Origin: Plumapathes pennacea
Lineage: Eukaryota > Cnidaria > Anthozoa > Antipatharia > Myriopathidae
Assembly: GCA_964036295.1 (NCBI GenBank)
Contig: OZ038464.1
Coordinates: 18,584,443 to 18,648,442 of the forward strand
Direction: 5' to 3'
Length of the DNA stretch: 64,000 nucleotides
Part shown: piece after piece, positions 1 through 64,000 of the stretch
Layout of the letters: each line of letters begins with the position of its first letter
Numbering within the stretch: the first letter of the stretch is position 1
The notes under the pieces: generated by a model
Databases searched by the model: none
What the model saw: the letters and a program-made list of their open reading frames with translations, nothing else
What the model was told of the DNA's origin: nothing
Program-made: the position numbers and the translations under genes

Positions 1-607
1 GGAAGTTCCGAGTTTCCAATATTTTGCCGGTTAATTTGCCGTTTTCTCGTAAAAAGAAATCTTCCGGAGTGTTGTCTGGGCGAATGTTAGCTTCCTGGAA
101 CGCAGCGTTGTTTGCCCAAGCTACGTGGCAGTTTTGACCCACAACAACGATCGGAACTGGAGCATGGAGACCTTGACAAAACTCCGAATCAATCTTATCG
201 GCACTCAGGTCTGGCAAATCAGGAATGAGCTCGGGATCCCAACCGAGAAACAGGCCCCATTCGACGGGATCAGCTGTCGCAGCTTGCTGGACCTTGCTAA
301 TAATGACATTTTTTACAGCTTCGTAGCTGTTTAAATGTTCACCGTTCACGTTCGTAAACAGACACCTTGTCCCGATCATTGCCGCAGCGTGTGTGTGAGC
401 CTCGATGAAGCCGGGTAGCAATGTTTGATCGTCGACCAACTTAATTTTTTGAGTGTTGGGGCCAACATGGCGGTTGACGTCTTGGAACTTCCCCACTGAC
501 ACGATTTGACCATCTTTAATTGCCATGGCCTCTGCTTCGCTGTTAACCTTATCTACTGTGATAATATTCCCGCCGTAAAAGAAAATATCCGCCACACAGA
601 AATCCAT
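1..607 (-). CDS. YtcJ-like amidohydrolase, first coding exon (partial)
   Basis: The minus strand is open from an ATG at 607-605 to the left edge, about 200 codons. It starts MDFCVADIFFYGGNIITVD and contains LLPGFIEAHTHA. The AHTHA element is the first metal-binding HxH of the amidohydrolase TIM barrel, and the preceding beta-rich segment of about 70 residues is the usual N-terminal part of this family. Later there is a WGLFLGWDPELIP segment and a VVVGQNCHVAWANNAA segment, both typical of Amidohydro_3/YtcJ-like proteins, which hydrolyse amide or related bonds of substrates that are often unknown. The first ATG after the upstream region was taken as start. The catalytic C-terminal half lies outside the window, so substrate cannot be guessed. 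No signal peptide is seen, so it is probably cytosolic. Family-level confidence is good; the specific function is unknown. Confidence 0.82.
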   Translation of the reverse strand, partial: MDFCVADIFFYGGNIITVDKVNSEAEAMAIKDGQIVSVGKFQDVNRHVGPNTQKIKLVDDQTLLPGFIEAHTHAAAMIGTRCLFTNVNGEHLNSYEAVKNVIISKVQQAATADPVEWGLFLGWDPELIPDLPDLSADKIDSEFCQGLHAPVPIVVVGQNCHVAWANNAAFQEANIRPDNTPEDFFLRENGKLTGKILETRNF

Positions 608-862
608 CTTGACAGACGCCTCCGTATAAACTTTATACGGGATCTTTGAATGATCTTTTGATGCAAACACGTATTTAGAAAGTGAGGCTGTAAAAGCACT
701 GTCAACCAGTCAGACGGAAGAAACCACAGGGAGCCCAAGTTCTATCCACGCCAATCACAGCGAGCGTACACTGGAGTTCGATCTCGAAAAAATGGCCCGA
801 AACGGTCGATACAATAGCCTCGTCTCCATTCCCGCGCGGTCAGCGCTAAAGGGGAGCCCTGA

Positions 863-2528
863 GCAAATACAATAAAGACACAGTTTTGCTCGATCAGCTT
901 TTGTGTGCGCTGAAATAATTAACCGAGAGACGCGGGGCACTCGGCCGTTAAAATTTGCATTCTGTCAATCTCGTGAAATGTCGGATTGTGGTTTTGTTAT
1001 GTTTACGTCACATGCATCATGACACTCAATTCATCAGTGTGCAGCGGAAATTGAGGAATGTTTTCTTAAATTTCTGCGTCTGTAATATGCAAATGTCGGA
1101 TATTGCCAACGAGCAGGCCGAGCGAAGACGGTCGGCTTGCGAGGCGGCCAGCATAATGCCACGCGAAGTATTGCAGAAGGCAGAAAAATTCTCGATCGAG
1201 CTGTTAAAAGTGTAATGTAAGGTGTAGATTCCTTGGAGACTTTGGTAGGGGCCAATTATGAGGCCGGAAATATTAGAGCCAACAGAGCCAATGAAAAGAG
1301 ATGTTGATTTATGGTGTGACCGTTCTTAGCCAATCAGGAGGGAGTATTTTGCACGAGGTTAACACATGCACTCACTATCATCTGTCGTCGGGTTCTTTTT
1401 CTCTCGTTGGCACTCATCAACTTCGATTTTCTCCTTTAGTTTCTCACCAGAAATGTATCATATAGTAAGGAGAATTTGGCTTTTGATACCTTGCTCAGAT
1501 GATAGTTGATTAAACTATCAATTCTCACTACATTACTCATGCATTTTACTCTTAAAAGGTTTGGAGAATCTGCATTTTGAGCTTGGGAGTGAAAGGGTTA
1601 AAGAAATCACCTTCGAATTGCAGCTAAACTAGGAAACCTAGTGTCAGTTATCGTGGATGGTTTGCAGTTTCGCCTTGTTGTTGATTGATGTCGACCTTGA
1701 TGTCGTGGGCATAGTGAAACGATGTGACACATGAGATCGACGAATATAACATCATGTTTTTAGGAGCTATTTGCAAAAATGCAAATGGCTTCTATGTCAG
1801 GGCTTTCAGAGGACCGCATCGGTGCTCGATGCCGTTCGTCCACTCAGTGACAAACACTACCAACAGGGGTGGAGTGGTATGAATAAAAGCAGGGAAGTTT
1901 GAATTTCAGTTGAACTACGGAGCGAACAGAAAGAAAGCAAGTCATGACCCTCGATTTGGAAAGTGTAGTGTTCACAAAGATAACAACGACAGAAACGCGG
2001 AGAACAAATCTCCCCTCCGGGGAGGGACGCTGCTGAACAAAGACTCTTGTCATCAAAAGTCACAGGTCGTCTAACCGCATTCCTGAGAATCACAAACATC
2101 AATCAACTTGCATTCCAGTGATCAAAAATTAAAGTTTTTCGTTTGTACAACGGTTTCTGTTACGGTTTCAGGGGTGATAATACACAGTTACATTGCCGAG
2201 CATTTCCCCTGAGTCGAAAAGGGAGATACAGCATTTCTTTCGAGTGGAAAAAGAAGGACCAATTATTGAATATACGAGCATTTACGGTACTTTGACACCA
2301 AACTCCCTAAACATCTTTCGATGACCTGCCTTTGCTCATACCCTGTACTTCTCCATTACTCAGTATACCTATGTTTATTTTGACGGAGACTCGCTACAGG
2401 CCTCTGCAAACGCGCAACGAGAATCTGTGCTTCCTTTGAACGGCCGCTTTCCCCGCGTCTCTCGGTTTATTATTTCAGTGCACACAAGAACGGATCGAGC
2501 GTAATTGTGTCTTTATTGTTTTTGCTGC
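863..2528. repeat. Inverted duplication, arms of about 88 bp
   Basis: Arm one (about 863-949) and the reverse complement of arm two (about 2439-2528) share most bases, including the blocks AATAAAGACACA, CTCGAT, TTGTGTGC, CTGAAATAAT and AACCGAGAGACGCGGGG. About 1.5 kb lies between the arms. They may be the ends of a DNA transposon or two opposed copies of one dispersed sequence. No flanking target duplication was recognised. Confidence 0.6.
1411..1602. mobile_element. TTAA-family MITE copy (left end missing)
   Basis: This copy shares the internal blocks TTTCTCACCAGAAAT, TTTTGATACCTTGCTCA and AGGTTTGGAGAATCTGC with the full copies at 5378 and 22396. It ends in GGGAGTGAAAGGGTTAA. The left terminal repeat is degraded. 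Confidence 0.75.
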
Positions 2529-2794
2529 ATTAGTGTAGATGAAAACCTGGGCCTCCTGTGGTTGCAGCGCTGCACATATTGCGAAAAGTCGTACGAGATG
2601 GGCTGTTGCACCTGAACGACTCTTAGCGCAACTTTGTATCACGAAAAATAGTTGTTGCAAATTGACCAGAGGAGCGAGAGGAAGAAGGCAGCTCAGTCTA
2701 CTCGTTTTTACCGCGGATTTTCCAACGCGAGGGAGGCCAGGGGTACTCGCGTACAAGTTTGTGCCACCCCAAAGGGCATCGTTTTGGTATTTAC

Positions 2795-3027
2795 TCCAGA
2801 CTAAAGACAATTCTGTATTCTACTCCAAATCAAAGACAGCACCTTTATCCTATCCCAGACCAAAAAGACGAAATCTAGACCTTACTCCGGACCAAGGGCA
2901 AAACTTAACACCTTCTCCTAGGCCAAAAAGACAACATCTATACTCTATCTCGTACCAAAAAGACAACATTTATACCCTATTCCATACCAAAAAGACAACA
3001 TATACCCTATTCCATGCCAAAAATACA
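2795..3027. repeat. Degenerate tandem array, unit about 31-33 bp
   Basis: About seven diverged units are present, each centred on ACCAAAAAGACAACAT followed by a TATACCCTATTCC-like segment. Homogeneity rises toward the right end. The long forward frame through it is explained by the unit length and is not treated as coding. Confidence 0.7.
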
Positions 3028-3192
3028 ACAAAACTGACGCGCGCTCAGCCAATCAGAATGCAGAAATTATTGTATGCATGTTATTAATTCGGAAATGGTT
3101 TATTCCAAGTCATACTTTTGAGCAGCTGCAGCCTTTGTAATGTCAGCTTCGATCAGAATATTAAGCTGATCACTCTGACTTTGTTGCTTCAG

Positions 3193-3393
3193 ATCTGACT
3201 CCTTGCCAAGCTCAGTATGAACAAGCTTTAACCCTCCCCTCCGTGGGACGCTTTTTGCCCAAGTGTAAGCGGGATGGTAGTTTTGAGTCCACACAGTGCC
3301 ACGGCTCAACTGGACACTGCTGGTGCGTTGATGGAGATGGTGTTGAACTTCAAGGATCACGAGTAAGGGGAGATGCAAAGTGCTCCAAACCTG
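3193..3393 (+). CDS. Inhibitor gene visible exon 1: thyroglobulin type-1
   Basis: 67 codons, phase 1 to phase 1, after a TTGTTGCTTCAG acceptor and before GTGAGT. The frame contains LTPCQAQYEQ, FLPKCKRDGSF, STQCHGSTGHCWCVDGDG and AKCSKP. The QC...CWCV core defines the thyroglobulin type-1 domain, a module often linked to inhibition of cysteine proteases. It needs at least one upstream exon. Confidence 0.9.
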
Positions 3394-6300
3394 GTGAGTT
3401 GCATTTTCCCATTCTTTCTTTTTCATTTTTTGATTGTTCTTTTTCTTTTTCTTGATCTTGTTCTCGTTCTTGTTCTTGTCCTTGCTCTTTTTCTTGTTCT
3501 TGCTTTTGCTATTGCTGTCGTTCTTGTTCTTGCTTTTGTTCTTTTTCTTGCTCTTGTTCTTGCTCTTGCTCTTGTTCTTGTTCTTGCTCTTGTTCTTGCT
3601 CTTGTTCTTGTTCTTGTTCTTGCTCTTGTTCTTGCTCTTGTTCTTGTTCTTGTTCTTGCTCTTGCTCTTGCTCTTGTTCTTGTTCTTGTTCTTGTTCTTG
3701 TTCTTGCTCTTGCTCTTGCTCTTGTTCTTGCTCTTGCTCTTGTTCTTGTTCTTGCTCTTGTTCTTGCTCTTGTTCTTGTTCTTGCTCTTGCTCTTGTTCT
3801 TGCTCTTGTTCTTGTTCTTGTTCTTGCTCTTGCTCTTGCTCTTGTTCTTGCTCTTGCTCTTGCTCTTGCTCTTGTTCTTGCTCTTGCTCTTGTTCTTGTT
3901 CTTGTTCTTGCTCTTGTTCTTGCTTTTGCTCTTGTTCTTGTTCTTGCTTTTGCTCTTGTTCTTGCTCTTGTTCTTCTTCTTGCTTTTGTTCTTGTTCTTG
4001 CTTTTGTTCTTGCTCTTGCTCTTGTTCTTGTTCTTGCTCTTGTTCTTGCTTTGCTCTCGCTCTCGTTCTTGCTCTTGCTCTTGCTCTTGTTCTTGCTTTT
4101 GCTCTTGTTCTTGTTCTTGCTTTTGCTCTTGTTCTTGCTCTTGTTCTTCTTCTTGCTTTTGTTCTTGTTCTTGCTTTTGTTCTTGCTCTTGTTCTTGTTC
4201 TTGCTCTTGTTCTTGCTTTGCTCTCGCTCTCGTTCTTGCTCTTGCTCTTGCTCTTGTTCTTGCTCTTGTTCTTGCGCCAAATATTTTTAGTGTAATTCAT
4301 TAAACTTTTGATTCTCCCCAGACCCCTGTGCAAGGAAGACCTGTAATAACTATGGAAGGTGTGTCATCAGTGGAGCCGACGGTTTAACAGCCGTGTGCAA
4401 GTGCCCCTTGGTGTGCCCCTTTATATTCGCCCCTGTGTGCGGCAGTGATGGAAAGACTTACCCAAATACTTGTCAGCTGCATTCGACATCATGTACTGAG
4501 GAAAGAGAGATAAGAATTGCTTACCAAGGAGAATGTGTGTCAGGTACTTAACTTCAGCAAGTTTTGGGAATTCTCTCGTCTTTCAGTTGATCCAGGACAG
4601 TTTCCTGGGTTAGCACGTCTTGGTGCTTAACGGGCTAGTAGACCTTCTCTTTCTCCCCATTTCCTCATTCATTGCACAGGTATTTTCGTCAGAAGGCTCC
4701 ACTTTCTATACACAAATATCGAAAAAGCAATATGATTCAGTTTCTGTAAGTTTCGTTAGCTCATTTATAACTTGACAGTTCAATTTCCAGATACGTTAGC
4801 TGATACGCGTGAAGTACGGTATCCGCGTTTGATTACGTGAGCGAGAAGTATATATTTACATGGGTGAGCTCCCTGAATCCGGGCGGTCGCACCTGTGCTA
4901 CCTGTTAGCTGATGGCGAGTGAGGCAGCAGAAAATGTTTCGAGTTTTAACATGCTTTATTCCATTTATATTCCGCGTGGCAAACTGCTATCTAACCTGAA
5001 CTGTAGAGCATTTGTGTGAGCCGGCCAAGGGAGATTAGTCAACTTTAGATACATATTTGATCATATTTACATGGTATTTGCACACCATGTTGTGATGTAT
5101 TGTGAAGGGAACCTTACTTATTTTTTGCAGTCGCCCCGTGTGCGTCGGTGAAATGTGACAACTACTCACAGTGCCTCGTGTTGGACGGTGTCACTCAGTG
5201 TGTCTGTTTAGGTACTGAATATCTGCCGTGTGAACCAGTGGACAAGCCGGTGTGTGGGTCAGATAAAGTCATATACGACAGTTTGTGTCATCTACAGAGC
5301 GCTGCTTGCATCAACGAGAAGGACATTGTGCCTGCCCTTCCAGAGTTTTGTGGTCAGTGAATATTAACCCATCGGTGTTAACCCTTTTACTCCCAAGAGT
5401 GATCAACTTTGATTTTCTCCTTCAGTTTCTCACCAGAAATATATCGTATAGTAAGGAGAACTTGGCTTTTGATACCTTGCTCAAATGATAGCTGATTAAA
5501 CTATCAATTCTCGCTACATCGCTCATACATTTTCCTCTTAAAAGGTTGGGAGAATCTGCATTTTGAACTTGGGAATGAAAGGGTTAACCCAAGGTTGATG
5601 TGGATATGCCCTTCATTGGAAAAGCCAGCAAGATTAACTTTTTCGTTTCGTTTCAGAAGGAAGAGTTGAGGTGTGTGACAAAACCAAATGCGCCCATCCC
5701 GAACAGCAGTGTGTCAGTGAAGATGGCCGCCCCGTGTGCAAGTGTCCCGAGCGCTTGTGTACAAAAGAAATGGATCCTGTGTGTGGAACTGATGGGCAAA
5801 CATATCCTACAGAGTGCATGATGAAGCTTCTGTCGTGCGAAAATAACAAAGTCGTAACTGTTGACTACAAAGGAAAATGCGGAGAGAAACCAGGTAAGTT
5901 GAGTTGGAACTTCTACTACTGGTCACTCAAATGAAAACTCTCAATGAGTTTGGACAGAGAAACATGGTTGTTAAAGGGTAAAACTACATTTAACGGTAAC
6001 CCATTTGTTAGCCATTCACCCTTTCGCTCCTGAGTTCAGATTACAAATTCTCCTAACTATTCAAGAAGAAAATGTATGAGTGAGAGTTGATAGGCCAATC
6101 AGCTTTCGTCTGAATGAACTATCAAGTAGCAAATTCTCCCTACTGTATGATATATCTCTGGTGAGAGACTGAAGGAGAGAATTGAAGTTGATCACTCTCA
6201 GGAGTGAAAGGGTTAAGGCTCTACATTCCTTCTAAGTAGTACGTATTCAAGGTACAAACTTTCTCAATTAACTCTAATTCTGTTGATATCTTCAGAGGTT

Positions 6301-9300
6301 GCAAAGCTAAGTGTGCAAGATGCCTGTGAACCGGTGTCCTGCAGCCACCCACTGCATGAATGCAGAATGATCAACGGCACAGCGACCTGCGTGTGTCAAA
6401 CTGCAGTTACTCTGGACTACCGGCCCGTGTGTGCCTCAGATGGAAAGACCTACCCTAACAAAAGGTCCATGGATGTTGAAGGCTGCCTCAAACTTCAGGT
6501 TCTTACAGTGGAAAAGGAAGGAAGCTGTAAGTAGTAGTGTTACGTTTAAATCATTCAGATGAAATCTCGTAATGAGTAGTGCGGAGTACGGTACATTCTA
6601 GTAGCAGTGTTTGCGTTCCTGTAGTGTGGAATTTTGTTTGCCGCGTTATCACTTTCACTGTCAAAGGTGACCTCGACTCAACCTAGAAAACTTCCAACTC
6701 TTGAACTGTCAAACGAAGCCCGAAGGCGTGGCCACTCAAATGAAAGCTCTCGATGAGTACATTCTAATATCAGTGTTCACTTCCAACTCTTGAACTGTCA
6801 AGTAAAACATAAAGGTGTGACCACTCGAACCAAACCTCTCAACGAGTACATCGTAATAGCAGTGTTCACTGCCATCTCCTGAACTGTCAAATGAAACTTG
6901 AAGGTGTGACCGCTCAAATGAAAGCTCTGGATGAGTACTTTCCAATAGCACTGTTCATGTTGTTGTTGTTGTTTACAGGTTTGTCTGACCCGTGCGAAAT
7001 CTCCTTGTGCAGCCACAAGCGACATACCTGCAAAGTTGTTGATAAAATAGCCACTTGTGTGTGCAACACCGTGTGTACGATGGAGTACGCTCCTCTGTGT
7101 GCATCTGACGGGAAAACGTACAGCAACGCATGCGCAAAGGATGTGGAGGAATGCCAGACAGGGAAAAAGCTTCGTATCTTGAGAATGGGAGAATGCAGTA
7201 AGTAGACGTAGTCTGGCAGGAAAACTGTTGAAATTTATGTTCACCCGTGCGACGCCCTCTCGACCACAATCCTTTGCGCGCCGAAATCCTTGATCTATCA
7301 TTTTAATTCAACGACACACATTCTGGATGCAACAAAAACATCGAATTGGGTAAGATCATAAAACTTGTTATCCTTCGGACGCACACGCGTGCAGTGAAAC
7401 AGCAATCGGTTTGTGTTCGTGTGTTTTACAAATCGCAGTGTGCCTTTCTCAAAGAACTGTGAACTGGTGGAATCATTGGCTAAAACGAGTTCCCTTCTAA
7501 TCCAACATGGCGGACACCTTTTCGAGGCGCGTGAAGACTTGTGGGTGTTTTATTTTTATACCATGGACGCTGACTGGCTGACACTTTTGTTTCAGCTGCG
7601 GAGGATCAGATAAAACCTGGCAAATGTCCAAAACCGACCATGGGACTTGGCGGTATTTGTAATATGCGTGCTGATGAATGCAGCAAAGACTCGGAGTGCA
7701 GTGGCTCCAAGAAATGCTGTTTTAATGGCTGTCAGAGAGACTGTGTCGGACTTGGTAAGTACGTCACGATGAGAGCTTTTATGTGACGTCATGACGGCTA
7801 TGTTGGATGATGCTTATTGGCGTCCATTGTATGTGACTCTAAATATGGCCGAGATGTCGTTGTAATTGAACATTCAGAGATTGGTTAAACTGTCAATAGG
7901 CCTCATTCATTATGACGTCAGTTGGCTTAGCGCGCAACGGATGCTGGTTATAGTAGTCACGGCATAAACATAATGCTGCAGTTAATTGTAGGTTGGTTGT
8001 GATCGTCCGGGTTTAGAGTAGTCTCCAGGAAGACTATTGTTGGTGACTAACAACAACAGTCTTCCTGGAGACGACTCTAACCCGGACGATTACAACAAAC
8101 CTACTATTCACACTCCTATGTTCAAACCATTTGCCATGCAGTTAATTGTGTTGAAGTTCTTTATGGAATTTATAGTTTTTCTCAAAGCTTTTGCGTTGGT
8201 GGAAAGACGTCTCACCCTCATGATTATATTAGCAGCATGATGTATTAGCATGCAACACATCTCTTCCAGCGGAAGAGCCAAACGTGGCTGTTTCACGTGT
8301 TTATGTAGCAACAAGAGGAGTCATCAGATGAGAATGATTTTAATAGACAATACATCATCAGAAGGATCAAATGTCTTGAAAACGGCCGACATTTGTGAAA
8401 TCCGTGACTACTAGAACCAGCATTCATTGCGTGCATCAAGGCAACTGACGTCATAATGAATAAGTCCTTTTCCATACGACATTCGCAATTGAATTGTCAC
8501 TTTGTCACTGAAATGACATCGGATTAATTGCAGGTCTGGAGTGTCCAGAGCAGTGCGATGTCAATGCTCAGTGTGTAGAGTTTGCTATTGGTGGAAGACG
8601 GTGCGTCTGCAACGATGGATACGAAGGAAATGGAGCACAATGCAAAGGTGAGTGATGCGTCACTTCCGTTGGTATCTGAAATTTCCAACCTCGTGCCGAG
8701 GGCCATCCGCGCGAGAAGCCCCTAAAATGACCGCCCACGCGGATGGCCCCGGGTACGAGGTTGGAAATTTCACATCTTGTGCAAGCCCTGTGTTTTGTTG
8801 TTGTTGTTGTCTACAACCTATGTTGCAGAAAATAATTATCGTGGACTACTTTGTACTAGCGAGTTCTGAAGTTTTGAATTTTTTTGCCCAAATCTCACTG
8901 GTTTTACAAGCGTTTCATGAAGTACAAAAACTGAACTTGAATTTGCTTTCGTTTCTACTCTAACTCCTGAACTGGCAAAATAAAGGAAACCTAAAAGTGT
9001 AGCCATTCAAACGAAACATCTCGATGATAATATTCTAACAACGGCGTTAGTTTTGGTGTTGTGTTGACGCATTTTATACTTCAATCTTCAGAGAGGGAAT
9101 GGCAGTTAGGGGGTATTGCTTCGTCTCTGTATTTACATTTAGTTTGTTTGCTCTCAGCCAATCCTTGCAGCGGAAAGGAATGTCCCTTCTATGGAGAATG
9201 CAAAGTGAACAATGGCACAGCCGAGTGCGCATGCGCAGTCATATGCCCCTTGATCATCATGCCTGTATGCGGCTCTGATGGCAAAATCTATAGCAATGAA

Positions 9301-12300
9301 TGTTTGATGAAAGCAGAAGCTTGCAGACTGAAAAAGGTCATTACTTTGGACCAGAAGGACAAGTGCCGTAAGTCCCCTTGGTGCTCTATTTGTAGTTGAA
9401 CCAAACCCCTGTCACGTTGCGCCGTGTTCAGTGTGAATATTGACCCTAACTGTGTGCATTTTGCAGTTGAATCAAACCCCTGTGGCGCTGCGCCGTATTC
9501 AGTGTGAATATTAACCCTGACTGTGTCTATTTTGCAGTTGAATCAAACCCCTGTGACGCTGCGGCGTGTTCAGTGTGAATATTGACCCTGACTGTGTCTA
9601 TTTTGCAGTTGGATCAAACCCCTGTGACGCTGCGGCGTGCAGTCATCCTGAACAGCAGTGTTTCGTGGATTCTCGTGGAGCTGCGTCTTGTGTTTGTCCT
9701 CCTATGCCTTGTACCAGAGAACTTGTGCCCGTATGCGGCTCGGACGGTGAAACCTACTCCAACGCATGCGAGATGAAGAGGCGCAGCTGTGAAACCGGCA
9801 AAGAGATCAAAGTCGCCAGTCAGGGCGTGTGCCCCACAGTTGACGACAGTAAGTTTCTGGTGGACCCGTGTGTCGGTTGCTGGTTGTGTTAGTTTCTGGT
9901 CACTTGTCTCATATAAACCTTGTGTAGGCACACTGCTGTCTTCTTCCAGTCTGTCTGTTTCTCGCTGTGTTAGTTTCTGGTCACTTGTCTCATATAAACC
10001 TTGTGTAGGCACACTGTTGTCTTTTTCCAGTCTGTCTGTTGCTGGTTGTGTTAGTTTCTGGTCACTTGTCTCATATAAACCTTGTGTAGGCACACTGGCG
10101 TCTTTTTCCAGTCGGTCGGTTTCTGGTTGTGTTAGTTTCTGCTCACTTGTCTAATATAAACCTTGTGTAGGCACACTGGCGTCTTTTTCCAGTCGGTCGG
10201 TTTCTGGTTGTGTTAGTTTCTGCTCACTTGTCTAATATAAACCTTGTGTAGGCACACTGGTGTCTTTCTTCCAGTCTGTCTGTTGCTCGTTGTGTTAGTT
10301 TCTCCTCACTTGTCTCGTATGTCTCATATAAACCTTGTGTAGGCACACCGGTGGACCCTTGTGGAGAATCGCCTTGCACTCATCCGTTGCACACGTGTGA
10401 AGTGATGGAGAGGAAAGCGAGATGCGTGTGTCCACTCACCGTGACCGCCAACTATGATCCGGTGTGTGGCTCCGACGGCAAGACCTACGTGAACGAGAGG
10501 TCCCTTGAAGTGATCAGTTGCCTGTCTAATAAACTTGTCACTTCTATGCAGAAAGGAGAATGCCCAGGTAATAAGGACATACCAACCTGGCACCGCGGAA
10601 ACACGGAATTTAGGAAAATGTGTTCAAGTCATGTAAAACCTGTGGGCGTTTCAGATTTTTATCCAAACTAGTTTTGAGCCGATGGTTGATGGATAAGAAA
10701 TTTGGCATTATGTTTCATAATGTTTGTACAGTACAGTCAACTGCCTCTAAGACGGACACCTTCGGTACCAGTATTACTGTCCGTTTTACAGAGGTGTCCG
10801 TCTTAAAGAGAGTTCAGTTAGAGTGAATGACTGAAAAAACGGCAGTGTCCGCCTTAAAGGGGTGTCCGTTAAGAGGGAGTTGGCTGTAGCTGTCCGTTTT
10901 TTTTTTGAGATCATGGAAAAGTCCATATTTCTGTGTGGACCCCGTCAGTCATATCTTCCTTGTTTCAACAGCCAATGCAGTTTCTCGTTTCTTTTCACAG
11001 AACTGGTGGATCCGTGCGACATCTCTCTGTGTAGTCACCCTAAACACAAGTGTCACGTGGTCCAGGGCGTGGCAACGTGTGTGTGTCAGGAAGCGTGCCC
11101 TCTCTCGCTTGATTACGTGTGTGCATCGGACGGGAACACTTACCCTAACCAGTGTGCAATGGAGGTTGAGGGCTGCAAGACCAACCAACGACTGAAAGTG
11201 GAAAAGCGCGGGAAATGTGACGAGTGCCCTGTGTTTCAGCCAATGCCCGTGTGCGCGTCGGTACAGGAAGACTGCTCCACTGACGATGACTGCTCGTCAG
11301 AACAGAAGTGTTGTTTGTATACCGACTGTACTAAGGTGTGCTTCAACTCAACTCGTGCAGGTGAGTGGGAATGTCTTGTTTGCCCCTTTCCGTGTCATCG
11401 GAGTGCAGCTAATCTGGTTACTGAGAAATGAGATCTTTTCTTCCGTGTAAAAAAAAAAAAAGGATTTTTCTGTCCTCCAGAAATTAAGTCTGTAATTAAA
11501 GAGTGTTAACCTTTCATTCCTGGGAATGATCAACTTCAAGTTTCTTTTTTTCAGTCTCCCACCAGAGATATATAATAAAGTATGAAAAATTTGGCATTTG
11601 ATACCTTGCTCCAACGACAGTTGATTAAAACATAAACTCTCTTTTCATCACTCAACACCTTTTTTGTTGTATGGTTGGGAGAATTTTTATTTTGAGCTTG
11701 GGAGTTAAAGGGTTAACCTTTTCATTCCTGGGAGTGATCAACTTCACTTCTTTCCCTCTCGTCCGCCGTTTTACGCATAAATAGCTCACTAATTTTTGCA
11801 ATATATCTGGTAGGACAGCCTGCGTTTTACACGGAACGGTTTTCGTTTGAAAACGATACGCTTTAACCGTCCGTCTACACGAGAACGATTGAATTCAGCG
11901 AAGAAAACGCATCGATCTGAAAACGCAGCACAAAAGTGGAGCGTTTTCAAAACGCTTCGGTTTCTGTTCTGGTGTAAACATCAAAACCGAGAGGTGAAGA
12001 CTTATCGGCGTGTAAACGCAACCTGATGTTTCCTCTGAAATCCAACAGTTGTGATACCTCCCAGCAAGCCAGGAATCTGCCCTATTCCGTCCAAGGGACC
12101 GGGCGATATCTGCGATAGACGAAGCGATATGTGTGGAGACGACTTTGACTGCACTGGGAAGAAGAAATGTTGCACAAATGGCTGTCAGAAGGAATGCTTG
12201 GAGCCAGACGCTGACCGTAAGTACTGTGGTATTAATTGCATTCTCCTGACCATTTAGCGAGAATTGATAGTTTAATCAGCTGTGAACTGAGCAAGATATG

Positions 12301-15300
12301 AAATGCCAAGACTTGATCACTCTTGGGAGTGAATGGTTTAAGTAAACTAAAATTAAGTGTTGCTACCTTTTCTGTTTGGTCATTTCATTTCACATTACAC
12401 TTATTTGATCGACAGCTTTGTCAGACGAAGGCTGATTGAACAGTTCTTTCTGCAGTACTCGCACATTTACTTCTCAAATCGTTGCGATAACTTGAGCAGT
12501 TGCAAGCAGTTTTTTTTTCCTGGCTATCTTTGCAACTGCTTAAGTTGCTATCGTATCATTAGTAACTGTTAGTTGTTAACTTTTCAGTTTGGTCGACGGA
12601 GAAGCCGCGTTTGAATCCCTGTGCGATCACTCTGTGTGAGTTTCCGTATCGTTGTGAGGTAGAGGAAGGCGTGGCTGTTTGTAACTGCCCCAAGTTTTGC
12701 ACGCGAGAGTACGTCCCCGTGTGTGGATCAGACGGAAAGACGTACAGCAACGAGTGTGAGCTGCAAGTGAAGTCTTGCACCTCAGAACAAAACATCACCG
12801 TAGTGAAGGAAGGACCCTGCGAAGGTACGAACTGATGTGGATTTTTGAAGTGGAAAGTAGGATACTACTATTCTGCAGTTAGAACTGTAAATGGGATTAA
12901 TTGTGTATAGGCCGCACCTGCTTTACCAAAATCTTGGCACAAACTCGGCGTGCGGTTTATCCGCGAGACTATACAGAACTGAGACCCTAAATTTGCATAA
13001 AACATTTTTTGACACTGGTTTAACATATGATAGAACGAAATCTGAATGAGCTTTCGTGTGATAGCCCCCAAAAGAGCCTTTTTTTCCGATCTGCGACTCT
13101 CAGACATTCTTGAATATTTGTATACGTGTATTCTCAGATATTCTTGAGTATTTTATACAACCAATAGTCGCTTTACTAGAAGAACTGATTTTAGGAGGCA
13201 TGGAACTTCCATTCCTCCGCAAAACTCGGGGTGCGGCTTATGCCCGAGTGCGGTTTACGACTGGAACTTCGGGACTCTTCGTGACGTCTTCGGGCGCCTT
13301 CGAACAAACATCCCACTCCAGAGAGAGGGGCAGACAGGAGGTATCACGGTTTATCCAACTTTTATACCGCAACTTCCTTGCGCAGCATTCCTTACCTAAT
13401 GGTGTACCAGTTTTTTTTTTTCCTTAATTAATAAATTGATTGATTGGTTAATCATTTGATTGAGTGATTGTTTTACCCTTGTTCTTGCTTTTCCAGACGC
13501 TAAGCAGGACCAGTGTCCGTTGTTCAACCCAACTCCTTCGTGTGCGTTCCCCACGATTAAGTGCAATTCTAGCGATGAGTGTCCTCCGAATGAGAAGTGC
13601 TGTCTTGACGACCAATGCGTGACGAGATGCGTGGCTGCGTTGGTTCTACCAACTCCAGGTGGGTAAAACAGGAACAGTAAAAATGATCAAACAGACATGG
13701 CCTCACGCACACGAAAATGGAAGTTGGAAAGAGGAGGTTAGAGAGAAATTCATGTTATTTATTTCTCCCTGCCATTGAAACGGTTTTCGTATTCACGTAA
13801 TTTATCTCTACCAACAAGTTTTTGCGTAATAGATTATGCTTGAGTGACGTCACAATATTAGCATGTTCGAAATATTAATCTTTATAGTTCATACGCACGA
13901 CATTGAAACCAAGAAATATTAAACGGGACACTATTGGCGTGATGTACAATCGATTTTCAGGATAACTGATTTGAGGGTTTTATGGGCACTTTAAAGGGGC
14001 TGTGGTTCTTATTGAACTGAAAGTATGTATATATTTTTACCAAAGCGGAAGGCTGCCCTGTCCTCAAACAAACGCCCATTTGTGGATCCATCGTGAGTTA
14101 TTGTGGTGAAGATGACACGTGTCCTAGAGGCCTGGAATGTTGTGTGGATAACTCGTGCATGAAGAAATGTGTGCCATCAAGGACCCCACGGGGACCCCCA
14201 GGTGAGATTCAAAGCAACTTGCAGCACATACATTGGAGGGGTGGGGTGATAGGTTTCTCGTGGGATAATTTGACGTTACTGGTGCAGTCATTCGCAACGG
14301 ACGTTCCAATATTAGTACCCTCGCAGGGCTCGGGGATAGATTTATTTTGCGAGTGTACTAATCATGACACTGTCTCCAAAACCAAAGCAACAGAGAGTGG
14401 CTTACTTGTGTTGCGTGTTTCTTTTCTAGCTTCTAATCTAGACCAGTGTCCGTTGTTCAATCCAACCCCAATGTGTGCGTCCCGCACGCTTAAGTGCAAT
14501 TCTAGTGATGAGTGTCCTCCGAATGCGAAGTGCTGTCTTGACGACCAATGCGTGACGAGATGCGTGGCTGCATTGGTTCTACCAACTCCAGGTGGGTAAC
14601 ACAGGAACACACTGAACAATCCTAACCTTCCGTACACGCACACGCACACGCACACGCACGCACAACGCACGCACGGACAAGTCAACTACAAGCGCTGCAG
14701 CTCCATCATTCTGCTGAAGCAGGAGAGTAGATAAAAGTGAGCTAAACATGTCCCAAAAGGTGGGGGGGAAACTTGAAACTGAAACATGCTAAATTGAGAC
14801 AGTAGACCCAATACATATTTTGACGTCATTTGACTTGATGTGCGCAGTAAACGCTTATTATTTCACGATTGCCGTTTTTGATGTCTCTGATCCCTACAAT
14901 GGTTTAATGGCGGCTGAAATTATCCTTGATGACTGCAGATTTCTCTTGCTTTTTCTGTTGTTGTTGTTGGTGGTGGTGGTGGTGCACCATGCTCTTAAGA
15001 CTAGCAATGTTTAGTTTTTGGGTCAATCCGTGGAGATTCAAAAATATACAAAGACACCGCATGCAACATGGCGTTACAAAAAAACCAAGACAAATATAGC
15101 GATAAAAGAACCGGTGCACATACGAACACCATTAAGCAGACCCTCTCACCGTAGATGCTTTGCGCGCCCAGTGACTGCCGGCGGCCATTTTCGTGCGATG
15201 ATTCTCATGTTTTTCTACGTTTTATCGCGAAATAAATCAGCACAAACTCAAAAAGGGTATTGGATACGGCAAGAAGTGTCAGTCGGATCAATCAGTCATA

Positions 15301-17390
15301 ACGTGGGCGCCTCAGGAAAGTCGAGGTCTGGATGTAAATATAAACATGGGCGCGCAAAGCATCTACGGTGAGAGAGTCTCTTTAAGCTAGTATATAATCG
15401 TTGAAGATGTTGAAGATGTGGATCTTAAATTGTTTTGATAAACTGCAAATAATAATAACAATAAAATAATTTCCACTACAGAATCAGGCTGTCCTGTGCA
15501 CAGACCAGCACCCGTGTGTGGATCCCTCACTAGCACTTGTGGTGAAGATGACACATGTCCCAATGGTCTAAAATGTTGTATGGATAAGTGGTGCACGATG
15601 AAATGTATGCCACCAAGTTCTCCAGTCGGAGCTCCGGGTAAGGAACAAGAGAACATTAACCCTTTCACTCCTGAACTCAGATTACAAATTCTCCTAACTA
15701 TTCAAGAAGAAAATGTATGAGTGAGAGTTGATAGGCCAATGAGCTTTCGTCTGAATGAACTATCAAGTGTTACATTCTCCATACTCTACCATATATCTCT
15801 GGTGAGAGACTGAAGGAGAAAATTGAAGTTGATCACTCTCGGTAGCTTCGTACAGGGTTCGTACGGGTCATGGAAAACCTAGAATGTCATGGAATTTTTG
15901 AATTTCATTTTCCAGACCTGGAAAGTTATGGAATTTAAGTGTGGGTCATGGGAAGTCATGGAAAGTGACGTTCATTGTAAGAAATAAATGTGAATGAAAA
16001 AGGCGAAAATGAGTCGGGAAACGGACAGTTTTTCCTAATTTTCCAAAACAACTGGTCAACTTTAAGTCATGGAAAACTTTAAAAGGTCATGGAAAGTCAT
16101 GGAATTTCAAAAGCCTAAAAGAGTACAAACCCTGTTCGTAGTAAGGTGTACAGGGAGGCCAGTGCTCTTTTTATATATCTCTTTTACACTGATTAACGTG
16201 CATTTAGTTTTACACGTTTTTGGTGGTGTGGTCTTAATATTGTCTGAAAATGTTGCTTTAGTTCCCCATATCGTTGCTCAAACAATAATATAAGCGAAAG
16301 CTTAGTTATAAGGTCCTCACTTTGAACTAAAGGTTGGTCCGCATGCCAACACAGAAACGAAAGCCCTCAGTGAGTACATTCCAATGGCAGTGTTCACTTC
16401 TAACTCCTGAACTGTCATATGAAACGTAAAGGTGTGGCAACTTAAACGAAAGCTCTCAATTACGAGTACATTCTACGTACTAGCAGTGTTCACTTCCAAC
16501 TGCCAAAGGGAACCTAAGGTGTGACCACTCAATTGAAAGTTCTCAGTGAGCAAGTTCTAATAACTGCGTTCATTTATTTCATTGTCGAGCGCAGTGAAGT
16601 GAGTAAAGCAGAAAGAACAGCCCTAATTAGAGCCATTGTCGCATGACTGTCGAAAGTAATCGTGTGATTGCTTCGGTTTTGCGTTTTCTACGCTTTCCGA
16701 TTGGTTCTAACAAGTTTAGCAACATTCTTGGCCAATCAAGAGCAAAAGCAAAACATGGTTGCGATATTCTCACGTAAGAAAGCAAGTGGCGATGGCGTGT
16801 TCTCGCACTGCTGATTGGATAGTAAAACCAATCGCAATTACTTGGTCTTGGTTTTGGTTTTGGTCGTACTTCTAATTGGTCTGATGTGTTTTTGCTCACC
16901 TCATTGATTGGCTCTGTGATAGCTTTGGTTTTGGTTTTCGACAATCATTTTAAAAGCGCTCTATGTTGCGACATTGCCTGACGTTAACCTGTTGTTGCAC
17001 AGGAGGGAGCAACGCTTGTGCATCTCACCGCTGCGACCGTCCGTTTGCTCGATGCACCGTGCAGGAAGGCCACGCAAAGTGCACTTGTCCTCTAATCTGC
17101 ACTTTAGATTATAATCCCGTCTGTGGTTCGGATGGAAATGAATACCCAAATGAGTGCAGACTGAGAGCGAGTGCCTGCACCAACAACAAAAACATTAGTG
17201 TGGTTGACTTCAGCTATTGTGCAAAGAAAGCAGGTAAGTTTTGCATAGTCTTATTCTCTTCAAAGGATAGTGGAATAGTTTATGTTCCCACGGTCAGGGA
17301 AAACGTTTTCTTTCTTTTCTTAAGGTCAGGGAAAAGTCAAGTAAGAGAATTGTAACTTTCTGCAAGCAAAAAGTCAGGGATTTATTTAAT

Positions 17391-17421
<31 letters not shown>

Positions 17422-20400
17422 ACGTTACTACTGGTTTTGATGACTTTTGTCTTGTGCATATTCTATCAAAAGCACATCCATTAATTGCTGAGGAAGCTGA
17501 GAAAAAGACGTGAAACATAGTGAATTGCACTGCGTTCGAAATCCCAAGCACAGTGTAAAGAAATAGATGAGGTACTTAAACGCTGATGTAGAGGTTTTGT
17601 TTCTTTTCCAGTTGTTAAACTGCACAGTTGTCCGTTATTCAACCCAACTCCAATTTGTGGTTCTGTGGTGGTGAAGTGCAACTCTAGTGACGAATGCTCT
17701 CCGAATGAGAAGTGTTGTCTCGACGACGGGTGTGTCAAGAGATGTGTAGCTGGATTGATACTGCCACCTCAAGGTGGGTAAAGCGGGAATATTTAGTGCT
17801 TGAAGAACAATGCACTTTCATACAGAATGAATGAATGAATGTTTATTATTTATACACGAAAAAATTCTAACAACCATAGTTGATTTACATAGAAGCCGTG
17901 TTAAAGAATATACTACAAGGAAGTTTAAATTTAATGATAAAATCCCTCCCACCCTTTAGGCATCCAAAAGGTTGATGGCCTTAAGTTTGCTTCTAAATGA
18001 TTTTAGGGATGTGGCCTTGTGTAAGCCAATAGGAAGCTTGTTCCACGTTGTGGCCCCATTGTAACTAAAGCTTTTTTTCATAAATTCTGTGTTTGGGCGT
18101 GGCAAATATACCTTAGTGGATGAGCCTCTAAGATTATACGAATTGGTTTCTGCAACAGTTTTAAACAGAGCGGTAAGACAACTTGGTGCACTAGAGTTCC
18201 TTACTTTGTACATCATCACAGCCTTTTGTTTTGCTCTTCTTTCGTTAAGCTTTTCCCAGCCCAACTGGTCCAGCAAAGATTTAGAGCGTGTATTATAGTC
18301 AGCACGAAGAATGAGTCTTGCGGCTCTGTTCTGTAATTTTTGCAACTTTTCACTAGCTGTTACCCCTATAGTATCCCAGACCTCACAGCAATAATCCAAG
18401 TGAGATTGAATGAGAGAATTATAAATGTCTATTAGGGTACTTTGGGGTACAAATGGCCTACACCTCCTTATTGCACCAAGACCAGAAGCAATTTTTTTGG
18501 TGATATGTTCCAGATGCTTGTTCCATGAGAGGTGTTCATCTAGAACAATACCAATTGATTTGGTTTGTTCAACACGCCTTATTGGCATGACACCGATTTT
18601 GATTTCTGGTTTATCAACAATTGCTGCCAATCTTTGTCGTGAACCAATAAGCATGTATTCGGTCTTGGCTACATTTAGGTGCAACTTGTTTGCTAGTAGC
18701 CATTTGCTTATATTGTTTAATTCACTGTTGGCTTTTTCTTCAATATCCGAGATATCATGGCCACTTATTGTGATATGTGTATCATCAGCAAATAAGCTTG
18801 GCATTGCACTTTCAAGACAGTTTGGCAAGTCATTAATATAGACAAGAAACAGAAGTGGGCCCAAGATTGAACCTTGAGGGACACCACAAGTTATCAATTT
18901 CTTACTCGACTGTGAATTATCTACTAGGCAACTTTGTTTTCTTTCTGACAAGTACGATCTTAAGAGCAAATTGTTTCTTATCCCGTAAATCTCAAGTTTT
19001 TCAAGCAAGATACCGTGGTTAACGGTATCAAATGCTTTTTTGAGATCTAGGAAAACTGCAATATTAAATAGACCTTGGTCCATATTTATGAGCCAGGTGT
19101 TTGTGGAGTTTAACATTGCAGTGACAGTCGAGTGCATTTTTCTGAAGCCAAACTGATTCTCTGATAATATGTTATTTAGCGTTAAATAGTCATAAAGCTG
19201 ATAGTACAGAATTCTTTCGAATACTTTACTAATAACGGGGAGTACAGAAATAGGCCTGTAGTTGTCAACAGAATTTCGCGGCCCACTCTTATGTAAAGGG
19301 CTCACTCGGGCATTTTTCCAGTCTGATGGAAATTGACCACAAGATATAATTTTATTAAATAGGTTCGTCACAGACTGGGAGATTACTGGCGCAGCATATT
19401 TTAGAAGTCTGGCAGATATACCGTCCAGACCAGTGGCCTTAGAAGTACATAGGGTATCAATAAGTTTAAAAACTTTTCGGCTGCTAGTCGGTTTAAATTC
19501 AAAAACGTAAGAAACAGGTCTAACAAAGTCTTTAAAGCTATTAGAATCAGTATTTCCGGACGCAAGCTTTGGTCCAATGCTTACAAAGTGATTATTAAAA
19601 GTCTCGGCAATTTCAACTGAAGATGTTACGCTTTTATTGCCAATCTTGAGTTCGGATATTGTTTGACTGCATTTTTGTTTACCGATTAGCTGGTTAATTG
19701 TTTTCCATGTACGTTTTGGGTCACCCATTTGCTTATTTATCTCACTGTTATAATAAGCACGTTTGGCGCTCCTGATCTCAATGGTCGCCTTATTACGAAG
19801 TGCTTTGTATGCTGTCCAGGAGTCTGGGTGTTTTGTGATTACAAAATGTCGTTTCATTTTGTCACGTTTGTGTATAATAGTTCTAATTTCTTTTGTTATC
19901 CAAGGCAAATTGTTACTTCTAACTCGCTTGGATTTCAATGGAGCATGAATATCTACAATGCTTGTAAACATGTTTTTCCAAGCTAACCACATCTCATTTG
20001 TGTCTTCGAGTTGATCAAGATCCGACCATGGTTGATTTTCAAGATCACTGCAAAATTCAGTAACATTGAGTGATCTCAAATTTCTCGCCTTAATAACTTT
20101 AACTGTCTTGCTTTTAATTCTGTTAAGTTTGCGTACCGCAAACACAAGGCTGTGGTCACTTATACCTAAGTGCTGCACCCCTGACGCAATTATTTTGTCC
20201 GGTTCATTTGTAATGATGACATCCAACAACGAGGATGTTTTGTCAGTGACTCTCGTTGGTTGTTTAATAAGTTGGGTTAGCTGGTATAAATCGCAAAGAG
20301 ATATTAGGTCAACTGTGTTCTGATCATGTGGGTTTGCAATGTAATTACAGTTCAGATCTCCTAGCAGATGCAATTCTTTTTCTTCGCTATCTACACGTTC

Positions 20401-22694
20401 TATTAAGTGCTCAATTTTAGATAGGTATTCCTGTGGAGAGCTAGGGGGTCTATAAATATTTGCCACAATAAAGGGTTTAGTATATGGTTTGATTACTTCA
20501 ACGCACACTCCTTCAAGTCCATCCATTACCAAATCCTTTCTGTGAATGTAATTAATGGTGTTTTTTAAGTAAATGCCCACACCCCCACCTGTTCTAGCAC
20601 GGTCCTTACGAATCAGTTCAAACCCTTTTATGTGCATTTCCGCGCTTGAAACCGTGGAGTCTAATCGAGTCTCATTTAAAGCAAATAAATCGAAAGGTTG
20701 ATCATGTAATAGTACACGTAGCTCATCAACGTGCTTTGGCAAGCTGACCACATTCAAGAGGGCCATTTTAAAACCCTTTGTCATTAAACTATCTTTAGAT
20801 GATTTATGTTCAGTTTCCTTTCCTGCAACATTAAGGCCATCATCCCTTTGTAATCAATTAGAATTAATATACTTATTTAGATTTGTAGCTAGGTATGATA
20901 CTCCTTTCCCATTTAAATGCAGCCCTTTGGAATTCAGGCAACTACTATCGATGTTACCATGGGAAATAAGTTCCCAGTTGCGAGACTTGCAAAATTTGCG
21001 AATAGCTTTATTTACACTGTTTGCTTTCGAGCAAAGCTGATCGTTGTCCGAGCGAGTAATCAACTCAGAAATAGCTACATTCGATTCTGGTAATTCTTGA
21101 CAGAGAAATTTGATGTTGATTATTTTTGAGAGTGAAGGAGTTAACTCGGCTGCACAAATACACGGCTGTACAAATAGTTGTTTTTGTTGGTCTTGTAGGA
21201 AAAGAGTGTCCTGCAGTAAACCCCATGCTTGTGTGTGGTTCGATAGTTTCCGACTGTAAGGCCATTGACGACTGTCCTCCTGGCCAGCAGTGTTGCCTTG
21301 ACAACACGTGCATCCGGAAATGCGTACCTTCCATCCTTACACTACCGTCAGGTATGCGCTAATTTACTGAATAAAACGTAAACACCACAAGTTACAAAAC
21401 AGAACCTTGCAAGATTATCTTTTCGTAGAAACTGAGAGTTCTTAGAAATTAATACAAATGCTTGCGTTTCTTGGTTTTCCTCAGAAATTTGGAGCTTTTT
21501 TCTAAGAAATTGAGACTTTTGATTGTATATATTTAGATTTGAACCCGTTTTCTCTGCTTAACTATTTTTGCTTTCCCTAAGAAATTTAGAGGGGATTTTT
21601 TTCTGATAAATTGAGACTTCTTGTTGTATATTTAGATCTGAACCCATTTTCTCTGCTCATGACTATTTTTGCTTTCCCTAAGAAATTTGGAGATTCTTTT
21701 CTGATAAACTGAGACTTCTTATTGCAAATATGTAGATTTTAACTCCTTTTCTCTGCTTAACTATTTTTGCTTTCAACAAGATATTAAGAGTTTTTTTGTC
21801 TGATAAATTGTATATTTAGATCTGAACCCGTGTTCGTTAATGAACTATTTTTGCTTTCAATACGAAACTTAGAAATTTTTGTCTGATAAATTGAGACTTG
21901 TTGTTGTACATTTAGTTGTGAACCCGTGTTCGCTGAAGAACTGCGCTGACCCGTATTCCAAGTGTGAAATGATGGACGGTAAACCCACGTGTGTCTGCCC
22001 CACCATCTGTACGCGGGACTTAACTCCTGTCTGCGGAACCAACAGAAAGACGTACGACAACAAATGCTTGATGGAAGTTGACGCTTGTCAGAACGGATAC
22101 ATGATCCGTGTCAAGTACGATGGCATATGCCAAGGTTGGTGAACATTCGGTTTCGCATTACATGAAGTTACAGTCATGGTCATGTTTTGTGCCTCACATT
22201 GTCGTCACAGTCCCCTTCCCTCTCCCCTTTCACTTTTGGAAAGCGTGAAAAGTTCGTTGTCAAGTGCTCAGCATTATGTAGGGAAGGGGAAGACGCTTAA
22301 TAAGTGTAGAATCTGTGTATTGAGAGCTGCATTCAAAATATGTCGCACATGATCTTGACCAGGATTGGAGCAGTGGAAACTGGCGATGTTTGCTCTTAAC
22401 CCTTTCACTCCCAAGAGTGATCAACTTCAATTTTCTCTTTCAATTTCTCACAAGAAATATATCATACAGTAGGGAGAACTTTGCTTTTGATACCTTGCCC
22501 ATATTAAAGCAGATTGAACTATCAATTCTCACTACATTACTCATACATTTTCCTCTTAAAAGGTTGGGAGAATCTGCATTTTGAGCTTAGGAGTGAAAGG
22601 GTTAACCGGGTACTTAAATTAGTCCGTGTGCTGCCAGAGAGGTTGCCGGTCGTGAACAACGGTTTTCGTCGTTCATTCTTCCTAAAACTTTCTT

Positions 22695-22742
<48 letters not shown>

Positions 22743-25700
22743 GTTTGCAGATAAACCAGGTTATTGTCCTACCACTGATCCTATGGATTGCGAAGAGCAC
22801 ACGAAAATTAACGAGTGTGAAGAAGACTCTAACTGCAGTTCAATATTGAAGTGTTGCTATAACGGCTGTAACAAGCGATGCACAAACCCGCTCCCTACCC
22901 CCAACAATGGACCAGCCCGACCAGGTGCGTTGAACTCACAATGTAAATTCTCCCAAATTCTCCATACTGTATGATATATCTCTGGTAAGAGAGAAAATTG
23001 AAGTTGATCATTCGTGGGAGTCAAAGGGTTTTCACTCGCAAGCATTCTCCCAACCATTCAAGAAGACGAAAACGTATGGATGGTGCAGTGAGAACCTCTT
23101 ATCTGAGCAAGCTATCAAAAGTGCTGTGATTAAAACATCAATTCTCGCTTGTTTACTCATGCATTGCCGTATAAATAGTCGAGAGAACTTGTCTTTCAAG
23201 CATCTGTCATTGTTCTGTAGATGCTGCCAAGCTTTCTGGAGAAGAGGTGAAGGTAGAGTTGAAATGTCCCGAACCTTACAAGGGAAAAGATGGAATCTGC
23301 GACAGAATGGGCAATGGATGTGAAGAAAACGGCAACTGTTCTGAGCACAAGATGTGCTGCTTCAATGGCTGCCAGAAGGAATGTCTAAAACCAGTTAGTG
23401 CGTCAAGATCAGGTGGGGCATGCCATGAGAACTTCCCCTCCTCCCCCCTCCCCCCTCGCCCCAACTTTTGCGCTCACCCGGCCTTTCGCGCGGCCAAAAT
23501 CGAAAAAGTCGTCGTATTCTCAGGGTTCGTACGGGTCATGAAAAACCTGGAAAGTCATGAAATTTTCGAATTTCATTTTCCAGGCCTTGAAAGTCATAGA
23601 ATTTAAGTGTAGGTCATGGAAAGTCATGGAAAATGACGTTCATTGTACGAAATGAATTTCTTGTGAAAGAAAAAAGCGAAAATGAGTCGGGAAACGGACA
23701 GCTTTTGTTCATTTTCGAAAACAACTGGTCAACTTTAAGTCATGGAAAACTTTAAAAGGTCATGGAAAGTCAGGGAATTTCAAAAGCCTAAAAGAGTACG
23801 AACCCTGTATGCTCTTCGTATCGAGGGGAAATGCTTGTTGCGCAGGCTGCATCTGGTTTGATTTTGTCCATGGTGTAATGGGCAACTGAAGAAAACTAGG
23901 ACGTCGACGGCAACGCGAGAACCACAAAAAGTTATCCGTATTCCTTGTCTCTGTAACCTTTCCACTTCTTAGGTTGTTCAATTTGTTTCATTTTAGCCAA
24001 GGTTCTATTTCGTTATCGTACCGTACTAAGAAAGATAACTGTCTTAAGTTCTCGAAATGTCGTCCACGCTCTGAAGCGTTTGAAGTCGCACGCGAGAGCA
24101 CGGCGACATCAAGATCAGCTCACTCATTTCACTTAATCTCGTGCACCTTTTGTGTTCTGCGATTGGTTTTGTTTTGCCGAGGATGTCTTCGTCGTTCTGG
24201 ACTTCTTGCTAAAGTTCCCTAATTGATTTTAACTTTGTTTTTACAGTTAAACACTCAGATAAGTGTCCGTTGTACAACCCAATTCCTGCGTGTGGTTCAG
24301 TGTCTGCCAACTGCACATCCAGCAATGAATGTCCACCGGGTGAAAGTTGTTGTCTGGACGACCAGTGCAACAGAAAATGCGTTGCTAAAGTTGACCCCCC
24401 ACCACCAGGTAAGACACTCAAATATCCAGATATCACATCCCACTAGTGCTGCAATTGTCCGTCGCTAAATACAAAAGCCATTAAAGTGGAATCCCGCCAT
24501 AACGGCCAGTTCGTTATTACGGCCGCTATTTTTTTGTCCCGCGGAACAAACGCCTAGTAATTTTCTTATCTGAAAACTCCGTTGATACGGCCAGATTTTT
24601 ATTTTCGGTGGTGGCCGTATTAAGGGGGTTCCACTGAAGCTTCAACCTGAGAAACATGAGGTATAAGAGATTTTAAGGATAATTTGTTCCCATGGTTATT
24701 TTTGTTGTTATTTTTGTTTTTCATAGAGGTAGGTTGCCCAGCCCTCGACCCCATGCCTATGTGTGGTTCGATTCTCTCTGCCTGTGAAGCTGATGACGAC
24801 TGTCCACCCGACCAGCAGTGTTGCCTTGACGACACTTGCACCCGGACCTGTGTACCTTCCATCCCTACACTGCCCCCAGGTATGCGCTAGTTCACTGAAT
24901 AGCACGTAAACATCGCTGACACATGCCAAGCTACGGAACAAAACCTTGCTAGAAATCGAAAGTTCTTAGAAATTGATACTAAACCGTGTTCGCTGATGGG
25001 GTCAATTCAATAAAACACAAGTATAATTACAAGTTTGGACGGTCGAAGACTTCTTGCGCGCAATGGACTGAAGACTCCTTGAACTTGCACTCCAAGTATG
25101 ACATTGCCCTTCCTTCCTTCCCTCTCTTTCTTCTGGTTGTATGTTAGAGGAAAGAGCGTTTGAACTAAACGGGTGGTTCTTCTTTTCTTCCCCCAGACGT
25201 ATGTAAGTTGCAGCCCGAGGCCGGTCCGTGCATGGCCAACATTCCGTCATTCTTCTTCAATGCTACGTCACAACAGTGTGAGGAGTTCGTTTACGGAGGT
25301 TGCCGTGGTAACGAGAACAGATTCCTAACTCCGGAGAAGTGCATGCAGACTTGTGGAAGTACGTACATCAAAATATGTCCTCATTTTACTTTCTGAAAGT
25401 AAGCTGAGGATGATTGAGATCTGTCCAGGCTAAATGCGAGCTGAGTGTGACGAGTGGACGTTTCTCGGATTGATATAACTTGACAGTGTGAACGCGCCTG
25501 GTTTTGTTCATATCAGAAAATGTGTAAAGGGCTGGTTTTTGTTTGCCAGGGAATCGATCGATGAAAAAATATAATGCTTGGCCGAAGATCGTCTGCGCGA
25601 GTGAAAATGAACGCGTTTAAAACTGGGAGGTCTGGACGCGAGCGGCGGAGCGTTTTGTTTTGTTGTTTGTTTGTTTTTTCATTCGCGCGTACAATGTTTT

Positions 25701-27354
25701 GCCAGAAAAGGAGAGACTGGCACAGTCGAGGCGAAGTGAAACTAGCCTTATTAAGGAAATGCCGATTGCTTTTGGTTGTAGGGAGGGGAGGGGGGGGGGG
25801 GGCTTAATTTCTTGCGTGCAATGGACTGAAGACTCCTTGAACAGGCGCTGCGGAAAGACGTTTCTCGACCTTATTTGCGAATCAGCGGTGAAAATCACAA
25901 CAAATTAAAGTGCAGTTTTCGTAGTTCGTGCAACGCTTATAAAACCTCCACGACTTAACCAGGAAAATCAAAATTAAGACTCGTTACTCAAGTATACGTT
26001 ACTTCAATAAATTTCCTATAGTACAAGTCGTGCACATTAAAGACAGGGCTTGAACGCGCATGACGTGATTTGATAACGCTGACCAACGGAAGTGACGTCA
26101 AGAACGTATATCTGCGGTGCCCCTAAAACAAGGTCGGTGCGTCTTCCCCTCTGTGGATTGGTTTGATTTTACTGTGTTTAGTTTCAGTGGAGGTACCTCA
26201 CTCTGACGACCCGTGTAAACCCGAGACCTGCGACTACTACGGTAAATGTGAAGCGACCAAGGGGGGTGGAGCGGTCTGTGTTTGTCCTACCGGGTGCGAG
26301 AAGATTTATCGACCGGTGTGTGGATCGGATGGGATCGTGTACAACAATGAGTGTGAGATGAAGGTGAAGGCGTGTCAGAACCAAGTCATGGTGGAAGTGG
26401 TAGGAGCACCTGAGATGTGCGGTAAGTATCGACTTTACGGGAAAGTATTGGGGGAGTCCATCTTCGCCGTCAGGGGTACGTAACCAAGGGAGTCCCATTC
26501 TGGCCGTCAGGGGTAAACTAATGAGGGAGTCCGTCTCGGCCGTCAGGAGTGGGGGAGGGATTACTATGGAAAATTACTGGGGAGTCCTTGCTGGTCGGGT
26601 ACATTACTGTCTGAAACAGCAACGAACACAACCACGATAGCGACTGTAACAAAATCAATCAAAAGACCGACAACAGTGAAACTACCGACAAAAGAAACTG
26701 ATCTCGTGTCTTAATTTGTTTCAGCAACAAACACAACGATAGAGACTGCGTATCGTCTGTTACTAAATTTCGGCTTTTGTTTTTTATTTGGTTTTCCTTT
26801 TAGGATCAAAGAAAAAGCAAAAGTGCCAGGGCTGCCCTGTGAGATCTGGTTTTACCGACCATTTCTGTAAAAACGACTTTGGTGAGTCCAATCATCTTGT
26901 TCTCCAAACTGTGTTGTCATAAGTTTCAAGATGGCGGCGCTCGGGAAATTTAAATGAGCTTTTGAATCGGTCCATAAATGGCATCTAGGAATTTTCAGAA
27001 AAACTAAACTGTTTTTTCTTCTTCGTGGCAGCCGTGCTTGCGAGGCTGAGGAAAATCGAAGTCACTGGAAACAAATCTAAGATCACAGTAACAATCATGG
27101 AAGTTTTCAAGGGTCCTACCCCTGCCCCACAAGGAGACATCGAAATAGTCATCAACGAGAGCCTGGACTCATGCATGTGTAAAGGCCTGGAGCCACGCCC
27201 TCATATTCTCCTAATGGCGGGAAACATCGCGGACGGCGTGTTTTATATCGACGACACTAGTTACGTGCGTTACTCGCATCATATGCTGCGCACAAAGGCG
27301 CAACTACTGAGCAAGGTGCACCTCACGAAGTGCAAGGACAAAAACGAAGACTAA
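3193..27354 (+). CDS. Giant WFIKKN-like multidomain protease inhibitor (gene span, 30 visible exons)
   Basis: The joined visible exons encode about 1,974 residues of a cysteine-rich extracellular protein. Order: thyroglobulin-1; five Kazal/follistatin-like; WAP; EGF; three Kazal; one exon with Kazal plus WAP; WAP; Kazal; four WAP; Kazal; two WAP; Kazal; four WAP; Kunitz; Kazal; NTR. WAP, follistatin/Kazal, Kunitz and NTR are the modules of vertebrate WFIKKN proteins, which have one or two of each plus an Ig domain; here Kazal and WAP are each present 13 times and no Ig domain is seen. Kazal, WAP and Kunitz modules commonly inhibit serine proteases. Every exon from the first to the next-to-last is a multiple of three and every intron is phase 1. 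That agreement supports the hand-placed boundaries. The first exon(s), with the start and presumably a signal peptide, were not found. Agrin-like or papilin-like names would also fit parts of it. Stop codon TAA is at 27352-27354. Confidence 0.88.
3425..4275. repeat. CTTGTT/CTTGCT hexamer satellite, about 850 bp
   Basis: Almost uninterrupted CTTGYT hexamers fill most of the intron between exons 1 and 2. The plus strand is nearly free of A. A higher-order repeat of about 167 bp is visible at the right end: the variant CTTTGCTCTCGCTCTCG occurs near 4049 and again near 4216, with TTCTTCTTCTTGC variants similarly spaced. All frames stay open, giving spurious Leu/Val/Ala or Glu-Gln proteins. Confidence 0.95.
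4322..4543 (+). CDS. Inhibitor gene exon 2: Kazal/follistatin-like domain
   Basis: 74 codons, phase 1-1. The frame begins DPCARKTCNNYGRC, continues CKCPLVCPFIFAPVCGSDG and ends YQGEC. A short EGF-like hairpin precedes a non-classical Kazal core with PVCGSDGKTYPNTC. All six Kazal cysteines are present. Confidence 0.92.
5131..5352 (+). CDS. Inhibitor gene exon 3: divergent Kazal domain
   Basis: 74 codons, phase 1-1, acceptor TTTTTTGCAG, donor GTCAGT. The frame has APCASVKCDNYSQC, YLPCEPVDKPVCGSD and SLCHLQSAAC. The usual GKTY is replaced by KVIY, the most divergent core of the set, but the cysteines are kept. Confidence 0.88.
5378..5587. mobile_element. TTAA-family MITE, complete copy
   Basis: This element of about 210 bp is bounded by TTAACCCTTTTACTCCC and GGGAATGAAAGGGTTAA, which are inverted copies with the TTAA shared. 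There is no coding capacity. TTAA ends suggest mobilisation by a piggyBac-type transposase, which is inferred from the target preference only. Confidence 0.85.
5657..5893 (+). CDS. Inhibitor gene exon 4: Kazal domain
   Basis: 79 codons, phase 1-1, donor GTAAGT. The frame has VCDKTKCAHPEQQC, CKCPERLCTKEMDPVCGTDG and TECMMKLLSC, ending GKCGEKP. Complete Kazal cysteine set. Confidence 0.92.
6018..6216. mobile_element. TTAA-family MITE, opposite internal orientation
   Basis: The left end carries CACCCTTTCGCTCC and the right end GGAGTGAAAGGGTTAA. The core ATATCTCTGGTGAGAGACTG reads as the reverse of the copy at 5378, so the two lie in opposite orientations in neighbouring introns. Confidence 0.8.
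6296..6526 (+). CDS. Inhibitor gene exon 5: Kazal domain lacking one disulfide pair
   Basis: 77 codons, phase 1-1. The frame has DACEPVSCSHPLHEC, CVCQTAVTLDYRPVCASDG, KTYPNKRSMDVEGC. The second and fourth Kazal cysteines, found in neighbouring repeats as CPxxC and NxC, are both absent. The codon for the final cysteine is split by the phase-1 intron. Confidence 0.9.
6660..6960. repeat. Tandem array of a dispersed unit of about 90 bp
   Basis: Three to four diverged copies of a unit containing CTCCTGAACTGTCAAATGAAA, AAGGTGTGACCACTCAAATG and GATGAGTACATTCTAATAGC. Single or few copies recur at 8960-9050, 16360-16570 and, reversed, 48375-48450. The last unit here runs up to the acceptor of the next exon. 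Confidence 0.75.
6979..7197 (+). CDS. Inhibitor gene exon 6: Kazal domain
   Basis: 73 codons, phase 1-1. The acceptor follows a short TGT/TTG repeat. The frame has SDPCEISLCSHKRHTC, VCNTVCTMEYAPLCASDG and NACAKDVEEC, ending GEC. Full cysteine set. Confidence 0.91.
7596..7754 (+). CDS. Inhibitor gene exon 7: WAP four-disulfide core
   Basis: 53 codons, phase 1-1. The frame has KPGKCPKPTMGLGGICN, CSKDSECSGSKKCCFNGCQ and RDC. The eight cysteines with the central KCC and following NGC define a WAP domain, a frequent inhibitor of elastase-type serine proteases. Confidence 0.93.
7904..8465. mobile_element. Foldback element with long inverted ends and an internal palindrome
   Basis: The outer arms of about 60 bp (from 7904 and ending about 8465) share ATTCATTATGACGTCAGTTG and CTAGTAGTCACGG-type blocks in inverted orientation. 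Inside, 7990-8103 is a second hairpin whose arms share GTCTCCAGGAAGACT and ACCCGGACGAT. No protein frame of note. It is a non-autonomous foldback DNA element. Confidence 0.8.
8534..8647 (+). CDS. Inhibitor gene exon 8: EGF-like domain
   Basis: 38 codons, phase 1-1, the smallest module. The frame is LECPEQCDVNAQCVEF, then RRCVCNDGYEGNGAQC. Six cysteines in EGF spacing with the CxCxxGYxGNG signature. It is the only EGF module seen in the gene. Confidence 0.92.
8677..8771. repeat. Short perfect-ended hairpin (about 95 bp)
   Basis: GAAATTTCCAACCTCGT at the left is mirrored by ACGAGGTTGGAAATTTC at the right, with GGCCATCCGCG and CGCGGATGGCC inside. It is a small foldback repeat just downstream of the EGF exon. 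Confidence 0.85.
9158..9367 (+). CDS. Inhibitor gene exon 9: Kazal domain
   Basis: 70 codons, phase 1-1. The frame has ANPCSGKECPFYGEC, CACAVICPLIIMPVCGSDG and NECLMKAEAC, ending DKC. Complete cysteine set. Confidence 0.92.
9385..9640. repeat. 71-bp tandem array spanning an intron 3' end and exon start
   Basis: Four copies with acceptor-like TTTTGCAG/TTTGTAG positions at 9392, 9463, 9534 and 9605, exactly 71 bp apart. Each copy holds the acceptor plus a version of the first bases of exon 10 (AACCCCTGTG...GCTGCG). Only the last copy continues into the full Kazal exon. Confidence 0.92.
9609..9848 (+). CDS. Inhibitor gene exon 10: Kazal domain
   Basis: 80 codons, phase 1-1. The frame has SNPCDAAACSHPEQQC, SCVCPPMPCTRELVPVCGSDG and NACEMKRRSC, ending GVCPTVDD. 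The start of this exon lies inside the preceding 71-bp array. Confidence 0.92.
9888..10345. repeat. 81-bp tandem array ending at a splice acceptor
   Basis: About six units start with GTTAGTTTCTGGTCAC at 9888, 9969, 10050, 10131, 10212 and 10294, spacing 81 bp except the last at 82. Every unit includes CCTTGTGTAGGCACAC, the sequence used as acceptor and exon start by exon 11 at 10343. The array fills nearly the whole intron. Confidence 0.95.
10343..10567 (+). CDS. Inhibitor gene exon 11: Kazal domain lacking one disulfide pair
   Basis: 75 codons, phase 1-1, donor GTAATA (non-consensus fifth base). The frame has VDPCGESPCTHPLHTC, CVCPLTVTANYDPVCGSDG and NERSLEVISC. As in exon 5, the second and fourth Kazal cysteines are both missing. 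Confidence 0.91.
10732..10888. mobile_element. Mariner/pogo-like MITE
   Basis: Ends TACAGTCAACTGCCTCTAAG and the inverse GAGGGAGTTGGCTGTA, with repeated GGTGTCCGTCTTAAAG-type internal blocks. TA at both ends fits Tc1/mariner-type insertion. Confidence 0.75.
11001..11360 (+). CDS. Inhibitor gene exon 12: Kazal plus WAP in one exon
   Basis: 120 codons, phase 1-1. The first part has VDPCDISLCSHPKHKC, CVCQEACPLSLDYVCASDG and NQCAMEVEGC (Kazal). It runs without an intron into DECPVFQPMPVCASVQEDC and SEQKCCLYTDC (WAP). This is the only exon with two modules, probably through intron loss. Confidence 0.92.
11506..11716. mobile_element. TTAA-family MITE, followed by a partial copy
   Basis: TTAACCTTTCATTCC at the left and GGGAGTTAAAGGGTTAA at the right. 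A second, truncated left end follows at once (TTAACCTTTTCATTCC, 11713-11755), which suggests tandem or nested insertion. Confidence 0.75.
12049..12216 (+). CDS. Inhibitor gene exon 13: WAP domain
   Basis: 56 codons, phase 1-1. The frame has SKPGICPIPSKGPGDICD, DMCGDDFDCTGKKKCCTNGC and KEC. Eight cysteines present. It is closest in style to exons 7 and 24 (ICD, KKCC, NGC). Confidence 0.92.
12588..12824 (+). CDS. Inhibitor gene exon 14: Kazal domain
   Basis: 79 codons, phase 1-1. The frame has LNPCAITLCEFPYRC, CNCPKFCTREYVPVCGSDG and NECELQVKSC, ending GPCE. Full cysteine set. Confidence 0.92.
13497..13658 (+). CDS. Inhibitor gene exon 15: WAP domain (copy A of a duplicated pair)
   Basis: 54 codons, phase 1-1, donor GTGGGT. 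The frame has KQDQCPLFNPTPSCAF, CNSSDECPPNEKCCLDDQC and TRCVAALVLPTP. It is almost identical to exon 17 over the whole module. Confidence 0.93.
14046..14201 (+). CDS. Inhibitor gene exon 16: WAP domain
   Basis: 52 codons, phase 1-1, acceptor TTTTTACCAAAG. The frame has GCPVLKQTPICGSIVSYC, EDDTCPRGLECCVDNSC and KKCVPSRTPRGPP. It pairs with exon 18. Confidence 0.91.
14430..14591 (+). CDS. Inhibitor gene exon 17: WAP domain (copy B)
   Basis: 54 codons, phase 1-1, donor GTGGGT. The frame has LDQCPLFNPTPMCASRT, CNSSDECPPNAKCCLDDQC and TRCVAALVLPTP. Sequence identity with exon 15 continues past the donor into the intron (GTGGGTAA-ACAGGAACA), which shows a segmental rather than retro-type duplication. 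Confidence 0.93.
15137..15380. mobile_element. MITE with inverted ends of about 33 bp
   Basis: CTCTCACCGTAGATGCTTTG near 15142 is mirrored by CAAAGCATCTACGGTGAGAG near 15354-15373, each with an inner GCGCGCCCA block. Flanks ATTAAGC and TTTAAGC may be the target duplication. Confidence 0.8.
15482..15637 (+). CDS. Inhibitor gene exon 18: WAP domain
   Basis: 52 codons, phase 1-1. The frame has SGCPVHRPAPVCGSLTSTC, EDDTCPNGLKCCMDKWC and MKCMPPSSPVGAP. It is the partner of exon 16, so exons 15-16 and 17-18 look like a two-exon duplication. Confidence 0.91.
15656..15840. mobile_element. TTAA-family MITE, truncated at the right
   Basis: Starts TTAACCCTTTCACTCCTG and keeps the core ATATCTCTGGTGAGAGACTG, but stops after GTTGATCACTCTC without the right terminal repeat. 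The hAT-like element begins 13 bp further on. Confidence 0.78.
15854..16133. mobile_element. hAT-like MITE, copy 1
   Basis: Left end AGGGTTCGTACGGGTCATGG and right end GAGTACAAACCCT, with internal GGTCATGGAAAGTCATGG repeats. The flanking octamers CTTCGTAC and GTTCGTAG match at six of eight bases, compatible with a decayed 8-bp target duplication. A second copy is at 23522. Confidence 0.78.
16630..16960. repeat. Unclassified dispersed-looking repeat
   Basis: Left GACTGTCGAAAGTAATCGTG and right GGTTTTGGTTTTCGACAATC are loosely inverted, with several GATTGG/CCAATC boxes between. No coding potential. It ends about 40 bp before the acceptor of exon 19. Confidence 0.5.
17003..17233 (+). CDS. Inhibitor gene exon 19: Kazal domain
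   Basis: 77 codons, phase 1-1. The frame has SNACASHRCDRPFARC, CTCPLICTLDYNPVCGSDG and NECRLRASAC. The core has GNEY in place of GKTY. Confidence 0.92.
17612..17773 (+). CDS. Inhibitor gene exon 20: WAP domain
   Basis: 54 codons, phase 1-1, donor GTGGGT. The frame has HSCPLFNPTPICGSVVVKC, SSDECSPNEKCCLDDGC and KRCVAGLILPPQ. It belongs to the same subfamily as exons 15 and 17. Confidence 0.92.
17956..20784 (-). CDS. LINE ORF2: endonuclease-reverse transcriptase
   Basis: 942 uninterrupted codons. Residues about 1-225 are an APE-type endonuclease (NETRLD, GGGVGIYL, YRPP, GDLNCN near 143, SLLDVIITN, GISDHSLV near 209). Residues about 430-720 are the reverse transcriptase with RPISVLPVISKVFE, NQFGFRKMHST, FLDLKKAFDTVNHG, GVPQGSILGPLLFLVYINDL and the catalytic FADDT near 665. 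The C-terminal LQNRAARLI segment is common in CR1/L2-type elements. No stop or frameshift is seen in this frame, so the protein could still be functional, although the element lacks a full ORF1. Confidence 0.93.
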   Translation of the reverse strand: MTKGFKMALLNVVSLPKHVDELRVLLHDQPFDLFALNETRLDSTVSSAEMHIKGFELIRKDRARTGGGVGIYLKNTINYIHRKDLVMDGLEGVCVEVIKPYTKPFIVANIYRPPSSPQEYLSKIEHLIERVDSEEKELHLLGDLNCNYIANPHDQNTVDLISLCDLYQLTQLIKQPTRVTDKTSSLLDVIITNEPDKIIASGVQHLGISDHSLVFAVRKLNRIKSKTVKVIKARNLRSLNVTEFCSDLENQPWSDLDQLEDTNEMWLAWKNMFTSIVDIHAPLKSKRVRSNNLPWITKEIRTIIHKRDKMKRHFVITKHPDSWTAYKALRNKATIEIRSAKRAYYNSEINKQMGDPKRTWKTINQLIGKQKCSQTISELKIGNKSVTSSVEIAETFNNHFVSIGPKLASGNTDSNSFKDFVRPVSYVFEFKPTSSRKVFKLIDTLCTSKATGLDGISARLLKYAAPVISQSVTNLFNKIISCGQFPSDWKNARVSPLHKSGPRNSVDNYRPISVLPVISKVFERILYYQLYDYLTLNNILSENQFGFRKMHSTVTAMLNSTNTWLINMDQGLFNIAVFLDLKKAFDTVNHGILLEKLEIYGIRNNLLLRSYLSERKQSCLVDNSQSSKKLITCGVPQGSILGPLLFLVYINDLPNCLESAMPSLFADDTHITISGHDISDIEEKANSELNNISKWLLANKLHLNVAKTEYMLIGSRQRLAAIVDKPEIKIGVMPIRRVEQTKSIGIVLDEHLSWNKHLEHITKKIASGLGAIRRCRPFVPQSTLIDIYNSLIQSHLDYCCEVWDTIGVTASEKLQKLQNRAARLILRADYNTRSKSLLDQLGWEKLNERRAKQKAVMMYKVRNSSAPSCLTALFKTVAETNSYNLRGSSTKVYLPRPNTEFMKKSFSYNGATTWNKLPIGLHKATSLKSFRSKLKAINLLDA
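20854..21063 (-). pseudogene. LINE ORF1 C-terminal fragment
   Basis: 69 codons ending 69 bp upstream of ORF2 on the same strand, with ISHGNIDSSCLNSKGLHLNG and SYLATNLNKYI. That pattern fits the C-terminus of the SGNH/esterase-like segment found in ORF1 of several CR1/L2-type elements. The 5' part is absent, so this is a truncation remnant. Confidence 0.7.
21199..21351 (+). CDS. Inhibitor gene exon 21: WAP domain (copy A of a second pair)
   Basis: 51 codons, phase 1-1, donor GTATGC. The frame has KECPAVNPMLVCGSIVSDC, DDCPPGQQCCLDNTC and RKCVPSILTLPS. Very similar to exon 26, including the intron start GTATGCGCTA. Confidence 0.92.
21440..21925. repeat. Degenerate tandem array (84-101 bp units) ending at a splice acceptor
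   Basis: About five diverged units, each with an ACTATTTTTGCTTTC block (starts near 21561, 21662, 21760 and 21844), TTGAGACTTCTTGTTGTA and a TTTAGATCTGAACCC block. The last version, TTTAGTTGTGAACCC, is the real acceptor and start of exon 22. Confidence 0.88.
21916..22134 (+). CDS. Inhibitor gene exon 22: Kazal domain
   Basis: 73 codons, phase 1-1, donor GTTGGT. The frame has VNPCSLKNCADPYSKC, CVCPTICTRDLTPVCGTN and NKCLMEVDAC. Core is RKTY. Full cysteine set. The exon start lies inside the upstream array. Confidence 0.92.
22396..22605. mobile_element. TTAA-family MITE, complete copy
   Basis: TTAACCCTTTCACTCCCA at the left and TAGGAGTGAAAGGGTTAA at the right: the clearest terminal repeats of the family in this window. 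A partial copy with GTGGGAGTCAAAGGGTT lies at about 22931-23031. Confidence 0.87.
22694..22745. repeat. (TTG)n microsatellite at a splice acceptor
   Basis: About 15 uninterrupted TTG units end a few bases before the TTTGCAG acceptor of exon 23 and take the place of the usual C-rich polypyrimidine tract. Confidence 0.95.
22751..22924 (+). CDS. Inhibitor gene exon 23: WAP domain
   Basis: 58 codons, phase 1-1. The frame has KPGYCPTTDPMDC, INECEEDSNCSSILKCCYNGC and KRCTNPLPTP. Proline-rich linker at the end. Confidence 0.9.
23221..23412 (+). CDS. Inhibitor gene exon 24: WAP domain
   Basis: 64 codons, phase 1-1, donor GTGGGG (weak). The frame has VELKCPEPYKGKDGICD, GCEENGNCSEHKMCCFNGC and KECLKP. 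Longest N-terminal linker among the WAP exons. Confidence 0.88.
23522..23806. mobile_element. hAT-like MITE, copy 2
   Basis: Same family as 15854-16133. Ends AGGGTTCGTACGGGTCATG and GAGTACGAACCCT. The flanking octamers GTATTCTC and GTATGCTC match at seven of eight bases, as expected for an 8-bp hAT target duplication. Confidence 0.85.
24247..24408 (+). CDS. Inhibitor gene exon 25: WAP domain
   Basis: 54 codons, phase 1-1. The frame has SDKCPLYNPIPACGSVSANC, SSNECPPGESCCLDDQC and RKCVAKVDPPPP. Subfamily of exons 15, 17 and 20. Confidence 0.92.
24485..24635. mobile_element. Mariner/pogo-like MITE
   Basis: Left end AGTGGAATCCCGCCATAACG and right end GGGGGTTCCACT, with ACGGCCAG and GGCCGTAT in inverted positions. 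Confidence 0.72.
24727..24879 (+). CDS. Inhibitor gene exon 26: WAP domain (copy B of a second pair)
   Basis: 51 codons, phase 1-1, donor GTATGC. The frame has GCPALDPMPMCGSILSAC, DDCPPDQQCCLDDTC and RTCVPSIPTLPP. The intron start is also like that of exon 21. Confidence 0.92.
25197..25358 (+). CDS. Inhibitor gene exon 27: Kunitz/BPTI domain
   Basis: 54 codons, phase 1-1, donor GTACGT. The frame has VCKLQPEAGPCMANIPSFFF, QQCEEFVYGGCRGNENRF and KCMQTCG: six cysteines in Kunitz order with the conserved FVYGGC. The position that usually dictates specificity (after GPC) is Met, where trypsin inhibitors have Lys or Arg, so a chymotrypsin- or elastase-like target is more likely. It is the only Kunitz module. 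Confidence 0.94.
26188..26421 (+). CDS. Inhibitor gene exon 28: Kazal domain
   Basis: 78 codons, phase 1-1. The frame has DPCKPETCDYYGKCEATK, CVCPTGCEKIYRPVCGSDG and NECEMKVKAC, ending EMC. Last of the 13 Kazal modules, placed between Kunitz and NTR. Confidence 0.92.
26430..26560. repeat. Minisatellite, unit about 45-55 bp, three copies
   Basis: Repeats of GGGAGTCC followed by a CC-GTCAGGGGT block, directly after the donor of exon 28. Units drift in length. Confidence 0.7.
26804..26881 (+). CDS. Inhibitor gene exon 29: NTR domain, first part
   Basis: 26 codons, phase 1-1. The frame has KKQKCQGCPVRSGFTDHFC then KNDF. The spacing of cysteines before FCxxDF is the start of a netrin-like (NTR/TIMP-fold) domain. 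Confidence 0.88.
27032..27354 (+). CDS. Inhibitor gene exon 30: NTR domain, remainder and stop
   Basis: 107 codons and a stop. The frame has AVLARLRKIEVTG, TVTIMEVFKGPTP, DSCMCKGLEPRPHILLMAG and VHLTKCKDKNED. With exon 29 this gives six cysteines in NTR order. It is the C-terminal module, as in WFIKKN proteins. Confidence 0.9.
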
Positions 27355-30300
27355 ACGACCGGAAGAGACGACTTTTTACTCTATTGAAAAATCGGAAAAA
27401 AAAATTGAAACATGTGAAGAAAGCCAATACATCTCATGTTGGTCACTAGTAAGCCACAAGTCCATATATAGTCGTTTTTGTTTTTATATTTTCCACCTTC
27501 CGTCCACACATTACGACGACTCTGAACCTGAAAACGGTTCCCAAAATGAGTGTGAGTGCGGATGCGTGGCTCGGGAGAGTTTCCGCTGCACAATCGAGTA
27601 CTGCATGAAACAACAGCTTGATGAGAAGAAACCGTTATTTCACTGACGCTTTTAATGTATTAGTTATATATTTTGTCAGAGTTTTTGTTGGTAATTTCTT
27701 GTAAAAAGAAAACTTGCGATGTTGTGATCAGATTACCAATTATTGGTAAGAGTATTCACTGCCTGTTTCGCGATAAGTTTTCCGAGTTTAACTTCAGTGA
27801 TTAGTTGCAGACAAATTAGATTGAGATCTTCCAGAGAAACAGTGAGCGATTAATGATTACTCGAAATTGTTGCGGAGACCCTCGTAGGTGCCAGATTTCA
27901 TAGGGGTTGCTAATTTTTTGATAGTCGATTTTTTTATTGTTATATTTGCACCAACTTCGTATGTTCCTTTTTTTAGATTTTTTAGTCATCAGTTGGTGAT
28001 AACTTTTTTCATTTTTTTCATTTTTTTTTTTTTTTTTTTTTTTTTTTTGTACTGTAGCAAATATTGGTATATTGGAATCAGATACCAGGGACAGTGACGA
28101 GCATAATGGATGTGTGGTTTTACGAAATATCCCTAAAAAATGTACTGAAATGCAATAAAAAAGATCACTCAAGCATCTTCTTGGTGCAGTGATGGGACAT
28201 ATTCTCACAACCATTCAAATAAATAATAAGTAAATAATAAATAAATAAATAAATAAATAAAAAGATAGTTAATAGATATATCTGACCCAGTTAGGAAGCC
28301 AAACTCTCCATATTGAATGACATGAATATAACTCCTTGGGGAGAAAAGAGCGTTGGAGACTTCGTCGAGATTGCTTGCTGGTCAATACGACCCAAACTTC
28401 TGAAATGTTAGAGAACGAGCAACTCTGGCATTTCAATCATTTCAATATTCCAACAATTCTTATGAAAGCCCACTTAGTTGCCAGGCTTCACTTTCTTAAA
28501 AGCATTATGAGGCTAAAAGAAGCACGAACTTATCATCTGGCCAATATTTCACTCTTATCCGACACCACCTTTTAATCTCGTGTAGTTGCTGAAACCAATC
28601 GCCGATTTAGTTCTTTAATTTTTTGCTGGTTTCACTGAACTAACGCCATTTTTCACCACTTTAAAACTTAATTGTTAAACTATGACAAGGTTTTTAAATC
28701 TAAATCATTTTATAAGATTCGAATCAAACGTTCGAGATTGCAGGTCGGCAGATTGTTATCAGGAAACTACATTAAGATTATTTTTGGCTTTGTCGACTTT
28801 CACCCAACCTCTCAACTAAAGTAACAGATTTTGATCAATAAAATGTATTCTTGGTGTTGATTGATTGTCGACAATGACATTTTAGCTTTTATGCTTTGGT
28901 TGAAAACTAAAGGCTGGGCGACGATCAGTCAATTATTATTTTGCTTATACTGGAAACTCTCAGTATAGTCTCCCGGTTTTTCGATGGCTTATCCGGCTCT
29001 CTAGGATGGCAGAAATTCCAACGGACGTTTGATGGCGGGTAATGGTACTACATCGTTCCTTGCTGGTTCGGCTTTATGTTCAAGTGAGAGCCGATATTTG
29101 CTTTATAGCCTCTGAGCTAGAGTAGCTCTCAATAAACTATAGTGTAGCTTCGTACTCGAGATTAAGAGTCTGCAGTAAAAACTAAAAAAAAAAAAGATAC
29201 GGCTTTGACGACCAGTGTCTAGTGGACAATCGACACGCACATAGCACGTGTACTGACCCAGATGGTTTTCTTGAAGCACTGTTCGAGCATTCCCTGTCGT
29301 TTTACCGCGAACGCTTACTGTGTAACATTCATGGCGGTTTGCCGCGTTGATATACTTTGTTTTTTTAATATGCCAGCCGAGTGAGACCGCTTTTTGGCTT
29401 ACAAAAAGTTAGAGTGCCGATGTGAAAAGCTTATAGTGCGGCGAGGTCACAACGGTCGCGTTCTTTGAATAGTGTGTCTGTGGTCGAAGTAATGAAAATG
29501 TCGCGCCACTTCAAACAACGAAATTAATGAATGGCGTTGGCGCTCCAATAATTTGACGGTAAAGTCTTCAATCTGATCTTTTTTTTTTTTTTTTTCTTTT
29601 CAAGAGATCGATTTGGGAGTACTTCGTGGCCGTGTTTTGCCGCACTGCATGAACCTCTCTTCATTTAATATAATTCATGTTTTTTAATCTGCCTCCTGCC
29701 ATGTTTGTTATTCATCCCATAAGAAGAAAATAGGTCATTAACATCTAAAGTATAATGCACCTTTTGTGACTATGCTTCGTCTTGGGAGACATTAGCCGTT
29801 CAGGCAGCCCAACGCTCAACCCATTAACTGAAATGTTCTTTAGCTTCTCGCACGGCAAGCCTGCTGTTTCTCGTCCATTCAGGACGAATGAAGTTTTTTT
29901 TTCTTTTGTGCGTTTGATTTTCTATGAGGTTGACCCCTTTCTAGTCTTTCTAAAAGCTTTGCAGTAATGCGGGTATTAATATAAGCCCTCCCTACAACAC
30001 ACAATATAGCACTCTTTTTGTTTCTGTTGTTCACTCGCATAAAATGACTTCATCGCATATTCAAAGAACTTATAAGGCTTCTTGAAATAGTGTGCGAAAC
30101 AAAAGGCGAGTAGGGTTGCTAAAATGTACGCAAAACTTTGCGCGCCTTATACATTCTTTTGTCGTTTCATTAGAATGCATTAATCCGCGATGTGATTGGC
30201 TTGTTGTAAAGTGCGAATGATTACGAACCATTGTTTAGTTTGACAGATTCTCTGTAATCAAGTAAATATATTATTATCTCCTTGCATCGCAGTGCCAAAT

Positions 30301-30497
30301 TCCCCCACGAGCAATATCCTGTAGCGAGGAGCAACTTGGCGATCTGCGGGCTTTCGAAAGAGTTTGTCGAAACAGCGAGCGCAAACAGCAAACCGGCGCG
30401 GTCTTTACATTCCCACCAGGGGGTCACGACGTCATTTGAGACGGCGATCAGCATGTTATGGCGGACATGATTGAAATGAAGCATCGCTCGCTATAAA
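27355..30497. other. Intergenic region: 3' UTR, simple repeats, BMPR1 upstream region
   Basis: It holds the 3' end of the inhibitor transcript (possible AATAAA at 28154-28159), a poly(T) run (28018-28048), an AAAT-type simple repeat (28230-28262) and, at the right end, the presumed promoter of the receptor gene. No convincing gene was seen. Confidence 0.5.
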
Positions 30498-33400
30498 ATG
30501 GCGATTTTCTGTCGAAATACATTATTTCTCCTCGCTGTTTTTGCGTTTGCTTGCTTCGTATCAGAAGGTAAGAAGTCTTAAGTGATTAATTTTTGATTTA
30601 TGCTTTATTTCAAGGTGTGAATCTTTGTAGAACTGAACAAATATAAACGCCTCAAGGTTCGAGCGGGAGACCTCTTCCCTTCAGCGTTAGACTGACTTTT
30701 CAGCAGCTTCGAAGTCAATCGGACCGCCTTTAATTGTTTTTCAGTTTATTTATTGCTAAGACGAGTCATACTAAAAGCAAGTGAAGCCCTTGCGAAGCAT
30801 TTGTTTTTGAAACTGGAAACGACAAGCGGCAAAGATCTGAGAGTTTAGGCGACCCCATGCACAGCTCTTTAACAGGCGAATTTGTGCAATGTCGGACTCG
30901 ATTCGTCAGTATGCTTACTAGAAAAGACCTTTGAGGTAGCAGAAGCGAGGAGACATGGGTTGGAAAGTGTAATGCACTTAAATAAAGCAATCCCTTCGCT
31001 GTTTTGACTGTTTTGGCAAATTTACCATAAGCGTTAGTTTATTTGTCTTTTAAAATACTGGCAAAACCGCGACAGAATCCTGTGATAGCCTTTATAGCTT
31101 CGATGACCCCTGTTAACATTCTAAAGTGTTGGATGATTCTGTCTTGGAAGCTATTGATTCTTCTAGATAGGACAGTGTTCTTCTACCTCGATGTCTTCGA
31201 CTCAATCGATGTTGGCCTTGTTCAACATATTGTACTGAGGAATGAAGGCGCACGTCTCACCATTAGTACGTTGTTTTGTATTTGTTATGAAAGCGTTTTG
31301 AGATCACCGAGCTGTCTACGAACACCGGCTTCAAGAACTCCTGCAAGATTTTGCGTGTGGCAAATTGCAAATTATGACCACTTAGCGCATTCGCCAATTT
31401 CTCCGCACATATCCATCAATAAGCCACTGGCAGAAGCTTTGGAGACTACAAAAGGTTTTAGCGAGAACAAAAAAGTATATATTGGCCGAAAATTTCACAA
31501 ATGAAACTCGGACTCGTGCAAATATTCACGGAGGTATTTTAATTTGAAGCACCAAGGGTAAATATAATTTGACCAGCGTGTCAGAAAGTGAAAAATTCCT
31601 TTTTCACGATGAAATAAGGTTAGTACTTCTATGTTCGAGTTTGCATTTGTTTGCCACGGTGTTCAAGAGTGAGTTTGTGCAACAACGAAGAATATGAGCT
31701 CCTGACCCGCTTTTCGTTCTACGAAATGATTTGATATTGCACTTCTGAAATTGGTGAATTCTCCCGTAAATTTCTACGCCATTTACCAGCCATCTGCGCT
31801 CAGAGTATTTGATTGTGCTTGCAACCTTTGGTGTGTGTTTGTTTGTGCGCGTGTATTTTATTTGGCCAACTGTATATGCATAATGGCGCGGAGACATTTT
31901 GATCTTATCTTCCTTTATCTAGTGCTTTCTGTGCGTCAGGTCTGAAAGTCTTCCACACCACCATGTGTTGATTCGTACGATATTATAAATGCGGAAGATT
32001 GTTATGACAGAAAGAACTTTTACAACATTTTTCAAGCGAATTGCACGATCAAATCCTATAGTATTGTGGGCAAGCCAGTAGTACCGAACAGACGCAAGCT
32101 AATGTATTTATTGTCAGATATATTTCTTTGCCATACCGAATCCACTTATTTTTATTGATGAATCGTTTGCGACAACTGCAGGCCTTTTAATTGCCACATG
32201 TTCCGCTCTCAGAACAATTGTTCATTCGTTCATTCTTGTTTTGTTATAGTCTAAAGTAATACATAATGCACATTCAATGTTTACACACCATTATTTGTTC
32301 GACTATTTTGTATTAAGTCTGGTCTACTAGCTCTTTATTGATTCGTGTAATATGCGTGTACACGCAGTTTATTCACAACCACTTTACAGCTTTAATTCCA
32401 TGTCTGGTTTGCAAGTGTCTGCCTTTTCAATTTTAATTATTCAATTAGTTAACATCATTTTTCTGAAAATAATACATTTTAGTTCCAGTTCTAGTGGCAT
32501 AATGATTGAAATAATGCACATTATGTGAAGGAAGACATTCTGTCTGTCCGATTTCCTATTAACTGTGTTGCATTTATTAACACCTTTCCAAGCATTGTTG
32601 AACTAAACAACTGCACCTGCATGCTTTACAATGTGTTAGGCAATTTTGAATACATCCTGGAAAAACAAAGATAAATAAATATTAATTTAGAACAGTTACT
32701 AAATGCTGAAAGTTTCTGGTTTTGGGGTTTATAGTTGCACCAAACTTGAGTTTCTCACCAGAAATAAACCCGTCAATTTTCAATGCAACACTCATGCATT
32801 TCTTCTCAAATGGTTGGGAGAATCCACATCATGAACTGGATAGTAAAAGGATGAAGCCTTTCCTGACACAAGCAACTTATAGAGATGTAGTTTAGAATAT
32901 GCAGGAAAAATAGCAGACAATCTCATATTTTAGTTCAAGTGGTTGTCCTTGTTCTCTGACCACTACTCAATCATAATAATTATATTTGCATGGAGAGTAT
33001 TAGGGTTGGGGAGTTAGTATTGTGCATGATTGTGAAAGTGGCTAATGTTACCGTAGGGCCTATGTCTAATGTGTCTTCACTTTCTTCTATAGCATATGGT
33101 ATACGTTGCAGATGTAGCCCGTCAGACCAATGTAAAAACTATGCCGAAAATAAGACTTGTGTGACGGAGGGAGTTTGTTTCAAGATAATAGAACTAGATG
33201 ATGGCTTGGAATATCATACAAGTGGTTGCCTTCCACCAGAAGAGCAAACTCACATGCAATGCAAGACCAAGAATGACAGGCACTTTGACCGCAAAACAAT
33301 GTTATGCTGTAGAGAAAGGGACTTCTGTAATGTGGATCTTGATCCAACACTTCCTCCCCCCACAACATCAGCAACAGGTATGTGATCAGCTTTAATTTTA

Positions 33401-36400
33401 TCCTTCAGTGTTTCACAAGATGTTCATAGGAAAACTGATTGAACTGTCATTTCTGATTGTAGGAGAATCCTTCTCACACAAAACTAAAAACTACCATAAA
33501 GAATAAAACAACTTTAGCAGCATTTTATTGATGTATTTTGTTTTATTAGCTTCACCACAGAACATGTTGTAGTACAATATACTACAGTAGTGAAACAAAG
33601 TTACATTGATCCCAAACTGCATATAAGTTAAATTAAGTTAGTAAGTTGTAAGTGGTAAAGTGGAATGATTCAAAGTTACACATGCATACATCATGCCAGG
33701 GTGACCACAAACAGCTTTTGCCAGTTTAACTGCAGGTTGATGTGCACCAGTGATTTATTTTTAAGCTCGCCTCACGAAGTGAAGGCGAGCTTGAAGTTGT
33801 CACGCTGTCCTTCCAGGCTTCTGTGTCAACAATGGACTTCCAAATAAGGAATTTCCAAAGAAGGAACTTGTCAGTTTCCAAATTTGGGCATGGTCGTGTT
33901 ACGCAGTTCGTACGATACGATACGATACGATAATCTTTATTTAAACACGATAAGAGTTTAAGCATCAGCTTGTGGGGTCGTGTAAACAGAAGACGTCGAA
34001 GCTTCATGTGGAATTTCTTGTTTGTCATGGTTGTCAAGCATTCGAAGTTTGTTTGGCCATTAGGCCTGGGTGTTTCTACGAATGTAGGGATTGTGCTGTG
34101 ATTACGAAAATATACCGCGATTGAGCGACACTGAAATTAATGAAATGCTGTGATCATGAAACGCAGACATTGTGCTGTTTTGTAAACAAAGACCAGGCGT
34201 TAAACGAGGGTGCTTCTACAGCTGTGATTGACACAAGCTATCACGTCGCCAGATCGAATGGCAAGGATTGTGTTGCGGTAGAAACATCTGAACGTGAAGT
34301 GCTTGACGGAAGGTCGCGTTAACATTTTACGTGGAAGGGTAAAACTAATCGGAAGCGAGAGAAAAGAACCGTCGCGTATTCCATTACGCAAAGTTCGAAG
34401 GCTTTTGCGAAAGAGCAAACACGTGCGGCGTAAGGTACGTCGCTACATAAGTAAATTTGTTCCCAAGTCGTCTGCTCTTGCCGAATGTTGTAAAAGGCAT
34501 GAAACCCGTGCCAATCACTGTCTAACGAGGCACGTAAAGTTTGTAAATAAGAGCAAGATTAAGGTTCGCAAATATGTTTATCTGTGTAAGCAGCGGCCAA
34601 ATACGAAACATAAAAATTAAGGCTTTATGTGGCTTATGTGGGAATGTCATTTTATTGGCCTTTGCACAACTTGGCATCTTACCAGCTTTGATGTTTTGAT
34701 GACAAGTTCTACAAATCCATTCAGAATTGTTCACACTTTCTTCCCCAGTGATACAAAGTTTGATTGATGCATTAAGATCTGAGTTGAATGAATGTTCATG
34801 ACATCTAATCACACCAGCTTTGTACCAAAGTTGATCACAGCAAGTACACATAACTCAGGTCCACATTTAATATTTTCATGAAGTTGCTTAATAAGACCCT
34901 CAATGGTTTTTAATTTGTTTACTCTTTGTTTTTGCTTCGTCTGTTTTTCTTTTAGTCTCACATTGTGGATTTTTTTGCCTTTGTATTTTTTTGGCTTGTC
35001 TCTTTTTCTTTAACAAAATCTGGGTCCTTTTCCTTTTTTGGCCTGTCTCTCTTTTTCTTTCACATAATCTGGGTTTGCTTCTCTGTATATTTTCTTAGCT
35101 TTATCTTCTTTTTGTTTTACTTTGGGATTACTTTTTCTGTTTCATGTGCATTCTCATTAGCTTATCTTTAGCAAGATATTGTTGATCCATTCTTTGCTTT
35201 CTTTTATAATCTCTCAAATAAGCTTTTCATTCCTCAACAGCTGAAGAATCACAATCTTTCTTGTTTGAGCAACTAACTGCACAAACAGTATTATCATTTT
35301 GATTTATATTATTTTGTACTGCACTATTTACAGCATCATGACTGCAATCCTGGCTTTGAACACAATTATTTGTCACCAATGGAACAGTTGAAACATAGTG
35401 AACCTAATCTAGGTGTCCAATGTACAAAAAGATTCTTCTTTGGAAGTTTCTGGGTTCAACTAAAGAGTGCTTTCTGCACAATTTTGAGCAGATTCTGTTA
35501 TATGAATAATGCCTCACTAACTATAAAAGCAAAATAAAATTTTAAACAAAAACCATGTGAACCCTATCGACCAACAAGAATGGGCGAGCTTTGAGCGGCA
35601 CCGCTGCTTTGATTATAATCACAGACCGAAGTACCTCACAATGCTGTCAAAAATATATAATTTTGTATGTTGCAGTAGGTGATACCATAACTATGACAAT
35701 TTAGACAATATTATTCTCCTAGATCACTCACATTATCTGCATTATAAACACTTCAATGAATTTTTCTTGACTTGCAGTGTCAGAGGAGGAAGCAACGCAG
35801 CTGTACCCTAAGCGTCAGTACATAATTTTATTTTCAACCGCAGGAGTGTGTGGTGCTGTGTTCATTGTTGTTATGGCCATAATCTATATTCGGTAAGTCC
35901 ACCCGAACAAAGGCTACTGCAATTTCTGGGTGTAATTTACAGAAATCAGATACGTCATAATGAAACCACAACCTCATGCCTGTCTTTTTTCCTCTCTGTT
36001 TTTGTAGTTTCAAGCGCCTTCGTGACCGACCAATGTTTGAAGAGAAGAGCTATGTACAGCACCTTTCCACTGGTGAAACATTGAAAGATTTGCTGGATCA
36101 GAGCTCTGGCAGTGGATCAGGCCTTCCACTGTTGGTGAGTAGCCTGTAATCCTCCCAAACTGCCCTGAACAGAATGTATAAATAATGTTGGGAGAATTTG
36201 CAGCCTGTTCAGGTTTAACCCTGATTTATTGATTATTTAATGATTATTTGCTTTGTCCCAAACAACATACAGCTAACTATTTAACCCTGTCGCTCCCAAG
36301 AGTGATCAAGTTTAATTTTCTCCTTCAGTTTTGGCAGCACATATATCATAGAGTAAGGAGAACTTGGTTTTTGATACCTTGCTCAGATGATAGCTAACTA

Positions 36401-38686
36401 AACTATCAATTCTCACTACATCACTCATATAATTTCCTTATAAAAGGTTGGGAGAATCTGCATTTTGAACTTGGGAGTGAAAGGGTTAAAGGAGAAGTCT
36501 GTCTCTGGCTACTCATTCACTCCAAGGAGTGATCACCTTCATCAATTTCTTCCAATTCCTCACCAGAGACAGTCATAAAATTTGTAAAACTTAGTGTTTG
36601 GACTCTTTTTTTCTTATATTTTAATCAATATTATATTTTAATCAATAGGTACAGCAAACTATAGCTAAGCAAGTTACACTGCTGCAAAGTGTTGGAAAAG
36701 GTAGATATGGGGAAGTATGGCGGGCATCGTGGCGTGGCGAAAGTGTCGCCGTAAAGATCTTCCTGTCCCACTCTGAAATGTCCTGGATGCGAGAGAAAGA
36801 AATCTATGAGACGGTCTTGCTGCGGCATGAAAGCATCTTGGGATTCATTGCTGCGGATATCATAGGAAGTGGGCAGGTCACACGGATGTATTTGATCACA
36901 GATTACCATCCACGGGGATCATTGTATGACTTTTTAAGGGGCCATGAACTTGACAAGAAAGGCATGGTTAAGCTTGCATTTTCTGCAGCAGCAGGCCTTT
37001 CTCATCTTCATTCTGAGATCACAGGGACAAAGGGGAAGGTGCCTATTGCACACCGAGACATAAAAAGCAAGAACATTCTAGTGAAGGAAAATTTCACTTG
37101 CTGCATTGCCGACTTTGGACTTGCAGTGAAGTACGTTCCAGAGACAGAGGAAGTTGACATCAAGGGCAACAACACCAGGGTTGGAACCAAGCGGTATATG
37201 GCTCCGGAACTACTGGATTTAACCATTGATCACAGGAATTTCAGTTCCTTCAAAATGTCAGACATCTATTCCTTTGGCCTGGTGTTGTGGGAAATTTCCA
37301 GACGCTGTATTTCGGAGGGTAAGACTGCATTCATTTATAGTGATAACAATGCAATATTATAACAGAGTTGAAGCTTCCATGAGTGGACACCTTGGGAAGC
37401 ATAAAAAGTGTTCGTAACTGGAACTTTCCACTAATGAGAATATGTAAATACAGAGTTTGACAGAGCTAGAGTTTAAACAGGGCTTCGTAGGGGCGTCTGT
37501 TGATAGAGCTGTCCACTCATGAGAGTGTCCACCCAGAGAGCTTCGACTGTACATAAATGGTGGCATTTCCTTAGTGTTCTTGACTGGATTCTGAATTATT
37601 GATACATCTGATAGAGGACAGGCACAGCCCTGGGAGATTCCCTTACTCATAATATTGAGAAGACGTAAGTTTTTTAAAGTCCCTATATTGAGTTAGTGAA
37701 GGCTTATAACTGAGGTTAGCAGAAACAGAAACCAAATCCTTCTCACTTGTGGTGCTTAGGATAGGTCTCTACCTAGGAATACAAGTAAACCATTTGTGAG
37801 AGACCAAAATTGAGATGCTAACCACCAGGCAATCTGAAATATTGCTAAAATTGTTTTTCTTCTGATCACAGAAACAGGGAAATGTGAGGAGTACCAAATC
37901 CCATATTTCGACCTGCTACCAGGTGACCCCTCGTTAGAAGATGTGAAAAAGGTTGTTGTGACAGAAAGGAAACGGCCACTTATACCAAACCGATGGTATA
38001 GAGATGAGGTAATTAAACCGTCAATCCATGATGTACCTGTGCTGACACACAAGGATGTGGTGCAGGTCTAGCAGACAAAGCTGTGCCTACATGATAACAC
38101 ACTCTTTAATACAGAAGCTAAAAAAAAAAGACAAATAAACAAACAAACAAAACAAAACAAAACAAAAAACGGAGACTAAACTGATTGTGTCTGTTTTAGA
38201 CTACAGTGACACTTTCATGGTCTCATATCTTACTGTATGTACAAGTTCCTTCATATTTACATACCTCTGATGCTTTACACATGTTTGCAATAACCTTTCA
38301 CTTTCTTTCATCCTGCTTGGGAATGCAAGAAACCATTTTATTGTTCTATTTTTTATGCTAAATGCTTCATTCAGATGATGATTTGTCAATGTTTACTTAT
38401 GTGAACAGGACATAATAAAGAAGCAAACTTCCCCATATTTTATGGGGATCCCACTAGTAAATGCACTGTTATTATCTATTTTGATGTTGATGTTGTTTTT
38501 GTATTTCAGTGTCTTCAGACTATGAGCAAGTTAATCACAGAATGCTGGGCCTCCCATCCCTCAGCACGGCTGACAGCACTGCGAGTGAAAAAATCCCTCA
38601 ATAAACTGTCAGCAACGCTAAACCCTGCAATCAGTTCAGAAGAGCTGCAAGAGAACATGCCCCTGACAATGAGCTCTTGTGTGTAG
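30498..38686 (+). CDS. BMPR1: BMP type I receptor serine/threonine kinase
   Basis: Seven exons: 30498-30567, 33093-33377, 35778-35892, 36008-36134, 36649-37318, 37872-38008, 38510-38686; phases agree and give 526 aa, normal for the family. An in-frame TGA at 30477 precedes the ATG. Residues 1-22 are a signal peptide. Residues about 24-118 are the activin-type ectodomain ending ERDFCNV after LCC. The membrane span is near 132-154 ([10 protein letters not shown]). The GS box [11 protein letters not shown] is near 188-199; the kinase follows with [30 protein letters not shown] and MAPELL. The receptor is phosphorylated in the GS box by type II receptors and then phosphorylates BMP-class SMADs. 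[12 protein letters not shown] and ILGFIAADI place it with ALK3/ALK6 rather than ALK4/5. Intron 1 is about 2.5 kb and intron 2 about 2.4 kb. Confidence 0.95.
30568..33092. other. Intron 1 of BMPR1
   Basis: A long intron with low gene content. It carries a decayed TTAA-family MITE fragment (about 32745-32855, with TTTCTCACCAGAAAT and TGGTTGGGAGAATC). The open frame at 31043-31504 has no recognisable domain and is not annotated. Confidence 0.5.
33764..35610 (-). mobile_element. Transposon remnants in BMPR1 intron 2 (probable Helitron-like piece)
   Basis: A short palindrome with GCTCGCCTCACGAAGTGAAG lies at the left and a GGGCGAGCTTT motif near 35585. A CGATA-type pentamer repeat followed by ATCTTTATTTAAACACG (33909-33950) looks like a reversed LINE tail. 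On the minus strand, 34522-34851 encodes a CxxC-rich stretch with [20 protein letters not shown] and a FPHKPHKAL end, reminiscent of the segment upstream of the helicase-like domain in animal Helitron/PIF1 proteins. A Lys/Arg-rich, frame-broken stretch follows upstream at 34900-35220. The assignment is by resemblance only. Confidence 0.45.
36281..36489. mobile_element. TTAA-family MITE in BMPR1 intron 4
   Basis: TTAACCCTGTCGCTCCCA at the left and GGGAGTGAAAGGGTTAA at the right, with the usual internal blocks. A second partial left end (CACTCCAAGGAGTGATCACC) follows at about 36525. Confidence 0.84.
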
Positions 38687-41218
38687 GCACCACAAGCCCC
38701 TCAAGGGTCAGGACATCACATTAATCAATATTGGTGTGCATGTGCTACAAAGTAATCAGCATTTGATGAGGAGCGTTAGTGCTGCAGATGAGTAGGCCAG
38801 CCCATGTTTACTTGAGGAAAAATAAGTCTTTTATCTATAGAGTAAAATGAATGTGCATTTTCAATTTCCTGTTTACGTGAAGTGGTTGGTCAGTCACATT
38901 CTTCAAGCCAATAATGAAAGTCATATGGATCAACTTGACACTCTATACTGGGTTTATACTGGTAAATCACTCTAAAAATATTGGTCATTAAGTTTCTCAT
39001 CTGTTTTGGTTGTGTAAACAGGGCCTTTGGTAACATATAACAGAAGAAATTCAATGAGTATAGGGAGTCATAATCTACAGCTATAGTGGCCACAAGGCCA
39101 CTGCAGGCAGTTATGCAGTTAGTTATACAGGGTTGTATGCAATGTCACTTTTCTACAGGTCCCTTAGTAGATTATTAGCATGGACTTGGAAAGTGCAAGT
39201 GATATACAACATGGATTGTTTGTGTGGAGTTTAAGCCCCAAGAATGATCATGATCAATAGCAGAATTCTCCTTTGCATTCTCAGTCAGTTTATGTTCTTG
39301 AGTATGGGGAAAATGGCTGCTGATCCCTTGCTTTGTTCATTTATTATTCTCCTAACACTACTCACATTTTGTTCAAAGCAGTTTGGGAGAAATAGTCTGT
39401 GGGCTTAAATCTGAACAAATCTAACCTTAACCCAACCCAGTTTCTGATTGCAAGAAGCAGATAGGGGGAAATGGAGTAGATACCTTTACTCTAGTAAATA
39501 CACTAATTTTTTTTTACCCGGGCTACGAAAGTCATTGTATAAGAGATATTATATTTTTATTATTTTATAGATATCAAGAGTAGCTATGTTCACTGTGGTA
39601 TGCTTTTTGAAGCCTCGCCTCTTTTTTATGGTGTTTCTGGGTCTGTGTTGTGTTTGTTATTTTTATACTTTGTACCTTGCATGCTTGCCAACCTTTTCAT
39701 AATGAAAAAGCAGCAAGGGTTAACACTCTAGCCCTTAAAGGCAGCATTACAGAGCCAGGGCCATGCTTTCCTGGAAATGTTGAAATCTAGTCTCTGCATT
39801 TTCAGGATACTTTTGAGCAAGCTATTTGCCTTTTTGTTTTTTGTTTTTTGTATTTTTTTTGTATTTTTTTTTTTTGTATTTTTTTTTTAATGCATTAGGA
39901 TTAGCCCATCAGATTGGAAGGCAGTTGGAAAGCCTTCGAAGCAGTAGCTTAGTAGCTTAAGGTTGGCAAGTATCTACTATGTTATCTCTTCAATTTAATC
40001 TTGCAAACAGTTAGTTGAACAAAAGTTGGACCCACCTTTGGAGGTTGAGTGTTTTCTAAGGTATCTTCTCATCTAGCTATGTGTATACAGCAGATGATTG
40101 GAACACAGATCTGATACTCAAATGTTACAACAGCAATCATGTTATGTTAGCCAATGGTTTGAGTCAATGCAATGACGATGTCATGCGAGGAAGTTGAGTT
40201 ATATGATAATGTACATATGATTGTGTTTTTTTAAAATAAAAACAGAGAATAGAAATGTTGACTGTTTACCCTTCTGCTCAAGTGGCTCAGAATATGAATC
40301 ATGCCAATCAGCTCTTGACTGGACAAGCTATTATACTGTCAAGTTCTCTATACTGTGTGTCATAACTGATGACTAGAGATTAAAAGAGAAAATATTGAAG
40401 TTGATCACCTTGACATCCTGTATCTTTTTGTTCTTACAATGATCCCCAGATGAGTTTCACAATCTTTGGCCAATTCAAACCAAAATATCACTTTTGGATT
40501 TTTTGGGTCTGAATGAAAAATTCCACCTGTTTCTTCTTGTTGTTGTCCTTTTTTCGTTTCATTTTTGTTTTGTTTTAGTTTATTTCTGAGAAACTTCTAT
40601 TCTCGTCATAATTTATTATCTAAATATGCTTTAAATGCATTTCCGACTAACATGACTTCACAAATTAATATTAGCCGTCCTCTAATGATAATGCATTTTT
40701 ATTGCCCACTCCCCCCCCCCCCCCCCCCCCCTCTCTCTCTCTCTCTCTTTACAGATTTAGACAAAGTCGGTCCCTCTGTCATTCGTTCCTTTTATGTCGC
40801 GCCACTACAAGTCTCAAGGCATTTGCATACAAAACAGAAATAAAAAAAGAGAACCATATCCGTTAATATAGTGACCAGACACTTCTTTTTAGACGAGAAT
40901 TTATTACTTGTATCAAATGCCTTCACTTGGAAATGAAGGACTGGTCCAGTAACAGCCGTATGTGCTTCGCAGATCCTACAGATACTTAAATGACGTTTCG
41001 TTGACGTTTCAGTTACGTTTTGAGGGACTCGAATGCCCGGTCCCGCCTTTCCGGCTTCCACGGCCGGAACTCCATCACTTTGACACGGGGCTTCAATATA
41101 GTGTACGGGTATCACTTTGAGTACTTGCGTGGATTTTTTTATTTATTTATTTATTTATTTTTTAATTTTTAGACAATGCTAAAAGCGGACTTTACATCAG
41201 TAACAACTTCGCAGAGTA

Positions 41219-41255
<37 letters not shown>

Positions 41256-41430
41256 AACTCACCAAACCGGCCATGCGAATGCTACGTGAGCGGATTTGCG
41301 TCGCGTTGTGACGTCATACCTCTTCCCAGAATTCCCAAACTCCCCGCCAGCAGAAGAAGAGCTCAGTTTCAGCTTCTCTCGAGGAAGAACGCCATTTATA
41401 TTTTTATTCAGAAGAATAGCTTTAGTCATT
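38687..41430. other. BMPR1 3' UTR and intergenic region to the caspase start
   Basis: The AATAAA at 40235-40240 is a plausible distal poly(A) signal, which would imply a long 3' UTR. A partial MITE (40275-40412), a poly(C)/(CT)n tract (40711-40748), ATTT repeats (41138-41160) and a run of about 32 A (41220-41252) follow. The minus frame at 40792-41115 has no recognisable domain. Confidence 0.55.
40711..40748. repeat. Poly(C) followed by (CT)n microsatellite
   Basis: About 20 C then CT dinucleotides, immediately followed by TTTACAG. Prone to length error in assemblies. Confidence 0.95.
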
Positions 41431-44400
41431 ATGGAGGAAAGAGACCGCCAGACATTAAGAACGCATCGGGGAAAACTCCAAAAGGATCTGGAGTCCGCAA
41501 AAGTCGCTTCGCAGCTTTATGCAAGAGGAATATTCTCTGAAGACGATAAAGATGAAGTCACATCCAAGACGACCAGCTTTGAAAAGAGCGAGGCTTTGCT
41601 GGATAAGCTGCCCAGGAAAGGACCTCAGGCATTTGGCGTGTTCTGCGACATTCTAAAAGAGCTGTCGCCACATTTAGAGGAACTTTTGAGGCCATCTGAA
41701 GTTCAGGAAGATGGTGGGTTGTTGTGCTACGACAAAAAACTGTACCCAGGAATGCTGTTAGCAGGCAATTCTATCCATTCTCGCTAAGTTTGTTATTCTT
41801 TCCGGTTTAGATTTGCTTGTTTAACAGTGTGATCGTCCACGAACGGGTTTGAAAGTTATTTGTTACGTGACAATCTCCAGATTGCGTGTGAACTCGCTCT
41901 TTTATGCATGTCTTGACGCGCTTGTAAATAATATTTTCGGGAGTTCTCGTGTCGCATACATATTCCAATGCACGTACAGCATTCCTTGATGTAATCGTCA
42001 TCGTATAGTGAAGGATTCAAATCAGAGATTCTTTTATATTTGACTGGGCGATTCAAGCTTTCTGCGGGGGGGTACTCCCATACATAAGCTATACAGGTAC
42101 ACCAGCCGAATATTATAAATCGATTGGAGCTCCTCACAAGACGTTCAGCACGCATGTTACCTTTGTATGTACCTTTTTAATAACAAGTGTCATTTATCGT
42201 AACATGTATTCTGATACTTTCAGGGCGAGCCTCAGAGGGAGTGGAAAGATCCGCAGCTTCTGACCCAAGTTCTGTGGCTGGTGAGGAAAAACCTGCAATC
42301 CCACATCCAGTTCAAAACTCTGAAAATGCAGGTACTGTATTTATTATCTTCAGATCTTTGAACTCTGCATGATGCACCAATTATTATAATGTTTCCTGAA
42401 ATGTAATTTACTTAATTAATATAGAGATGTTTGAATATGATATGCATAAAAGTGTTTGTTTGGTTAATCCATTGTGCAATTATTGCAAGTCAAACTCTCA
42501 TTGATGTATTTTTCCACAGATTAGTCAAGTGTTGCATTTTGTTCTGAGTATAGTAAATCAGAAGGGGAAATTAGTTTTGAGACATGGCTATATTTAGCTA
42601 AAAGAAAACTCCCACTTACCAATGACATCATTAGCAATTTTTCAATCAAAAGTAGGTTCAATTATTCATTCAGAAGCCTTTTACTCCAAGGAGTGAACAG
42701 TTTCAATTTTCTCCTGTAGTTTCTCACCAGAGGAACTTTTTGTCCACATCAAGTTAGCATACATATTTTTATTTAAGAATATGTTTTTAGTTTAGAATGT
42801 ATATATATTAGTGGGAGATATTTAGTTTAGCATATATGTTGTCAGTTCAGAATACATATCTTCAGTGTAGAATCTATGTTATCAGCATGGACAATCTATT
42901 TATCATTTATAATAGAAATATGAAGTGTTTGTAATATTGTCCATATGGATGCCACATAACCTTCCCATCCATAACAATTTCCCCTCCGTAACAAAATTTT
43001 CCCCTCCATAACAAATTTCAAATTGCAATATTTTGATCAATAAACTTTGTCCAGTTTTACTGGTTATCTCATCTGAACACTTCCACTTCAAATTGGAACT
43101 TCACAAAGTATGACATGCCAGGCCACACTACACTAGGAATAAAATAAACTTTTCCAACTAAATTTGTTATGGAGGGGAAAATGGTACTTTAGCTGCATTC
43201 TGGATTTTTGCTGAAAAATTTTTTCTGGATTCCATTCAGTTTTTTATAATGTTAGTATGAAGTACTTTATGTCTTTACCACCTTGGTTTCTATTTCTCTT
43301 AACATGCCTTTAGAATATAAAACTTATTTCCCCTCCGTAACAGCATTTTTTTAGTTATGCATATAATATTTGATAATGTATGCATGATGTCACATGATGA
43401 TTAAATTTTCGGGCCCACCTGAATCAAATTTAACTCTTCTACTTTTCAAATATGCCAGTTTTGTCTTCTTGCTGTTTACTTTTTCCTACTCATATTTTTG
43501 TCCAAAATACTGCAGAATGACCCATATGCAAGGGAGGGGACAGACTTCCCAATACATTTTAAAAGGTTCTCATGACAGTGTTAGGGTCATACTATTATTG
43601 TCAATATTTTACACTTGTGTCTGTTTTTAGGTGACCAGGCAGATGCCAAATGGTTTGGATCAAGCCCAAGTGGGCCATCTGCAAATCATGTACCACCAGT
43701 CGAGGTGGGCAACATGTACAAGATGAGTGAAAACCCTAGAGGCATTGCAGTGATAATAAACAACAAAACTTTTCTGCCGGCATCTGGTATGCAGAAGTAT
43801 CCACGCAATGGTACAGATGTTGACCGCGATGGACTGAAGAGGATTTTCAAGAAACTCCTCTTTAAAGTGGAGGTTTACAATGATGTCAGGTGCTATGACA
43901 TTCGGAAGATCTTGAAGGAGCTTGCTGGAATGGACCACAAACGGCACAGTGCTGTTATTGTGGCCATTCTTTCGCATGGTGAAGAAAACATCATCTATGG
44001 TACAGATGGCACTCTAAAGACTGCTGAGCTGACTTCTTGGTTTACAGGTGCAAATCTGGCTGGCAAACCTAAGCTGTTTTTCTTCCAAGCCTGCCAAGGT
44101 ATGCCCTCTGAGTAGTGTTGTACATAATATTAATTTGTACATGGCAAAAATGGTTTGGTCTCAGGAATGTTGTTTGTCCAATGTGATTGTCTGAGTGAGA
44201 GTGCTGTAGACTTCAGGAAGACTGATGTTTTGATCACCTGGGTGCTAGTCATCTTCAGGGTATTGTTATAGTCGCCAATGGCTAAAGTTTGTTTTCAGAA
44301 ATTTGAAACCACAGACAGCTGAAAAATGTAAAGAAAGAATAGTGACAAATTACACAAAGCCCGAATACAATAAAATGCTAGTACTAGTTTTAAACTGCAT

Positions 44401-45201
44401 TGGTGTGGAGATAAGACATGTGGTAAATCAACTAAAAGTCAATATGAGAAAATCAAATGTTTAGCTAGGCAAAGAGGTAAATGGGTTAGCCTTCATTGCT
44501 CGCCCTTGCTCTGGTGAAGGGCTAATGCTTGAAGATAGTTTTCCCAGATCTACTTGTAGTTGATTTATCATGTGCATTTAAACCCTAAGTACCTTACCTC
44601 TAATATTCTCCCAGCCTGTTTTGAAAAATGGTGTATGATATTAGTGTTTGGAGAATTGATAATCTGATTTATTTGAAGTCAAGCAAGAGATAAGTTGCCA
44701 TTTTCTCCATTTTAAAGATTGCTCTAAACATAACCCAAAACCCACCCCTAACCCTAGCCCGAGGCCTAAAAACAAATAAAATAAAAAATCAAGCATACCA
44801 TGGTTGTCGGTTTATGAAGTTAAAGTGATTTTTGTTCATCAGGGCATGAATACATGGATGGAACTGATGTAGAAGATGGTCCTGGTTCACAACCCAAGCG
44901 TGTATCAGTTCCAGCAGAAGCTGACTTCATGTATGCCTACTCCACTGTCCCCGGGTACTACTCCTGGCGTAACTCACAGAATGGCTCCTGGTTCGTCCAG
45001 TCCATTGTGGATGTGTTTGAGAAACATGCAGATCAAATGGACCTCCTCCGCATGATGACAAGAGTGAATGCTGGCGTCTCCACGTTCAAGTCACGGACGG
45101 GCGACTACTATTCAGACCAGAAGATGCAGATACCTAGCATAGTTTCCATGCTGCGGAAGGATCTTTACTTTTTCCCAGAAAAAGTGCTAGAGCAGAACTG
45201 A
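41431..45201 (+). CDS. CARD-containing caspase
   Basis: Four exons: 41431-41713, 42224-42331, 43631-44098, 44843-45201; all introns phase 1; 405 aa. An in-frame TAG lies 13 bp before the ATG. Residues 1-90 form a helical CARD-like domain (RTHRGKLQKDL, LLDKLPRKGPQAFGVFCDIL). A charged linker of about 40 residues follows. The p20 region has GIAVIINN, the catalytic His in ILSHGEE near 246 and the catalytic Cys in FFFQACQG near 284. The p10 region has ADFMYAYSTVPGYYSW and GSWFVQSI. Caspases are cysteine proteases cleaving after Asp in apoptosis. The CARD suggests recruitment by an Apaf-1-like or other adaptor. QACQG replaces the common QACRG, as in mammalian caspase-8 and -10, while the p10 part resembles caspase-3/7. 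Confidence 0.93.
42740..43400. repeat. AT-rich decayed repeats in caspase intron 2
   Basis: Several TTTAG-T-AGAATATAT-type units (42760-42900), then TTTCCCCTCCGTAACA and TTTTCCCCTCCATAACA blocks with an inverted counterpart, TTGTTATGGAGGGGAAAA, near 43165 and another direct copy near 43328. A remnant TTAA-family MITE end lies at 42668-42735. Confidence 0.5.
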
Positions 45202-46326
45202 GCATGGAGATGGCAGAGATAGGCAACAAAGGAATAAAGCACCTGGTCAGTGTGCTATGTTGAATTCTAGAAGTATGAGAGAATTCCACAGAACCTGATA
45301 GAATTGTGGAGAAGCATGAAGCTGCAGAGTGTTTCTCCACACTTCTCTTTTGTTCTTTCAATTAGCACACTGAGACGTGCTCTATTTCTTTTATAAGATA
45401 AGGCAAACAAGTTTGATGCCAGACTGCTGCCAAACTCATGCATGCATGCAATGTTGAGTAATATTGCATTCACTACCAATCAGGTTGTGCTTCCTATTGT
45501 ACCTTATCTCATATAGCCTTTCTGATGACGCTTGTGATGGAAAATCAACTAAAAAAGCAAAACTGTTGTAGTGAAATTTATGGCAAATAATCTTAACCCT
45601 TTGCATCTCGAGAGTCTTTAAAAACCTGATAGATCTTCTTAACACATGGAAAAATAGCAGTGTGATCCTCCAGACCCAAAGCTGTTGATCAGTATAGTTT
45701 TATACATTTTGCTAAAAAGAAAAAGATACTATAGTCCTGGGATTCAAAGGGTTAAAATCCAAAGAGTCACTCAGATTGAAGGAAAGATGGACACCATAGT
45801 TAGCTGAAAATAGATTACAAAATATTGTCACTGTAACTTGTGAATGTAAGCAAGGCAAGCTTTTTATGTGGTGCAGTTATTCTTACCTTGTACTGTAGCT
45901 CATTTCCTGGGGTTAGTGTTCGGAGAATCTGCATGTCTTCAGCAGCCTTCCAGATCTTGCATCTGTTAGGTGATTTTTGCTGCTACAGTACATAACTTGG
46001 TAGTGCAACCACCACCACAACTCAATACAGTAGCTGGTTCAGGATGTGATGAAAGCCATATGTCCACTTAGTAGATTTTTCTGACAGCTTGCTTGGTCTT
46101 ACTTTCTTGAACTATTTAAGTTAGTGAGTCATGACTTAGGCTTGCACTTGGGCAAACTGCTGTAAAAGCAATATTATCATGCCTTAATGTTGTTGTGAGC
46201 AGCACTATTTCTGTATGTGATTTAGAGATGACTATAGTATGGTGCCACACCTCCATTTGGCCTAGGTTTTCAGTAAAAAGGTGCAGTTGCTGCAGTATTT
46301 TTCATTTTTGTTAGGTAGATTGTAGT

Positions 46327-46517
46327 TAGGGGTGGTGAAAGGTAAATCCAAGACCCTTGTTTGAAAATCTGAGATGGAAATCTGGAAAGAAACGATGGAA
46401 ATGAAACACAAAAACTGTACTTTTGTGACTCGTCACAAAGGCTTCCGAGTTTTCAAGGTCGGATCAAAAATTTCCAAGACCCATGATTTTCTAGGCACTA
46501 TTTGCCACCCCTTGTAG
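46327..46517. mobile_element. GGGGTGGCAAATGG-type MITE, copy 1
   Basis: Left AGGGGTGGTGAAAGG and right CTATTTGCCACCCCTT. Inside are AAATCTGAGATGGAAA and CCAAGACCCATGATTTTC. Confidence 0.72.
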
Positions 46518-46693
46518 TTATAAACACATTAAGTTTTTTGCAGCAATCCTTTTTTTGTGGTTATGTAGTTATGGTCTTGGCGATCTCTTTGTATGATCAA
46601 GCATTTCTCTGCATGTGCAAGTGAACATTTGATGATATTCTGATATTTGGCATGTTTATGCCTCAGCCTGATATAACAATAATATTATTATAT

Positions 46694-46886
46694 TACAGTC
46701 AACGCTCTCAAGACCGACACCAGGCTGGCATAGACATACACCTCTATAAGCTGGACAGGGTTTGTTGGTTCGAGCCGGCCAAATTCCACTTGTTGTCTGT
46801 ATCCAAACTCGATATGCTGGACACCACTATACGATGGACGCATAGACCAGGACCCGAGGGTTTTTGTCTTGAGAGAGTTTACTGTA
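46694..46886. mobile_element. Mariner-like MITE with TA ends
   Basis: TACAGTCAACGCTCTCAAGA at the left and TCTTGAGAGAGTTTACTGTA at the right are inverted copies. The TA at each end fits Tc1/mariner-type insertion. Confidence 0.82.
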
Positions 46887-46892
46887 TGCTCA

Positions 46893-47100
46893 TAAGGGTG
46901 GCAAATGGTTAAAGCTGAGACTCGCTGAGACCCTACTTTGAAAATCTGAGACTGAGACTTCAACCACTCAGAGACTCTGAGACGGAAAGAAACAAAAATA
47001 TGAGACTCTGAGACTCAAAAAAAGGGTTGCCAAGATTCCGAGATCAGACCCAAGCTTTGCAAGACCCATGATTTTCTAGGTACCATTTGCCACCCCTAAT
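46893..47100. mobile_element. GGGGTGGCAAATGG-type MITE, copy 2
   Basis: Left AAGGGTGGCAAATGG and right CCATTTGCCACCCCTA, with repeated GAGACTCTGAGAC blocks between. Confidence 0.8.
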
Positions 47101-47580
47101 ATAATTTCTCACTGACCTACTGGATAAAATCTCAATTTTATCAGATTAAATATAAAGAAATGGAAGCATGAGGGACTTTGAAAAGTCCAGAATTTTGTTG
47201 ATTACGAGTTATTATGCTGAATTTTTGTGCTATGAGCAAGAATAAAAAATATACAATTACATGCATTGTTTGACAGTATGTGATGGAAAAAAATCCACCT
47301 ACTTTTTTTGTGTCATCCTCGTTCTCAGGCTAAATGACCGAATATCATGTCAACTTCCTTTGAAGTCCTGCTGCAGAGTATGAGAAAATGACAAAAAACA
47401 AATTTGTTATCCAGTTCCCCTCCCCACTGGGGATGGATCTCGTGGTCTGTGGGGTGTCCCAGTTTACGCGCTTTGCGCAGGGCTCGCCAAATGACCACAT
47501 GGTCTGGCGTCCGCCATATCAGGAAGTGTCATTTGCAAGGGTGATTTGGGGAGGATTGCTTTGAAGAATATTCTCAAGAT

Positions 47581-50500
47581 ATGTCAAGCCCTGGCGTACA
47601 AGTGAAAATAGAGGTAAGGGTTGGATTATTTCCGTGTGTTGAGCGTGGTTTTCCCATGCTTCCTGCCCCAATGATATGATATGCGTGCTTTGTGGTCTTC
47701 GCGCCGCCTTGTTTGATGGCGAGCGTTATGTCTTCAGACAAAACGTTTTAGTTGCTGTGCAGTGTTTTACGGTCTAAAAACAAGGATATGTTCACTTCAA
47801 ATGCCACAAAAACATGAACTTCATTTGTCTGTTGTCAAGATCAAGAACTCACGGTTTTACACCACATCGATCGCGTCGGTGATCTGACCGAAACAGCTGC
47901 AATTTTTCAGGGTGATATACCAGAGAGCATGTCAAGTGAGATCAGAGAAGAGCTCGTAGTTCGTGCACGAGGCTTGCCGTGGTCGGCGACTGCAGATGAT
48001 ATTGCAGAATTCTTTGAAGGTAAATGTCGATGTTGTGATGCAGTATTTCCTAGCTTCTTTCCCCTTCAGTACAGTTTATTCCTTGAAATAATACAATGTT
48101 ATAACTATACAATTTTTTTTTCTTTCCCCTTCTTCTCTTTGAATGAATCAAACATGTACAGACAGATGTTCCGTTTCTCAAAGTAGTTATATTTAGTTAC
48201 GATTTATGGTAGGAAAATTCTTCAACAGCTGAAATTAATGGCTGCATATTTTACACACAGCAAAAAATCATTAACTCAGCTAACTGCTATCAGAATGAGA
48301 GCTTTTGTTAAAGGCATCAAACCTTCATTATATGAATTTTGACCTTTTGGTTTGAAATTTGAAACTTGAAATACACTCATGGATGAGAGCTTTCATTTGA
48401 GTGGTCACACCTTTAGGTTTCATTTGACAATTCAGGAGTTGGAAGTTTTCCTGGTGGAGTCCAACCATTCACTTTTTGCTGACTGCACATACAGTACAAT
48501 GGGACCATGGACCATGATTATAAATTTGACCACAGATTGTTTTGACACTATTTTATACCAGGATGCAACATTCGAGGTGGTAAAAGTGAAGGCATTCACT
48601 TCACATTCACTGATGGACGACCAAGTGGAGAATGCTTTGTGGAGATGATGTCAAACGATGACGTAGAACAGTAAGTAGCTAACCAAGTTTGTTTCCATTC
48701 TTGCCAACTCTCCACATTGTGTCAGAGTTTCTTACACTGGAGGAAAATCTTGAATTGCAAAATACATTAGATGGAGTGGTCTGAAATTGGCCAAAAATGG
48801 TATGGTAGAGTGGCATTACATCCAATACACTTGGTTTATGTTTTTCTTCTTTCCCACTTCTATCAAATTCCACTTCTACTCCCAAACAACATTCTGAAAC
48901 CATGAATGTCTCACAGAGTGTCAGTGTGTAATACAGTTCATACTGTAAGTGGTAAAGTATTATTCCACCATCAAATACTTTATGATACTGTTAATATATA
49001 TCTTTGCTATCAGATAAAATAGAATATTGAAGTCAATCATTATCAGCGCTCGGCATTAACGGTTGCCCACTTGCCCGGGGCAACCAAAGCTTTTGGTCGG
49101 GCAGGTAAATTCTGGGCCAGGCAACTAGAAATTATGAAACTTTCTATTGCTTGAAGTCAATCTACAGTCCGAAGGGCAACCAACCTAAAACCTTAATGTC
49201 GAGCACTGATTATGGTCAGGGTTGTGAACTACTGCTGAACATCTTTTCTTGCATTCAGGGCCCTCACAAAGAACCATAAGTTTATGGGGAAAAGGTATGT
49301 GGAGGTCTTCAAGTCCAAAGTCGGCGAGATGGATTGGGTGTGCAAACGCATGGGCCATGTACCAGACAGAAGCCGTGAGTCTGTCGTGAGGTTACGTGGT
49401 CTACCTTTTGGGTGTACCAAGGAAGATGTTGCACAGTTCTTTACTGGTAAGCAAGTCTTCTGATTGTGCATTAAGAATGCCCAGTGGCTATTCATTTTTA
49501 GCTTGTTTTCTTATCCATTATTTTGTTTATCTTTCTTCTTGTTTTTTTTCCTTTGTTCTTGTCTTTAAATTGCTCTGCAACATAGCCTCATTGGCAATGT
49601 CAACAATAATTATTTTTGGGTGTACAGTACTGTATGTGTCAAGGTGGGGAGGGGCATCTTGAAAAGTATTGAGAGTCTCATTGTCTTTCATTGTGAAATG
49701 CTCAATCCCTTGGTTAGAAATGAAAACCATAACAACATACTGTTTTATGCAGTTTCTTCCATTTGGGTCATCAGTCACAAAATCAATCAGTCATCACACA
49801 TTTTGTCAGTTACATAAAACAGACCATTAATTTTTGGTCGGGAGGGAGAGTTTGAGTGTTAGGTTCTTGAAATAAACAGCATACTGTATTTGGCTAACAT
49901 CAATGTGGGGCATAAGGATGTTATCCCAAAGAGTCAAATCTCCATGAAACCCCTTTCTGTGATACAAACATGTTTAGTGGTGCATGCTGGTAGGGCAGTT
50001 TTTGGATGAGTTCAGAAAGTAAGGGTCACTGGTCCAAACAAGTGTGGCATCATTTTTGGCCAATCCAGAACAAAAGTGATTACAAGCAAGCAATGTCATT
50101 TTATCGCATGTGTCATTGGCTTCTTCAGTAAATCCAAATGCAAATTACTTTGATATCTGGTTTGGTTGAATTTTGTTTTTGAGTTTTGAAGTAATCTGAA
50201 AACTGCTCTACAGATCAGGTGCATTTGAATGTGTGGGCCCATGTAGATTTATGTTTGATCATGCCTTGTACTCCCTTCTATGCGGTGACAACTTAAAGGG
50301 CTGGAGATAGTTCCCAATGGGATAACAATCACACTTGACGATGATGGGAAGACCACGGGGGATGCTTTTGTGGAATTCGTGTGTCCTGATACGGCAGATC
50401 AGGCGCTGAAAAAACACAAGGAAACTATGGGGCACAGGTGGGGTAATACAGAGTGGTGCGGGTCTGGTTTGGGACCTACACTTTATAGCACAACACTGTT

Positions 50501-53500
50501 TTCAGTGGTTGGCTGGTTGGTTTGGTTTTAGATTAGACATTTGGCTCTTGTTTGTGTGAAGTGGACAGTTCAATCTGAAGTTGAAGATCAATCAGATGAA
50601 TCCTTTCACATTAGTAAAAGGGAGAACTTGACTCGGATCTGCTTTTCTATTTCCTTTTGTTCTGGTAACATTGGGGTTCAAGATTTTATCAACTGCAAAA
50701 CTGCAAGTCAGTCACAGAGCAGCAGGTTTGCAGTCAGAAACTCTCATTTTGTTCCACTTTTTGTCACACATTTGACCTCAGATAACTACACGTGCTTCAC
50801 GTGAACAGAGCCTCAGTGTTACTTCTTTGAAAACAAGGCCCTGTATGAAACCTTATGAAAATGAGTTTGATATGCATGAGAATGAGTGAAGTTAATTTTC
50901 ATAAGAAAGGTTTTACACAAGGCCTTGTTTTGAAACAGAGTAAACATGTATCTTGGAAATGGGATAGTCCATGTGCCATTGAAAAACACCCTTACCTTCT
51001 GAAATGTGCATGAGGAAGGTAAAAAAGGAGGTGGGGTATGGGAGTGTGTGTGTGTGTGTGTGTGTGGAGGGGAGGGGAGGGGAGGGGAGGGTGGGGAGTG
51101 TTCCCTAAACTCATCATGCAAAATATTTATGTACTTCTTATACCATAAATTATAAAAACTGGTGAGGCAGGTCCTGTAGGGGAAATGGCTTTTACTAGAG
51201 TCAATTGGTTTTAGATTGCCAGTGTACTGGGTAGTTAAGTTAGATATTCATATAAGCAGTAACAAGGGAGGGAGGAGGGGTTGGTTATAAATGAGAGGGG
51301 AGGTTCAAGTAAGGTAAGTGTGGCTGCCTCTATGGTCAGTTGTGTTTTGTTTGTTTGTGTTCATGTTTGTTCCTTGCTGAAAGTTTGATGCATTTTGTGG
51401 CTGGGAGTGAGCTAAACACATTTTCTAAACAAACTTGCTTAGACACCTAACACAAAGCTCACTAGATAAACCACTTGATTTGATTAAGTGAAGAGAATCA
51501 TTGCTTGTCAATGTCTATTGCAAGCAATATCTTAGGTAGATTGCTAGGAGAATGAGCAGCACAAGTAGTGACCAGTATCCATAGCTTTTGCAGATCACAG
51601 CTCCAGCAAAGGCATTTTATAGCAGGGTGAATCAAATGTTGCTTTTATCATAATATGTTAATCTAAGGCAGTTGCCATTTCTGTTTATCAGATACATTGA
51701 GATTTTCAAGAGTTCCAAACAGGAGATCAAGTATGTTGTTGCTCCTAAACCACGGCCCTTGATGTCCACTCGTCCAGGCCCCTATGACAGAATGGCTGGC
51801 TTTGGTGGTGGTGGTGGTAATGGCGGTAGCGGAGGGGGAGGGGGTGGAGGTGGAGGTGGTGCTTCTATGGGACGATTTGCAAGAGGAAATGGTTTTGAAA
51901 GAAGGTATGATCACTGTTGTTGCAAATGCTTGATTCTCAGACTTTCTGTGTATTGTACGAGCTTCACTAAGAATAAATAGTTGAGCTGAATTAAAGGTTA
52001 TTGTGATTACAACCATGTACTGTCTAGTGTAAGCAGAAAAGATGAAAAAGTTGACAAATTTTGCAGAGGAATTTGTATTTATGCAATGTGTGAAAAGGTA
52101 TGTTTCACTCCGCATACACCCTATGTTCATGATGTATTGATCAGGCGAACCTCTCAGTAGGGAGAAAAATGGTAGCTGGTCACTTTGAGTCATAGCTGGT
52201 TAGACTATAAATATAAATGTACTCATGCACTTCATTTGGAGCAGCTTAGGAGAATAAGGGTCTAGCTGAGAGCAATATTATCCATTTGTCTCATCATTGA
52301 CTTCCTTGTTTACAGATTCCGAGGTCGTGGCAACTTTGGTGGACCTGTGTTTGGAGGTGGTTATGGAGGTGACTTTAATGGCTTTGGTGGCAGTGGGAGC
52401 ATGATGAGAGGGAGTCGTGGTGGACGAGGGGGTGGATCCATGCGAGGCAACTTTGGTTTTGGAGGGCGTGGTGGATTTAGTGGAGGTGGGTTTGATAATC
52501 AACAAGGAACTACCGGCCACTCTGTACACATGCGCGGTTTACCTTATGCTGCCAAGGAGGCAGACATAAAGCAGTTCTTCATGCCACTTAATCCTGTCAG
52601 TATACGGATGGAGGTGAATTTCAGACAGCAGTTTAATGGAGAAGCAGATGTCGACTTTGCAACTCATGCTGATGCTAATGCTGCCATGGCCAAGGACAGG
52701 AATAAGATGGGTAAGATAAAATGAATCTTTGCTCATCATATCATGGAACACAAAGCCATACGAGTGCCAGGGGCTAGTAGAGTTTGACATCCCGCTGGCA
52801 AGAGAACTTCTTGTTAATGTTCATTCTGTGCATGTGGTACCATTGAAAAGTGTGGCATCTCCAGTTGATTACTATGATGAGAAGTTTTATGTTCTGGACT
52901 AGAGTACCCCTAATCTGGGTTACATGAGGAAGAAGATAATTTTTTGGGCCCCAAGTGAACTGTTCAACTCTTTCAGGTCACAGATACATTGAACTGTTTC
53001 TGAGATCAGAACCTGATGGCAGTGAGGAAGGTCAGTGGGGTTCAGGATCTGGCTTTGGCAGCAACAGTGGAGGTAAAACAGCTTTTTATGTACTGTTGAC
53101 ATCTCTCTGCTCTGTTTAACCCTCCTTTTCCTGATCTGATACAACAGCTTATCCCAGTGACAGACTAAGTGGTATATCTCTTTTGAGAGACTGACTAAAG
53201 AAAGTTAAAGTAGCTTACACACTTCTCAAGAAGAGCAGGAAATCTCCCCGATGCTGTGCTCTGCCATACACGATGTGGAATTTGTGCCTGGGCAAATGAT
53301 TATCATTATTGTTGTTACAGGTAACTTTGGCAACACTGGTGGAAACTTCGGTTCAGGAGGTGGCAACTTTGGAGGTGGTGGAAACTTTGGAGATAACTCT
53401 GGCAACTTCGGCAACTTCAGTGGGGGTGGCGGCAGTAACAGCTTCAGCAACCAAAGTGGCACGGGAGGCTTCAACAACCAAGCCAACACGGGCAGTGGAT

Positions 53501-54477
53501 TTGGCAACAATCAACAAGGGAACTTTGGCAACAGTCAAGGCAGCTCTGGTAACTTTGGTGGGCAAACAGGAGGTGGCAATTTTGGTGGACAAAACAATAG
53601 CCAGAACTTTGGCAACCAAGGGAGTGGCTTTGGAGGGGGGAACACAGGAGTATTTGGGTCCACAAATGCAGGTGCATTTAATGCACAGTCGGCTTTCAGT
53701 GGAAGTGGGGGATACTCTGCTAACCAAGGAAGTAACAGTGGATACAACACATCAGGTAAATGCAACCTTTTCACTCTTAAAGTGCCTATAAGCCTTCAGA
53801 CGTTACATTTTTATATGAAAGTAGGAAGTAATCTAAACAACTTATGGCCAAAGAAACTCCGCTCTGAAGCGTTTTTATATATTTTTCCGCCCGGCAAACA
53901 TGCGATTTTGACCGCCATTTTGAATCTGACTGTGCAAAGTTTTTTGATTGAGAGCCTGGGTTATGATGTCAGAGGCACCATGTCGCTCAGTCAAGATTTC
54001 GGAATTCTGAGTTCAACCGCGTGAAAAAAGTATAAGAACACTTCGGAACGGAGTTTCTTTAAATATAAGTTGCTTAGATCACTTCCTACTTTCATATAAA
54101 AGCGTAACGTCTGAAGGCTTATAGGCACTTTAAACACAGAATACAACCAAGGCTGAGCAAGGCTATCAAATGCAAACTTCCCCACTGCTGGAGTGGAGTT
54201 GTACCTGTACTACTACAGCCTTTTTCCTAATGTTCCATCTAATTTTGCAGGGTTTGGGAACCAAATGTCTGCTGGAATGAACACTGGTTACAGCAGTCAG
54301 TCTGGTGGGTATGGAGCACAACAGGGCAATCAACAGCAACAACAACAGCAACAACAAACAAATTACGCAGACAACACATATGGAAACGTATCTGGAGGAT
54401 CGTTCTTTACTGGCATGCAAAAACAAGACTCCAGTGGCACTACAACAGGAATGGTTTCCTACCCTGGTTACCAGTGA
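47581..54477 (+). CDS. HNRNPH: hnRNP H/F-type RNA-binding protein, three RRMs
   Basis: Ten exons: 47581-47613, 47911-48019, 48562-48670, 49259-49446, 50299-50437, 51692-51904, 52316-52710, 52977-53072, 53321-53755, 54251-54477; phases agree and give 647 aa. The short first exon ([11 protein letters not shown]) splices in frame; a second ATG at 47929 would give 630 aa. RRM1 ([16 protein letters not shown]) is near 24-103, RRM2 ([16 protein letters not shown]) near 125-205 and RRM3 ([15 protein letters not shown]) near 332-400. RGLPxxxxxxDI is the quasi-RRM signature of the hnRNP H/F family, which binds G-tracts and regulates splicing in the nucleus. A Gly-rich spacer separates RRM2 and RRM3, and a long Gly/Asn/Phe/Ser tail with a polyglutamine stretch follows RRM3. 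Confidence 0.94.
49042..49210. mobile_element. MITE in hnRNP intron
   Basis: ATCAGCGCTCGGCATTAACG at the left and TTAATGTCGAGCACTGAT at the right are imperfect inverted ends. The interior has GGCAACCAA and GGGCAACCAA blocks. Confidence 0.75.
50828..50942. repeat. Palindromic MITE of about 115 bp
   Basis: AAAACAAGGCCCTGTATGAA at the left and ACACAAGGCCTTGTTTTG at the right, with ATGAAAATGAG and ATTTTCATAAG inside. A related copy is at about 62653-62755. Confidence 0.72.
51040..51095. repeat. (TG)n and GGGGA microsatellites
   Basis: About ten TG units followed by GGGGA-type pentamers inside an hnRNP intron. Confidence 0.93.
53777..54133. mobile_element. MITE with inverted ends of about 105 bp in the last hnRNP intron
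   Basis: TTAAAGTGCCTATAAGCC at the left is mirrored by GGCTTATAGGCACTTTAA at the right. The match continues inward through CTTCAGACGTTAC/GTAACGTCTGAAG, ATGAAAGTAGGAAGT/ACTTCCTACTTTCAT and AAAGAAACTCCG/CGGAGTTTCTTT. The two arms yield the same peptide when read on opposite strands, which confirms they are copies. Confidence 0.9.
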
Positions 54478-55612
54478 ACACTGAAAGTTGACTAAAGGAC
54501 AATGTGTCAAATCATGTCTACTCAGGCACTTAGAGGCCCAATCTGTAATAAAGACAAGAATGTTCATTAATTTTTTTCACAGCTTTATATGTTTGCTGAG
54601 CAGTAGTTTTTGTTTTGTTGTAAATTTTATGGTTCAGTTGCTGGGTTGAATGAGCTGGGTAAATGGGGAGGAGTTATAACCTGTAGTATGCTTGTGTTTT
54701 TTTTTTTTGTTTGTTTTTTTTTTACCTTTTTGTAATCTTTGGGCCCACTTTCTTTTCATCTTATATCTAATATTTGATTTATTAAACTGACATGTTTATA
54801 CATCTTGGAGGAAAATAATGTAGTTAAAGTTATTTTACATTAAAATATTTGTGCAACACATAATCTGGTGTATCTCCCTTTTTTATGTGACATTCTTCTG
54901 GGTGGATAGTTTAAAATCTTGTCAAACTTAAGTAGTTACAAAGCAAAGATAGCCTGGGAAAGAAACATGTCTGAAGAAGAATACAACTCAGTGGTGAAGG
55001 GAAAAGGAGCAGAAATTTTACTTCCTTTTTCCACTTTCTCTGTTACTCAACTTAGGTCTGTTTAAATCGAAAAAAGTTGTCCTGCCGATCCAACTTTACC
55101 AAGTGTTTATATGAAAAAAAAAATGCTCTGGGTAAAAGCTTACCCTCTCAGTTTAGAGACTGGGAAAAGTCTATGGAGATCATTAACTCATTGATTTCTG
55201 TATTTTTTTATGCTTTTGATTATGCCAAAGTGGTTTGTAAGTTGCCCCACTAGTACAGTGTGCATATGGAAAAAAAAGTGTCTTTCAGTTCTCTAGTCTT
55301 TTCCAGTCTATCTCGATTTTTCGTTTCTCTCTTCATCTGTAATGGGGCGTGAACTAACTTTAGCTTTCGTGCAGAACAAACAAAGCAGATGAAGGGTTGG
55401 GAACACGGCGCAAGACGACTTCCGTTCTGCTTTTGTGACGTAATGTCGAAAATGTTTCCACTGAACTATTTCAAGAATGTAATGACGCAATGCTATGTCC
55501 CCGGCATGGAATCGAGACTTCTTGCGGCTGCCATATTGAATTAGCGAAGACAATCTTGAATTTAGTGAATTTTTCCTCAAGTGTGCAGATTCAGACCGCT
55601 ATTTGGGACAAA
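54478..55612. other. hnRNP 3' UTR and MOB1 upstream region
   Basis: AATAAA at 54547-54552 is a likely poly(A) signal, with ATTAAA near 54780 as a distal option. The region 55300-55612 is less AT-rich and is the presumed MOB1 promoter and 5' UTR. Confidence 0.6.
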
Positions 55613-58295
55613 ATGAGCTTCTTGTTGTACGTGGTGAACCATAGCTTGTGCTAGTTAGGCAAATAAGCCTTGATATTACCCCAAAGCTGTTTTGAAGTTC
55701 TACCTTGTGCGGCTTGTTGGAGTTGCAAAACGAGAGTTTGTACGGTACGGTGGGCACAGCAGCATCTTATTTTCTTTCCCGTTTTCTCTATAGTGGCAGC
55801 AAGTCAACCAAGACGTTCAAACCAAAGAAAAATATCCCCGAAGGAACACATCAATATGACTTGATGAAACACGCCGCGGCGACGCTAGGAAGTGGCAACT
55901 TACGGATGGCGGTAATGCTTCCAGAAGGAGAAGACTTGAACGAGTGGGTAGCCGTGAACAGTAAGTCTACGACGAGGCCTTAGCGCCGACATCGAACCTT
56001 TGCAGTGATGTTTGATTATTTATTTACGTCACAATATGGTTGGTTGTGTTTTTTGTACACATGTAATAACACGAACACTGTTCTTGTTTTCAGCGGTGGA
56101 TTTCTTCAACCAGATTAATATGTTATACGGCACAATTACAGAGTTTTGTTTACCCGGTTCCTGTCCAGTCATGTCCGCTGGCCCGAAGTAAGTTCAAATA
56201 TTAGACTCTAAGAAAAAGTTAAAAGCGAAAGTTCTCTTCAGCGCAAGGAAGTAGTTTTATTATATGGGTCTAATACCTCAGTTCGAAACTCGATTATATT
56301 TGCAGGTCTGAACGTGAAGTATTGCTTTTATCATCACGAAGCTTTAGTAAATGTGATTTATAATCCTTTCAACTTAACATCTGCAAACTGAACTTGGCAT
56401 CACATCTGTCATGCATTGTTTTTGTTCTCATTGGCTGATCGCTTGTGTGGTTTGAAGATGCTTTTTACACATCAGCATTTTAATACAACCTACACAGGGC
56501 TCCTTTAGGTCTACCTGCCAATTCACTTCCAGACGTTTTGTCTGTTATCTTGTCGGTAATAGCTTTGTATTCGTCTTTTACTTTTCCTGTGGAATTGGGT
56601 TACTTTAGAGAGAGAGAGAGAAAATGCCCATTTTTGGTATTGTGTTGGGGAGGGTGTCGAGGGGTGAGGAGAGAAGAGTTCTATTACAGATTTAATAGAG
56701 CTTTGGGCAACATTCACCATAATTAATTTTACATAATTTGTCAGATATACTCATGGCTTGAGCTAGCCTGCATAGCAAGTGATTTTCCCCTCCATACAAA
56801 GAGCACACAACAACTTTCAATTTTGGCCACATGGAAATTCGGTTGAGTGGAAAAATTAGAGGGAGGGGGAAGAGAAATAAACATGTTTCCTTCCTCCTCC
56901 TCCCTCTCCCCAATTTTTGTGCGGTCAAAAATTGAAAAGTCTTCGTATGTGCTCAGAAACCTACAGAAACACTTGCTACGCTAGAGTTGAGCCCTGGAGC
57001 TTGGCTCTCACTATGGGATACAAATTCCCCAGTGGGGAGGAGGAGGGGGATGGCAGCAGATGTGATAGCGTGGGGTTGACTGTACCACATGACCTTTGGC
57101 TGCAAATGCCCTATTCTAACTATTTTGCCTGCACTTTTAGATATGAGTACCACTGGGCTGATGGCCAAACAATAAAGAAACCAATCAAATGCTCTGCACC
57201 AAAATACATTGATTACTTGATGACGTGGGTACAAGATCAATTGGACAATGAAACTGTCTTTCCTTCGAAGATAGGTAAGTTACAAAGTGGTGTTTTTCAG
57301 ATGACCCCTAATTTTGAGCACTGTAGCACTGTGTACTCCCCAGATTTTTTTCCAGAGTGGTGCCTCATTCATATCATATATTTTCATGAATATTCATATT
57401 ATTTCTACAAGAAAATAAATATAATGTATTATGATAAATATAATGTGAAATAAAATTTTATATACGGTACTGTAGTGATCATTGAAAATCCAAGGCTTTG
57501 ATGTCACATCACTGAGACTTTGTAAACTGATCTGTGTTCAATTTCATTCAGATTTCATTCGATCCATGGAACCTCAGTTCTTAACAAGGCTTTTATTTTG
57601 AAGCTTTTCCATAATTTCAAGATTGAATTGAAGCTGAAAAGTGCTTGGAATTTAAGCTACAAATTAATTAAATTTCAAAACTGACCAGAGCAGTGCTCGG
57701 AAATAGCAGCTTGGTGGAGTTCCATGGCGCTGCGCTTTGGAGAGAATGCACTGTAGTTACATGTCATTGCCCAACATTGTTCTTCTTGAATAAAGGGTGG
57801 CGAATGGTACCTAGAAAATCGTGGGTCTCAGAAAGTTTTGGTCCAATCTCAGAATCTCGGCAGCCTTTTTGTTGAATCTCGGAGTCTTGTTTTTATTTTA
57901 TTCTATTTTTTGTTTCTTTCCATCTCGGATGGTTAAAGTCTCAATCTCGGATTTTTGAACAAGGGTCTCAGCAAGTCTTGGATATTTACCATTTGCCACC
58001 CCTTGAATAGTTAGGAAAAATATTAAACATTTTGTAATTCTCATTCACAGGTGTTCCTTTCCCAAAAAACTTCCACTCAACTGCAAAAACAATCCTAAAG
58101 CGACTCTTCCGGGTTTATGCCCACATCTATCATAATCATTTCTCACACATTGTGACCCTTGGAGAGGAGGCACATCTCAATACGTCTTTCAAGCACTTCA
58201 TGTTCTTTGTCCAAGAATTCAATCTGGTGGACAAACGAGAGCTGGCACCCTTACAAGAGCTGATAGACAAGTTGACGAACAAAGATAAGGTATAG
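55613..58295 (+). CDS. MOB1: MOB1 kinase activator
   Basis: Five exons: 55613-55626, 55794-55960, 56094-56187, 57141-57274, 58051-58295; phases 2, 1, 2, 1; 217 aa against about 216 in known MOB1. The first coding exon is only 14 nt (MSFL plus two bases). The body has [66 protein letters not shown] and [17 protein letters not shown]. Zinc ligands Cys79 and Cys84 are present, with the two His in the later [10 protein letters not shown] segment. MOB1 binds and activates LATS/NDR kinases in the Hippo and mitotic-exit pathways. Near-invariance makes this the most certain call in the window. Confidence 0.97.
56755..57115. repeat. Dispersed-repeat-like segment in MOB1 intron 3
   Basis: Contains CTCCTCCCTCTCCCC next to AATTTTTGTGCGGTCAAAA. 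A similar block, CCTCGCCCCAACTTTTGCGC, is at about 23451-23470. Not a coding exon despite an open frame across the real exon 4. Confidence 0.45.
57793..58003. mobile_element. GGGGTGGCAAATGG-type MITE, copy 3
   Basis: Left AAGGGTGGCGAATGGTACC and right ACCATTTGCCACCCCTTG, with AATCTCGG repeats. It lies in the last MOB1 intron, about 45 bp before exon 5. Confidence 0.82.
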
Positions 58296-61200
58296 AGTCC
58301 ATGCAAAAAAGAAAAATGGCTGGGGCTGATTAGCACAAATGTAACCAACAAAATGATGAACTACATTGCAAGAAAGATTGTGCTAGAATATTAGTTACAC
58401 TTGTAGCAAGCTTCAGGGCTACAGGCCAAACAAAGAATTATGGAGTACACATTTCAGAAAGCGTGGATTATCTGACATGTGCATTACACTATGTTTTGCA
58501 TATTATGGGCCTGGAAAAGTCCTTGGAATAATACCATGCTTTTATGTGAGTTAGGTGAAAGTGGCTGGCACATTCTGACTTGGTCCATTTTTTGGTAAGT
58601 TTGGTCCATCTTGTACAAGCTTGCTCGTGTCTTACCGTGCCCTTGCTTTCTTACTTTTTTTCTGTAGACTACTTCCAAATTACCAGTAGTATTACTTTTC
58701 AAATGTCTTCAAAATTAGACCCCTCTTTCTTGTCAGACAAACATATCAATAATGTGGACAGGGCAAATGACCTTGCCACACCTCTTTGTCCTTGGACTTT
58801 CACACTTTTTCTTGTAATAGGGTTCAACTGATTGAAATTGAGATTGAAACTCGGTGCCAATTTGGAGCAGCCATTTTTGTATTCGCCTGTGTACAGCATA
58901 TTAGGTTAAAAAAGAGGTTAATGGGAAGTGCAAAGTTGACATGCTTAACGGTTAAGAAACTTACACTACTGGAACCTCTTGGACACTGAAATGCATGGTA
59001 AAAATTGCATAGCCTGGTAGATGTACATGTAAACTGACTCCAGCAGCCAGTAACTGACTCCAAAGCTCTATTACACTTAATCCAGGTTAAGAAAAAAAAG
59101 TACCATATTTCTCTGGTGCACCAAGCTTTTGGGTTTGGGTCAAAGACCAGATAAGCTTATTTTAGATCCAAACCTTCAAACTTTCAGGTTTGGAGTTGAA
59201 TGAAAGTTTAGGTCCAATCCAGGAATAACCTGGCTGTGCTTTGAACAGCCTGCCAACTTGCTAAGGGCTACAAACGAGCTGGGAGCATCTGATGCATGGG
59301 CAATGGCTGTGAATTAACGGCCTGTTTGATAGTTTTACTTTTTGTGTGAACCTTTTTGCCAATGTGTAAAGACAAGATTATTTGCAGAAACACTGCTATC
59401 ATTATTAATGTTTTATTCACTTTCTTGTCATCAAGACTCCAAATAATTTTTCTGGTTATTGTTTCACAACCCATCTCCAAAGTTTAGTTGAATGTCGAGT
59501 TGTAAAAAAAAGACATGCTTTGGTCTATTTCTTCAACGTGGTTTTATATTTAGCACAACCACAATACCATGACAGTGTAATAAGATATATAATTATACGG
59601 TATCCAAAACATTGATGTCTAAAGAGGAGAGCCCTAAATCTTTAATGACTGTTGCTAGTGTTGATGGCATCAAGTTGCAAAAGTGCACTGGTTTAGGGAT
59701 TTTCAAAGTTCTCTAAGAACTTTTCTAACAAGTTGGGAATCATTAGTTTTTGTTTTTGCACCTCTGGCTTTTGTCATCTCAAACTTGTGTCACTAAGCAA
59801 TAAAGACATGAGCAAGCAAGCATGGGGTTTCAAATCAAAGAAAAATATCTGGCGGCTTCAGTTAAAAATCTCATATTTATGCCTCTGCTCAGGTACAAAA
59901 TTTGCCTTGTTGCTGATTGGTTTTCTATTCTCAGACCTGTCAGTGAAATTGAACTGTGAATTTGATCTAAAGCCAGTTTTACTTACAGTACAAATCTGAG
60001 ATGCGAATTTTCACAACAGGTGCAAAATGAGTTATTTCACTGATGAATGGTTTTGCGACCAGTGGTCTGACAGAATGATTAAAGAAGGTACAGAGTAGAA
60101 TAGTTTTTTTTTTAACCAATGTTAAACCAGTGCATTTTTGTTCATAGCTTACCCCATTACCTTTAACAGATACACTTTGTAATATTGAAATAGATTGTTA
60201 AAATGTTGAAAAATTATCTTACATATTTTTAAGACTGCTCTTTCATACTCTTTGTAAGTATCACCATAACTTTCCCTTGGGTGCCAGAGATTATCTTGCA
60301 GAGAAAGGTTTCTAAGTGCAAAGGTCGCAGTGGAATGTAAAGCCAGTTTCTTTTTCAGTTTGGACTTTGTGCACCTTCTGTAGTTGAGTAACGTTTCTTT
60401 AAGCAAGGACAACCTCTTGTACCCAGAGTATAAGAAGTGCAAAAATAGTAATAAATATTTTCCATGTGTTCACCTTTGCCTCATCAGCTATTTTCTCTTT
60501 CAGTCTCTAACAATAGATATGTTTTGCTATACAGATGCTCACTTATCACATCTTGTTCATTCATTTGAAGGATCAAGTGTTTTTCAAAAGGAGTTTGTCT
60601 TGGTGACCAGGTTCAAATTGTCAGTCGATCAATTTCTGGGTTGATTCAAGTTGTTTGGGTCAATAGTAATACAGTATAACCCCGCTATTTTGAACTCGGT
60701 TATCTCAAACTCACCGCTATCTTGACCAGAATCTGAATTCCCTTGGAAATGAACTTGGTAGAAATTTTCCTTGGTTTAACCCCACTATCTCGATCCCCTG
60801 CTATCTCAAATTAGTATATACCACGCAAGTGAATAGTGCTTTTTGCACGCTCTGATTGGCTCCTCAATCTCGGAATATCAAGTACTATTCACCTCCCGGC
60901 AGCCTCCGGTAAAACAAAACAGTGCGCGAACCCAATTTTTGCCCACTTCTGTTGGAAATAACATAGCTATTTGGGAGTTGGCTATTAAACTTGTGTGGTA
61001 TATTATACTAAAACAATTATTCACCTCAGTGTCGGTGAATAGCAGTGGATATTTACCTCGCCAAAACGGCTTGGTAAATATCCACCGCTGTTCACCTCCA
61101 CTTCGTCAAATAATTGTTAACACTATTTCCCACTTCCCTTGAGGGTTTGAGATAGCAGGGTTCTAAAAGACTGACGAACTGCAAGGACTTTATGGATTTG

Positions 61201-61609
61201 AGGACTTTTTAAGACTGTACAAACCCAGTGAACAAACCCAAACCCAGTAAGCAGCTGACTGTTTTTGCAAGGGTCCAATTTAATTAAGATAAACAGTGTA
61301 TTTCACACAAATGAAGATAAACCAGTTTAATTGCTTATAAAATTTAATGCCTATGTCCTACCAGCTTGCTAAGTACAGCAGTGCTACCTGGCTACTAATC
61401 TACCAAAGAACAAGCTTCGATAACCGTACATTACAAGACACATGGCTTTTATTTGTTGAATGTGCATCTACTATTTTGTTGGATGTCTGAAGATGACTGA
61501 AACCACTGAAATCCAAAAAATAATTATAATAAAATAATTGATTTAATGCAACTGACAAGTCCATGTTACAGTTAGTGTGACTTCTTGAAGCTTGAAGCAT
61601 AGATAACAT
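58296..61609. other. Region between convergent MOB1 and SAM synthetase genes
   Basis: Both 3' UTRs lie here. AATAAA at 59799-59804 is one candidate signal for MOB1. No further gene was recognised. A nested pair of inverted-repeat elements lies at 60671-61170. Confidence 0.55.
60671..61170. mobile_element. Mariner/pogo-like element carrying a nested palindromic insertion
   Basis: Outer ends AGTATAACCCCGCTATTTTG and TTTGAGATAGCAGGGTTC, with CCCACTATCTCGATCCCCTG inside. Between about 60815 and 61135 lies a second inverted structure: GTGAATAGTGC and GATATTTACCTCG are mirrored by GGTAAATATCCACC and the TGTTCACC end. Confidence 0.65.
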
Positions 61610-63567
61610 TTAAAACTTCAGCGGCTTGGGAACTTCCCAGGTGAAGCCAGGCTTGAAATGTCCGTATGCACATGTTCCCTGGTACACTGGTTTCTTCAGA
61701 TCCAGTTCCCTGAGAAAAGAAGATCAGAGTTAACAGTTGCAAGGGGTCTAATAACCCCAATCTGATAAAAAAAAAATCTATTTATTTTTCTCCATACTGA
61801 ACACTTACAGTAGACTATGAATTGAAAGGATAATATTGTCAAACAAGACTCCAGTTCATGCAGGTACAAATAATTTTGCAGTTCATGCAGATATAAAGTG
61901 GCTGCAAAAACACATGAAGTAATGCATGTACTATAATATTATACACATAGAAAAAAAGAAATATTGCTTACCTGACAATGACTCCAGGCCTCAAGTCGAA
62001 GTTATCTCGCACGATCTTCAACAGCTGATCTTCAGTTTTCTTGCTGGTTCCATAAGAGAAGACAGTGATTGACAGAGGCTCAGCAATGCCAATAGCATAA
62101 GAAACCTGAACCAAGCAGCGCCTGCACAAACCAGCAGCAACAAGAGATTTGGCGACCCATCGAGCAGCATAAGCAGCGGAGCGATCGACCTGATAAGTGA
62201 TAAATGCAAAATTATCAGTAAAACAGGGAGAAATGATGTTCCAATAAATTGTATTTCACCTTGATGCCTTCTATAGAATAAACATTACAACCCTTCATTG
62301 CCACCAAACATTACATGTCCACTAAAGAACTCCACAAAGGTTGCATTGCATCATACCTTTGAGAAATCTTTGCCAGAGAATGCACCACCCCCATGAGCCC
62401 CCCAGCCACCGTATGTGTCAACGATGATCTTGCGGCCTGTGAGACCAGCATCTCCCTGAGGTCCACCAATCACAAAAGCTCCAGAAGGCTGCAAGTGATA
62501 AATAGTGTCTTCATCCAAGTACTTGGCAGGGATGACAGTCTGTGGGAACCAAAAGAAATGTCACAAGATATTAAAATGTATCTCTAAAGTTGTTGTTGTT
62601 ACATATGTGCAGCTAACTCAATAGCAGGCCACTTCTGAATTGTCTTAACTCTTGTTTCAAAAAGAGGCCTCATGCAAAACCTTTATTATGAAAATTACTT
62701 TTACTCTCATGCAAATCAAACTTGCTTTTCATGATAAAGGTTTGAACTTGGGCCAGTTTAATCAGCTTTAAAATGCCACCAAATCTATGACAGCCCTGAA
62801 ATTTTGCATTTATCCGCATATTATTTTTGGTGTTCTTTTCATTTCTGGAAAAGTCTGCAGATGAAACATTTTTGGGAAGTTGTATGAAGTATTATACTCT
62901 ACCTTGATAATTTTTTCCTTGAGCTGTTTCTTTTGCTCTTCCAGTGTGATATCAGGGTCGTGCTGTGTGGAAATGACAACAGTGTGCACACGTAGGGGAA
63001 TGGCAGCACCATTCTCAAAGCGGTACTCGACAGTCACTTGGGTTTTTGAATCAGGGCGCAGCCAGGACATTGTTCCATTTCGCCTGCACTCTGCCAGCTT
63101 TCTGTTCAATCCATGCGCCAAGACAACAGTTAAAGGCATGAGTTCCTCTGTTTCATCTGTAGCATACCCAAACATGAGACCCTGATCTCCAGCTCCAACA
63201 TCTTCCTCCTTTCTGCCGATGTGTACTCCTTGAGCAATGTCAGGACTCTGTTGTTCCAGGGCAACCAAAACATTGCAGGTCTTGTAATCAAATCCTGGAA
63301 ATTGTAAAGAAGCACAACTCTCAGTGCAAATATATTCTATACGTTTCTATAATCTGTTCCACCACCAGAGACCACTTTGGTTAACGAATCAGCTCTAATG
63401 TAATGTAATATTTGTCATCACAACTCTAAAAAATTATGTATTACCTTTGCTGGAGTCATCATAGCCAATCTTCTTGACAGCGTCACGGATGACTTTTTGG
63501 TAGTCCACCACTGCGCCAGAAGTGATCTCACCACAAACCAAAACCATGCCAGTTTTGACACAGGTCT
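61610..63567 (-). CDS. MAT: S-adenosylmethionine synthetase, C-terminal five exons (partial)
   Basis: Exons in coding order: 63567-63445, 63294-62903, 62539-62357, 62189-61972, 61709-61610; phases agree and give 338 aa. The N-terminal exons lie beyond the right edge. The enzyme makes S-adenosylmethionine from ATP and methionine in the cytosol. Motifs: [30 protein letters not shown] (the conserved GAGDQG), LPLRV-type [55 protein letters not shown] and [19 protein letters not shown]. It ends [19 protein letters not shown], normal for the animal MAT1A/MAT2A type. No disruption is seen. Stop codon at 61612-61610. Confidence 0.97.
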
Positions 63568-64000
63568 CTGTGCAACAAAGAAATGTTAGAAGATTTTGGC
63601 TACAACCATGTGTTTTTTTTTTTTTAACTCTTTTATAGCATTACTTTTTGTCTTGTTTCTTGTTTTCTTTTTTTATCTGGCCACGACATGTAACCACACT
63701 ATTAGTGTATGCGCTGGGCTGATATGTTCTTTTCGAGGCTTTCTCAATGACCTTACACAGAATTATGTCAAAACATGGCTTTGCCTGATCGAAACTTTGG
63801 CTTTTATGCCGACTACAGTTCTTTTGGTAAGCTGTCAGGTTACAGGATGAGGGGCTGGTGGGGCTACATGTCCAAAAACCCTGCATGATTTTGGTGTCAA
63901 TTCATTGCCCAGTTTTACAATCATGTCGTGATGGGAATTGTTAAATGTCTAAGATACCCTTCAAGATTGATTTGCACAAAAAAAGGAAGAGCAAAGAAGG
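63568..64000. other. Intron of the SAM synthetase gene
   Basis: Upstream of the first visible exon on the minus strand. It contains a T-rich run near 63607. No exon was recognised before the window edge. Confidence 0.7.

Follow-up and report, generated by a model that had tools for sequence, protein, structure and literature searches.

In Nematostella vectensis, a protein of 4,887 residues with WAP and 18 Kazal modules is described in a paper on the evolution of the GASP/WFIKKN proteins, whose authors relate its Kazal modules to those of follistatin and follistatin-like 3 (PMC3427181). A separate Nematostella gene described there encodes 292 residues with IGc2, Kunitz and WAP modules (PMC3427181). 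In the skeletal organic matrix of Corallium rubrum, four agrin-like proteins with series of Foln/Kazal domains were observed by mass spectrometry, and one of them is among the ten most abundant proteins of this matrix (PMC7853314). A figure legend in the same paper names C345C (netrin C-terminal), EGF-like, FOLN, TY and WAP domains and also covers seven proteases; the word Kunitz is absent from the main text (PMC7853314). The Exaiptasia pallida protein named Agrin (Aipgene27786) is predicted to be secreted, has 10 Kazal domains and is 2.5-fold upregulated in the pedal disc (PMC6626399), and a sea-anemone proteome includes an agrin-like Kazal protein (PMC10058367). In the Nematostella matrisome, more protease inhibitors, of the TIMP, Kunitz, Kazal and thyroglobulin-repeat types, are reported from adult than from primary-polyp mesoglea (PMC12549020). 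The kazal2 protein of Hydra is described as an inhibitor of serine proteases that is made by gland cells and acts against staphylococci (reviewed in PMC4820302).

Two families with related modules are relevant. The WFIKKN1/2 (GASP) proteins are described as having one or two of each of their modules, plus Ig (PMC3427181). Agrin has SEA and C-terminal laminin-G domains, and has been confused with epaktologs, which share with it mobile modules only (PMC3927612).

The window, a stretch of 64,000 nucleotides from Plumapathes pennacea, carries one long animal gene. Almost all of its exons, which number 30 or more, are interchangeable follistatin/Kazal (FS) or WAP cassettes. As the earlier note had proposed, the 30 exons (positions 3193-27354, plus strand) join in a single frame: the spliced sequence of 5,930 nt encodes 1,975 amino acids without an internal stop and ends in TAA. 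The predicted product has a mass of about 213 kDa and a pI of 5.3. The order of modules is Tg1 (thyroglobulin type-1) - FS x5 - WAP - EGF - FS x4 - WAP x2 - FS - WAP x4 - FS - WAP x2 - FS - WAP x4 - Kunitz - FS - NTR, with one exon per module, except that FS9 and W2 share an exon and the NTR module occupies two. All 29 introns are of the GT-AG type (donors GT 29/29, acceptors AG 30/30); the donor of W5 was placed by eye after position 14201 (gtgagatt). The 254 cysteines of the model are divided among FS (126), WAP (104) and the Tg1, EGF, Kunitz and NTR modules (six each, counted by eye), the number being even in every module.

All 29 introns lie in phase 1, and the length of every exon but the last (29/30) is a multiple of three. 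The initial search for internal exons looked for phase 1-1 exons and used generic splice weights, and thus the phase count alone is circular. Hence a control search was made in all phases with uniform criteria, namely a splice score, eight or more Cys and an open frame. On the gene strand, it produced 24 clusters of FS/WAP-like exons in phase 1 against one in phase 0 and one in phase 2. The reverse strand of the gene region yielded 0/0/0 clusters, the remaining 36.6 kb of the window 0/1/0 on each strand, and ten triplet shuffles one cluster altogether. The 24 clusters stand beside 25 FS/WAP-coding exons in the model as totals, not paired one-to-one. The uniform phase and the divisibility by three, both claimed before, are borne out.

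The first exon of the model (3193-3393, Tg1) has both an acceptor and a donor, and its reading frame has no upstream Met. Since the model begins at an internal acceptor (position 3193), the gene has 30 exons or more, and its true start lies elsewhere than the first exon of the model. An ATG-to-donor search for a signal-peptide exon in the region 600-3190 found no convincing candidate. The most hydrophobic one, 1657-1723, has a donor score of -1.7. Two others, 1012-1138 and 1012-1162, are less hydrophobic, with donors of 1.1 and -1.4, and a further upstream candidate is only four residues long. An amidohydrolase gene was identified by Pfam at 5-709 on the minus strand.

With symmetrical exons everywhere except at the end, the frame would survive a division at any intron, and two or more adjacent genes could have been read as one, for example Tg1-FS-WAP and WAP-Kunitz-FS-NTR. 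These two would be divided at the largest intron, of 3,425 bases between W8 and W9, which contains an antisense LINE reading frame of 965 amino acids with endonuclease and reverse transcriptase (17959-20853, minus strand). On the other hand, W8 and W9, which flank this intron, resemble the WAP pairs W4-W5, W6-W7 and W12-W13 in a partly supported tree, and no second NTR module was seen in the 20 of 42 open reading frames scanned. A division into two or more genes seems to us quite improbable, and we infer a single transcript whose product, to judge from the types of modules, is secreted.

All kinds of modules listed in the earlier note were found by Pfam domain profiles. The match of Tg1 to Thyroglobulin_1 (PF00086, 1.5e-18) was obtained with this module as the sole query, and was missed with a query of 1,014 residues. 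The EGF-like module (8534-8647) matches EGF_3 (1.8e-8). The count of 13 Kazal and 13 WAP modules stands as well, Kazal_1 and Kazal_2 matching 13/13 of the former and the WAP profile 13/13 of the latter. What changes is the nature of the Kazal modules, which, to judge from their cysteine pattern and from PDB matches to agrin and follistatin, are follistatin modules. Ten cysteines are present in 11 of the 13, four of them preceding the Kazal part; FOLN is absent among the Pfam matches of these modules.

In 11 of the 13 FS modules, all six cysteines of the Kazal part are kept, together with a C-x7-C loop like that of ovomucoid domain 3, and the loop ends in PVC in 11 of 13. In Kazal inhibitors, P1 is the residue two positions after the second Kazal Cys. 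By this rule, P1 is Phe in FS1 (4322-4543; Kazal_2 2.8e-13), Pro, making a poor inhibitor loop, in FS2 (5131-5352; 1.4e-8), Lys in FS3 (5657-5893), Leu in FS4 (6296-6526; 1.5e-8), Met in FS5 (6979-7197), Leu in FS6 (9158-9367), Arg in FS7 (9609-9848), Ala in FS8 (10343-10567; 1.3e-9), Leu in FS9, which precedes W2 in their common exon (11001-11360), Arg in FS10 (12588-12824), Leu in FS11 (17003-17233; 1.2e-10), Arg in FS12 (21916-22134; 6.3e-10) and Lys in FS13 (26182-26421; 7.2e-7). FS10 (CTREYVPVC) and FS11 (CTLDYNPVC) have near-textbook Kazal loops; that of FS10 aligns with CTLEYRPLC of ovomucoid domain 3, and the structure model of this module has a mean pLDDT of 90.2.

A suitable P1 residue together with intact Kazal cysteines and spacing is found in 10 of the 13 FS modules, five of them basic and five hydrophobic. 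FS2, with Pro at P1, and FS4 and FS8, from which Kazal cysteines two and four (C2 and C4) are missing, look inactive as inhibitors. This leaves ten Kazal loops that look competent for inhibition, given the P1 rule and the alignment with ovomucoid.

In the Kazal fold, the second and fourth cysteines pair with each other. FS4 and FS8 have lost this same pair, with the same replacements by Val and Arg; Val is encoded by GTT and GTG in FS4 and FS8, and Arg by AGG in both. The last Cys codon of FS4 is split by an intron. Each of the common replacements is at least two base changes away from a Cys codon, which favours a single origin. It is also possible that the loss arose by convergence or conversion, as FS4 is overall nearer to another module, FS9 (58%), and the tree of FS modules lacks resolution. 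The common motifs and the Val/Arg replacements suggested a block duplication FS3-4-5 -> FS7-8-9. This was not established: the mean identity is 47.9% for the collinear pairing against 49.9% for the alternative one, the closest relative of FS4 is FS9, and none of the ten inner branches of the FS tree is supported.

The WAP modules are W1 (7596-7754; PF00095 1.1e-11), W2, W3 (12049-12216), W4 (13497-13658), W5 (14046-14201), W6 (14430-14591), W7 (15482-15637), W8 (17612-17773), W9 (21199-21351), W10 (22751-22924), W11 (23221-23412), W12 (24247-24408) and W13 (24727-24879). WAP inhibitors of the SLPI/elafin type have an eight-residue C2-C3 loop and a large or Ala P1. The loop has six residues in 12 of the 13 modules here and eight in W10, and it opens with Gly in six modules, Ala in three, Asp in two, Asn in one and Glu in one. 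The WAP loops are thus short and unlike the inhibitory loop of SLPI and elafin, and we do not count these modules as inhibitors. To judge from the loops, about one module in two may have no inhibitory role. The earlier note's idea of a broad inhibitor agrees with about ten of the Kazal modules, and maybe with the Kunitz module, but not clearly with the WAP modules, with their six-residue loops (12/13) and frequent initial Gly (6/13).

In a search of PDB with the FS profile, the best chain is agrin (1.8e-92 over nine stretches, a score that sums many domains). The profile also matches follistatin, rhodniin (1.1e-14) and the elastase inhibitor 1y1b (4.9e-14), which we take to be from a sea anemone. 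Scans of contigs were uninformative: one of 15 pattern matches of the FS profile in viral contigs was confirmed (L001, 41% identity, query residues 31-66), and two of 16 matches of FS9-W2 in genome contigs (L002 and L003, both bacterial contigs).

In agrin and follistatin, FS modules commonly bind rather than inhibit. The protein could be a structural matrix protein or proteoglycan core, in which FS and WAP modules form a stiff cysteine-rich rod binding glycosaminoglycans, growth factors or mineral, and inhibition is incidental. This would agree with the best match to agrin, with the WAP loops, which look non-inhibitory, and with what has been proposed for the agrin-like proteins of red coral, described as constituents of the skeletal organic matrix, one of them in the top ten by abundance (PMC7853314). 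However, the Kazal loops, with Lys or Arg at P1 in five of 13, large hydrophobic residues in five more, and intact C2 and C4, are more inhibitor-like than a rod requires. Moreover, the initial version of the joined model, with 1,971 residues, has only six Ser-Gly pairs as candidate glycosaminoglycan sites. We regard an essentially structural role as possible, if somewhat doubtful.

The C-terminal part contains the Kunitz module, FS13 and the NTR module. The Kunitz module (25197-25358; PF00014 1.2e-19) has Met at P1, as has domain 1 of bikunin when the two are aligned. SmCI and bikunin are its top matches in PDB, and no WFIKKN chains are among the best 60 of 109 matches. The NTR module is encoded by the exon 26804-26881 (CQGC..FC) and by the last coding exon, 27032-27354, with the TAA stop. 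The two exons jointly match the Pfam NTR profile (2.8e-8) and TIMP (3.1e-5), and there are weak PDB matches to netrin-1 (3.1e-4), sizzled and TIMPs. The metalloprotease inhibitors of the TIMP family need a free N-terminal Cys of the NTR domain. Here NTR is C-terminal, with other modules before it, its N-terminus is not free, and it cannot act in the TIMP manner.

The combination of FS, Kunitz and NTR at the C-terminus recalls WFIKKN, and the earlier note took the gene for a massively expanded cnidarian relative of that group. This is not supported. The 30 exons contain one Kunitz module instead of the two characteristic of WFIKKN, and no Ig domain was found in them or in the 20 of 42 non-exon reading frames of at least 70 amino acids that were scanned, a search that could miss a short or split Ig exon or an Ig domain before the window. 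The WFIKKN label thus fails two defining features.

A related possibility is that the protein antagonizes ligands of the TGF-beta family, trapping them with FS and NTR modules in the manner of WFIKKN or follistatin. FS13, which adjoins NTR, scores 30.4 bits against WFIKKN2, near the best single agrin domain (34.7) and above the best follistatin domain (23.7); a pancreatic trypsin inhibitor (37.5) exceeds every single agrin domain. By whole chains, which favours those with many domains, agrin ranks first for FS13 and WFIKKN2 14th of 53. FS10 is far closer to agrin (49.7 bits) than to WFIKKN2 (29.4), although comparisons of FS and Kunitz modules with WFIKKN are limited by the few WFIKKN chains in PDB. 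Another point in favour of an antagonist is a gene 5.6 kb downstream: reading frames with activin-receptor (Activin_recp) and protein kinase domains at 32960-37359 (plus strand) probably form one receptor gene. However, neighbouring genes in animal genomes are mostly unrelated in function. Given also the lack of an Ig domain in the exons and reading frames scanned and the single Kunitz module, there is little chance that ligand trapping is the main function. The other Pfam-identified genes downstream are a caspase (43585-45198, plus strand), Mob1/phocein (56881-57450, plus strand) and S-adenosylmethionine synthetase (62813-63346, minus strand).

The reading we prefer, with a probability of roughly 0.55, is that the gene encodes a cnidarian FS/WAP "agrin-like" protein that would be secreted, held in the matrix or mucus, and act as a multi-headed serine-protease inhibitor, with the WAP modules, FS4 and FS8 as spacers and NTR as an anchor. 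About ten intact Kazal heads with Lys, Arg, Phe, Met or Leu at P1 would, through the standard mechanism, each target one or another enzyme of the trypsin, chymotrypsin or elastase type, and the Kunitz module would supply an extra head with Met at P1. The main role of the WAP modules and the two FS modules lacking the disulphide would be that of rigid spacers or units for ligand binding, while the NTR end might help to anchor the protein or bind matrix partners. In favour of this reading are the matches of the FS profile to rhodniin and an elastase inhibitor, and the cnidarian proteins of this kind from skeletal matrix (PMC7853314) and pedal disc (PMC6626399). If the ten intact heads do inhibit, this would be a natural multi-specific inhibitor, relevant to the protection of cnidarian matrix, mucus and skeleton from proteases. 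One could go further and view the polypeptide as a programmable panel of protease traps, in which the order of the ten heads (five with basic and five with hydrophobic P1) is a selected specificity code, and FS4 and FS8, whose inhibitory function was switched off when they lost the C2-C4 disulphide in a coordinated way, were retained for binding of a different kind. We consider this extension unlikely.

The gene would have grown by duplication of symmetrical phase-1 exons, singly or in small groups. The suggestion of the earlier note that symmetric 1-1 exons allow modules to be added in frame is supported, and duplicates are visible. The DNA of the W4 and W6 exons is 89.5% identical and that of W9 and W13 75.8%; W7 and W2 were also included in the list of DNA identities. 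The match of W4 and W6 (13485-13676 and 14418-14609) reaches no further than 12-18 bases into the introns, a pattern that points to conversion confined to the exon or to rapid intron turnover.

In the WAP tree, W1, W3, W10 and W11 are separated from the other nine modules (support 97/99). W4/W6 (95/89), W8 (82/88) and W12 (87/93) are successive relatives, W5 groups with W7 (81/75), and W9 with W13 (71/85). This partly supported tree suggests that an A-B pair of WAP modules is repeated four times, as W4-W5, W6-W7, W8-W9 and W12-W13. The dN/dS ratio is 0.15-0.52 in the nine of 13 module pairs with defined dS, none of the pairs involving W2; dS exceeds 1 in six of these nine and is undefined in the remaining four of 13. 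For the four FS pairs, dS is undefined in two and above 1.5 in the other two. As paralogous exons of different age adjoin, exon duplication and the loss of inhibitory heads can be traced in one gene. The single intron phase and the layout with nearly one exon per module make the gene an unusually clear example, at the genomic level, of growth one module at a time.

The gene contains several kinds of repeats. In introns, an array of 140 copies of the hexamer TTGTTC occupies 3434-4274, and an 81-base tandem repeat (5.5 copies) is found at 9871-10320. A 71-base tandem repeat (3.6 copies) lies at 9385-9639; its unit has TTTTGCAG, followed by codons that, by eye, resemble the start of FS7. As the unit mimics the beginning of this exon, decoy acceptors may precede the true one. 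Dispersed intron repeats, each some 200 bases long, present in either orientation and approximately 72-93% alike, were found at 5378-5589, 6013-6199, 11503-11718, 15654-15840 and 22396-22607; perhaps they are a short mobile element.

With WFIKKN1/2, the gene has WAP, follistatin/Kazal, Kunitz and NTR modules in common. With vertebrate agrin, it shares the tandem FS modules, and agrin is the best PDB chain for the FS profile, FS10 and FS13. However, no Pfam matches to the SEA or laminin-G domains of agrin were observed in the 30 exons (first 1,014 residues, last 267 residues and module alignments); WAP, Tg1, Kunitz and a C-terminal NTR take their place, and the gene ends with NTR and the stop codon. 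The N-terminal NtA domain of agrin would belong to the 5' end of the gene, for which the search upstream of 3193 found no exon. Applying the term ourselves, we think that the gene is an agrin epaktolog, alike through common mobile modules. For such mosaic proteins, database names like "agrin" or "WFIKKN-like" can mislead.

The nearest counterparts are in cnidarians. The protein of Exaiptasia shares the series of Kazal domains, while no WAP, Tg1, Kunitz or NTR is named for it in the published description (PMC6626399). The 4,887-residue protein of Nematostella, to go by its description, is alike in having many FS/Kazal and WAP modules, and is longer; no Tg1, Kunitz or NTR module and no order of modules is given for it there (PMC3427181). 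The domains in the legend for the octocoral Corallium rubrum are nearly the present set, if, as we read the legend, they belong to the agrin-like proteins (PMC7853314). In a full-text literature search, figures and supplements aside, no statement of the exact order of modules was found. The earlier note counted as a refutation that the same long architecture were already described in many animals; this is in part the case, as similar long cnidarian FS/WAP proteins are in print. Judged against these published descriptions, the gene, with its many FOLN/Kazal and WAP modules together with TY and C345C/NTR in one long protein, belongs with them: it is a well-preserved and large further case of the FS/WAP kind reported in sea anemones and corals.
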